Below are positions 1-31,922 of a stretch of 31,922 bases of DNA, in pieces. The stretch is from a virus. The notes below the pieces were generated by a model. That model made no database searches, had not been told where the DNA came from, and saw only the letters and a list, made by a program, of their open reading frames with translations. The DNA lies in the IMG/VR virus record IMGVR_UViG_3300034093_005754, positions 1 to 31,922 of that record; one strand, 5' to 3'. The stretch's first letter is position 1. The number at the start of each line of letters is the position of its first letter. Both the position numbers and the translations under genes were made by a program.

Positions 1-384
1 ATGGCTAGTTGGGTGAGATGGAGTAAAAAGGAAGATGAAATATTAGAGGAATATGTAGGATTCCACAGCCCTGAAGACATATCTCTAATATTAAAAAAAC
101 AGGGATTTAATAGAACTCCAGAAGCCGTTAGATCAAGGTTTAAGGTTTTAAAAATATCTTACGCAAGAGAGTTTGATAATCTATCTCTTTCCAGGATAGG
201 AAAATTATTAGGAGTAAGCCGTAGCACAACATCTTCTTGGCATAGGACAGGAAAAATAAAAGGTAAACCTTTAGGGAAGGGTAGGGAAATTGTTGTAAAA
301 TATGAAGAAGTGAGGAATTTTTTAAAGAAATATTCCCAGAAACTTAAAACTGTTTTAGACAAAGACGGATTAACTTTTTCTTAG
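1..384 (+). CDS. Myb/SANT-like plus HTH DNA-binding protein
   Basis: A 127-aa basic protein that probably binds DNA. Residues about 4-52 look like a Myb/SANT-type domain: W4 and W7, an acidic first helix, then the RTPEAVRSR signature typical of the third helix. Residues about 58-85 form a second helix-turn-helix with the pattern LSRIGKLLGVSRSTTSSW, followed by a basic wing-like stretch rich in K and G, as in excisionase/MerR-like HTH proteins. The two-domain layout is common in phage regulators and small DNA-binding proteins; its target is unknown. It heads a plus-strand cassette, and its stop codon lies inside the AGGAGG Shine-Dalgarno of the next gene, so the two are co-translated. The window begins exactly at the ATG, so an upstream start cannot be excluded. 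Confidence 0.7.
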   Translation: MASWVRWSKKEDEILEEYVGFHSPEDISLILKKQGFNRTPEAVRSRFKVLKISYAREFDNLSLSRIGKLLGVSRSTTSSWHRTGKIKGKPLGKGREIVVKYEEVRNFLKKYSQKLKTVLDKDGLTFS

Positions 385-401
385 GAGGAGAATAGAACCT
401 T

Positions 402-581
402 ATGCTTTACTTTTACGCTTACCTTATTTTTGGATTAGGTTTTACTTTCCATGCAGCCTTGAATGATTTTTCTAATTTAATCTCAACCCCGATAAAATCA
501 TTCTTCTACCTACTTGCACTCATCGCCTTTTACCCAATCTTTGCTATTTACGGGATTTATCTCAGAGTATTCACGCCCTAA
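402..581 (+). CDS. small two-helix membrane protein
   Basis: A 59-aa ORF whose ATG follows a strong Shine-Dalgarno (TTAGGAGGAG, 381-390) that overlaps the stop of the preceding gene. It is very hydrophobic. Residues about 3-19 and 33-54 are two likely membrane segments, joined by a short polar loop with N, D, S and T, and it ends in RVFTP. I do not recognise a family. Size and topology would fit a small phage membrane protein such as a holin-like or superinfection-related product, but nothing in the sequence decides this. It is followed 30 bp later by a hairpin with a T tract, so the HTH gene and this gene form a unit ending there. Confidence 0.6.
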   Translation: MLYFYAYLIFGLGFTFHAALNDFSNLISTPIKSFFYLLALIAFYPIFAIYGIYLRVFTP

Positions 582-610
582 ACCCTTGTTTTTTAACTTT
601 TAACTTACTA

Positions 611-669
611 CTTGACGACGATATAGGAAGTGTGTAAAAATTCTTTTATATCGTCGTCAAGTTTTTTTT
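611..669 (+). terminator. rho-independent terminator (15-bp stem, T8)
   Basis: A perfect 15-bp inverted repeat (611-625 against 647-661) with a 21-nt loop, followed at once by eight T residues (662-669). It would end transcripts of the 1-581 unit. Each stem arm also contains the promoter-like motif TTGACGACGATATA: the left arm on the plus strand, the right arm on the minus strand. Confidence 0.8.
612..640 (+). promoter_or_regulatory. promoter-like motif, site A
   Basis: TTGACG (612-617) is followed by ACGATATA, a 17-nt spacer in all, and a weak -10 candidate TAAAAA (635-640). The extended motif TTGACGACGATATA recurs before other plus-strand cassettes (23756, 26971, 29587). Here it sits inside the upstream terminator stem. 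RNA started near 647 would lack the left stem arm and so escape that terminator, allowing expression of the gene at 673. The -10 is poor, so promoter activity is inferred from the shared motif. Confidence 0.45.
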
Positions 670-672
670 AAA

Positions 673-882
673 ATGAAAGCCAAAAAAGAGCCTTGGATTA
701 TTGTCACAGAAAAGAACGGTAATGTTCATAGATTTAATTATTACACCATTTGTAGTTTACACAACATAAAAGAGGAGGTGGTTCTTACGCAAACTAATGG
801 GAAGTCACATACATTCGTTGGCGATGCTGCTAAGAGTTGTTTAGAACAATGGGAAAGAATTGTAAATAAAGAGGAAAATTAA
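673..882 (+). CDS. hypothetical protein, 69 aa
   Basis: A small soluble-looking protein starting 3 bp after the T tract of the preceding terminator. It has no clear Shine-Dalgarno, because the space before the ATG is the T tract and AAA. The N-terminus is lysine-rich (MKAKKEPW) and is followed by alternating hydrophobic residues suggesting beta strands (IIVTEKNGNVHRFNYY), then a second strand pair and a C-terminal helix with CLEQWERIV. I recognise no family. It converges on the gpM-like tail gene, and their stop codons overlap by 4 bp (TTAA at 879-882). Its expression would depend on the promoter motif embedded in the terminator. Confidence 0.55.
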   Translation: MKAKKEPWIIVTEKNGNVHRFNYYTICSLHNIKEEVVLTQTNGKSHTFVGDAAKSCLEQWERIVNKEEN

Positions 883-1220
883 GGACGAAACTCCTGTTTT
901 AAGCTTAAATTAAGCTCAAAAACGTCATTACCCTTAAATATCCAATTCCACTCTAAGCAACTCCATAATTGGGAGTTAAAGTTAAATGGCGCACCATTTC
1001 TGGAAGTTAAAAACTCTTCAATTTCTTCATAATCATCCCTTGTTACTGCCATTACTTTAGCTTCTTGCATTTCCCTAACTAAGTTTAGTTGAAAATTAGT
1101 CCCCCTTAATTCAGTCCCGCCCTTACGCCTATCTGCGTTTGTGGCGGGACTTTGCTTTAGGGATAGGGGATTCTCCCAAGTTAAAACAAAACTTTGTGGT
1201 GCTGTGGGGTATACTGGCAT
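879..1220 (-). CDS. minor tail protein, lambda gpM-like
   Basis: A 113-aa protein with the pattern of lambda gpM-type minor tail proteins. In the middle is a strand with NFQLNLVREMQEAKVMAVTR, then a helix DDYEEIEEFLTSRNG, a strand pair around PFNFNSQLWSC, and a last strand FELNLSLKQEF. This matches the gpM layout of helix EEATVLESFLEEHGG, a WTPP strand and a final VEFSAEF strand. It lies directly downstream of the tape measure in the direction of transcription, the position gpM has in lambda. In lambda, gpM acts at the tail tip complex before tape measure polymerisation; that role is inferred here. The start ATG has no obvious Shine-Dalgarno. A small plus-strand ORF sits between it and the tape measure. 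Confidence 0.7.
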   Translation of the reverse strand: MPVYPTAPQSFVLTWENPLSLKQSPATNADRRKGGTELRGTNFQLNLVREMQEAKVMAVTRDDYEEIEEFLTSRNGAPFNFNSQLWSCLEWNWIFKGNDVFELNLSLKQEFRP

Positions 1221-1244
1221 AAAATTTAAAAAATAGGTAAGGTT

Positions 1245-1397
1245 ATGGACATTAAGAAGAGGAATGAGGAAATTAAGGGGTGCGTAGGATTAATAATTCT
1301 AATGAGCTTGGTATTTTTCATTAAAGGTGTTGTAGATGGGGATATTAACCTCAATCCTCCTACGAGAGTAATCAAGATTGAGGTTAATGAAAGATAA
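1245..1397 (+). CDS. small single-span membrane protein
   Basis: A 50-aa ORF with a Shine-Dalgarno-like AGGTAAGG (1235-1242) just before its ATG. Residues 1-11 are charged (MDIKKRNEEIK), residues about 12-30 form one hydrophobic segment (GCVGLIILMSLVFFIKGVV), and the tail is polar and ends in EVNER. It lies on the plus strand between two minus-strand tail genes, and its stop is 1 bp from the tape measure stop. No family is recognised. The hydrophobic segment and the ribosome site support a real gene, but the last third also encodes a perfect inverted repeat, so part of its sequence may be under structural rather than protein constraint. Confidence 0.45.
   Translation: MDIKKRNEEIKGCVGLIILMSLVFFIKGVVDGDINLNPPTRVIKIEVNER
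1344..1388. other. perfect 13-bp inverted repeat after the tape measure gene
   Basis: Arms 1344-1356 (ATTAACCTCAATC) and 1376-1388 are perfect complements with a 19-nt loop. On the minus strand the hairpin begins 10 nt past the tape measure stop. Neither side has a clear T tract, so it is not a canonical terminator. It may be an mRNA-stabilising or processing hairpin at the 3' end of the tape measure message, or a weak bidirectional terminator. Confidence 0.5.
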
Positions 1398-1398
1398 A

Positions 1399-4300
1399 TT
1401 ACCTATCATATAAACCACCTCTATTTAAGCTACCTCCAGGACGACGCTCTTGCTTGATTGTCTCTTGGATTTTTGCTTCTAAAGCTTTTTCAAACAAGGC
1501 TTTGTTAATGTTGCCGTTGCCACCCTCGCTATTATTAATGTTCACGTTAGGCGTAATGTTAATCGTATCTCCACTTCTTCCTACGTTATTAATATTCCCT
1601 AAACCTTCACCTATCATACCGCCGCTACTGAAACTCTCCAATTTATTACTACTGTTTAGTTGATTCCATAACTTAGTTTCTTTTGGAGTTAAAACCCGTT
1701 CACCTTCGTTAGCGATAATTAAGCGTGGGTTAAACCCACTTATCGCCCTTTCCTTGTTTAATAAATCCCCAACCATTCCGCCTTTAGCAAAACTAGGGAG
1801 CGTAGCTGAACCAAAGTCTAATCCGCCGTCTAAACCACCTAAGCTAAAACCATCGCTAAAGTCAAATGCTCCGCTAGAACTAAATGGGATTGCGCTACTG
1901 CCTTCGAGTATTCCAAAACTACTCTCTCCAAACGCTCCAAAAATACTATCTAGCACTCCGCCATCTTTGCTACCTGCGCCCATAATATTTTGCAAGTCTA
2001 AAGCCGCTTGTTGTAGCATTGTAGCGGACACACTTAGATTAGCTCCCGCGTTATTTAAAGCGATCGCGCCCACGTCTTTAACTTTATTGCCAAAAATAAT
2101 TTCAGTTAATTTACCAAATAGTTGGTTAGACAGTTCCTTACTTGCAACAGCAGCTAAATTGCTTAAAATACTTTTTGCAATCTCGCTAAAAGCATCGACT
2201 ATACTTCTTTTACTCAACTCTGTCTTTTTCTTTTCTAAGTCTCTCTGCGCTCTATCTAATTCTTTTAGTTGTTTGTTATTGCCTGAATTTTGGTATGCGT
2301 TTCTTACTTCCTGAATATTACCGGACGTATTCATTATAATGTCGCGGCGTTTCTTAGCAATCTCATCTAGGGATTTATTAATATCCTGTAAATCGCCAGC
2401 GTTTTTATTAACAGAGTCGTTCATGAAAAATCCCTTTAGGATATTGTCAAAATCTCCTTTAATTCCGCTAATAGCCTCGGTGAACATATTAAATTCTTTC
2501 GCAACATTGTCTAGTTTTAACTCGTTTAGCTTAAGTAAATTTTCACTAAGTACAGATATTTCTTCTGCTGAATAATTACTTGATAATCCTAGTTTAGCTA
2601 TTTCGTTTTTTTCCTTCTCAAAATCCATCTTAATTTGTGATAAAAGCTGTGCTTTTTGCAATTCCTTGTCTCTAACTCCGAACAAACCCCGACCTCTTAT
2701 TATCTCGGAAGAAATTGCACTACCGGATGAATTTAATTTTTCCATCCTGCCGAGTTCAATGCCTCTATTTGTAATCGGCGCGAGCTTAGTTTGGTAAGAA
2801 TTTTCTGCGTCAAGGTTAGATTTTTCTTTTCCGTAATTACGGAAAGCTTTTAGTCGTTCTATTAATTTTTCTTGTGGACTAAGTAAGGTGTTACCTTGAA
2901 TTTCCAATAATTGTTTCTTGTAAGCATTAGTTAGCTCGTTAGTTTTTATTGTTAATTCATTGGTTAAGCTGACTAAACTAACCATCCCATCCTTATTGTC
3001 AATCGCAAACCGTTCATTGTCTAGTTGCAATGATTTCATTTGCGAGGCTTGGATAGTTTGCGATTTAGTTAATTCGTCGTTAGCTTGCTTAATTCGCTTA
3101 ACTGTATCGGCATAATTAAAGTTAAGATCAACGCCCTCTCTTTTAACAGAATTAACATTGAGAATGGCTTTAAATTCCTTCTGAAAAGCTGCTTCACTCA
3201 TGTTACCGCCCTTACCTCCGCCATCATAATAACGTCTTTGGAGATCTAGTAATTGTTGGTATTGGTCACGGGTTAATTCTAGTAAGCTAATATTTCTTTG
3301 AAGTGATGGAATTTTTAAAACCAACGGATTTAGCGGGTCAATTTCCTCAAGTTTTTGAACTAACTGTAACTGTTGTTGTAGTTGTTCAATAACTTTTGAT
3401 TGTTGCGATATATCCTGCTCGCTTAATCTGAAAAACTCTTTTTTGTCAAAATCTTTCATTGACGCTTTGAGGATGCTATCAATATTGGATTCTAAAAATT
3501 TCAAGCTATTTTTAGCTTCTGCATTTTTAAAAGCTGTAGCTTTAAAACTTAGATCGTTTGTCTGGATTGCGGCTGCGGCTAATCTCGGATCATTAGGAAA
3601 TCTCTTCATTGCCAGATTAAATGCGGCTTGTAAGTCCGGTTTTTGCGCGATCGCTCCATCCGTTTCTCTAACAATTTGCTCTAACAACTCAACATCTTTC
3701 TCTAATTTGCGGCGTAATTCATTAAATTGGAGACTAAACATATCCGCATTACTCATGGTAGGAGATAAACCTTTTAACACCGTTATTCTAGTCCCTAGAG
3801 TAGAATCTTTCGTACTGCTGATGTCTCCTATCGCGGTTTTTTGAGAGGACATAATAAGCCTGTAAGCCTCTAGCCTTTGTTTTAGCTCATTTTCTCTGAT
3901 TTGTTCAGGATTTAGGTTGCTGTTAGTTTGATTAGTTTGATATTGTTGGGCAGCGGTGTTTAATTTAAGTCTACTAGCTTGTGTTACCGCTTCCTGCATT
4001 TGGTTGGGTTGAATACTTCCGCCTTGCATAACAATCTGCACCAATTGTCGCGCTGTATTGCCGTACCGATTTTCTGCTTTGGGGAGGTAATTACCTAGCG
4101 TAATATCACCATCCCCTACTCCTAATGATGCGTTAGGATTTCCCGCAAAAACGGTAGATAAAACTTTTCGGAAGGAGTCTAGCTTTTGCCCTCTACTGTT
4201 CTGTTTTAAGTATTTCTGAACAAAGACTAATTGCTCTTGTGGACTCATTTGAGACAGAGCGTCTATGTTTGTACCCAGTCCTCTAGCCGTAGCGGGCATG

Positions 4301-7300
4301 AACTGAATTAAACCTGTTGCGTTTGTGCGTTTGTTCCTAGCAGATGGCGAAAGTGTACCACCTGTTTCATACAGCATCGTTTTAAGCAGGTCTTCAGGGT
4401 TTGCTCCTACGCTTTGAGCTATTTCGCTAACGCTTTGCAGGAACTTGGTATCTATACGTGGATCTAGCCCTGGAACAAGCGGAACTGATTGGCGTTGTTT
4501 AGCAATGGGTTCGATTACCGATATCAAACCTTCTGCCGCTTTTAATGCGTAAGGTGTAATAGCTTTTTCGTAAGCACTAAAATCGCCTGTTTTCACACCT
4601 TCTTCAATCAAGGTTGTAAGAGTTGAATTTAATCTATCCAACTCTAGTATAGAAATTCCCTTGTCAATAGCTCCCAAGCGTTCATCAGGGTTTTTTCTAA
4701 CGTCTTTACCACCCACACCCCAAAAATAACTAAATGCTCCAAATTTGTTTGCTAAACCAACATCCATTGGATTCAAATATTTACCAGACGGATCGTATTT
4801 ACCCCCTGGAATTACGCCGGGTTTACCCCCTTTAGGGTCATCAAAATGTAGTTCTAACGCATAAGCATTTTTGCTTTTCTCTAACTTAGCAAGTTCCGTT
4901 TGATAATCTTTTCTGGCTTGATCCCCTCTAGCTGACGGTAGTGGGGGTGGCTGAATGAGTTTAAACCCTTTTTGAGCAAAGACTCGCTCGAATACCTTGA
5001 CGGCTTGCTCAGTCCCAATAGATTCAATAGTTCTATTTTCGCCTTTGTAGTTTAAACTTCCTGTTTGATTTGTTCCGCCTGTACCTGTTTTGATGTCTAG
5101 TCTGTGTCCAGGGGTTAGTATTATTGATTTTGTTGGCTGTTGTTGAGGCATCGGCCAATCTGCTACCCTGTTCAGCATCTTGTTGTCTTGTGTGGTATCA
5201 ACAACCTTTTTGGTTGTATCCAATTTAATCCCAGGTACTTTAAAAGTTTTACCTAACTGGGTAGTTGGGTTTATCCTTTGACCGTTGATCGTTACCTCCC
5301 AATGTAAATGCGATCCTGTGCCACGCCCAGTGCTTCCAACTTTACCTATTACATTACCTTGCTGTACAACGTCCCCAACCTTTTTAAGTAATTCAGATAA
5401 GTGAAAAAAGCGGTTTACAACTTTTTTACCTTCTGCGGTGATGGTTTCAACTTCGACCATATTGCCCGCACCACCATTCCAACCACCTTTAGATGTGATA
5501 ACCGTGCCTGTCAGTGGTGCTTTAATTGGTGTTCCTGTAGCGTCTTCAAAATCAACACCGTTGTGCATTTTTCTAGTGCCGTCCAATGGGTCTGTACGCA
5601 TTCCGTACTTAGATGTTACGCGCCCCGGCGTAGGTCTAAGCAAAGTTTGATTAACAGTCTGTAAATTATCCAATCCGTAGAACTTTTTGACAGCCCCTAA
5701 CGGATTACTAACAAACTCTTTAGCACCCTGCTCTAACTGTTGCCCAGCTTTTTCCCCAAACACCGTGCTAACCGCCGATTGAACACCGCCCGCTAAATTT
5801 TGTAACAAGCCTTGTCCGGTAGCCAGGGAAGCTAACCAGTTGGAGGTTTTTATTCCCATATCAGCGATCGCAGTCCCCACGCGATCAAAGCCGTTCTCAA
5901 AAGACTTAACTAAATCTGCAAACTTAGTACCAAGACCTTCTATCCATGAGTTGCTAGTTTTACTTAAGTCTTTAATACTATCTTCAGCTTTTTTAGTTGC
6001 GTCTACAACACTGTTAGATAAGTTATTTATATTCTTATTAATTTCATCAACCGTCCTGTTTACGTTTTTAAGACTGAGATTAAAGTTATCGGCAATACTA
6101 GAATCTATCGAGATAATTTTTCCTGGTAAACTCCGTTGTAGTTCTATAGCTTGTAGCTGAATATCTTGGACGTTATTCTGGTAGTCAATCCTCTGTTTTC
6201 TTGCTTCTAGTCGTTGTTTCTCTATTTCGGTTGTTTGGGAAATTACATTAATAATCCCCTCAATAAACTGAGTGTAGATATTGTCCCCAGCACCAATTAA
6301 AGCCTCTCTAAGTTTATTCTGTACTTTAGGGTTTTCAAGGGTCTTTTGCGCTTTCTCAAATTCAATACCCACAGCTTGAGATTCTCGAACGGCTGCGCGA
6401 TAATAGTCGGTGACTTGCTTTGTTTGTTGGTAGAGGCTTTGGATTAAGTTATATTTCTGCTCTGCAATTTGTTGTTGCATATCAACAGTTTGGATTTGCA
6501 TTTCCTTAACTTTTATAAAGCCACTTAAAATCTCTTTTTCTTTACTTCCATCAATACTTCTTTCTTGTGCAGCCTTTAAGGTGTCTATACCGCTTCCTTT
6601 ATTTAAATTAAGGGCGTTTAAGACTCCATCTAAATCATTAACTTCCAATTGAGCGGACATCTCTTGGATTTGTTTTAAATTATCGGCAATTTTACCAGTC
6701 AGAGTGGCTTGAGTTTTTAAGTTGTTCGTATATTCCAGTTGCCCTGGTAAAACGTCCCCACTGCTGCCAAGGTTAAATAAATTAGTTTTCTCTAAACTTA
6801 ATGCTGTATCTCTATATTGTCTTAGATCGTTAAACTTAGCTTCTAAGTTCCTTATTTCAATTGCAAATTTTTGCATTTCTGTTAAGGAATTTTTAATAGC
6901 CTTAGTCATCTTGTCTTGTTCTTGAATAACTGTGGCTAAATCTTGTTTAGTTACCTTAATTATTTGATTAATTTGTTCAATTTCACTTTGATAAAGTTTG
7001 GGATTTTTCTTTAGTTCTTCCCAATACTCCAAATAAGTTTTTAAAGTTTCTACTTGTTTGTCTAAATTAGCTTTAGTTCCGCCAAACAATTCTAAGGGCT
7101 TTTCTCTTCTTTGACTTAATTCTTTTTCTTGTTCTTGCAGTTCTCTTAATTGTTGAATGTCGCCAGGATTGTTAGCAATAACAGCCCGACGCTTCATTTT
7201 AATATCATCCAAAGATTTATCAATGGCTTGAATTTCTTGGATAGCGTCTTGTATGGCAGGAGAATTACTATCTTTCAAAATATCGAAAGTGTTTTGTTGC

Positions 7301-10300
7301 CCAATAGTTGTTTGTTTGGCACTATCCTCCATTTGTTTTTTTAGTTTTTTTGTATCGTTATCAAATGGGTTAAGCGTAAACCTTTCTCTAAGTGCTGAAA
7401 AGTCATCACGGCTAACTTTAGAGGATGGATTTAATAATTTTCTTTGTTCATTAATAGACTGAGTAACGTTTCTAGTCTGTTCGCCAATTGCGCCGCTGTT
7501 ATCCTTGAAATTCATCATTATTTCATCAATAGCTTTCATCGCCATTGATAAAACAAACATCTGAGCAGCTAAAGTTGCAATACTTTGACCCATCCCCAGC
7601 AATGCACCCTTAGCCCCTCCCGCAGAAGAGGAAATTCCTTTTAAATACGTCGCAAACATTAACCAAACAGGACTTCCTAATTTAATTAAGGTAATCAGTA
7701 AGACACTTTTTAAGAGTTGGAAATTCTTAGTTACTAAATCTATACCAGACGCAAAAACACTTAAAGAAAAGTTTCTGAAAGGCAGTAAAGTTTTACCAAT
7801 ACTTTCCTGTAACTCAATTAAGGAATTATTGAATTTATTAGTTATCGCCACTGAAGAATTAACGGCATCTCCTACACCTGATGAAGTTTGCGCTTTTAAT
7901 TGTTGAGCAAATTTTGGCAAAAAGTCCTCAGCTAAAACCCTGCCCGTTGCTAAGAGTTGGTTCATGGACTGGGTGGTTGTTCCGTAAGCATTTGCGGCGA
8001 TTTGCGAAGCGTTGGGGATTGCTTCAGCGAGTTGTTGTCTTAATTCCTCTTGAGATACAACCGTTTTTCCAGACATTTGCTCAAGCGCGGTAAAAGTCCT
8101 TTGCTGCTTGTCTAAATCTAAACCATAGACAGCCGAAGCTTGAGTGACTGCGCTAACGATCTGGCGAGATTGATAGCCTTCTATGGGAGTATCCTTAGTT
8201 GCCTGGAAGAATTTACTGCCACTTTCTAAAGTTTGGCTTAAGTCAACGTTGAGTCTTTTTGCTTCCGATCTTAAAAATGCAATATTTTTAGCACCCTCTG
8301 AAATGCTTCCAGAAGTGAACTTAATCCGTCTCTCTAAATTCTCAAAGTTAGCGGCGACTTCTATGCTTGCGGGAGCTAAATCTAAGATAATTTTCCCTAC
8401 GGCCAACAAAGCTAGGACTTTAACAACATTACCTATAGAAGATTTAACAAAGTCCATCATCTCGCCAAATTTCTGGACTTTACTCATTCCCTCTACAAAA
8501 CTATCAAAAGCCACCTTAGCCTGGATGAACCCTTCCTTAATTTTTTCTGGCATCTTAAGGAAATCTACAAATAATTCCTTAGCTGCAACAATACCGTTAG
8601 CTAACCCCTCGCCTAATGCTGCCGATACGTTAGGATTGGCGATTTCCTTAAGGAAATCTAAATAACCCTTAAATCTTTCCTTAGCTTCCTTAAATCCTGG
8701 GATACTTCCTAATCCTTTACTAAAGCCTCGGCTTAATTTATTTTTAAAGTTTTCCGCAGTAGAAGTTATATCTCCATCTTCTACAGCAGATTTAATATCG
8801 TTCATTAGCTCTATAAATATGCCAATAATACTAGAATCTTCTAAAAACCCAAGTCCCTTAGTAAATCCTTCGCCTACGTATTTACCAATTCTAATACCCC
8901 ACCTTGAGGGAGATTTAATTTCTAATTTTTCCTCAACGGTATCTATTACTGTATTTGCTAATTTTTCAGAAGATGATTTAACATTTTTTAAAGAATTATT
9001 TATACCTTCACTTAAACCTCCTCCTACGTTTTTACCAGTTCCTTGAAGTGCTGCGAGTTGTTTATTAAACTCATCCACCATTGCCTGTTGAGCTTCGGAC
9101 AGTGGTGGTTTTTTGCCGACTTGTTGGATAGGTGCAGGATAACCCTCCGTTGCTTTAACAGTTTTATGAGCAACTTCGCCAATCGCCTCAACAGGTTTAT
9201 TGGCTGACTTCCTGATACCCTCAGACAGTCCTTTGTTGATGTTGATGCCAGCCGACTCAGCAGCTTTTAAAAATTCAGGATTAAAATCGCCAATAACTTT
9301 AATGTTTTTGCTTAACGCTGTGCGAATAAAGGCAAGTAAGCTATCGCCATACTTTTTGAATAGTTGATCGGAAGAAATTTGGCTACTACCAATACGAATA
9401 GCTGAAATGTCGCTAGGCAAAACTGGAACGTGAGTTTGAGCTTCGACGTAGCCAGAATTTTCCTCATAGTTTCTCATCAAGTTTGCTTTGGGTGAAACAG
9501 AGCTTAATTGCCTAAATTGCGAACCCCTCCCTTCATAATCTTCTTTTAATTCTTCTATTGACTGATGTCTGTCTAAGTTGCTGTCTCTTTGAAGCCATGT
9601 TGTTTTATTAGCAATCCTAGACGGATCGATTAAAAACTCAATAGCCCCATAAGCCTCGTTTTTGGTATGATCTGCGCCATACTCTTTATGGCGCAAAGCA
9701 CTATAAAGAGTCCCACTTCGTCCAAACAGTTCAAGCTCTCTGGCAGCGCGATTGCTTGACGGTCTTCCCATCAATCCACTGCCAAGAATATTGTTTAGCT
9801 TGGATGGATCAAATGACGTTCTGTGGCTCAAATACCAGTCACGCAAGCTGTTTGTTAATTCCTCTCCGCCATTTAATTTTGGATCTTGATTAACGAAGTC
9901 AAAAGTTTTTGCAACATCGTCAATCCCAGACTTAGCTATTTCTTTAACCTTGTCTAAACTATTCTCTAACCCAATCCCGTAACCATCTCCAGTATTTTCG
10001 CCATACCCCTCCATTACTTTAGATGGAGATTGCATTTTTAATTTTTCTGTAACTACGTCAGGTACTATATCTGCTAATTTTTCAGCCGCAGTGCGTAAAT
10101 CACCTATGCTATTTTCCAAACCTTCGGTCATGCCCTTGCCTACATTTTCCCCAACGCTAGGTAAGTTTAGTTTATTAACGTTAACTATCCTATCTGTTTT
10201 ATTTTGGACGCTAGATATTTGACTTAAAGTTTGTCCTAATTGACTGCCCAACCTTGTCGAGCCAACGTTATTATTCTCACCTAAAGTTTTAGTGATTAAT

Positions 10301-12696
10301 TTAATCTCTTCTCTTGCTTTAACTCCCATCTGCTTAATGGTCGCCGCCATATTTGCGGCTTCATCTAAATTACCAGACTTAGTTAAAGTTTGTAAAGTTG
10401 CAAAACTTTTGTTAAATTGCGCTGCAATATTTCTAGCTGATTCTAGTCCAACCCTTGCTTCAGGGCTTAAATCTGCATCTTTCTCCCTAGTCTTAAAATC
10501 TTTTAAATATTCTTGCCCTTGGGGAAACTGTGCATTTATTCTAGCAAGTCTTTGGTTGTCAGTGTATTTTTCTCTAGCGGTTCTAGTGTCTTTTTTGGGA
10601 TTTTTATTTAAGTCAGTTAATCTAGCTTGTTCTTCTAAAGTTTCCAATACTCTAGTTTGTAAAGTTTTTAATTCGGGATAAAACTTAACAGCTTTTTCTA
10701 ATGTTTTAGCTAGAGATTGTTTAATCTTTGCTCCAGAATCTAAAAATTCAACAATACCTGCTCTCATTTCTTCTAAAAAAGCAGTATACTCATCAAACTC
10801 TGGTTTAATGTCTTTACCTATTTGTCTCGCGTTTGGTAAATTTCCCATCATGGAAGAAAAGTCATATTCTCCTCTTCTCCATTCTGGTTTTTGAGGAACT
10901 GCAAAAGTATAACCCTCCGCGCCGTTAAATCCTGCTTTTTCAATTTGCCTTAAGGTTGAGCCGTCACCCAATACAGCTTTAAGAGTTCTAACTAAACTGT
11001 CTTTCTCATCTAATTGAGATTTAAAAAAATGTAAATTAGGCTCACTCTTTATCCCTTTAGATAAAGACGGACTTACGGGATCTATCGCGTCTCCCAAAAA
11101 CGACTGTATTTGTTCATTTACCATAGGCTTGGTTAGGAAGGGAAGTAATGCGTGACCCTTCCCCGCTCCTGGTATAAGAGACATTAATGGGGACTCCTCC
11201 ATAAGTCCCGGCATACCATAAGACATCACCTTGAGAGTTGCCTTATACACTGGATGTTCTTTGTCCGCTACATTTTTACCGCCAAACATAACAACGTTTA
11301 AAGGATCGAACTCTCCAACTAAGGATTGGTAATTTTTCTGACTAGCCGTAGTCATTAAATTATTTACTGGTGCTGTCAATCCCAATCCCTTTACGTTCGT
11401 TATTCCTGCCCTTTCTAGGATTGCGATCGCTTCCTCGACTATGTAAGACCCACCACTTGTCCCCGCTAACTGAATGGGTTTGTCTGGATATTTTTTTCGG
11501 TAAGCCATAGCTTCAGCGGCCATCTTTACCGAATCCGGGTTATATCCTTTCTCCAAGTTAGTATGTAAAAGCATATCAAACGGCATAGGCTCAGATGCAG
11601 GTCTTTCAACTCCGTCCGCGCCAACCACCGTGCCACTACTTAGATCTGCCCTAAACTGATAAATCTGCCCTAAATTATTTTTATCATTTGAATAAGGGTT
11701 AGTAACGGGAACAGAATAAGACCCCGGCAAAATCCTTTTGACTAAGTTCTCTGCAAAAAAAGTATTTCGCCCACCCTTCTGGAAGTCAATACCTCCAGTA
11801 ATTAAAGAAATTGATTTAGCTTTTTTTATATCTTCGTTGTCAGCGACATTTACATTTTCTGACATTTTTGCAGCATCTTGCGCGGATTGAGCGAGTAATA
11901 CTCTTTTTCTAATTCTTAAGGGTTGTGCGCCAACTTTAAGAACTTGTCCTGCTGCGGTATATGCAATTTCTTGAATTTCGTCAACTATAGGCTGAAACGC
12001 TGCTTTAAATTTCTCTTGCGCCTGAGTTTGATTTTTAAATACGAACGCATCTTCCAGTGCACTAACAATATCGTCTTCAAATTTTTGAATACTTTCTGGC
12101 GTAACCTTAGATAAAGGTTTCGACACTGCGCGGGTAAAAGACTGAGTAGCTCCAGCGACATCTAATCCTAAGTTTTTCTTAAACCCAGACATTAAATTTT
12201 TACCAATCGTTCTACCAAACTCCTCAGTAAGTCCTGTTCCTAAAGACCGACCTAAACTTAATTTAGCCGAATCCATTACGGCTTTTTCTACTGATTTTAA
12301 TTGTCCGACTATTTCTCTAGAATTGTTATTATTATTAATTACTAAATTGGCTTTTTCTTTATTTACTTCTACATCTACTCTCACTCTAGCTCTGCCGTTA
12401 CTACCTTTGGTTAGCGATGCTAATTCCTTATTTAAGTTAGTTAATTCCCCGTCATCAACAAAAACTTTTAAAGGATTGTTTTTAAAATAAGTTTGTGTTT
12501 GCTTAAAGTGAGTTACCTTTAAGTCAAAATGTTTATTAAGGTTTTTTAGCGAGTCATCATTAACGCCTATGGTTAAATTAAGATCTTTCTCTAGAAATTG
12601 AGCTTGTTTAATAGCCTCGACCCTAGCCTTTTTTATATCTTCCATTAGCTTGGAGTAATCACCAACTAACTCAACAACTAATTGTGGTAATTCCAT
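1399..12696 (-). CDS. giant tape measure protein with M23, amidase and SLT domains
   Basis: A 3765-aa tail tape measure that sets tail length and helps DNA entry. The core lies at about residues 1430-1600 (ANFENLERRI to the QELRQQLAEAIPNASQIA region), with long coiled-coil stretches after it and SPS-K/R glycine motifs near 890 and 1258. Three peptidoglycan-cleaving domains follow one another. M23 endopeptidase spans about 2355-2480 (HNGVD H2378/D2382, HLH H2463/H2465). An amidase_3-like domain spans about 2525-2730 (probable zinc ligands H2531, E2558, H2617). A lytic transglycosylase spans about 2750-2860 (E2777 in YETGG, GLIQFMPATA). Near the N-terminus, residues about 295-480 look like an alpha/beta hydrolase with nucleophile elbow GTSGG (S414). 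Residues about 950-1145 are a globular module I cannot assign. It starts 5 nt after the GT reading frame ends. Lambda's tape measure is 853 aa, so this is very large. Confidence 0.93.
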   Translation of the reverse strand: MELPQLVVELVGDYSKLMEDIKKARVEAIKQAQFLEKDLNLTIGVNDDSLKNLNKHFDLKVTHFKQTQTYFKNNPLKVFVDDGELTNLNKELASLTKGSNGRARVRVDVEVNKEKANLVINNNNNSREIVGQLKSVEKAVMDSAKLSLGRSLGTGLTEEFGRTIGKNLMSGFKKNLGLDVAGATQSFTRAVSKPLSKVTPESIQKFEDDIVSALEDAFVFKNQTQAQEKFKAAFQPIVDEIQEIAYTAAGQVLKVGAQPLRIRKRVLLAQSAQDAAKMSENVNVADNEDIKKAKSISLITGGIDFQKGGRNTFFAENLVKRILPGSYSVPVTNPYSNDKNNLGQIYQFRADLSSGTVVGADGVERPASEPMPFDMLLHTNLEKGYNPDSVKMAAEAMAYRKKYPDKPIQLAGTSGGSYIVEEAIAILERAGITNVKGLGLTAPVNNLMTTASQKNYQSLVGEFDPLNVVMFGGKNVADKEHPVYKATLKVMSYGMPGLMEESPLMSLIPGAGKGHALLPFLTKPMVNEQIQSFLGDAIDPVSPSLSKGIKSEPNLHFFKSQLDEKDSLVRTLKAVLGDGSTLRQIEKAGFNGAEGYTFAVPQKPEWRRGEYDFSSMMGNLPNARQIGKDIKPEFDEYTAFLEEMRAGIVEFLDSGAKIKQSLAKTLEKAVKFYPELKTLQTRVLETLEEQARLTDLNKNPKKDTRTAREKYTDNQRLARINAQFPQGQEYLKDFKTREKDADLSPEARVGLESARNIAAQFNKSFATLQTLTKSGNLDEAANMAATIKQMGVKAREEIKLITKTLGENNNVGSTRLGSQLGQTLSQISSVQNKTDRIVNVNKLNLPSVGENVGKGMTEGLENSIGDLRTAAEKLADIVPDVVTEKLKMQSPSKVMEGYGENTGDGYGIGLENSLDKVKEIAKSGIDDVAKTFDFVNQDPKLNGGEELTNSLRDWYLSHRTSFDPSKLNNILGSGLMGRPSSNRAARELELFGRSGTLYSALRHKEYGADHTKNEAYGAIEFLIDPSRIANKTTWLQRDSNLDRHQSIEELKEDYEGRGSQFRQLSSVSPKANLMRNYEENSGYVEAQTHVPVLPSDISAIRIGSSQISSDQLFKKYGDSLLAFIRTALSKNIKVIGDFNPEFLKAAESAGININKGLSEGIRKSANKPVEAIGEVAHKTVKATEGYPAPIQQVGKKPPLSEAQQAMVDEFNKQLAALQGTGKNVGGGLSEGINNSLKNVKSSSEKLANTVIDTVEEKLEIKSPSRWGIRIGKYVGEGFTKGLGFLEDSSIIGIFIELMNDIKSAVEDGDITSTAENFKNKLSRGFSKGLGSIPGFKEAKERFKGYLDFLKEIANPNVSAALGEGLANGIVAAKELFVDFLKMPEKIKEGFIQAKVAFDSFVEGMSKVQKFGEMMDFVKSSIGNVVKVLALLAVGKIILDLAPASIEVAANFENLERRIKFTSGSISEGAKNIAFLRSEAKRLNVDLSQTLESGSKFFQATKDTPIEGYQSRQIVSAVTQASAVYGLDLDKQQRTFTALEQMSGKTVVSQEELRQQLAEAIPNASQIAANAYGTTTQSMNQLLATGRVLAEDFLPKFAQQLKAQTSSGVGDAVNSSVAITNKFNNSLIELQESIGKTLLPFRNFSLSVFASGIDLVTKNFQLLKSVLLITLIKLGSPVWLMFATYLKGISSSAGGAKGALLGMGQSIATLAAQMFVLSMAMKAIDEIMMNFKDNSGAIGEQTRNVTQSINEQRKLLNPSSKVSRDDFSALRERFTLNPFDNDTKKLKKQMEDSAKQTTIGQQNTFDILKDSNSPAIQDAIQEIQAIDKSLDDIKMKRRAVIANNPGDIQQLRELQEQEKELSQRREKPLELFGGTKANLDKQVETLKTYLEYWEELKKNPKLYQSEIEQINQIIKVTKQDLATVIQEQDKMTKAIKNSLTEMQKFAIEIRNLEAKFNDLRQYRDTALSLEKTNLFNLGSSGDVLPGQLEYTNNLKTQATLTGKIADNLKQIQEMSAQLEVNDLDGVLNALNLNKGSGIDTLKAAQERSIDGSKEKEILSGFIKVKEMQIQTVDMQQQIAEQKYNLIQSLYQQTKQVTDYYRAAVRESQAVGIEFEKAQKTLENPKVQNKLREALIGAGDNIYTQFIEGIINVISQTTEIEKQRLEARKQRIDYQNNVQDIQLQAIELQRSLPGKIISIDSSIADNFNLSLKNVNRTVDEINKNINNLSNSVVDATKKAEDSIKDLSKTSNSWIEGLGTKFADLVKSFENGFDRVGTAIADMGIKTSNWLASLATGQGLLQNLAGGVQSAVSTVFGEKAGQQLEQGAKEFVSNPLGAVKKFYGLDNLQTVNQTLLRPTPGRVTSKYGMRTDPLDGTRKMHNGVDFEDATGTPIKAPLTGTVITSKGGWNGGAGNMVEVETITAEGKKVVNRFFHLSELLKKVGDVVQQGNVIGKVGSTGRGTGSHLHWEVTINGQRINPTTQLGKTFKVPGIKLDTTKKVVDTTQDNKMLNRVADWPMPQQQPTKSIILTPGHRLDIKTGTGGTNQTGSLNYKGENRTIESIGTEQAVKVFERVFAQKGFKLIQPPPLPSARGDQARKDYQTELAKLEKSKNAYALELHFDDPKGGKPGVIPGGKYDPSGKYLNPMDVGLANKFGAFSYFWGVGGKDVRKNPDERLGAIDKGISILELDRLNSTLTTLIEEGVKTGDFSAYEKAITPYALKAAEGLISVIEPIAKQRQSVPLVPGLDPRIDTKFLQSVSEIAQSVGANPEDLLKTMLYETGGTLSPSARNKRTNATGLIQFMPATARGLGTNIDALSQMSPQEQLVFVQKYLKQNSRGQKLDSFRKVLSTVFAGNPNASLGVGDGDITLGNYLPKAENRYGNTARQLVQIVMQGGSIQPNQMQEAVTQASRLKLNTAAQQYQTNQTNSNLNPEQIRENELKQRLEAYRLIMSSQKTAIGDISSTKDSTLGTRITVLKGLSPTMSNADMFSLQFNELRRKLEKDVELLEQIVRETDGAIAQKPDLQAAFNLAMKRFPNDPRLAAAAIQTNDLSFKATAFKNAEAKNSLKFLESNIDSILKASMKDFDKKEFFRLSEQDISQQSKVIEQLQQQLQLVQKLEEIDPLNPLVLKIPSLQRNISLLELTRDQYQQLLDLQRRYYDGGGKGGNMSEAAFQKEFKAILNVNSVKREGVDLNFNYADTVKRIKQANDELTKSQTIQASQMKSLQLDNERFAIDNKDGMVSLVSLTNELTIKTNELTNAYKKQLLEIQGNTLLSPQEKLIERLKAFRNYGKEKSNLDAENSYQTKLAPITNRGIELGRMEKLNSSGSAISSEIIRGRGLFGVRDKELQKAQLLSQIKMDFEKEKNEIAKLGLSSNYSAEEISVLSENLLKLNELKLDNVAKEFNMFTEAISGIKGDFDNILKGFFMNDSVNKNAGDLQDINKSLDEIAKKRRDIIMNTSGNIQEVRNAYQNSGNNKQLKELDRAQRDLEKKKTELSKRSIVDAFSEIAKSILSNLAAVASKELSNQLFGKLTEIIFGNKVKDVGAIALNNAGANLSVSATMLQQAALDLQNIMGAGSKDGGVLDSIFGAFGESSFGILEGSSAIPFSSSGAFDFSDGFSLGGLDGGLDFGSATLPSFAKGGMVGDLLNKERAISGFNPRLIIANEGERVLTPKETKLWNQLNSSNKLESFSSGGMIGEGLGNINNVGRSGDTINITPNVNINNSEGGNGNINKALFEKALEAKIQETIKQERRPGGSLNRGGLYDR

Positions 12697-12701
12697 ATAA
12701 T

Positions 12702-13924
12702 TTACTCTTCTAATAATAAACTGATTGAGGCTAGAACTTGAGGACTAACTAAACTATTCTCAAAGGCAAACTTAATACAAGATTTTGTTTCTTCACTAAT
12801 GCCCGCCTTGTCGGTTTTAACTTCATTCTTGAACGGTAAAAAATCAGTCCACGAAATATTTTTACCGCCCAAGAACCCATAAACCACTTCCGCCAACCTT
12901 GCTGTTGCAAAGCTTTTTTCGTTAGACTTGACCCTATCAATTTTTTCCAGTCTTGATAGGGTGTCTAAAATTACAAAAGGCGGAAGTTGGAGGAAATTTA
13001 CCCAACTACTAAATCTACTGTCTTGGATTCCGTGCTTTTGGATCTGGAGGTAGATGGTGTACCAGTCAATGTCGTCTCCGCTTCCACTTCCGTATTCATC
13101 TTCTTCACTTCCTCCAGCGGAGTTAGAGCTTTTTTTTCACCTTCAGGATCTTCTATAATATTGAGGCTTTCGGATTGGTAAAACTCAAAGACGGCTTGGA
13201 TTAATTCTTGGGGAAGTCCTGCAATGTCAGCAAAGCTTAAATTCTCGCAACCTAGGACATACTGGCGGTCAAAATTATCGTACAAGAATCCAAGTTCTCC
13301 GTCTTTAATTTTTCCGGGAGATTTCTCAATCACTACGTCCTGGACTTCAGAATCGTGATTTCCTTTAACTACCAGAATTACATCACCGAATTTAATATTT
13401 GTCCCATCAGGAAGAGGGTATCCTAACTCTTCGATCTTAATTTTTTCACTATTTATTAAGACACTTTCTAGTAGTTCTACATGATAAGCGAGTCGTCCTG
13501 GAACAAATACGGGTTCGGGATTACCTTCGACGTAAAAACCTCCCATGATGGTTTTGGCGACAAAATTCCAAATTTCTAAAGTTGGAACTTCATTCTTGTT
13601 TAATTCGCCTAATTCTTCTTCGTACTCACTTAATACTGTATCTTGATCACTGGGAAAAACTCTAGTCCCGTCAACTTCCTTACCAAAAATGTATTCCGAA
13701 GCTTCTTCCCTGCTTATACCTTTATCCTTAGCAATACCTTTAATTACGGCATTAATTACGCCAGTAACTTGTTTTTTAGTAGCCGAATATTTTTTAACTT
13801 GTAACAACTCACCGGCTTTTACATAGCCCAATCTTTGCAAATACAAATAGCCGTGATTTTCTGTACCGACAGCGACGATTTCTGCCTTTTTTTTCTTGGA
13901 ATTGGAAGGTTTTACTTTTAGCAC
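12702..13924 (-). CDS. tail assembly chaperone, GT-like -1 frameshift product
   Basis: Predicted 407-aa protein: residues 1-265 from the zero frame (GTG at 13924), then a -1 slip at A AAA AAA (13136-13130), then 142 residues read from 13130 to the stop at 12702. The -1 frame is closed by TGA just upstream of the slippery run and open from there on. It contains no ATG, GTG or TTG before 12896, so it has no good start of its own. The extension begins with a Ser/Gly/acidic linker, then a folded part with WYTIYLQIQKHGI, FATARLAEVVYGFLGGK and WTDFLPF. A WxxFLPF-type motif is typical of the T half of lambda GT-like chaperones. In long-tailed phages G and GT bind the tape measure during tail assembly. 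The tape measure gene starts 5 nt downstream, as expected. Confidence 0.8.
12931..12962 (-). other. 10-bp stem-loop in the T extension
   Basis: ACCCTATCAA (12931-12940) and its perfect complement (12953-12962) flank a 12-nt loop. On the minus-strand mRNA it lies about 36 nt after the zero-frame stop at 12998 and about 170 nt after the slippery site. That is too far for a classic frameshift stimulator, but it sits within the -1 coding extension. Confidence 0.4.
12998..13924 (-). CDS. tail assembly chaperone, G-like zero-frame product
   Basis: A 308-aa protein starting with GTG at 13924, overlapping the end of the preceding gene by 7 bp. It is the unshifted product of the chaperone locus. The N-terminus is lysine-rich (residues 4-14). 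Next comes a region reading LYLQRLGYVKAGELLQVKKY, like the start of cyanophage tail chaperones, then acidic and mixed alpha/beta sequence. After the slip site (residue 265) the zero frame encodes a low-complexity Thr/Ser/Glu/Lys tail ending in VDLVVG. That is what one expects of a non-essential tail on G. Lambda G is 140 aa, so this G is over twice as long. Identification rests on position (between tail tube and tape measure) and on the frameshift, more than on clear similarity. Confidence 0.75.
   Translation of the reverse strand: MLKVKPSNSKKKKAEIVAVGTENHGYLYLQRLGYVKAGELLQVKKYSATKKQVTGVINAVIKGIAKDKGISREEASEYIFGKEVDGTRVFPSDQDTVLSEYEEELGELNKNEVPTLEIWNFVAKTIMGGFYVEGNPEPVFVPGRLAYHVELLESVLINSEKIKIEELGYPLPDGTNIKFGDVILVVKGNHDSEVQDVVIEKSPGKIKDGELGFLYDNFDRQYVLGCENLSFADIAGLPQELIQAVFEFYQSESLNIIEDPEGEKKALTPLEEVKKMNTEVEAETTLTGTPSTSRSKSTESKTVDLVVG
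13130..13136 (-). promoter_or_regulatory. -1 ribosomal frameshift slippery heptamer A AAA AAA
   Basis: A run of eight A on the minus strand (13137-13130) is read in the zero frame as GAA AAA AAA GCT, so the heptamer A AAA AAA is in exact X XXY YYZ phase. An SD-like AAGGTG lies directly upstream, and a small CTCC/GGAG stem about 8 nt downstream. A -1 slip opens 142 codons with a recognisable chaperone T half. Confidence 0.8.
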
Positions 13925-14148
13925 AATTCTATCTCCAGGTTTGTGTTAATTATGGTTGTGTTGTTGTCTTTAACTTCTGGGGGAATTTTTATCTTAAATT
14001 CTTCCCCCGTTTCTGAGAATAATGAAAGTTCTCCAGATAATCCGCCCCTAAAAAACGCCGCGCCACATAAAATTTTTGTCTCGCTAGAATTAAGTCGGCA
14101 GTTAAATAACGCAACAATGTTTTTAGATATATCTGCAAGGACTTTCAT
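13918..14148 (-). CDS. hypothetical 76-aa protein of the tail module
   Basis: A 76-aa protein between the tail tube gene and the chaperone gene, with tight spacing (18 bp after the tube stop, 7-bp overlap with the chaperone start). It contains a predicted helix at the start (MKVLADISKNIVALF), a Cys in the CRLNSSETK stretch, a G-rich turn (FRGGLSGEL), and beta-like C-terminal sequence FKIKIPPEV. No family is recognised. In transcription order it lies where some phages carry small tail or chaperone-related proteins. Its embedding in the tail operon supports a virion-assembly role, but there is no direct motif for one. Confidence 0.65.
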   Translation of the reverse strand: MKVLADISKNIVALFNCRLNSSETKILCGAAFFRGGLSGELSLFSETGEEFKIKIPPEVKDNNTTIINTNLEIELC

Positions 14149-14166
14149 TTAAAATTAGTATCCTGA

Positions 14167-14880
14167 TTATGAGTAAGGGTCGACCCAAGTAAAGGAAGTC
14201 CCTTGCAAGTGAGCGGTAAAGGAATACTTTTTAACTTCGTTGTAACTACCGGGCTGGCTGTAGTCCGTAATTAAAATAGCCGCTTCAATAATTTCGCCGT
14301 CTGGATAGACAGCGTAGAAATACAATTCGCGTCCAAAATAGCCGCCATCTCTTTGGGTTTGCTTAATAAGCTGTAGCGCAGGATCTCCGCCAACTGGGGA
14401 ATCGTAATGGTTTTCTACGCCAGAGAATTGGATGGTTCTATCGCTACGGATGGCCTTTTTCTCAGTTCCAGTGCCACTTAAAGTATTGGTTGTGTCCACT
14501 GTGGTTGTTTGAGCGGCCAAGGGGAACTCTTGAATCCCGTACATGGGGAGCAAATCATCAACAATCCTTGCTGTACTTCCGGTAGCGATCGCGTATTTTG
14601 AACTAAAGATGGGAATGTTAGTCGCTGTAGTCGCTACGGTCACATCTTCCGAAATGAGGACATAAGTTCGCGCTTTATCCCCATCCTTGAAGAAGGATAG
14701 TGCCATACCTGCTTTTAAGTCTGTCGCTACAGAAGCAGTACAAGTAATTACAGTCGCGCCAACAGCGACGGCTACTGTAGACGTAAGAGTTCTTGCGACT
14801 ACAGTTCTTGTGCCTTTGGGCAATAGTAAGATTCCTGCACTAAAACCCTCTAAAGATGTAGTGTTGTAAGCTAAAGGCAT
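14167..14880 (-). CDS. major tail tube protein
   Basis: A 237-aa protein rich in Thr, Ala, Val and Gly, with extended beta content and few Lys or Arg at the N-terminus. Its C-terminal part (GRELYFYAVYPDGEIIEAA, then a turn, then YSFTAHLQG and a short end) follows the pattern of siphovirus tail tube subunits, in which a conserved strand reading YSFT.. closes the tube beta-sandwich. A good Shine-Dalgarno (AAAGGA) precedes the ATG. It stands between the tail terminator-like gene and the chaperone/tape measure genes, the expected place of gpV-like proteins. It would polymerise around the tape measure to form the tail tube. No sheath gene lies next to it, which argues against a contractile tail. 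Confidence 0.78.
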   Translation of the reverse strand: MPLAYNTTSLEGFSAGILLLPKGTRTVVARTLTSTVAVAVGATVITCTASVATDLKAGMALSFFKDGDKARTYVLISEDVTVATTATNIPIFSSKYAIATGSTARIVDDLLPMYGIQEFPLAAQTTTVDTTNTLSGTGTEKKAIRSDRTIQFSGVENHYDSPVGGDPALQLIKQTQRDGGYFGRELYFYAVYPDGEIIEAAILITDYSQPGSYNEVKKYSFTAHLQGTSFTWVDPYS

Positions 14881-14903
14881 AGTTATTTTTTCCTTTAAAA
14901 AAA

Positions 14904-15278
14904 TTAAATCATCACCCTGTCGGCAATATAAATTCTTGCCTGTTCAATCACCTTTTCATCTGCCGGGGTATTCGTAAATCTTGAAGTTACATAAGCCCTC
15001 CTAATCCTCTCTACCGCTAAACTTAAATTAGGCGTTGCTGCCCAATTTTTAAGGGTGATTTCCCAAAGTCTAGGGTGATATTTCATCCCAGCAGAAGATG
15101 AGCGAGGATCGCCAGATGGGATGTGGTTAATCAAAATCTCTAATCCGTTACTACTAGATGGCGGATTTACTCCGCTACCGGATACCCAAATACTAGGAAT
15201 AGGAACTCCGCCTTTATATGTCCCCACAAGTCCTGTGAGCAAATTTAAAAGTTCCGTCCTTAGTTCTTTTGAGGTCAT
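14904..15278 (-). CDS. tail terminator-like protein (gpU position)
   Basis: A 124-aa protein beginning with an amphipathic helix (SKELRTELLNLLTGLVG). A beta core follows (IPSIWVSGSG, LEILINHIPSG, RLWEITLKNW), then a helix (LSLAVERIRRAYV) and a final strand EQARIYIADRVMI. This alpha-beta-beta-helix-beta order fits tail terminator/completion proteins that cap the tail tube. It starts 2 bp after the stop of the gp10-like gene and lies just upstream of the tail tube, as in many siphovirus genomes. Similarity is structural and positional rather than by a diagnostic motif, so a neighbouring neck-protein role is possible. Confidence 0.6.
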   Translation of the reverse strand: MTSKELRTELLNLLTGLVGTYKGGVPIPSIWVSGSGVNPPSSSNGLEILINHIPSGDPRSSSAGMKYHPRLWEITLKNWAATPNLSLAVERIRRAYVTSRFTNTPADEKVIEQARIYIADRVMI

Positions 15279-15280
15279 TT

Positions 15281-15697
15281 TTATCTAACGGTAAGGGAGT
15301 AAGAGTTAATTAAGCCGCCTAAATCTACGATATCTCGTGGACTTCCCACCAAGTCACCACTTTTACGAAGGGTGTATCGTGGCCAGTTCCAAATGGGACT
15401 TTTTATGGAATCTTGCATCTCGTTGCCGAAATTACTACTAAGTTCAAAAAAAGAGTTTTTAATCGCATCCCCTAATCTCTTACTTTTACTAGAGTTAAGA
15501 ATTGTTCTTGAAAATTCTTCCTTAAAATTAAAGCTATCGGCAGTTACCCAAACCCAAGGCCTTGCTGGTGCGGATTCACCACTCTTAAGAGTCCATCCCT
15601 CATGCAGTTTAGCTGCATAATCAACGTCCCACTTAAAAGTCGCTACCTGAGATTTGGGTAAATTTACAAGTTTTTCCCAATCGTTTGTTTTTACCAT
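15281..15697 (-). CDS. HK97 gp10-like neck / tail completion protein
   Basis: A 138-aa protein with hallmarks of the HK97 gp10 family. An early segment DYAAKLHEGW contains the His-Glu-Gly motif. It is followed by ARPWVWV (the family's RPF/RPW element), a helical stretch, and the C-terminal RDIVDLGGLINSYSLTV, which matches the usual 'DTG.L..S' end of the family. These proteins sit at the head-tail neck and help join tail to head. Start ATG at 15697. It ends 2 bp before the next gene's ATG. Confidence 0.72.
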   Translation of the reverse strand: MVKTNDWEKLVNLPKSQVATFKWDVDYAAKLHEGWTLKSGESAPARPWVWVTADSFNFKEEFSRTILNSSKSKRLGDAIKNSFFELSSNFGNEMQDSIKSPIWNWPRYTLRKSGDLVGSPRDIVDLGGLINSYSLTVR

Positions 15698-15724
15698 TAT
15701 ATCACAAGGTATAAAAAATTACAT

Positions 15725-16129
15725 TTAATTTCTCAGGGAAAGGTTTAAATATCCAAAAATAACCTCTCCAAACCTCATAGTTAAAGACGAAAAAATAGGC
15801 TGTACTATGGGTAAGAATTTAAACTTACCTACATATTCTCTATCGCCTAAATCCAAGACAGCGTTAGCCTCAATCTCTAAGTCAAAAACTAGAGGAAGAG
15901 TTGAAGGCATCCAAATATTATTATTGTTTAAAGTTAAAATATTACCATTAAGAAAAATATCAGTAATTTGGATACCTGGCATTTGATAATGAATAGGGTT
16001 TTTGGATTGCGCCACCCTAGCAAAAACTTCTACATTAGTTTTCTCCTCAATGGGGTTGCCGTAATCATCTTCTGTAAAGCTCCCATTACCTGCGAGTAAG
16101 TTAATTTTTAAATTAGGGTTATTTAACAT
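15725..16129 (-). CDS. head-tail connector / head closure protein (putative)
   Basis: A 134-aa beta-rich protein. I chose the ATG at 16129 (MLNNPNLKIN), 1 bp after the upstream gene's stop (TAA-G-ATG), over a longer start at 16177 that would run 47 bp into that gene. Features are an acidic loop (TEDDYGNPIEE), strands VEVFARVAQ and IQITDIFLNGNIL, and repeated hydrophobic strands near the C-terminus ending in GYLNLSLRN. It lies between the adaptor-like and gp10-like genes, the usual place of the head-completion (stopper) protein. No diagnostic motif was seen, so the role is inferred from order. Confidence 0.5.
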   Translation of the reverse strand: MLNNPNLKINLLAGNGSFTEDDYGNPIEEKTNVEVFARVAQSKNPIHYQMPGIQITDIFLNGNILTLNNNNIWMPSTLPLVFDLEIEANAVLDLGDREYVGKFKFLPIVQPIFSSLTMRFGEVIFGYLNLSLRN

Positions 16130-16130
16130 C

Positions 16131-16766
16131 TTAAGTCCGAGGTCTATATTTATAAAATAACGGCAAAAGATTAGCAAATGGTTTTAAATCATTAAAATCT
16201 TGGTAGACTATTTTCGCTCCCTGCGAACTCTCTTCTTTAATTATCTTCTGCTCTCTATATAGAACTTCTGCGATAGCTGCAATTACAGATTTAATTTTTA
16301 ATATCTCTTGGGATTGGGAAGTTGCGGAAAAATTTAAACCTGCGCTGTAAGTAATTCTTATTTCTTGAGTTACGTTATTGCTACGACTCCTTCGTATACC
16401 TCTAATAATATTGGCATTTATATAGTTAAAATTATTAAGTTCTAAACAATCTCCAATTAAAAAGTAATTTTCTGATGGTAAAACTTCCCAATTTTGGCTA
16501 ACTGGGATATCACCAAAACTAACAAATAAATTATTATACCTAACTTCTACTAAATTAATTGCCGTTACGGGAGCATAAACTAAGGCTATTTTATTTAAAC
16601 CTAAAACCCTTTCTAATACATAATCCTTAATTACCAATTCCCGATTTGCGCCCAAGGATGATTCGCACAGAGATTGAGATCGCAAAATAAGTCCTTCTAA
16701 TTCTAGATTACCAAGGACGGACAGCGATGGCGAAAGATTTCTCAATTCCTGTACGGTTAAAATCAT
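16131..16766 (-). CDS. head-tail adaptor-like connector protein (putative)
   Basis: A 211-aa protein. I take the start at the ATG of MILTVQELRN (16766), 5 nt after the stop of the upstream gene, rather than the in-frame start at 16793 inside it. The N-terminal part is helical (ILTVQELRNLSPSLSVLGN, then LEGLILRSQSLCESSLGAN). It is followed by a beta part (IALVYAPVTAINLVEV), an RGIRRSRSNN turn, a strand EIRITYSAGLNF, and a long C-terminal helix with IAEVLYREQKIIKEES. A helix bundle with a beta insert, ending in a helix before a Y-rich tail, matches the layout of HK97 gp6/gp15-type adaptor proteins that sit below the portal. Position supports this. Confidence 0.55.
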   Translation of the reverse strand: MILTVQELRNLSPSLSVLGNLELEGLILRSQSLCESSLGANRELVIKDYVLERVLGLNKIALVYAPVTAINLVEVRYNNLFVSFGDIPVSQNWEVLPSENYFLIGDCLELNNFNYINANIIRGIRRSRSNNVTQEIRITYSAGLNFSATSQSQEILKIKSVIAAIAEVLYREQKIIKEESSQGAKIVYQDFNDLKPFANLLPLFYKYRPRT

Positions 16767-16771
16767 CTTAA

Positions 16772-17017
16772 TTAATTTCCTAGCCTTGGGCAATTATCTT
16801 TGGAAAAATTTTCTGCACAAACAGGTTCGTCTGTCTGGTTAGTTTGGTATTGCGCCCCACAATTTTGGCAGTAGGGAATATTGTTTCTTTTGAAGTATTC
16901 TGTAGAATAAACGCCCATTGCTTTTTTTATTACTTTTGCTTCTACCGCTGGCGTTTTAGTTTTGGTTGGAGGTTTTTTAGTTTCCTCAACCGGAATATTT
17001 TCGTTTTCTTCTGGCAC
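16772..17017 (-). CDS. small Cys-motif (zinc ribbon-like) protein
   Basis: An 81-aa protein starting with GTG behind a good Shine-Dalgarno (AAGGA, 7 nt before). The first half is a charged, Pro/Thr/Lys-rich, probably disordered stretch (EETKKPPTKTKTPAVEAK). The second half has CQNCGAQ followed by two more cysteines (PVCAEN and DNCPRL), a likely four-Cys zinc site. It lies between the capsid gene and the connector genes and is co-transcribed with them. Some phages carry a small protein at this place, for example a capsid-associated or connector-related factor. I cannot assign a function. Confidence 0.65.
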   Translation of the reverse strand: MPEENENIPVEETKKPPTKTKTPAVEAKVIKKAMGVYSTEYFKRNNIPYCQNCGAQYQTNQTDEPVCAENFSKDNCPRLGN

Positions 17018-17046
17018 TTTCTTATCCTTAAATTTAATCTTAAAAG

Positions 17047-17072
17047 TTACCCTTAACTTAAGTTAAGGGTAA
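17047..17072. other. 26-bp perfect palindrome after the capsid gene
   Basis: TTACCCTTAACTT is followed directly by its complement, so the 26 bp form a perfect palindrome with no loop. It lies 5 nt past the capsid stop on the minus strand, preceded in the mRNA by six U and followed by a short AACUUUU. It may be a partial terminator or RNA-processing site that lowers expression of the genes after the capsid gene, or a site for a dimeric DNA-binding protein. Confidence 0.55.
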
Positions 17073-17077
17073 AAAAC

Positions 17078-19492
17078 TTAAACAGCCCTACGCGCAACTC
17101 TTAATTTAGCGCAACGGGTTTGTTGTCCTGCTGGGGAAGCTAAAGCTGCATCCAAGTCAATAACGCCAGTTTGTTCACGGCTAATCCAGATAAAAGATTC
17201 TCCCATGTTAAATGGAGTTGTACCAGAAGCGCGAACTTCCATTGGTAATGCAATACCGCGACCGACCGCACCGTAGCTAAATACGAAACAGTCTTCAGTA
17301 ACGGTTGCGCCCGCGCCAAAAGTAGTTGTGTTTACGGTTGGATCAGATCCACCTGGCGCACCAACACCCCATGTATTGCCTGAGAAAATTTCAAAGCCGC
17401 AATATTGACCGACGTAACCTGAGCTTTGTCCGATTTCAATTCCAGAAGCCGCACGGAGAACGTTAGAAATATTCTGGCGTTGTTCTTCAGTTACAGGAGA
17501 GTAAAGCTTGCCTAAAGATTTCTTTAGATTGTCTAAGGATTTAGGGGGAACTGTCAAAATGTAACTGTTATTAGGCAAAGTTGGCCATTGGTCGGCGTAA
17601 AGCTGGGAATAAACAGAAGACAGGAAGTCTTCAGTTAAAGTACCGTCATCTGTTGCGGCAACGTTAGCCGGAACGGACGTTACTTCACCCTTATCGTTGT
17701 AATAAACTTTAGTTGTCTTAAAGTATTCCTTACGCACCATCAAATCTTCAAATTTGAAGTAGTGCTGCATTAATACTTTATCCAACACTGCCATTAAGTC
17801 AATTAATGACGTAGCTTCAGTAAATTCTGGAATAAATACAGGGCGGTTGCCTACTCCTGTGCTTAAACCTAGACCCCATTGAGCAATAGTTAGCGGGACT
17901 GTGGTAATTTCCAAGCCTTGAGAATCTGTAGAAGTACCACGAGTATAATTAATGCTGGTATAGGTGTCGGTTGTGCTGATCAGGAAGTCGTTAACATCTG
18001 TAGGATCGGCTAAATTATTAGCGCGAGGAATCAGGATGGATTTATTGGGCGCAGATGTTGAGTCATATATAGTGGAAGCAAACTGCCACCAAATATTATT
18101 GGAGTTGTGAGTTTCTCTCATTAAAGCTGAGAGAACATCCAAGAAAATTGCGCCAATGCTGCCGCTCGATCCGATAGTTGGCCCGGCCGCACGACCAGAA
18201 AGAAATCCGCCACCCTCAGAAGATTTAAAGTAATTTTCTAATTCTTTAACCAAAGGAGCGTGTTTCCAATCACGCAAACCCTTAGTGGCTTGCTCTTCAC
18301 GGAAGTGATCGTGCATGAATCTAGCTAAAACATTATGATTCCGTTGGACTGCAACCATTCCATCGTGGCGAACTTCTGTAGGTTCGGCTTTGGAACTGTT
18401 AAATAAGTCAATAAATTCTTTAGCTAAACCTTGCATGGCAAACTTTGGGGTATTTTTAACGGCGGGGACGACTTCAGATCCGGAGCGGCCAATTAACTGC
18501 GAAATATCTTTAAGGGTATCAGCTAATTGCTGGGCTTTTAATCTCTCGGCGCGTTCTTGGTCTAATTCTTGTTTTAAGCTTGAATTTTCTGCTAAGGCTT
18601 GAGATTTTTCTTGTTCTAGAACTAAATTCATTTCCCGAACTGGAGTTACTGTTTCAAGAATTAATTTTCTAACGGCTTCTAAATCTAAGCCTTGAGGCTT
18701 CAACTCTGCTACGGCTACAATCTCCCTTTCCTCTAGCGCAGGAACGGGGTCGGGAGTTGAAGATTTAACTTCTTCTAAAGGTGTTAGTGGAGGCATATTT
18801 TTACCTTTAATTTGAATAATTTTAGGCTCATCTTTTCCATTGCGCTGTTGTAGGCTTTTACCTACTCCTACCGTCGGGTCGGCGGGTACGCTTGCATGGG
18901 ATATCTCAAATATTTCCCAATTTTTACTTATCCTGACTGGGTAATAACCCCTGTCTGCGAGTCCGTATTTTTCAATAAGAGCGGCGGCTTCTTTCTTGGG
19001 AAGTTCGGTGTATTCATCCTGTACTTGGTACATGAACGAAACACCTTTACGAGTACCCTTTTGGACTAAGTTATATAAGTCTCTACCCTCTGCGTTGTCG
19101 TCGTACTGGACATCGCAAATAGCCTTACCTTGGGAGAAATTTACCCCCATTACTAGGCCGCGTTGCAAATCCCAATTATGATTCCAAAGAATTGGGCAGA
19201 CACCTTCTGTAACCCTTTGAGTATTGCAACAGCCTGGCTCATGGGAAAGAACTTCGTAATATCTCTCATCTTCCCAGTAATCGTATCTAAGGATTGGATA
19301 TTCGGAAGAAAAAACAAAACTTGCGGTTAAGTTTCCTACTACTTCTTCCCCACTCTCCTCTTCCTCCATATCCTTATTTAAATTTAAAGATTTTGAGAAG
19401 TTGGGAAGAATTTCCAAATTAAAATATCGCGTAGCTTGACCTACGGCAATTTCACCATCCTTAAGTTCTAACCTTGCATTTTTCTCTGACAC
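17078..19492 (-). CDS. prohead protease-major capsid protein fusion
   Basis: An 804-aa protein with two parts. Residues about 45-215 resemble the S78/HK97 prohead protease: a His in LWNHNWD (H105), a Ser in KGVSFMYQV (S152), and the closing motif EISHASVPADP (H199), fitting an assemblin-type Ser/His arrangement. Residues about 233-340 are charged and coiled-coil-like, as in a delta/scaffold domain. Residues about 340-804 look like an HK97-fold major capsid protein (SPVTEEQRQNISNVLRAAS, GYVGQYCGFEIFSG). Protease and capsid protein are separate genes in HK97. Residue 233 is a Met preceded by AAAGGT 6 nt upstream, so an internal start could also make protease-free capsid protein. Translation begins at GTG (19492) with a weak ribosome site, so the start is less certain than the rest. 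Confidence 0.82.
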   Translation of the reverse strand: MSEKNARLELKDGEIAVGQATRYFNLEILPNFSKSLNLNKDMEEEESGEEVVGNLTASFVFSSEYPILRYDYWEDERYYEVLSHEPGCCNTQRVTEGVCPILWNHNWDLQRGLVMGVNFSQGKAICDVQYDDNAEGRDLYNLVQKGTRKGVSFMYQVQDEYTELPKKEAAALIEKYGLADRGYYPVRISKNWEIFEISHASVPADPTVGVGKSLQQRNGKDEPKIIQIKGKNMPPLTPLEEVKSSTPDPVPALEEREIVAVAELKPQGLDLEAVRKLILETVTPVREMNLVLEQEKSQALAENSSLKQELDQERAERLKAQQLADTLKDISQLIGRSGSEVVPAVKNTPKFAMQGLAKEFIDLFNSSKAEPTEVRHDGMVAVQRNHNVLARFMHDHFREEQATKGLRDWKHAPLVKELENYFKSSEGGGFLSGRAAGPTIGSSGSIGAIFLDVLSALMRETHNSNNIWWQFASTIYDSTSAPNKSILIPRANNLADPTDVNDFLISTTDTYTSINYTRGTSTDSQGLEITTVPLTIAQWGLGLSTGVGNRPVFIPEFTEATSLIDLMAVLDKVLMQHYFKFEDLMVRKEYFKTTKVYYNDKGEVTSVPANVAATDDGTLTEDFLSSVYSQLYADQWPTLPNNSYILTVPPKSLDNLKKSLGKLYSPVTEEQRQNISNVLRAASGIEIGQSSGYVGQYCGFEIFSGNTWGVGAPGGSDPTVNTTTFGAGATVTEDCFVFSYGAVGRGIALPMEVRASGTTPFNMGESFIWISREQTGVIDLDAALASPAGQQTRCAKLRVARRAV

Positions 19493-19525
19493 TTTTTTTA
19501 AGGTTAAAAAAACTGATTAGTGCTT

Positions 19526-19569
19526 ATTATAACATTCTTTATGGGAATGTGCTATAAACAAGTATAAAT
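19526..19569. promoter_or_regulatory. divergent promoter region with operator-like palindrome
   Basis: The 95 bp between the capsid gene (minus) and the RNR gene (plus) hold a consensus -10 TATAAT on the minus strand (19531-19526), about 34 nt before the capsid GTG. TATAAA candidates lie on the plus strand at 19553 and 19564. An inverted repeat ACATTC-N7-GAATGT (19532-19550) fills the space just upstream of the minus -10, where a regulator could control both genes. No good -35 box is visible on either strand. Confidence 0.45.
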
Positions 19570-19587
19570 CTTTACTCCTCTAAAAAA

Positions 19588-22500
19588 ATGTTTAACGAAG
19601 TTTATGCTCCGTCCGCAAAACCTGTGTTTTACCGCACTTATTCAAGAGGTAAAAAAGAGACATGGCAAGATGTTTGTGACCGGACAATTACGGCATTAAT
19701 TTCTCTGGGAAAATTAACTAAGACTGAGGGTGACTTAATTAGGCGATCGCAGGAAGAATTTAAAGTATTAAGTAGTGGAAGATGGCTGTGGTGTGGTGGT
19801 ACAGATTGGTTAAAAAAGCCAGAAAACGTTTACGGTGCTTATAATTGCTCATCCACAAACATTACAGACTGGGAAGCATTAAGCTTAATGATGAATTTGG
19901 CTATGCAGGGATGCGGGACTGGCGCAGTGTTGGAAGATAAATATATTAAAAATCTTCCTATTATAAGGAATAATTTAAGCGTAGAGATTGTTAATTTACC
20001 TGGCACTGTAAAAAAAGAAAACAGGCACGATGACACTATCGTTAGCGGCGCGCGCGGACAAGTTAACATTTTTGTTGGAGATAGCCGTAAGGGTTGGGTA
20101 GACTCTTACCTTACACTTCTAGAGTTGTCTTCAAGGGAAGATTTAGCGAAAAACGTTAAAGTTTTCGTTTGCTTAGGTGCGGTAAGAAGTAGTGGGGAAA
20201 AACTTAAAGGCTTTGGCGGAACAGCTAATCCCATAGCTTTAGCTGGGATGTATGGAAAATTAGCTAAGATTTTAAACGGGGCTATAGGTCGCCAACTTAC
20301 CGCTTTAGAGTTATGCAAGTTAATTGATGAGGCTAGTGTTACAATTGTAGCCGGAAATATAAGAAGGTCGGCGGGCATGAGACAGGGTTCGCCAGAAGAT
20401 ATAGAGTTTGCAACAGCTAAAGATAACTTGTGGCAACAAGACAATGAGGGTAACTGGAAAATAGATCCTGACAAAGATTGCTTAAGAATGGCTAATCATA
20501 CGTTAGTTTATCACCGTCGCCCAACTTTAGAAGAGGTCAAAAAAAGTGTGCAAAAACAATTCCACAGCGGTGAAGGTGCAATTCAATGGGCTGGCGAAGC
20601 GGTAGCTAGAGCTAACGTGGATTTACTCTCTAATAAGGATTTAAAAAATAAGTTTTTAGACTTATACAATAAGTCCTTAAATGAAGCATTAAATTTTTTA
20701 GCTAAGTTAGGGCTGTTGAGTATTACTGAAGCGGAAGAAAGGATGTCTAGGTACGCTACCAACCCTTGTTTTCGTGGGGATATGAAAATATTAACTAAAG
20801 ATGGTTACAGAGCATTCGAGTCGTTGGACGGTCAAGATGTAGAGATAATTAACGCAGAGGGCAATGTTTCTCTATCTCATATATGGTGTTCAGGTGAAAA
20901 GGAAACCGTAAGGGTAGGAATGGGGGCTTATGGAAGTATTCACTGCACTCCAGATCACTCTTTTTTAAATATTGATGGCAAAAGAGTTGACGCATCTGAA
21001 TTAAGACCGGGTGACAGATTAATGCCATTCTTAAAAGTGCCAGAGCATAAGAATAAAATATTCGTTTGTTTAGGATTTGTCCAAGGTGATGGTCAATTAT
21101 CTGATTTATCTGATTTGAAAAACGACAAAAAAGGGCAACTAGGTGTTGCTGTCAACATAGGTAAAAAGGATCAAGAAATCCTAGAATTTTTCCAAGAAAC
21201 GGAAGGTTTGAAATGCAAGAAACATGGCGAAAGGCGTATTTATGTTAACGGACTGAATGAGTTAATTGACAAATACGACTTTTCTCTTTACACCCTTCCA
21301 TTTCGCGCACTCCCATCCACTTATAAAGGCTGGGACTTAGACATAAAAGCATCGTTCTTGTCTGGACTTTATTCAGCTAACGGCAGTGTTCTAAAAAACG
21401 GCAGAGTGACCTTAAAGACGACCTGTAGAGAAATGGGCGAACAGATCGTTGATTCTTTAAAAGCAGACTTTGGCATAGAAGCTTATATAACCGTTAACCG
21501 TCCGACGACCGTGTCGTTCCCTAATGGTATTTACCAATGTAGAGAAAGTTACGACGTAAATATTCAGCAATACAAAGAGAGACTTTCATTCTTCAACCAA
21601 ATCAACTTTATTCATTCGTACAAGATTGATAAATTTGCCAAAACTCTCTTGGCAACCTCTCCCTCAATATCGGTAGTAGAAAAACAAGGGATTGTAAAAG
21701 TTTATGATTTTTCTGAACCAATAACGCACTGGGGTGTAGTAGAGGGCTTTGTCGCGCATAATTGCGGAGAAATTGTGGGTAACAATTTTTTCTGCGATCT
21801 CGCTGAAGTACACCTAAACACGCTAGATGGAAAAGACTTAAATAGTTTAAGAGACTCATTTAGGGCTGCGGGTTTAATTGCAGCCGTACTATTAAATGAC
21901 AAATTCCCTGACGAGAGATATCAAAAATCTAGGGAGTTAGACCCTATTGTTGGCGTTAGCTTTACTGGCTTATTTGACTTTTTCGTTAATTTATTTGGGG
22001 AAAGTTGGTTGCGCTGGTGGGAAGGCGGCAGGGAGGAATACTCAGACAGAGACTTTATCACATCAAAGGATTTAGAAAATTGGATAGAAACATTCCCAGA
22101 TGAGGTAGTTGAAATTATTAACGATTGGAATAAAAGCCAAGGGAAATTTGCTATAAAACACCCCGGCGTTTGCAACGGACTACTTTTTAAAGCCTTGGAA
22201 GAATTTTACCTGACGCTTTTTAAAGATGAAGCCCATAAAGCAGTTTGGGAATACTGTCATGCACATTCGCTTAAACGCCCCAATAGATGTACTACGGTGC
22301 AACCAAGCGGGACTAAGAGTCTCTTAACTGGCGCGTCTCCTGGTTGGCATCCTCCAAAAGCTGCTAGATTTATCCGTCGGATTACTTTTGGCAGAGACGA
22401 TGCAGTAGCTTTAGCTTGTATGGACTATGGCTACAGTATTATTCCTTCCCAATCTTGTAAAGATGCTGAGGGTAATTTATTAAACGATCCATTTGACCCA

Positions 22501-22971
22501 AGAGTTACGGAATGGTTGGTAGAAATTCCCACAAAAACTAGCTGGGCGGATAACATCGGGGAAGATGTAGATATAAGCAAATTTAGCGCAAAAGCCCAAT
22601 TTGACTTTTACCTACAAGTACAAAATTACTACGCAACTCACAATACTTCAGCAACTTTGGAAATACGTCAAGAGGAAATTGGGGAATATGCACAACTCCT
22701 TTACCAGAACATCCAAAATTGTGGCGGATATAGTTCTGCGGCACTTTTGGCAAGATTTGACGGTGGCGAAACTTTCCCTCGTCTGCCATTTGAGCCAATT
22801 TCTAAGGAAAAATATGAAGATTTATGGGGAGAGGTTTTAGCTCGCCGTAAAAATAGTAGTTTTGATGAACTTTTGCAAATAAGGTTGGGCAATGTAGCGG
22901 TAGAAGATTCTCAAGTTGGCCCGGCCGGATGCGACTCGGATAAGTGCTTATTTAAGGAAGTAGGCAAATAA
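19588..22971 (+). CDS. nrdJ: class II ribonucleotide reductase precursor with intein
   Basis: An 1127-aa precursor. Removing the 332-aa intein leaves a 795-aa adenosylcobalamin-dependent, RTPR-type reductase that turns ribonucleotides into deoxyribonucleotides for phage DNA synthesis. Motifs are YNCSST (C87, redox pair); NP-C-GEI, where the radical Cys is re-formed by splicing (N392, then C726 with E728); NNFFC (C736, second of the pair); and a C-terminal CDSDKC (C1115/C1120) shuttle pair. The length is close to that of Lactobacillus leichmannii RTPR (739 aa). Class II enzymes need no second subunit and are common in cyanobacteria and their phages. It forms a one-gene plus-strand cassette between the capsid gene and 23168-23692, ending in a strong terminator. 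Confidence 0.93.
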   Translation: MFNEVYAPSAKPVFYRTYSRGKKETWQDVCDRTITALISLGKLTKTEGDLIRRSQEEFKVLSSGRWLWCGGTDWLKKPENVYGAYNCSSTNITDWEALSLMMNLAMQGCGTGAVLEDKYIKNLPIIRNNLSVEIVNLPGTVKKENRHDDTIVSGARGQVNIFVGDSRKGWVDSYLTLLELSSREDLAKNVKVFVCLGAVRSSGEKLKGFGGTANPIALAGMYGKLAKILNGAIGRQLTALELCKLIDEASVTIVAGNIRRSAGMRQGSPEDIEFATAKDNLWQQDNEGNWKIDPDKDCLRMANHTLVYHRRPTLEEVKKSVQKQFHSGEGAIQWAGEAVARANVDLLSNKDLKNKFLDLYNKSLNEALNFLAKLGLLSITEAEERMSRYATNPCFRGDMKILTKDGYRAFESLDGQDVEIINAEGNVSLSHIWCSGEKETVRVGMGAYGSIHCTPDHSFLNIDGKRVDASELRPGDRLMPFLKVPEHKNKIFVCLGFVQGDGQLSDLSDLKNDKKGQLGVAVNIGKKDQEILEFFQETEGLKCKKHGERRIYVNGLNELIDKYDFSLYTLPFRALPSTYKGWDLDIKASFLSGLYSANGSVLKNGRVTLKTTCREMGEQIVDSLKADFGIEAYITVNRPTTVSFPNGIYQCRESYDVNIQQYKERLSFFNQINFIHSYKIDKFAKTLLATSPSISVVEKQGIVKVYDFSEPITHWGVVEGFVAHNCGEIVGNNFFCDLAEVHLNTLDGKDLNSLRDSFRAAGLIAAVLLNDKFPDERYQKSRELDPIVGVSFTGLFDFFVNLFGESWLRWWEGGREEYSDRDFITSKDLENWIETFPDEVVEIINDWNKSQGKFAIKHPGVCNGLLFKALEEFYLTLFKDEAHKAVWEYCHAHSLKRPNRCTTVQPSGTKSLLTGASPGWHPPKAARFIRRITFGRDDAVALACMDYGYSIIPSQSCKDAEGNLLNDPFDPRVTEWLVEIPTKTSWADNIGEDVDISKFSAKAQFDFYLQVQNYYATHNTSATLEIRQEEIGEYAQLLYQNIQNCGGYSSAALLARFDGGETFPRLPFEPISKEKYEDLWGEVLARRKNSSFDELLQIRLGNVAVEDSQVGPAGCDSDKCLFKEVGK
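20767..21762 (+). other. intein within RNR (332 aa) with LAGLIDADG endonuclease
   Basis: In-frame intein, precursor residues 394-725. It starts with Cys1 (CFRGDMKILTKDGY, block A). Block B has TPDH (T454, H457), and the end is VAHN followed by +1 Cys (H724, N725, C726), so every splicing residue is present. The insertion is inside the conserved NPCGEI active site of the reductase. The middle carries two LAGLIDADG-type motifs: LGFVQGDGQL (D501) and FLSGLYSANGSV. The second has Asn598 where the catalytic Asp is expected. The protein-splicing part looks intact, while the homing endonuclease may be weakened or dead. Confidence 0.92.
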
Positions 22972-22974
22972 ACC

Positions 22975-23163
22975 CGTCAGGTAAATTACAATAAATCCTC
23001 CAAAGGCTTATACAAAAGCACTTTGGAGGATTTTTAACTTTAAGCCCACGTCAGGTAAAAAGGGGTATTTTTGTAAAAGCGTCAGGTAAAATCCTTATTA
23101 GAGAAGAAAACGCTTGACGCGATTTGTGTGACGTTTCCCTAAAAACTCCATTTTTACTTGACG
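22975..23163. repeat. dispersed 11-bp repeats CGTCAGGTAAA
   Basis: Exact copies of CGTCAGGTAAA lie at 22975-22985, 23049-23059 and 23080-23090. A near copy in inverse orientation (TTTTTACTTGACG) is at 23151-23163. All are in the non-coding stretch between the converging RNR gene and the 23168-23692 gene. A shorter form (GTCAGGTAA) lies at 25294-25302 before another plus-strand gene. No function can be read from the sequence. Confidence 0.6.
22993..23035 (+). terminator. rho-independent terminator of the RNR gene
   Basis: A perfect 13-bp stem (22993-23005 against 23021-23033) with a 15-nt loop. The right arm runs into a T5 stretch (23031-23035). It begins 21 bp after the RNR stop. Confidence 0.85.
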
Positions 23164-23167
23164 TTTT

Positions 23168-23692
23168 TTAGACTATTTCTACCCAACCCTCGCCGTCGTA
23201 AACAAAAAATTTAGTCAAGGTTGAGTTAAAATAAATCTGATATTGAGCCAAACTTGTAGTTGGCGCAGCACTTAATACTCCTAAAAATCTATAAGTATGT
23301 TGGGCAACTGATGATGCGGTAATAACTTGAATTTTATCCGCCGGCGTAATATTGGCGGAAAAGTTAAATGAATCAATTTGGCTCAATGGCGTAATAAGCT
23401 GAATCTCTCCCGAATAGGCAATTGGGATTTGTCCACTCATGGCCATAGTTTGCCCCGCGCTAATTACTAAATCTAATTTGCTGCCAGCCGCGGGGATTTT
23501 AAATAAGTAATAGCCACTGGGGAATAAGCCCAGTCTTTGCTGTGTGTCGCCTATAAAAATAATTCCCAACGATCCGTAAAACTGTTGGATATTTTGGAGT
23601 GTGAATGTAAAAGTGTCACCGGGGCTTATGGTGAGGTTTATAAATTCCGCAGATTGGGAAGTTAAATCTATTTGTTTTTGACGCTTAGGCAT
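23168..23692 (-). CDS. beta-rich putative virion protein
   Basis: A 174-aa protein, basic at the very start (MPKRQKQ) and otherwise rich in Ser, Thr, Ala, Ile and Phe, with alternating hydrophobic residues indicating beta strands throughout. The C-terminal pattern YQIYFNSTLTKFFVYDGEGW resembles a strand-turn motif common in phage tail-fibre, decoration and other structural proteins (Y.N.....F.VY.G..W). It is on the minus strand between portal and capsid genes, which supports a structural role such as capsid decoration, but fibre-like proteins are also possible. It has no clear Shine-Dalgarno. An AT-rich leader with TATACT lies 5' of it. Confidence 0.55.
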   Translation of the reverse strand: MPKRQKQIDLTSQSAEFINLTISPGDTFTFTLQNIQQFYGSLGIIFIGDTQQRLGLFPSGYYLFKIPAAGSKLDLVISAGQTMAMSGQIPIAYSGEIQLITPLSQIDSFNFSANITPADKIQVITASSVAQHTYRFLGVLSAAPTTSLAQYQIYFNSTLTKFFVYDGEGWVEIV

Positions 23693-23755
23693 ATCTATAA
23701 AGTAAGTAATTATTTATATCAGTATATCCTAAATTTATATTTTTTAATTTACCTA

Positions 23756-23785
23756 TTGACCGACGATAGAAAGGTGTGGTATAAC
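23756..23785 (+). promoter_or_regulatory. promoter-like motif, site B
   Basis: TTGACC (23756-23761), an 18-nt spacer starting GACGATAGA, and a near-consensus -10 TATAAC (23780-23785). It differs from the other copies by one extra C after TTGAC. It would drive the NADAR cassette starting near 23849. Confidence 0.6.
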
Positions 23786-23848
23786 CAGAATGAAGTTAAA
23801 GAGTAAGAGAGGAATATAAAGACGACTAAAACAGAAGTAATTGAATTG

Positions 23849-24184
23849 ATGAAGTCCGCGTCTAGCGAAGAAGATTGGAATAACAAATGCGATCAAGTAA
23901 AATCTGCTTGCGGCGGATATCCCGATTATTGGTTTGCAGAAATAATTGCATCTGGACTGGCGAATGAAATAAAAGCTGGTTTTTTTATGCTTACAAAACA
24001 AGATTTGTACGCGGATTTATTAAAACCTATTCCTTACAAGCCTGTTACGATATGCGGCAGGGTATGTGACTCGCCAGAGGACATTATAAGACTCGGTTAC
24101 GAGCTTGTAGCTACAGATCCAGAAAAGTTTAAAGAATATCAACAATTAATGGACGATGGTTTTAAAAAATCTTTAGGTTCGTAA
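23849..24184 (+). CDS. hypothetical phage protein, GYPDYW family
   Basis: About 111 aa from ATG 23849. The opening MKSASSEEDWNNKCDQVK and the following GGYPDYWFAEIIASGL closely follow a small protein widespread in phages (pattern MKSS..EEEWN.NCD.VK...GGYPDFW). The family has no known function. Homologues as I remember them continue upstream of this Met with residues like TK.EVIEL, and the DNA here encodes exactly TKTEVIEL in frame before it. The true start may therefore be a non-ATG codon (ACG 23822 or ATA 23816) close behind the GAGAGG ribosome site at 23807-23812. The C-terminal half is specific to this phage. First gene of the NADAR cassette. Confidence 0.7.
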   Translation: MKSASSEEDWNNKCDQVKSACGGYPDYWFAEIIASGLANEIKAGFFMLTKQDLYADLLKPIPYKPVTICGRVCDSPEDIIRLGYELVATDPEKFKEYQQLMDDGFKKSLGS

Positions 24185-24187
24185 TTT

Positions 24188-24619
24188 ATGGCTTGGACAA
24201 AAAACTGGTTTAGTAATTTTGAGCCAATGGACACGCCCTTTATTTACCAAGATATTAAATACTGGACTGCCGAAAATTTCTTTCAAGCTATGAAGCCCGA
24301 GAGGGAGGATTTAACTACAAGGAAGTTAATATCTGAAGTAAGTCCTTCTGAAGCTAAAAAAATGGGTAGAAAGGTAAAGCTTAGGAAGGATTACAATTGG
24401 GATGAAATTAAATTCCTTGTAATGGAAGATATCTTAAGGTTTAAATTCATGGAGGGTACAAGTTGGTACTATAAATTAATGGCTACGGGAAGTGAGGAAA
24501 TTATAGAATGGAATAATTGGGGTGACAGAATTTGGGGTAAAACTTACGACGGCGTTGGCGAAAATCACTTGGGAAAAATTTTAATGAAAATTAGAGAGGA
24601 ACATAAAAATGGAGATTAG
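24188..24619 (+). CDS. NADAR (YbiA-like, DUF1768) domain protein
   Basis: A 143-aa protein matching the NADAR/YbiA fold over its whole length. It opens with WFSNFEP, then YWTAENFFQAMK, SPSEAKKMGRKV, a helix with MEDILRFKF, then EIIEWNNWGDRIWGK, and ends with the family signature GENHLGKILMKIRE. Members of the family act on N-glycosidic bonds in ADP-ribose-related compounds, and some reverse ADP-ribosylation of DNA by DarT-type toxins. In a phage, a role against ADP-ribose- or NAD-based host defence is an attractive inference, but housekeeping repair of riboflavin intermediates (as in YbiA) is also possible. It starts 4 bp after the preceding stop and overlaps the next gene by 11 bp. Confidence 0.88.
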   Translation: MAWTKNWFSNFEPMDTPFIYQDIKYWTAENFFQAMKPEREDLTTRKLISEVSPSEAKKMGRKVKLRKDYNWDEIKFLVMEDILRFKFMEGTSWYYKLMATGSEEIIEWNNWGDRIWGKTYDGVGENHLGKILMKIREEHKNGD

Positions 24620-24932
24620 ATTAATGATTGGCGGTAAAGATTACGGAAAGTTAAAATCAGCGGAAATTAATTTCTCTTACGGCGTAAGGCATTTAACAAG
24701 GGGATCGCATTTTTCCATAATAAAAATTAGTAAGAAAAGTGTAATCCTTCAAAAAACTATAAACCGACCCCAGATAGATTGCAATGGAGAGATTACTTTC
24801 GAGTCTGCTATTTGGAAAGTAGCCAGGAGTTATTTCAACAACGAATTTAAGGCTTTAACTAGAGAAGAGTTTTGCAAAACATTCTATTTTGATGAAGATG
24901 ATTTAAAAGGATTAAACAGCGATGCAAATTAA
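24609..24932 (+). CDS. hypothetical protein, 107 aa
   Basis: Its ATG lies inside the end of the NADAR gene (11-bp overlap), and the NADAR coding region supplies the ribosome site (AGAGGA), a sign of coupled translation. The protein opens with strand-like sequence (EIRLMIGGKDYGKL), has a basic middle (GVRHLTRGSHF, ISKKSVILQKTI), and ends in an acidic tail (FDEDDLKGLNSDAN). No family or motif is recognised. Coupling to NADAR suggests a linked function. Confidence 0.65.
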   Translation: MEIRLMIGGKDYGKLKSAEINFSYGVRHLTRGSHFSIIKISKKSVILQKTINRPQIDCNGEITFESAIWKVARSYFNNEFKALTREEFCKTFYFDEDDLKGLNSDAN

Positions 24933-25131
24933 TTTTAGTGTCGCATGGCAAAGCAAGTTACTAAAAAAGAGGTTACTTGCGATGACCTTTCATGGTAGAC
25001 CGCTATATGTAGACGATGAAGATTTTGAATTTTGGACACAGTATAGATTTTCCCAATTAGCAAGAGGAAAAACTGTTGATGAAGTGATTGACGAAACTTG
25101 GGACGATTATTACGCAGCTTTAGAGGTTTAA
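24922..25131 (+). CDS. hypothetical protein, 69 aa
   Basis: It starts 11 bp inside the previous gene. Residues 1-20 are moderately basic (QSKLLKKRLLA). Residues 21-69 are acidic and aromatic: PLYVDDEDFEFWTQYRFSQL, then VDEVIDETWDDYYAAL. An alternative start at Met21 (MTFHGRPLYVD) would give a compact 49-aa acidic protein. The acidic, aromatic-rich composition recalls DNA-mimic and other small phage inhibitors, but that is only composition. No family is recognised. Confidence 0.55.
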   Translation: MQINFSVAWQSKLLKKRLLAMTFHGRPLYVDDEDFEFWTQYRFSQLARGKTVDEVIDETWDDYYAALEV

Positions 25132-25135
25132 AGCC

Positions 25136-25294
25136 ATGCCAGTTAAAAAAATAGGCACTATTGTTGGTAGCTACTTTAAAGATATTGACGGTTGGCGAAG
25201 AATCAAATCTTTAGATAGGGAATGTTCCGAACAAAGAATGTTGCAAACTTGGACAAGTAATAAAAAAATTATCGCGGTAGAAATTTTAAAATAG
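25136..25294 (+). CDS. hypothetical protein, 52 aa
   Basis: A 52-aa ORF starting 4 bp after the preceding stop, with only a weak ribosome site (the GAGGT within the previous gene's last codons). It is basic, with strand-like IGTIVGSYFKD, a helix with SLDRECSEQRMLQTW, and a C-terminal strand KKIIAVEIL. No family is recognised. Tight packing in the cassette supports it as a gene. Confidence 0.5.
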   Translation: MPVKKIGTIVGSYFKDIDGWRRIKSLDRECSEQRMLQTWTSNKKIIAVEILK

Positions 25295-25311
25295 TCAGGT
25301 AATTAAAAAGT

Positions 25312-25548
25312 ATGCCAGAAATAAAATACATAAAATGCCCTAGTTGCGGATGGGTTGGGGATTCCAATCCTACGCCAGCAGAAATTTATGGAAGTTTAAA
25401 AACTGAAGTTCCGACAGTAATAAAAACTTTACAATTAAACAGATCTCTTGGCAATTACGGTTTTAGCGGGAGTTATGCTGAATGTCCAAATTGCGGAAAA
25501 GATTTATCGGACGGAAAATTTAACGTAAACCCCGATTATTTATGCTAA
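25312..25548 (+). CDS. zinc-ribbon protein, 78 aa
   Basis: A 78-aa protein with two Cys pairs, CPSC (residues 9-12) and CPNC (residues 58-61), spaced as in a zinc ribbon with a long insert. Its function is unknown; such phage proteins often bind nucleic acid or host transcription factors. The leader contains GTCAGGTAA (25294-25302), which could serve as its ribosome site and matches the repeats found after the RNR gene. It is the last gene of the NADAR cassette and is followed by a terminator. Confidence 0.65.
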   Translation: MPEIKYIKCPSCGWVGDSNPTPAEIYGSLKTEVPTVIKTLQLNRSLGNYGFSGSYAECPNCGKDLSDGKFNVNPDYLC

Positions 25549-25598
25549 AATATTATCGTGGTTCTTAGCTTGAGTCACTCCTCACTATTTACTATGGT

Positions 25599-25637
25599 AA
25601 TCCCTTAACTCAGCACCAGAAGTTAAGGGATTTTTTT
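25599..25637 (+). terminator. rho-independent terminator of the NADAR cassette
   Basis: A perfect 12-bp stem AATCCCTTAACT (25599-25610) against 25621-25632 with a 10-nt loop. The right arm runs into seven T (25631-25637). It lies between the converging zinc-ribbon gene and the portal gene, and acts clearly in the plus direction. Confidence 0.85.
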
Positions 25638-25642
25638 ATTAA

Positions 25643-26944
25643 TTATTCCTTCCCTGCGCCCGCACTTAACTGTTGATTTTGGGTTGATTGGTTTTGAGCT
25701 TTCATTAAAAACTCTTGTCCGTTAACTGCCCAAATTCCCCAATCTAATTCAAAGCCACCCCTTTTAATGACATTTTCATAGTACGATTCATACCCGAATT
25801 TCATGCAATACTCTAGGCTAATGCACCACTTAACCTGAGTTCCGACCAACCCTCGCAAAGCTTGGATATTTCTTGAGTACATCAATGCGGGTTGGTTAGC
25901 TATATCCTTACCTGAGTTTGATTCCATTCCCAACCCTGGGAAAAACCATAGCGGTACGCCAGGCGGCACTAACTCTTCCCTAAGCTTCATCCAATAATCA
26001 AAAACGCCCTTAAGACTTTCATTACCATTACTATAAGCTTTTCTTACGTCAGCTTTATTTAACAAGTAAAGGTTGGAAATTAAGCCTTGTGCTAATTGCG
26101 ATTTATGCTCAAGCATATAAGCTTCTTTGTATTCTTCATCCGCGCCTTCGGGCATGAGATGAAGCCAAGGAGAAATTGCGGCGGCTCGGACAGCTTGGGC
26201 GACATCTGGACGGTGTTCTTTTAAGTATTCGTAAGCTTCAACTGACTGTAAAAATAAGGAGTCGCCATACCTTCCTGAAGCTCCTAATTCTTCATATTTA
26301 AAATGCAATATTTTCCAATCAGGAAATACCCTATCGTCAGGACTTTCGCTAATCATTTTCCTTTGTGAATAAGTTCCTTTTAGTTCCCCTTCACTATTTA
26401 CATCCACAAACATAGAGAAAGTTGGGAGGTATTGGATTTTTTCTATAAAGTAATCTTTCTTATTTTTACTGTCGAAGTTTAATCCTAATTCTGCAAAACT
26501 ATCGCCAAACCTCAGCATCCTCCTTACGCCTGGCTCTAAGGCATTACCTCCTAGAACTAAATCTTTTCCAAATTGCCTTGATGCCATTTCTTTACTTACA
26601 CTAATTAAATTTTTATCTACTTCTACGTCATCCATCTTAGGGTTAACTTTCCAACTACGAACTTCGCCATTTTCTCTAATAAAAACATCCCTAGCTAAAA
26701 TACTACTAGAGTGTCGTACCTCTGGATTCCATATTGACATCTCTATCAATTGGTGAGTTAAATAGCCATCCCCCATAATTGTTCTAACGGGAATTTCCGG
26801 TAATCCTAAGCTTAAATTCCTCTTAGAAGCTAACCCCAAACGTAAAGACTCAGAAGATCCTGTAAACCCTCGCGGTTTTCTTATCCTTGCAAGGATTTGC
26901 GTGAAAATGTTTTTTACTCTTTGGAAAAAATTAATACTAGGCAT
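25643..26944 (-). CDS. portal protein
   Basis: A 433-aa portal subunit. Portals form the dodecameric ring at one capsid vertex through which DNA enters and leaves. It opens with the usual N-terminus (MPSINFFQRVKNIF). It has a long alpha/beta body with EPGVRRMLRFGDSFAELGL, FPDWKILHFKYEELGASGRYGDSLF (the typical 'DQWRHFK...G..YG.S' segment), a helix YEYLKEHRPDVAQAVRA, and an Asn/Gln-rich C-terminal tail. I use the ATG at 26944. A longer start at 26992 would place 16 basic residues over the opposite-strand promoter motif and has no better ribosome site. It heads the minus-strand virion genes in this window. No terminase is present upstream of it here. Confidence 0.8.
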   Translation of the reverse strand: MPSINFFQRVKNIFTQILARIRKPRGFTGSSESLRLGLASKRNLSLGLPEIPVRTIMGDGYLTHQLIEMSIWNPEVRHSSSILARDVFIRENGEVRSWKVNPKMDDVEVDKNLISVSKEMASRQFGKDLVLGGNALEPGVRRMLRFGDSFAELGLNFDSKNKKDYFIEKIQYLPTFSMFVDVNSEGELKGTYSQRKMISESPDDRVFPDWKILHFKYEELGASGRYGDSLFLQSVEAYEYLKEHRPDVAQAVRAAAISPWLHLMPEGADEEYKEAYMLEHKSQLAQGLISNLYLLNKADVRKAYSNGNESLKGVFDYWMKLREELVPPGVPLWFFPGLGMESNSGKDIANQPALMYSRNIQALRGLVGTQVKWCISLEYCMKFGYESYYENVIKRGGFELDWGIWAVNGQEFLMKAQNQSTQNQQLSAGAGKE

Positions 26945-26970
26945 AATTTTTATTTTTTTACTTTTGGGAC

Positions 26971-26999
26971 TTGACGACGGTATATAAACCATGTATTAT
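26971..26999 (+). promoter_or_regulatory. promoter-like motif, site C
   Basis: TTGACG (26971-26976), a 17-nt spacer beginning ACGGTATATA, then -10 TATTAT (26994-26999). This is a full match to the recurring TTGACGRCGRTATA element. It starts the methyltransferase cassette (27036), with the portal gene reading the other way. Confidence 0.75.
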
Positions 27000-27035
27000 A
27001 TAATTATACTTTTAAATGTATAAAGAGAGGTAACT

Positions 27036-27440
27036 ATGGAAGGATTAAAAAAAATAAACATTGGCGACATTTACTGGATGCCTGGCGACATTTACTGGAT
27101 GCCTTCAAATAAACCTATTGATAAAAAATCAATAGATATTAAATTAATAGTTACTAAAGTAGGCACTAAGTTTATCTATGCTAATAATGAAGATACAAAT
27201 TGGGAGTATAAGTTTACTTTTAAATCTGATGGTGTACTGGATTTAGTAAATAATATGTGTTCCGGTAAAGCTTATTCTGAGGAGCAATGGGAGAAGCAAA
27301 AGCTAATTATCAAGTTGGATAAATTAACTCAAAAATTCAAACAAGAGTTTTCGCAAATTAATAATTCTACAGACTTTAAAAAATATCAAGAGTTGGTTAG
27401 CGAAATGAATGAATTGTCTCAAAAGATTTTAAATCTATGA
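27036..27440 (+). CDS. hypothetical protein, 134 aa, with tandem repeat
   Basis: A ribosome site AGAGAGG precedes the ATG. The N-terminal half is beta-like (GDIYWMP, then IDIKLIVTKVGTKFIYANN, then EYKFTFKSDG). A helical second half follows, with EEQWEKQKLIIKLDKLTQKFKQ and ELVSEMNELSQKIL. The layout of a small beta domain that begins GDIYW and includes VTKVG, followed by a helix after AYSEEQWE, matches a beta-barrel-plus-helix protein common in phages and of unknown function. A perfect 21-bp in-frame tandem repeat duplicates GDIYWMP. It overlaps the adenine methyltransferase by 4 bp (ATGA). Confidence 0.6.
   Translation: MEGLKKINIGDIYWMPGDIYWMPSNKPIDKKSIDIKLIVTKVGTKFIYANNEDTNWEYKFTFKSDGVLDLVNNMCSGKAYSEEQWEKQKLIIKLDKLTQKFKQEFSQINNSTDFKKYQELVSEMNELSQKILNL
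27063..27104 (+). repeat. 21-bp perfect tandem duplication in coding sequence
   Basis: Two identical 21-bp units (27063-27083 and 27084-27104) encode GDIYWMP twice. Having no differences, the duplication is probably recent. Confidence 0.95.
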
Positions 27441-28357
27441 AGATCGCATACAACAACCCTCAAGCTATAACCGTCCTTCCCAATAATGCAAAATTAAAAT
27501 ACGAACATGACTTTAATTGTTTAACAGAAATAGTTAAAGATAAAAATTTTAAACCATTCCTTAAGTGGGTAGGAGGCAAAACTAGATTAATTCCTCAATA
27601 CGAAGAATTAGGATTAATCCCCGCCGAATTTAATACTTATTTTGAGCCATTTTTAGGTGGCGGCGCAATGTTTTTCCATCTCCAAAATGCGGGGTTAATA
27701 CAGAGGGCTTTGTTAAGTGATTTAAACTCGGATTTAGTGAATACTTATAAAGAAGTTAAGGATAATTTAAGTAAATTAAAACAAGTTCTTTTAAAGGAAT
27801 TTGCAGAATCTCACGATAAGGTTTTTTTTGAAGAAGTAAGGAACAAAACTTTTACGTTAGATGTTTATAATGCCGCAAAGTTTATTTACTTAAATAAGGC
27901 TTGTAGATCAGGAATGTATCGCGTTAATAAAAATGGCGAGTTTAATGTCCCGATGGGGGATTTAACACAAAAGATTTACCAGCCAATATTATTAAGTGAG
28001 GCAAACTTAGCCTTAAACAGTAATAATGTAGCGGTAGTTAATACATCTTTCTTTAATATTAGTCATTTGCCTCAACCTGGCGATTTTGTATTTTTAGATC
28101 CACCTTATCATGGGACTTTTAATGGTTATAACAAAAGCCCGTTTGGGGAAGATGAGCAAGTTAAATTAAGAGACGTATGTAGGGAATACAATGAAAATAA
28201 AATAAAGTTTTTACTTTGCAATTCTCACAATAGTTTTATTTTAGATTTGTACAATGGGGATGAATTTAAAATTAATGAAGTTTGGAGAAATGGTACGATA
28301 AATAGTAAAGGCGCGGAAAGAGGTAAAGTTAAGGAGTTAATTATTAGTAATGTATGA
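27437..28357 (+). CDS. DNA N6-adenine methyltransferase (Dam/D12 class)
   Basis: A 306-aa D12-class N6-adenine methyltransferase that uses S-adenosylmethionine to methylate adenine in DNA. Motifs are WVGGKTRLIP near residue 42 (motif X), FEPFLGGGA at 69-77 (motif I, AdoMet binding), and DPPY at 221-224 (motif IV, catalytic). The first 35 residues are an extra, poorly conserved extension. The order of motifs is that of Dam-type enzymes, but the target (GATC or other) cannot be read from sequence alone. No restriction enzyme is nearby, so it is an orphan, likely to protect phage DNA or copy host methylation marks. It is translationally coupled to the genes on both sides. Confidence 0.9.
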   Translation: MKIAYNNPQAITVLPNNAKLKYEHDFNCLTEIVKDKNFKPFLKWVGGKTRLIPQYEELGLIPAEFNTYFEPFLGGGAMFFHLQNAGLIQRALLSDLNSDLVNTYKEVKDNLSKLKQVLLKEFAESHDKVFFEEVRNKTFTLDVYNAAKFIYLNKACRSGMYRVNKNGEFNVPMGDLTQKIYQPILLSEANLALNSNNVAVVNTSFFNISHLPQPGDFVFLDPPYHGTFNGYNKSPFGEDEQVKLRDVCREYNENKIKFLLCNSHNSFILDLYNGDEFKINEVWRNGTINSKGAERGKVKELIISNV

Positions 28358-28574
28358 CCCATTTTTAAACACAATAAAAATACTTCATATAGAGGTATTG
28401 TGGCAGATGCTTTATAACATAAAAGAAAGCGTAGAAATATTGGAAAAACAATCTGTGGCGCAGGAGAAAAGTAAGGATTATAAAAATTATTATAAATCCT
28501 TTAAATACCTAAATCAGTGCCGCTGGAAAGTTTTGGAGATTAGCAAAGAAATAGAAAGTAGGGTTTTGAAATAA
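28350..28574 (+). CDS. hypothetical protein, 74 aa, between the methyltransferases
   Basis: A small, probably all-helical protein. The middle reads IKESVEILEKQSVAQEKSKDYK, then NYYKSFKYLNQCRWKVLEISKEIE. It overlaps the adenine methyltransferase by 8 bp and the cytosine methyltransferase by 1 bp, so all three are made together. No family is recognised. The position suggests a partner or accessory of the methyltransferases, but nothing else supports that. Confidence 0.6.
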   Translation: MYDPFLNTIKILHIEVLWQMLYNIKESVEILEKQSVAQEKSKDYKNYYKSFKYLNQCRWKVLEISKEIESRVLK

Positions 28575-29590
28575 TGAAAAAGTTTTTATGGTTTTCGCAT
28601 TTTAGCGGCGGTGGCGGCTCAACTTTGGGAGCAATCCAAGCTGGGTTTATGCCTTTGCTGGGGATTGAGTGGGATAAGAAAGTGGCGGAATTATATGAGA
28701 AGAATTTAGGTAAAGTAATTTGCCAAGATATAGGAGAGGTAAGTATCCTAAGTGTTATAAAACATATTCCATTAAAAGAGGCAAGGGAAAAGAATAATGA
28801 GATTTTAGTAATCCAAACTTCGCCACCATGTCAGGAGTATTCCCAATTAAAACTAAATAAAAATCCTAATTCCGAAAGTGCAAAAGTCATTTGGAAGACA
28901 AGGAAGTTTTATGCTTTATTTAGACCTGAATATGTAATTTTAGAAAACGTTAGGGCTTATGCTAAAAGCGAGGTTTATATTAAATTTAAAAATTACCTTA
29001 AGGAATTAGGCTATGAAATAAGTTTTGAGGAGATAGTTAACTGTGCTGACTATGGCGTGCCACAAACTCGCCAAAGATTAATTACTATTTTTAACTATAG
29101 AAATTTCCCTGCCGTAAGGATTAGTTCTACGCATAGTAAAAATAATGGTGAATGGGTAGGATGGTACTCAGCAATTGAAGATTTAATCCCTAATTTAAAA
29201 GAAGTTAGTTTAACCAGAAAACAACTTAACTCTCTAAGTTTAAGGAATAAAGGCTTTAGTAATGCCAAGGTAGTCGTAGAAAGAGTTGGCGTAAGAAGTG
29301 GGGTGAATAAAATCCGTGAGGAAGATTCACCAATTTGGACTTTAAAAGCATCTTTAGGAAGCGATGGAAAGGGTGCGAATAGGGAAAAGTTAATAGATGT
29401 AAGCATAAATGGCGTTGTAAAAGGCTTAAACGTGGCGTGTTTGGCTAGATTGCAGACTTTTCCGCCAAGTTATGAATTTTCTGGCAAAAACGCCTTGGAT
29501 GTTCATGTAATTGGCAATTCTGTACCACCATTACTTATTAAAGTAATTTGTGAGGAGATAAAAAATACTTTTAATACTTTTGGGGATTGA
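28574..29590 (+). CDS. DNA C5-cytosine methyltransferase (Dcm-like)
   Basis: A complete 338-aa C5-cytosine methyltransferase. Motifs in order: FSGGGGSTLGAIQAGF (motif I, AdoMet site), SPPCQEYS with catalytic C86 (motif IV), VILENVRAY (motif VI, ENV), GVPQTRQR at 161-168 (motif VIII), a variable target-recognition region at about 175-290, and VIGNSVPPLLI (motif X). It methylates cytosine in a specific sequence that cannot be told from the protein. Together with the adenine enzyme it gives the phage two kinds of DNA mark without a restriction partner. The last codons overlap the -35 of the next promoter motif. Confidence 0.93.
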   Translation: MKKFLWFSHFSGGGGSTLGAIQAGFMPLLGIEWDKKVAELYEKNLGKVICQDIGEVSILSVIKHIPLKEAREKNNEILVIQTSPPCQEYSQLKLNKNPNSESAKVIWKTRKFYALFRPEYVILENVRAYAKSEVYIKFKNYLKELGYEISFEEIVNCADYGVPQTRQRLITIFNYRNFPAVRISSTHSKNNGEWVGWYSAIEDLIPNLKEVSLTRKQLNSLSLRNKGFSNAKVVVERVGVRSGVNKIREEDSPIWTLKASLGSDGKGANREKLIDVSINGVVKGLNVACLARLQTFPPSYEFSGKNALDVHVIGNSVPPLLIKVICEEIKNTFNTFGD

Positions 29591-29615
29591 CGGCGGTATA
29601 TAAAAAGTATATAGT
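29587..29615 (+). promoter_or_regulatory. promoter-like motif, site D
   Basis: TTGACG (29587-29592), a 17-nt spacer beginning GCGGTATATA, and -10 TATAGT (29610-29615). The -35 overlaps the stop codon of the cytosine methyltransferase gene. It drives the 29640-31422 genes. Confidence 0.75.
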
Positions 29616-29639
29616 AGGATTAAGTTAAAGTTAAAAAAA

Positions 29640-29906
29640 ATGCAACTTAAAATCTTTGAGATAACTGGTGAGTATGCTATATGTCACGGCGACGGGCATA
29701 TCCTTTATGATCACCCTGGGGAAATTGTAGAATTAAGTTTCGAGGGAGTTAGAGTTTTTCATTTTAGTTTCTTTAGGATATTTTTTAGCCAATTAATTAA
29801 GGAATTTTCTTTAGTTGATGTTAAAGATAAATTGGAGACTACTAATATAACGGGAGACGGTTGGGAAGTTTTACAAGGAGTTTTTAAAATAGAGGCTAAT
29901 AACTAA
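29640..29906 (+). CDS. STAS-like (DUF4325-type) protein
   Basis: An 88-aa protein similar in pattern to STAS-like DUF4325 domains. A strand with VELSFEGVRVFHFSFFRIF corresponds to the family's 'vDF.gv......SF....' core, followed by the helix SQLIKEF and the turn LETTNITGDGWEVLQGV. Such domains are found beside regulators and ATPases and may sense or transmit a signal. It starts 24 bp after the -10 box of the promoter-like motif. The assignment is by eye. Confidence 0.45.
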   Translation: MQLKIFEITGEYAICHGDGHILYDHPGEIVELSFEGVRVFHFSFFRIFFSQLIKEFSLVDVKDKLETTNITGDGWEVLQGVFKIEANN

Positions 29907-29908
29907 AA

Positions 29909-30025
29909 ATACTAGGGAAAGATGAGGAAGATGAGAATTTAGTAATTAGCTTAGATGATAGGCTAGAAGTCGTAAGTCAATATCCTAATTTAAAAATAGT
30001 CGTAAGTGAGAAAGTAAAATGCTAA
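29909..30025 (+). CDS. possible small gene without a canonical start
   Basis: An open frame of 38 codons from ATA 29909. Its sequence is protein-like: GKDEEDENLVISLDDRLEVV, then SQYPNLKIVVSEKVK. It contains no ATG, GTG or TTG start, yet its stop (TGC TAA, 30020-30025) overlaps the next gene's ATG as ATGCTAA, a coupling arrangement typical of real adjacent genes. It might use a rare ATA start. No function is assigned. Confidence 0.3.
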   Translation: MLGKDEEDENLVISLDDRLEVVSQYPNLKIVVSEKVKC

Positions 30026-30441
30026 TACTAAAATTTGTGGGGAAAATAACTCCTGAAGTAAATCCTGGGATTTATATAGAACATCGTTACGAAATAACTA
30101 AGGACAGCCCGCAAATATTTATTTTGCCAAAACCTTCAATATTTGATTCCGTTTGTGTAAGTGATGGCGTTAAATTTAAGCCACTGGCTATGGATTTTTC
30201 TTATTATCGTGTGCCGGGTTTTTGGGATAGTGATTTATGCGTAAGGACAGATGTTTATCCATTACTTTGGTTATTTTACGCATTTATTGTTTTTTTAGAT
30301 AGGTGTAACTTAAAGCTCAAAAAAGTAGTCTATAAATTTTTACTGTGGACAAAACAAGGTAAAGATTTTCTTCCCGTTGGCGAGAGAGTTAGTTCTTGGA
30401 GAGAGTTTTTTAAGTTTTATTTAATTAGTTTAGGAGGATAA
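30019..30441 (+). CDS. hypothetical protein, 140 aa
   Basis: The N-terminal half is strand-rich with Pro (LILKFVGKITPEVNPGIYI, FILPKPSIF). The middle has an aromatic hydrophobic stretch VYPLLWLFYAFIVFL (residues about 80-94) that could be a membrane helix or a buried segment, followed by basic LKLKKVVYKF and a helical end WREFFKFYLISLGG. No family is recognised. The start overlaps the preceding small open frame. Confidence 0.5.
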   Translation: MLILKFVGKITPEVNPGIYIEHRYEITKDSPQIFILPKPSIFDSVCVSDGVKFKPLAMDFSYYRVPGFWDSDLCVRTDVYPLLWLFYAFIVFLDRCNLKLKKVVYKFLLWTKQGKDFLPVGERVSSWREFFKFYLISLGG

Positions 30442-30444
30442 AAA

Positions 30445-30738
30445 ATGTTAATTAATTTACCGAAATGCAGAACCCATATTAAGTTTGAGGAAATGTATGA
30501 GTATTTCTTTACAGAGGCTAACTTCCCAGAATTAGTGGAGCGAAACCTCAATTACGGATGGGAAGGTTTGAACACATATAAGTTTATTAAATTCCTCCAA
30601 AATAACAAAATCCAGGGCGTGAATGCAGGGGTAGACAAGCTTTATAGCGTCGCACAGCTTGAAGAGTTGTATAAACAAATTAAGTCTATCGATCCTGAAG
30701 ACTGGAAGTCAGGCAATTTAAGTTTTCTAGAAAGTTAA
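30445..30738 (+). CDS. hypothetical protein, 97 aa
   Basis: It starts behind a strong Shine-Dalgarno (TTAGGAGGA, 30430-30438) inside the end of the preceding gene. It is a soluble, mixed charge protein with helices FEEMYEYFFTEANFPELVER and AQLEELYKQIKSIDPEDW. No family or motif is recognised. Confidence 0.6.
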   Translation: MLINLPKCRTHIKFEEMYEYFFTEANFPELVERNLNYGWEGLNTYKFIKFLQNNKIQGVNAGVDKLYSVAQLEELYKQIKSIDPEDWKSGNLSFLES

Positions 30739-30762
30739 AGGTTAAAGTAAAGGTAATTTAAA

Positions 30763-31422
30763 ATGTCTCATGAATTTAGACTCGCTTGCAAAACCTGTAA
30801 TTTAGAAACAGAAGAAGTTAATCACGCTCAAGAAAGTATTAAAAATTTCTTGAGTAAGTGGGAGGAAAATAAAAACGCCCTAACTAAAGTATTAGATTTA
30901 GGGTTGTTTGATATTGGTGATGTGCGCGAAAGTTTTAGGTCTAAATCACTTCCTGTAGATATTTATGAATTTATGCTTTTGCATGAAAATCATGAACTAG
31001 TAATTAGGTCAGAATACACATCTGTAGCAGATGAGGTAATTAAAGCTAAGGTAAAAAAAGCGTTAATTTTTAAGCTAGAGGAAGAATTTAACAATTTATT
31101 TACTGTTAAAGAAAATGGCTATGGGTACATAAAGTTAAAAACACCATTTACTTTACCGGATGGTGCAATTATAGATGTTTACTTAAAGCTAAATAAAGAT
31201 GGAGACGTAGAGCATATCACCGACTTAGGATGTACATTAGGGTGGGTCTATGTAAACTGCCACGAAGAAGATAGAAGTGCGGATTTTTGGGAGAGGGTAA
31301 AAGATTTTGATGTAGGTTTCATTGGCGAAACGTTAATTACCAAACCCTCTCCAAATACGGGATTAATGCAAGAAGTTTTTAAATTAATTACTGCAATAAT
31401 TAGAGTTAGTAATTTTATTTAA
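30763..31422 (+). CDS. DUF1828-like protein with N-terminal Cys pair
   Basis: A 219-aa protein. The N-terminal part has CKTC (residues 9-12) and a helix ESIKNFLSKWEENKNALTKVL, then HENHELVIRSEYTSVADEV. The C-terminal part, about 110-185, resembles DUF1828: TPFTLPDGAIIDVYLKLNK, then ITDLGCTLGWVYVNC. DUF1828 proteins occur in phages and mobile elements and have no established function. It looks like a join of a small zinc-binding or helical domain with DUF1828. It is the last gene of the cassette; I see no hairpin terminator after it. Confidence 0.55.
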   Translation: MSHEFRLACKTCNLETEEVNHAQESIKNFLSKWEENKNALTKVLDLGLFDIGDVRESFRSKSLPVDIYEFMLLHENHELVIRSEYTSVADEVIKAKVKKALIFKLEEEFNNLFTVKENGYGYIKLKTPFTLPDGAIIDVYLKLNKDGDVEHITDLGCTLGWVYVNCHEEDRSADFWERVKDFDVGFIGETLITKPSPNTGLMQEVFKLITAIIRVSNFI

Positions 31423-31446
31423 CGCCTTAATTTTTTTGCATAAAAC

Positions 31447-31475
31447 TTAAAAGTATCGTAAAATGTAAATATAGT
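31447..31475 (+). promoter_or_regulatory. possible promoter before the 31500 gene
   Basis: TTAAAA (31447-31452), a 17-nt spacer, then TATAGT (31470-31475), the same -10 as at 29610. The -35 is weak and lacks the TTGACG motif of the other sites. Confidence 0.4.
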
Positions 31476-31499
31476 ATATTTTTACACACGCTTTTAAGT

Positions 31500-31922
31500 A
31501 TGTCTACGATAAATAAAGGCGACCTGCCTAGATATGAAAATGGCGAATATGGGCAATCTGAATTAACGCAAGCTGTGGCTAATGCCGAAGTAGCAGCACT
31601 CTTAAATCCTAGTAGCGGTGGCGGAGGCTCTACCACGGTTAACTTTGGCACTAAAATAACAGATGCTACTATACCTACCGGTGGTGTGGGTAACTTAGGT
31701 TGGTTGTCTGCGATTTGGAAACTGATAGGCGATCGCATCCCTCCAAAGTCAGCTTATGAATCCTCAACCACAATTACAATTACTCGCGCTGCTACTACAA
31801 CTTATACTGCTTCTGCACCAAACTTTGATGTTTATGGCGGTCTATTCCAACTTCAAAATATAGGCGAAGCTGGTAAAGGTATATTCCTTTCTTATTTTGA
31901 AATATCTCTCAATCTATCTTCT
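31500..31922 (+). CDS. putative virion structural protein, truncated by window end
   Basis: An open frame of 141 codons from ATG 31500 to the window edge with no stop. The N-terminal part is Ala/Glu-rich and helical (LTQAVANAEVAALL), followed by a Ser/Gly linker (SSGGGGS). The segment PTGGVGNLGWLSAIWKLIGD resembles the repeated 'P.G..G..GWLS.I' segments of phage tail/fibre proteins. The rest is Thr-rich beta sequence (TTITITRAATTTYTASA, then DVYGGLFQLQNI). This fits a tail-tip, fibre or decoration protein. It reads on the plus strand, opposite to all other virion genes in the window. The length and C-terminal domains are not visible. Confidence 0.6.
   Translation, partial: MSTINKGDLPRYENGEYGQSELTQAVANAEVAALLNPSSGGGGSTTVNFGTKITDATIPTGGVGNLGWLSAIWKLIGDRIPPKSAYESSTTITITRAATTTYTASAPNFDVYGGLFQLQNIGEAGKGIFLSYFEISLNLSS

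Follow-up and report, generated by a model that had tools for sequence, protein, structure and literature searches.

Predicted promoters, genes and a hairpin in the window

The window, a 31,922-nucleotide stretch of viral DNA (IMG/VR record IMGVR_UViG_3300034093_005754), represents a lineage of little-known uncultivated viruses that probably infect freshwater cyanobacteria. The initial annotation had found four sites with a shared motif, A to D, and all four were recovered in place (Table 1). It had also set each site before plus-strand genes as a promoter, which is supported for B, C and D but not for A, most likely a terminator.

Table 1. Positions of the sites and of the genes around them in the window
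Feature	Position	Strand	Details
127-aa protein	1..384	+	Myb-like domain PF00249, E=3.5e-7; candidate regulator of the initial annotation
Site A, perfect 16-bp inverted repeat	610..662	+	arms 610-625 ACTTGACGACGATATA / 647-662 TATATCGTCGTCAAGT, 21-nt loop, then T-run
Site A, read as promoter	612..640	+	TTGACG, box ACGATA 618-623, 11 nt, TAAAAA 635-640; weak
69-aa ORF after site A	673..882	+	no visible Shine-Dalgarno; may not be a gene
Site B, predicted promoter	23756..23785	+	TTGACC 23756-23761; 18-nt spacer; TATAAC 23780-23785
Site B, box GACGATA	23762-23768	+	then 11 nt to TATAAC
NADAR segment under site B	23929..25215	+	NADAR gene 24188-24619 and small ORFs
Site C, predicted promoter	26971..26999	+	TTGACG; 17-nt spacer; TATTAT 26994-26999
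Site C, box ACGGTA	26977-26982	+	then 11 nt to TATTAT
Run under site C	27036..29590	+	134-aa ProQ-C-like (below cut-off) first
D12 N6-adenine methyltransferase, under site C	27437-28357	+	
74-aa ORF, under site C		+	between the two methyltransferase genes
C5-cytosine methyltransferase, under site C	28574-29590	+	
Site D, predicted promoter	29587..29615	+	TTGACG; 17-nt spacer; TATAGT 29610-29615
Site D, box GCGGTA	29593-29598	+	then 11 nt to TATAGT
Run under site D	29640..31422	+	STAS-like DUF4325 at 29640-29906
140-aa and 97-aa ORFs, under site D		+	140-aa ORF without match
DUF1828, under site D	30763-31422	+	

Sites B, C and D resemble promoters of the sigma-70 type whose spacer holds an additional box, RCGRTA: like their counterparts in related contigs, they carry a TTGACA-like -35 and a TATAAT-like -10 placed 16-18 nt apart, as in SigA-type promoters, with a gene downstream. 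Each whole promoter is identical in every contig whose alignment covers the place (15 contigs for B, 15 for C and 13 for D). Site B has one extra base relative to the other sites and so fails to match the 12-mer TTGACGRCGRTA. "Between genes" is a loose label for C, which shares 22 bases with the start of the minus-strand gene 25643-26992, and for D, into which the preceding methyltransferase gene runs by 4 bases.

Site A is different. Its -10, after a 17-nt spacer, scores only 4/6, and its "-35" is part of a perfect inverted repeat, in the left arm; on the minus strand the right arm therefore reads as an exact copy of the motif (660-649). Region 600-672 folds at -26.4 kcal/mol (z -6.9), a value that none of 200 shuffles equalled, and the hairpin forms in 7/7 contigs located with a TTGAC-containing anchor, one of which has two changes in the arm. 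The hairpin, the T-run and the poor -10 together argue that site A most likely ends plus-strand transcripts as an intrinsic terminator, with the promoter core contained in its left arm. The 69-aa ORF that follows has only a sub-threshold DUF5513 match. The site upstream of pol III in the 72.7-kb relative G001 (8012-) resembles site A in its poor -10 and its hairpin with T-run.

That relative also bears on the initial proposal of a single accessory-gene regulon. Behind these promoters in G001 stand a primase/helicase-like DUF3854 gene (24530+), RecJ followed by thymidylate synthase and dCMP deaminase (28631+), methyltransferases (60006+) and a DEAD/ResIII helicase run (22587-). Since replication genes also stand under it, the set is better described as early promoters of the lineage than as an accessory regulon. 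By position, no such promoter heads the capsid, tape-measure or terminase genes of G001. The terminase of the lineage matches a T4likevirus-type Pfam N-terminal model.

Motif counts and distribution

How far does the motif exceed chance? As a 12-mer with 2 mismatches allowed, it is too loose to be significant: the window has 7 matches where 4.43 are expected, and 19 of 100 shuffles had as many. The core TT[GT]AC-N1-2-RCGRTA occurs 5 times in the window when each arm of site A is included, where 50 first-order random sequences predict 0.22 (largest count 2). When an in-register -10 is added to make a whole promoter, the window has 4 matches against a mean of 0.08 over 100 dinucleotide shuffles (largest 2), and its relatives G001, G007 and G009 have 9, 6 and 8 against 0.20, 0.08 and 0.10, counts that overlap because the contigs are homologous. 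In this motif search, a check that the initial annotation had proposed, 26 of the 27 whole-promoter matches over the four contigs, site A counterparts included, have their midpoint outside genes; "outside genes" here follows the gene calls of a rough script that leaves some genes out, particularly in G009 (71% coding), whose tape-measure gene was overlooked. A same-strand gene begins 12-304 nt downstream of those 26, the shortest distances (12 and 20 nt) possibly reflecting miscalled starts. The one exception, G001:16934(-), lies within a gene, before a tail-fibre gene, and is taken as chance. Contig counts are not independent, since G002 and G006 come from one dataset and are identical at 25,998 of 26,000 bases; L162 and L079, which equal L210 and L211 over their overlaps, were counted once. 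Three contigs that entered by pattern only (G010, G011 and G012) were excluded from later counts; G011 and G012 do not align to the lineage, and G010, never compared, differs in G+C.

The ACGGTA form of the motif is present in 12 of 15 lineage records, against 0 in all 15 for a backward control, and absent from 10 named cyanophages and from 11 distant capsid relatives. Eight cyanobacterial genomes, taken from 80 loci found through a transposon gene, are no richer in it than in the backward control; this speaks weakly against a host regulon, as the true host may differ. A scan of IMG/VR found the core in at least 120 stretches, and among the matches listed those with two or more cores are, beyond L079/L162 of the lineage, only L060, L081 and L094, which are read as unrelated to it. 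The pattern TTGACCGACGGTA-N11-TATA occurs in 2 stretches: a lineage member and L293, for which no alignment was obtained with any of the 22 contigs compared. In Cr-LKS4 (100,000 of 101,125 bases) TTGAC-N1-2-RCGRTA occurs once, at position 22129 within an annotated capsid gene. An Rfam search returned nothing, a capsid search of genome contigs found no integrated relative, and no more distant relative (60-80% identity) was found.

Cassette exchange at promoter copies

Five contigs show the recJ locus in two states. In 3, two promoters flank an N6/N4 methyltransferase gene and a hairpin; in 2, this cassette is absent and a single hybrid promoter stands in its place, with the crossover inside the motif. 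Judged from these junctions, a whole gene at recJ comes and goes via recombination between two promoter copies, by loss or by gain; with 14-18 identical bases in common, the copies can act as recombination joints. Among the length-changing junctions seen, only that at recJ falls on a promoter core; in L028, one gene has been lost with the crossover in a run just upstream of a promoter. A promoter-mediated origin of the NADAR cassette was rejected. The segment is absent from 8 of 14 spanning contigs (a 15th, G004, ends inside it), and its deletion leaves a 35-codon stub, with a junction about 172 nt downstream of promoter B and few bases shared between its sides.

Hairpins accompany a minority of copies. 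A scan near 17 sites found strong ones at 2 (the site A and pol III loci), weaker ones at 2 (58081 and 60006) and none at 13, and missed one just upstream of the recJ promoter that folds well (L208).

A spacer box in register with the -10

Conservation beyond what sigma contact needs, as the initial annotation had noted, is supported by spacing and by a listing blind to the box. Among 13 hand-aligned promoters, chosen mostly by motif so that their box conservation is inflated, the box stands 11 nt from the -10 in 11, and three copies with an 18-nt -35 spacing still keep that distance. When promoters in G001 and G009 were listed by their hexamers alone, RCGRTA was present in 8/13 and 8/16 intergenic places, one of the latter (2158-) falling inside the tape-measure gene missed by the caller, against 3/23 and 0/7 of the rows inside genes. 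The other strong intergenic promoter-like places, 5/13 and 8/16, are without a box. A leader motif, AAGTTAAA, also recurs, in 8/14 promoter leaders, and 43 times over G001 against 7.7 expected by base composition.

Together, these results make it fairly probable that in this uncultivated cyanophage lineage the sites are repeated early promoters, used before replication, of the host sigma-70 type with a second box in the spacer, and that they can double as recombination joints. The consensus would be TTGAC-N1-2-RCGRTA-N11-TATAnT, with the box, usually ACGGTA, at about -29 to -24. Soon after infection, transcription by host RNA polymerase would begin at each copy, allowing expression of nearby genes for replication, nucleotide metabolism, methyltransferases and host interaction; the main virion genes lack such a promoter and would rely on other signals. 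Between two copies, a promoter-gene-terminator cassette could be lost or gained with one promoter left behind. Counting against this reading are the poor -10s and T-run hairpins of site A and the pol III site, the promoter-like places that carry no box, and the fact that only one length-changing junction lies on a core.

Might a phage-encoded factor read the box? It is possible, and a tentative extension of the early-promoter reading has such a factor acting from within the -35/-10 spacer, in register with the -10, to co-ordinate the whole early set, while the same site doubles as the joint for cassette exchange. The candidate put forward by the initial annotation is the 127-aa protein, whose gene is the end of the recJ-side gene run in G001. 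Besides its Myb-like domain it has matches to HTH_17 (PF12728) and sigma-70 region 4 (PF04545), both below cut-offs, and PHROG matches to regulator/excisionase, transposase and terminase-small-subunit families. Its single-sequence model is of low confidence (mean pLDDT 57.3), the best hit among solved structures is at E=0.2, and the phage collection yielded no homologue; nothing in the Pfam and PHROG matches, the model or the homologue search links it to the box. No sigma factor or regulator was identified among the proteins scanned.

The promoters could also be alike only because one was copied by recombination, the box itself having no function. Copying does happen, as three promoters of G009 share about 50 bp extending into the leader, and the recJ crossover falls inside the motif. 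Under mere descent, however, the box would not be expected to stay nearly constant while the 11 nt between it and the -10 vary, as they do in the motif-biased set of 13, nor its distance to the -10 to be held at the copies with the longer spacing. This explanation is doubtful.

Somewhat less probable still is that RCGRTA and the -35 form an asymmetric operator, ACTTGACGACGGTA, for a phage repressor that silences all early promoters, as in mycobacteriophage L5. L5-type repressors are monomers with two DNA-binding domains that bind 13-mer asymmetric sites, as passages of PMC9283540 describe. The site here is likewise asymmetric, of similar length, overlaps the -35 and is oriented with transcription, and the Myb-like domain, the weak second helix-turn-helix match and the PHROG regulator/excisionase match of the 127-aa protein would suit a repressor. 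L5 also has stoperators, whereas here GACGGTA-type words occur away from promoters and hairpins but form, by eye, no convincing scattered set. Matches for the other proteins scanned named neither an integrase nor a repressor family, so lysogeny is unsupported. An actin-like gene in G009, below cut-off, might mean plasmid-like maintenance.

In T4, MotA boxes near -30 stand in for the -35, and middle promoters of that type, with a phage activator on the box replacing the sigma contact, are very unlikely here: the box does lie near -27 in register with the -10, but TTGAC is retained at 13/13 or 12/13 of the motif-biased promoters at each position, and neither a MotA nor an AsiA family came up for the proteins scanned.

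Relation to other phage promoter repeats

The closest parallel to the early-promoter reading comes from the promoter early stem-loops (PeSLs), mobile regulatory cassettes of T4-like phages. According to parts of PMC4503421, these too are repeated early-type promoters, some with terminator-like hairpins, where cassettes change, as the recJ junction shows directly for the present lineage. Here hairpins join only a few copies, and the spacer holds an extra box. The lineage itself is not T4-like, as judged by its polymerase (Pol III alpha-type), its RNR (class II) and its capsid, whose matches lead away from that group. Microcystis phage Mic1 is also a freshwater cyanophage with repeated predicted promoter motifs (10 and 8 times), which, in the portion of PMC7156551 that describes them, have other sequences and cluster in a few kb; TTGACN1-2ACGGTA has no match in Mic1. 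Nostoc phages A-1 and N-1 likewise hold many copies of an asymmetric intergenic motif, discussed in sections of PMC4916379 as promoter or stoperator; there its sequence differs and its direction does not consistently follow that of the genes. Among the commonest 10-mers are TGACTCCGGG in A-1 and CCCGGAATCA in the first 50,000 bases of N-1, and the same searched sequences contain no TTGAC-N1-2-RCGRTA.

An uncultivated cyanophage lineage thus gains a candidate class of early promoters with a conserved spacer element. Natural contigs show a methyltransferase cassette lost or gained between promoter copies while the downstream replication gene keeps its promoter, and if a phage factor does read the box at these joints, any arriving cassette would at once come under the early programme. 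The idea that regulatory sequences guide phage mosaicism can now be tested outside the T4 group.

The predicted promoter layout and its spacer box

The initial annotation took four sites of the window (A to D) for promoters of one accessory-gene regulon, perhaps bound by a phage or host regulator, and all four are present where it placed them. The count from a loose motif search in the window is not significant; the whole promoter pattern occurs 4 times against a shuffled mean of 0.08. The related contigs G001 (9 vs 0.20), G007 (6 vs 0.08) and G009 (8 vs 0.10) are homologous to the window and to one another, so these counts are not independent. By rough gene calls, 26 of the 27 matches have their midpoint outside genes, and after each of these a gene on the same strand follows at 12-304 nt; G001:16934(-) is the one exception. 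Site C shares 22 bases with one end of a gene, and site D shares 4. The narrower form TTGACN1-2ACGGTA, matched among the window's four sites by C only, is present in 12 of 15 records of the lineage, and the backward pattern in 0 of 15. Promoters B, C and D are letter-identical in 15, 15 and 13 contigs, respectively, which are all those with an alignment covering each place and include the near duplicates G002 and G006.

A hand alignment of thirteen predicted promoters, most of them selected by the motif and neither site A nor the pol III site among them, shows a layout of TTGAC, one or two bases, the box RCGRTA, 11 nt and a TATA-like hexamer. The 11-nt distance is found in 11 of the 13; one has 12 nt, and G001:68545, which carries TTGCAC, has 10. 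TTGAC and the box are one base further apart in three copies (B, G009:34687 and G009:50266), yet the 11 nt to the -10 are kept there, so the -35 spacing floats and the box is held in register with the -10. When consensus promoter-like sites were picked by hexamers alone, with no box required, RCGRTA appeared in 8 of 13 intergenic places in G001 (9 of 14 rows) and 8 of 16 in G009 (9 of 18 rows; one of these 8, at 2158, is inside a tape-measure gene missed by the gene caller); for rows within genes the figures are 3 of 23 in G001 and 0 of 7 in G009.

Site A is poorly supported as a promoter. Its sequence makes up the left arm of a hairpin that consists of a perfect 16-bp inverted repeat around a 21-nt loop, followed by a T-run (-26.4 kcal/mol, z -6.9). 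This hairpin folds in all seven contigs where it was found, once with two arm changes, and the -10 of site A matches at only 4 of 6 positions; we read the site as a predicted terminator after the recJ-side genes. A similar element (10-bp stem, 10-nt loop, T5) precedes the DNA polymerase III alpha gene (G001 8012-). A 41-bp hairpin, AAATCCTCCAAA...TTTGGAGGATTT, also recurs; some of its copies have GTCAGGTAAAA and TTGACGTTTT elements close by.

Positions of predicted promoters and other features
Feature	Record	Position	Context
Site A	window	612 (+)	
Site B	window	23756 (+)	
Site C	window	26971 (+)	
Site D	window	29587 (+)	
Promoter	G001	24530 (+)	before DUF3854 primase/helicase-like gene
Promoter	G001	28631 (+)	before RecJ, then thymidylate synthase and dCMP deaminase
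Promoter	G001	22587 (-)	before run with DEAD/ResIII helicase
Promoter	G001	60006 (+)	before methyltransferase run
Promoter	G001	62611 (+)	before STAS-like run
41-bp hairpin	window	22993-23033	
41-bp hairpin	G001	4301-4341, 57318-57358	
41-bp hairpin	G009	19284, 47609, 48309	
41-bp hairpin	G007	31938	
75-bp repeat	L045	11325-11399, 11973-12047	G001 68325-68399, 68973-69047
NADAR loss	window	about 23818-25215	G001 near 58150-58253
Methyltransferase with insert	G007 (L051)	3942-6320	
Reductase with insert	window	19588-22971	
Three minus-strand genes	G009	48171-50278	L048 10016-12278
Promoter-like repeat	L060	176-1122	four copies

Relatives, occurrence and candidate readers

The window, a virus record of 31,922 bases in IMG/VR, has no near DNA relative in the phage collection over its last 9 kb. 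The class II ribonucleotide reductase of the window finds its nearest matches in Cylindrospermopsis phages (52.8%); to their capsid protein that of the window has a likeness of only 31%. Within the reductase, an intein-like insert contains a LAGLIDADG domain, and the intein splicing match is below cut-off. The capsid protein is 99-100% identical in 16 IMG/VR loci, some partial, of which G001 is the longest contig (72,697 bases). G001's IS200/IS605-type TnpB gene is closest to that of Anabaena sp. UHCC 0204 (89%), a likeness compatible with, but no proof of, a filamentous cyanobacterial host.

TTGACN1-2ACGGTA was found in 0 of 10 named cyanophages and is absent from the searched records of 11 among 21 distant capsid loci; in eight cyanobacterial genomes it is no commoner than the backward control. 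The wider core matches once in Cr-LKS4, inside the capsid gene. As far as searched, among the IMG/VR matches listed and these genomes, the motif appears specific to this lineage. A viral contig read as unrelated (L060) carries a promoter-like repeat of its own that begins with a palindrome, CCGTTGACAACGG.

What might read the box? The 127-aa product of window gene 1-384 (+), proposed earlier as a candidate regulator, has a Myb-like domain above cut-off, weaker HTH matches, and PHROG matches to regulator/excisionase, transposase and terminase-small-subunit families; it has no homologue in the phage collection and its structure model is poor. Among the subset of other proteins scanned, none was named as a phage sigma factor or an integrase. 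The box could alternatively be a MotA-like site, or the promoters could be alike by mere copying. The box could also be an operator as in L5 (PMC9283540). The nearest known kind is the PeSL of T4-like phages (PMC4503421), and repeated promoter-like motifs are described for cyanophages Mic1 (PMC7156551) and A-1/N-1 (PMC4916379). A literature text search for TTGACGACGGTA yielded a single paper, an unrelated one.

Gene gain and loss around the predicted promoters

At recJ, G007, L208 and L079 read promoter, N6/N4 DNA methyltransferase, promoter, recJ (methyltransferase frame read in G007 and L208, not in L079). A hairpin, folded for L208, immediately precedes the second promoter. The two promoter copies lie 2,493 nt apart in G007 and 1,485 nt in L208, the longer spacing being due to an insert in the G007 methyltransferase gene, which is uninterrupted in L208. 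By eye the insert resembles an intein that holds an HNH-type reading frame; Pfam named only the methylase. G001 and L210 have a single promoter that joins the first copy's left flank to the second copy's right side. Since the L210 hybrid has TTGACA from G007's first copy and its right part from the second, its crossover is placed inside ACGGTAGATA; that of G001, compared with L208, lies inside ACTTGACGACGGTA, and the two hybrids have different left-flank haplotypes.

The gene at G001 68619-68888 is absent from L028 and G008. The L028 crossover lies in a run common to both flanking intergenic regions, just upstream of boxed promoter 68545, which is lost together with the gene; that of G008 is further upstream, near ATTAAATTAGCGATCGC. 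An exact 75-bp repeat sits in both regions, and the two crossovers fall in other shared runs, outside it. The NADAR segment is lost in 8 of the 14 contigs spanning it, with a junction about 172 nt downstream of promoter B. None of the other length changes seen is on a promoter core, though junctions in two contigs, L208 and L079, come within 20-65 nt upstream of the divergent pair 22587(-)/24530(+), at a place where G001 carries an IS200/IS605-like insertion. The NADAR and other off-core junctions argue against a general rule of exchange at promoters. The NADAR loss leaves a 35-codon stub of the segment's first gene, whose ATG reads ACG in the window, G007 and G004.

Genes behind the predicted promoters

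Besides the tabulated promoters, other G001 copies precede genes without a match, and none heads the capsid, tape-measure or terminase genes. In G009, three minus-strand genes with an almost identical promoter and leader (about 50 bp) lie near a TPR gene and an actin-like gene (below the Pfam cut-off). Besides the methyltransferase and STAS-like runs, copies in G001 precede RecJ, the primase/helicase-like gene and the helicase run. Such a downstream set is an early-gene pattern in phages, and 'accessory regulon' is therefore too narrow a description; we infer that these predicted promoters would act early.

Follow-up and report, generated by a model that had tools for sequence, protein, structure and literature searches.

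A giant tape measure gene on the minus strand

The window analysed here, the whole 31,922-nucleotide stretch of viral record IMGVR_UViG_3300034093_005754, contains a tape measure open reading frame (ORF) of 3765 amino acids (P0001) at 1399..12696 on the minus strand, read from 12696 to 1399 such that residue n starts at nucleotide 12696-3(n-1); the plus strand across the same interval has stop codons throughout. The sequence-only reading that preceded this analysis had placed a 3765-residue tape measure in this interval and gave no strand; the protein is present, on the minus strand. It matches phrog_2335, tail length tape measure (5.8e-29), and the Pfam profile TMP_3 (PF20155; E 3e-19, 69.9 bits against a cut-off of 41), the latter over a tape measure core at residues 1445-1633 (7798..8364, minus). 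A conserved N-terminal domain (residues 1-95; 12412..12696, minus) is common to the tape measures of Cylindrospermopsis phages, and family comparison delimits a conserved C-terminal domain (residues 3630-3765; 1402..1809, minus).

Elsewhere in the window, an 804-residue fusion of prohead protease and major capsid protein (17078..19492, minus) ties the contig to Cylindrospermopsis phages, with a capsid similarity of 31%. The plus strand carries a ribonucleotide reductase ORF (19588-22971) with an apparent intein starting near residue 396, a Dam-like adenine methyltransferase (27437-28357), both features recognised by eye, and a DNA methyltransferase (28574-29590; PHROG 9.5e-54).

Adjacent M23, amidase-like and SLT domains

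Downstream of the core, the protein contains a Peptidase_M23 domain at residues 2376-2477 (5266..5571, minus), which matches the whole of PF01551 (profile positions 1-96; E 4.8e-25, 88 bits against a cut-off of 28.7) and retains the HxxxD and HxH zinc and catalytic residues H2378, D2382, H2463 and H2465. An SLT lytic transglycosylase domain at residues 2749-2873 (4078..4452, minus) is matched by phrog_21656 (E 3.6e-28) and by PDB 9udh (3.5e-16), and when excised it scores 21.3 bits against Pfam SLT (PF01464), exactly the cut-off; its catalytic glutamate is E2777, and the GLIQ motif lies within ATGLIQFMP. An assembly chimera was considered and rejected: the order M23, amidase, SLT recurs in the independently assembled contigs L002, L003, L004 and L006, which differ in their N-terminal thirds.

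Between these two lies a divergent Amidase_3 domain, at residues 2519-2734 (4495..5142, minus), assigned by bridging homology. The region itself has no Pfam match even at E 10, and sequence searches of PDB, phages and plasmids returned nothing useful. Its sole direct match is phrog_30576 (‘baseplate protein’, E 3.4e-8), the family of gp94 of Microcystis phage Ma-LMM01, the C-terminal 184 residues of which are 35% identical to residues 2519-2734 of the tape measure and match Amidase_3 alone in Pfam, below the cut-off (E 0.0041, 17.6 bits against 27, profile positions 3-110). Two provirus proteins are further relatives (43-45% identity) with the motifs kept. When IMG/VR was searched for Amidase_3 diversity, nearly all matches were near-identical relatives of the Clostridioides query. 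When the amidase region was modelled alone with AF2, from near-identical rows only, the model was of low confidence (pLDDT 47); Foldseek ranked CwlD, an Amidase_3 enzyme, first with a non-significant E of 0.4, and four further Amidase_3 enzymes were among the best 50 matches listed.

An alternative interpretation is that this region is a structural or degenerate linker joining M23 and SLT and no enzyme, as the missing Pfam match at E 10 and PDB sequence match, the low-confidence model and the clean absence of the region from relatives L071 and L014 would allow, but we consider this very unlikely because the region shares its 35% identity with a domain that matches Amidase_3, its motifs are kept in relatives at 43-45% identity, and comparison of profiles gave a clear result. 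A profile built from five amidase sequences aligned to an Amidase_3 reference profile (n = 13: CD27L, PlyPSA, AmiA, AmiB, AmiC and eight phage enzymes) over 139 columns with a score of 42.8 (hhalign E 3.8e-6, prob 87), compared with a highest score of 24.4 among 300 column shuffles, and all four active-site positions were aligned, H2531, E2558 and H2617 falling on the zinc ligands of the CD27L-led profile and E2685 on the catalytic glutamate. The comparison is significant only with the bridging relatives; with the single sequence, 3 of 100 shuffles scored above it. From these homologies we conclude that the amidase domain is real and divergent, a predicted member of the Amidase_3-like superfamily and not of curated PF01520; we use the label divergent Amidase_3-like because there is no direct Pfam match and the bridging relative lies under the cut-off.

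Every residue listed in the sequence-only reading (H2378/D2382/H2463/H2465; H2531/E2558/H2617; E2777) was found in place, to which E2685, a catalytic position missing from that list, is added. Profile searches (Pfam, PHROG) bore out its M23 and SLT assignments, and its Amidase_3 assignment stands by way of bridging relatives and profile comparison, not by a direct Pfam match. Its central observation thus holds: three peptidoglycan-cleaving domains lie side by side in a single tape measure, their active-site residues intact, and peptide, amide and glycan bonds would be their expected targets.

Exchange of the lytic cassette across the family

With the N-terminus as query, 55 viral contigs were retrieved, among which complete ORFs range from 2987 to 6228 residues. 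All relatives share the first ~95 residues and, where the contig extends that far, the TMP_3 core, and those read to their end share a C-terminal domain of ~130 residues. The variable lytic cassette is located between the core and the C-terminal domain. M23, amidase and SLT are found together in this tape measure and in L002, L003 and L004. L071 has M23 and SLT with the amidase missing, the gap falling exactly between ‘PTK’ and ‘QRQSVPLVPG’ with nearly identical flanks, while L014, L072, L073 and L076 combine a different M23 (M23b) with SLT. Other relatives have M23 with an RlpA-type DPBB (L032, 5.5e-12), M23 with a lambda-type lysozyme (L074; PDB 3d3d/1am7, 7e-11), M23-like with YkuD-like domains (L075, weak matches) or a T4-type lysozyme (L082, 2.4e-29). 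Pfam scans detected no lytic domain in the tape measures of Cylindrospermopsis phages CrV-01T and Cr-LKS4, which are 4416 and 2987 residues long, or in the C-terminal halves of L077 and L080.

Domain identity, intact catalytic residues and exchange across the family are direct observations. Because other combinations occupy the same place in relatives, the triple array is, as judged from sequence comparison, one of several forms taken by a lytic cassette whose enzymes are exchanged within this family of giant tape measures. A tape measure of this design can do without the cassette, as relatives appear to manage with none that Pfam detects. In the M23 domains of L032, L074 and L075, HxH reads HLD, with the second zinc histidine replaced by aspartate, and these copies may be inactive or altered. 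The tape measure ORFs of L077, L078, L079 and L083 reach 5772-6228 residues, several times the length of that of lambda.

Enzyme-like modules in the N-terminal variable zone

Residues ~112-1265 vary between phages with a 98%-identical core. In this zone lies a cutinase-like alpha/beta hydrolase domain (residues 280-590; 10927..11859, minus), a feature absent from the sequence-only reading, with a GTSGGS nucleophile elbow at S414 and D464 and H515 completing the proposed triad; a 19%-identical domain of L004, L046 and L050 has the elbow, Asp and His motifs as well. The module has weak Pfam matches to Cutinase and Abhydrolase_3, and cutinases made up most of the best 50 PDB matches that Foldseek gave for a low-confidence model (pLDDT 43; match prob 0.94-1.00, best E 1.5e-3). 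L004 has, in addition, a kinase-like domain (residues 961-1260 of its tape measure, nt 3938-4837 of its contig) that is also found in L046 and L050; its top three Pfam matches all belong to the protein-kinase-like superfamily (APH 0.0099, Kdo 0.01, Pkinase 0.026), it has an HNDLASANVFF loop, and the candidate Lys, Glu, HxD, Asn and Asp positions are kept in three homologues. The 6228-residue tape measure of L079 has a SprT-like, HExxH metallopeptidase-like domain (residues ~1540-1760, nt 4706-5368; 5.8e-4). None of the three modules, hydrolase, kinase-like and SprT-like, reaches the Pfam cut-off.

These N-terminal modules are situated among SPSK repeats, of which repeat 1 spans residues 848-912 (9961..10155, minus) and repeat 2 residues 1220-1282 (8851..9039, minus). 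A further module at residues 955-1135 (9292..9834, minus) is present or absent among close relatives, being found in L072 and missing from L014. An ADP-ribosyltransferase identity for it, suggested by motif resemblance by eye, was dropped, as it had no support from Pfam, PHROG or PDB. In L014, where this one module is gone, the remaining repeat is chimeric, with a left part similar to repeat 1, a right part 100% identical to repeat 2 and the crossover inside repeat 1. Such a chimera is the product expected from direct-repeat recombination, and would be compatible with gain or loss of the module; because the remaining repeat of L014 is chimeric, the N-terminal zone seems to be edited by direct-repeat recombination.

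Tail length and host

A tail of up to ~560 nm had been estimated from 3765 residues at 0.15 nm each. This estimate is not supported: the tape measures of near-identical phages span 3210-4264 residues and differ in whether they include globular cargo and lytic modules, which amount to hundreds of residues, so that total residues are no guide to tail length. For scale, cyanophage Mic1 has a 400-nm tail and a longest ORF of 2572 residues, which is not necessarily its tape measure (PMC7156551). Similarity of the capsid to Cylindrospermopsis phages and of the amidase to a Microcystis phage suggests a cyanobacterial host, an assignment drawn from the nearest relatives alone. No relative turned up when GTDB genomes were scanned with the N-terminus of the tape measure and with the ribonucleotide reductase. 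In the sequence-only reading, a thick cyanobacterial cell wall was the proposed reason for the three enzymes; this may hold, but Pfam detects no lytic domain in the tape measures of the Cylindrospermopsis phages.

Proposed role in entry and alternative interpretations

Taken together, we consider it very likely that this protein is the tape measure of a long-tailed, probably cyanobacterial phage, in which a modular cassette of M23 endopeptidase, Amidase_3 N-acetylmuramoyl-L-alanine amidase and SLT, placed after the core, opens the murein at adsorption. We infer the activity of the enzymes, its timing and their position in the virion as follows. In TP901-1, the C-terminus of the tape measure is at the tail tip and the N-terminus is head-proximal (PMC5099701); by analogy, the C-terminus here would lie at the tail tip, and the distal part of the tape measure would most likely leave the tip when the phage adsorbs. 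M23, amidase and SLT would then cut cross-links, stem peptides and glycan strands and so make a local opening in the murein, through which the tail channel could reach the inner membrane. Alternatively, the lytic domains might be cut from the tape measure late in infection and serve lysis or maturation instead of entry. Some phages process their tape measures, and the inspected genes of the incomplete contig include no recognised holin-endolysin pair. However, the domains are internal and followed by the conserved C-terminal domain, and where lytic domains of tail proteins have been described they serve entry (PMC9662197, PMC5099701), so we regard late release as very improbable.

The N-terminal modules invite a broader interpretation, which we advance tentatively and with rather less than even confidence: giant tape measures may be cartridge carriers, with a swappable wall-cutting cassette and SPSK-delimited interchangeable enzymes (esterase, kinase-like, metallopeptidase-like) that would pass into the host together with the tape measure, serve as first-minute effectors and be exchanged by repeat recombination. 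In the titles and abstracts of the open-access literature, we found no report of a cutinase, kinase or ADP-ribosyltransferase in a tape measure. The alpha/beta hydrolase, kinase-like and SprT-like modules could instead act on the envelope or in virion assembly without being injected, a possibility that we place only a little short of even. A cutinase-like esterase could target outer-membrane lipids or esters, and an N-terminus that is head-proximal, as in TP901-1 (PMC5099701), would exit last. Against this, the envelope offers no obvious substrate for kinase-like folds, and the fast turnover of the modules among close relatives resembles that of effector cargo.

Comparison with known systems

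Tape measures with wall-cutting domains are already known; here, near-identical phages form a series in which entire enzyme modules vary at two set positions. This natural series provides ready-made deletion and swap variants for the share of each lytic domain in entry, and could also show whether tail length tracks the total tape measure or its helical part only, and whether tape measures deliver enzymes into the host cell. The initial view that tape measures with one lytic domain are known and three are unusual understated the record, as is shown by CwlP, which has SLT and M23, and by L206, a provirus tail protein with DPBB, amidase and M23; it was right that three are rare, though they are not unique. 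We found no report of the exact trio of M23, amidase and SLT in a tape measure in the open-access literature.

L206 (IMGVR_UViG_2909559933, 2131-4920) resembles the present protein in having three peptidoglycan-active domains, including M23 and the same type of amidase (45%), but its third domain is an RlpA-type DPBB instead of SLT, and a scan of its ORF found no tape measure core. In Ma-LMM01, the gp94 C-terminus is homologous to the amidase (35%) and the M23 gene gp95 adjoins, but this phage is contractile, its amidase is fused to a spike or baseplate protein and its M23 is a gene of its own. The tape measures of CrV-01T and Cr-LKS4 share the N-terminus, SPSK repeats, TMP_3 core and C-terminus with the present protein but have no Pfam-detected lytic domain. 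Sle1-type effectors of contractile injection systems (CIS) in Streptomyces likewise combine a tape-measure-related protein with exchangeable functional domains in a tail-like machine (PMC13277306), although that machine is a bacterial contractile particle and no virion, and in that work it was a C-terminal functional domain that was tested. Like the present protein, CwlP (YomI) of Bacillus prophage SPbeta, described as virion-associated (PMC9662197), is a long tail protein that combines an M23 endopeptidase with a glycan-cleaving domain of SLT type (PMC10653849, PMC9662197), but it has two lytic domains, lacks the amidase and belongs to another phage lineage and host. By analogy, the tape measure may work like CwlP plus an amidase, a likeness of domains and not a claim of descent.

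Follow-up and report, generated by a model that had tools for sequence, protein, structure and literature searches.

The window, by which we mean the whole 31,922-nucleotide stretch analysed here (IMG/VR virus record IMGVR_UViG_3300034093_005754), very probably encodes a tail assembly chaperone pair of the G/GT type, in which a −1 frameshift on A_AAA_AAA yields a minor GT fusion. This kind of frameshift is already known, and the window represents a divergent new case of the G/GT device. Our evidence is of three kinds: the layout of the sequence, selection for coding in each of the two frames, and the −1 arrangement with a slippery heptamer observed in relatives. From it we infer the ribosomal shift, its frequency and the chaperone role of the products. 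In the proposed mechanism, the majority of ribosomes would read G through to its own stop at 12998, and a minority would slip one base back at 13136-13130, where two Lys tRNAs would re-pair in the −1 frame. Slipped ribosomes would continue into the T domain, giving the GT fusion. If the analogy with lambda holds, the very long tape measure protein would be bound by many copies of G and few of GT, and T would recruit the major tail protein, which would polymerise around the tape measure.

Two overlapping ORFs, G and T, sit between the major tail protein and tape measure protein genes, in the order major tail protein - small ORF - G - T(−1) - tape measure (Table 1). The tape measure gene follows T by 5 nt (ATG at 12696), as the first-pass annotation had it; its giant product also gives a sub-threshold SLT match. 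HMM support for the major tail protein is weak. Synteny supports this assignment, the product being 41-42% identical to that of the syntenic gene of Cylindrospermopsis phages, and we regard it as likely.

Table 1. Features of the G/T locus and flanking tail genes in the window
Feature	Positions	Strand	Description
Tape measure protein	1399-12696	minus	3765 aa; ATG 12696, 5 nt after the T stop; Pfam TMP_3 3e-19, Peptidase_M23 4.8e-25
T	12702-13130	minus	−1 part that would be added by the shift; 142 codons + stop; Gly/Ser/acidic linker, then T domain
G	12998-13924	minus	Zero-frame ORF, putative tail chaperone; GTG start at 13924; 308 aa
Slippery heptamer A_AAA_AAA	13130-13136	minus	Inside the A8 run 13137-13130, in GAA AAA AAA G
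TGA	13137-13139	minus	Stop codon shutting the −1 frame immediately before the slip; in L019 it is not conserved
Small conserved ORF	13918-14148	minus	76 aa; lies between the major tail protein gene and G; 41% identity with clade II
Major tail protein (tail tube), likely	14167-14880	minus	PHROG 820 E 0.0021; Pfam Phage_tail_2 E 0.098, below cut-off

The first-pass annotation had described an in-phase slippery run followed by a −1 frame that is closed just upstream and open downstream, and these observations were reproduced. The zero frame reads ...GAA GGT GAA AAA AAA GCT..., with GAA AAA AAA GCT at 13138-13127 on the minus strand. The −1 frame is shut by TGA and then open from 13136 to 12705, over 144 codons of which 142 lie past the slip, up to the stop at 12704-12702; none of 20,000 first-order random sequences of equal length stayed open in this way. 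The slip codons are residues 264-265 of G, the last 43 codons of which are read only without the slip, and the predicted fusion has 265 + 142 = 407 aa, the length given earlier. The earliest ATG, GTG or TTG of the −1 frame is indeed the TTG at 12896. The motif WTDFLPF, which had been placed at the end of T, is internal: it lies near residue 100 of the 144-codon frame and is followed by about 40 residues ending in LLEE.

A_AAA_AAA is the sole slip-type heptamer in the G/T overlap of the window. Nine in-phase copies were counted by eye in the 9,322 codons scanned in the window ORFs; since such heptamers are common in this AT-rich genome, the heptamer by itself is weak evidence, and it is raised above chance by its place and by the relatives. 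G contains a second in-phase heptamer, A_AAA_AAG (13892-13886, minus strand, codons 11-13), inside another A8 run; the −1 frame at that point ends at 13809.

RNA signals around the slip were also considered. No clear stimulator was found downstream of the slip in the window (z 0 to −1.9 in eleven windows). Across 22 chosen members of the family, which are not independent rows, the first 40 nt after the slip are modestly more structured than background, with a mean z of −1.24 compared with −0.19 in 208 windows (Mann-Whitney p 0.0004), and less so at 5-45 and 0-60 nt (p 0.03); the window itself is unremarkable. An SD-like GAAGGTG lies directly against the slip in the window and is in the top 3% of its gene; it is too close to the slip for the usual −1 spacing. 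No general SD signal was seen across the 22 members. Of the 60-nt windows of the GT gene, the one at about 12884-12825 gave the strongest hairpin prediction (z −6.5 with 60 shuffles); it is inside T, far downstream of the slip.

Coding selection was addressed first of all with close relatives. A protein scan of IMG/VR retrieved 18 contigs carrying a G 92-99% identical to that of the window, which together with the window amount to 8 distinct GT sequences. The A8 run and the open −1 frame are kept in 18/18. In L019, the most distant of these relatives, a 12-nt deletion in the overlap preserves both frames. Between the window and L019, differences in G number 9, 9 and 29 at zero-frame positions 1, 2 and 3 (29/47 third), and those in T past the G stop 13, 6 and 30 at the −1-frame positions (30/49 third). 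In the stretch of T before its first usual start codon the −1-frame figures are 2, 0 and 8 (8/10 third). Comparison of two more distant members, L020 and L051, gave third-position differences of 113/145 for G in the zero frame and 57/71 for T in the −1 frame, with 18/21 differences at −1-frame third positions in the 95 nt past the G stop. The third-position bias moves from frame 0 to −1 in both clades.

The overlap comparison is the weakest part of this argument. In the 120 nt after the heptamer (gap aside), 6/7 differences between the window and L019 are at zero-frame third positions; the T-frame constraint is therefore not dominant in the overlap, where the zero frame is the quieter one. Counted by codon (silent/changing), the linker has 2/3 differences in frame 0 and 0/3 in frame −1, and the T core 2/0 and 0/2, respectively. 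Judged by the substitution patterns in G and T, both frames are under coding selection.

More distant relatives were then collected. By tblastn, the Cylindrospermopsis phages CrV-01T (L020, MH636380 28357-29528) and Cr-LKS4 (L021, OQ625504 29016-30187) have a G 27.5% and a T 32.8% identical to those of the window; the window phage is related to viruses of bloom-forming freshwater cyanobacteria. Both deposits annotate G and T as separate hypothetical proteins, T with its own start, and the present analysis thus gives names to two such genes. A scan with an alignment of the major tail protein (a 45% identical pair) returned 52 loci, 18 of the window's clade and 34 others (L123-L156). When these 34, some of them cut by contig ends, were searched with profiles, 33 had a match to the small ORF, 32 to G and 29 to T; in L130 the major tail protein and the small ORF are present, with no G or T match beside them.

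Two scans with T alignments completed the set. The first gave 71 loci, 70 with an upstream ORF (L071 is too near the contig edge), and 33 distinct junctions. From the best 80 of 141 matches of the second, 46 already-seen contigs were dropped, and the 34 analysed gave 18 distinct junctions. Junctions were called distinct when their DNA differed anywhere from a point 12 or 30 nt before the T frame through to the G stop. The set of 53 junction rows thus consists of 51 distinct distant junctions, the window and L019. Homology of the upstream ORF to G was profile-tested for L123-L156; in the loci new in the T-alignment scans the upstream ORF is a putative G. No relative was confirmed in cellular genomes by two contig scans (window G; G alignment), and none of clade II G (clade II being the Cylindrospermopsis-phage-type relatives) was found in plasmids. 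Among the matches listed in literature searches on frameshifting with tail assembly, cyanophages or GGGGGA/GGGGGAG, there was no report of this chaperone family, and the word 'frameshift' does not occur in the main texts of PMC10811720 (on Cr-LKS4) and PMC7156551 (on Mic1, discussing CrV-01T). For cyanophage Mic1, PMC11237433 names two chaperone genes, gp18 and gp19.

The alignment of homologues that the first-pass annotation had proposed as a check was informative. The A run is replaced in many relatives, yet in 52/53 rows T is in the −1 frame and exactly one slip-type heptamer is present in the overlap, a count that does not stand for 52 independent cases, many rows being near-copies that differ by a base or two. 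We defined slip-type heptamers as X_XXY_YYZ with Y = A or T, or GGGGGAG. The latter was put on the list after being seen, which is answered in part by its zero background: in the 17,914 codons of these ORFs that lie outside the overlaps, canonical heptamers occur 42 times and in-phase GGGGGAG 0 times. The 52 rows divide into G_GGG_GAG (27), A_AAA_AAA (20, of which 16 belong to one group, L269-L302), G_GGA_AAG (2; L128/L217 and L223) and one row each of G_GGA_AAC, A_AAA_AAC and A_AAA_AAG (L279-L286). An A run is also found in L221/L222. The misfit, L143/L184 (contig IMGVR_UViG_3300045125_000170), has four G instead of five and T in a +1/−2 geometry; its shortened run may reflect either faulty sequencing or a genuine switch in the direction of the shift.

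G of the window aligns with clade II as far as the slip. Clade II is without the A run, which rules out A8 as the site of the whole family, and has instead GAG GGG GAG (G_GGG_GAG) at protein position E-G-E, two codons before the slip codons of the window; its G stops (TAG) 8 codons after the slip. Relatives with a T identity of 27-34% slip at the protein position of the window or two codons before. In the 27 G_GGG_GAG rows the residue before GGG varies (Glu, Gln, Pro, Lys, Arg) and its third base is always G, compared with 15% of codons ending in G in the upstream G parts of 36 rows, which points to selection on nucleotides. Three traits that had been singled out as unusual in the window turn out to be shared: G measures 231-367 codons (stop to stop) in 37/53 rows and 179-188 in the other 16, the slip lies 8-50 codons ahead of the G stop in 52 rows, and the linker is Gly/Ser/Thr-rich or acidic in most rows (SDEEE in L269-L302; L279 and L226 are exceptions).

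In a 36-row tree, built without L226 and L269-L302 and with the slip codons left in the rows, at least six changes of slip label were counted regardless of direction, one of them being the L184 misfit. The window clade falls near L216 (G_GGG_GAG) and L217 (G_GGA_AAG) with modest support (82/87). The A_AAA_AAA of the window clade and that of L221/L222 fall apart, an uncertain placement given the long branches that meet there. Tandem re-pairing of both tRNAs in the −1 frame fits A_AAA_AAA of the window by sequence; G_GGG_GAG departs from the X_XXY_YYZ rule, and its Glu tRNA would need a middle-position G:U pair. On the whole it seems probable that what selection keeps is a −1 shift located immediately before T rather than any particular slippery sequence, that six heptamers interchange, and that the commonest of them, G_GGG_GAG, is a true −1 site despite violating the rule. 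The family is in this respect a natural experiment, with the −1 shift held and the heptamer differing between clades. If the proposal is true, it would also offer a natural series in which to measure the determinants of slippage at a heptamer and the relation between GT:G ratio and tape length.

With both frames under selection and the slip position matched in relatives, the −1 G/GT-type frameshift originally suggested for the window is the best-supported reading. The same or nearly the same protein would be made if RNA polymerase slipped on A8 and an mRNA with one extra A (or two fewer) joined G and T, which we judge very unlikely as the whole explanation. A8 is a homopolymer, one extra A predicts an identical protein (EKKSS), and L221/L222 and the L269-L302 group likewise use an A run; but G_GGG_GAG serves at 27/52 −1 junctions and G_GGA_AAG or G_GGA_AAC at others, all of them sites of the ribosomal type that contain no long homopolymer, and the heptamer is in phase for tandem tRNA slippage in 52/52 rows. 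Ribosomal and transcriptional slippage may both contribute in the window. Tandem slippage of two Lys tRNAs is, from the sequence, the simplest account for it.

Translation of T alone, initiated at a −1-frame start codon or by ribosomes that re-initiate past G, is less probable still. The GenBank annotators of MH636380 and OQ625504 assigned T its own start, at 29268 in CrV-01T and 29906 in Cr-LKS4. These starts are about 45-52 codons after the T frame opens, and both homology and the −1 third-position bias extend upstream of them. Since −1-frame coding begins near the G stop, the two genes look like parts of joined −1 frameshift genes, of which start-codon calling loses about 45-50 codons of T. 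In 38/53 rows, window included, no ATG, GTG or TTG precedes the core motif [IVT][DNE]W in the T frame, and −1-frame coding is seen there. Rare starts are conceivable, namely ATT at 13070 for the window and, for clade II, the ATA at the G stop; however, this codon is a conserved Ile codon, and the GGAG ahead of the ATT in the window is GGAC in L008-L019. Initiation at the ATA overlapping the G stop of clade II was considered unlikely, no Shine-Dalgarno sequence being found by eye at a fitting distance. Separate translation would, moreover, leave the strict −1 geometry and the single heptamer unexplained. An ATG, GTG or TTG does occur between the slip and the T core in 13 of the 16 rows of the L269-L302 group (L269-L298) and in L184, where separate initiation of T is possible; in L187 such a codon occurs only upstream of its slip. 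Of the refuting case imagined beforehand, a broken A run with T kept separate under its own start, the first part is seen in many relatives, where the run is replaced, but a slip-type heptamer with T in −1 persists in 52/53 rows; a start of its own is possible for T in those 13 rows and L184 and absent in 38/53.

An assembly or homopolymer error, or a decaying gene of which one frame is real, can practically be dismissed: A8 and G5 runs are error-prone on some sequencers, and L143/L184 with its G4 may be a case, but the G/T layout recurs in 18 separate contigs, which together with the window make 8 distinct sequences, and in two named phage genomes, 50/51 distinct distant junctions share it, and both frames are under selection.

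Concerning the identity of the parts, PHROG 337 (tail protein) was matched by T of the window (E 0.002), by T of L019 (0.0056) and by lambda T as a control (4.7e-7), and PF06223 'Minor tail protein T' by 1/5 members at E 0.071, below its cut-off. No match was obtained by hhalign between T and lambda T or between G and lambda G. T shows at most a weak resemblance to the lambda T family, at the profile level. G of the window has no Pfam or PHROG match below E 1, and relaxed profile scans of six G members gave scattered weak matches only. According to PMC5009743, G and T are conserved despite low sequence similarity, and the missing G similarity is therefore no defining test of membership. AlphaFold models were too poor for use (pLDDT 46 for T, 35 for G).

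Other genes of the window were recorded in passing. At 19588-22971, a 1127-aa ribonucleotide reductase with a B12-type insertion domain has a LAGLIDADG domain and a sub-threshold intein-splicing match, and likely carries an intein. The N-terminal part of an 804-aa protein (17078-19492) matches 'major head and protease' families, making it a possible protease-capsid fusion. A NADAR-domain protein is encoded at 24188-24619 (PF08719, 9.1e-24), and two DNA methyltransferases, of D12 N6-adenine and C5-cytosine type, at 27437-28357 and 28574-29590.

Among known systems, the window resembles lambda gpG/gpGT in the −1 frame and in the slip near the end of G; its T may be remotely related to lambda T via PHROG 337. 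The lambda order V-G-T-H is also that of the window, except for the extra 76-aa ORF before G. Lambda slips on G_GGA_AAG, and the relatives L128/L217 and L223 likewise carry GGGAAAG, whereas the heptamer of the window is A_AAA_AAA. The window further differs in the length of G (308 vs 140 aa) and of the tape measure (3765 vs 853 aa), with no detectable G similarity. In lambda, as summarised in PMC5009743, the G-T shift is low-level, G binds the tape measure and T binds the tail tube; the same paper describes the shift as widely conserved, T4 excepted. Lys-Lys slippage on an A run likens the window to E. coli dnaX (A_AAA_AAG), and in E. coli A_AAA_AAG is reported to slip more than A_AAA_AAA (same paper). 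The window differs from dnaX in its putative tail chaperone product, in A_AAA_AAA and in having no clear stem-loop.

CrV-01T and Cr-LKS4 share with the window the same upstream genes, T in the −1 frame and the lack of a usual start before the core. They differ in their slip, G_GGG_GAG, and in a TMP_3 match 31-34 kb away from G/T; that of CrV-01T falls within a 4422-codon open frame at a distance of 34 kb. In the window and in many relatives a long ORF opens no more than about 50 nt past T; where enough DNA is present, no long plus-strand ORF was found close behind T in the rows of the Cylindrospermopsis-like type or in L158, L171/L172, L148 and L184.

A close parallel to the G_GGG_GAG of the relatives comes from actinobacteriophages. 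In PMC10885494, all of the roughly one thousand 'fivetwo' motifs in the SEA-PHAGES set analysed with PRFect are GGGGGAA, most of the genes so joined are tail assembly chaperones, and G:U pairing is suggested for the second tRNA. For corynephage phi16, PMC5506516 puts forward GGGGGAA together with an internal SD and a pseudoknot. The two sites are nearly the same, with five G and a Glu codon, a −1 shift, and tail chaperone or tail assembly genes; the relatives, however, have GAG and not GAA, the window uses A_AAA_AAA, and the phages are different. The majority site of the family, G_GGG_GAG, is outside the textbook motif and so tests whether GGGGGAR slips with one or two tRNAs.
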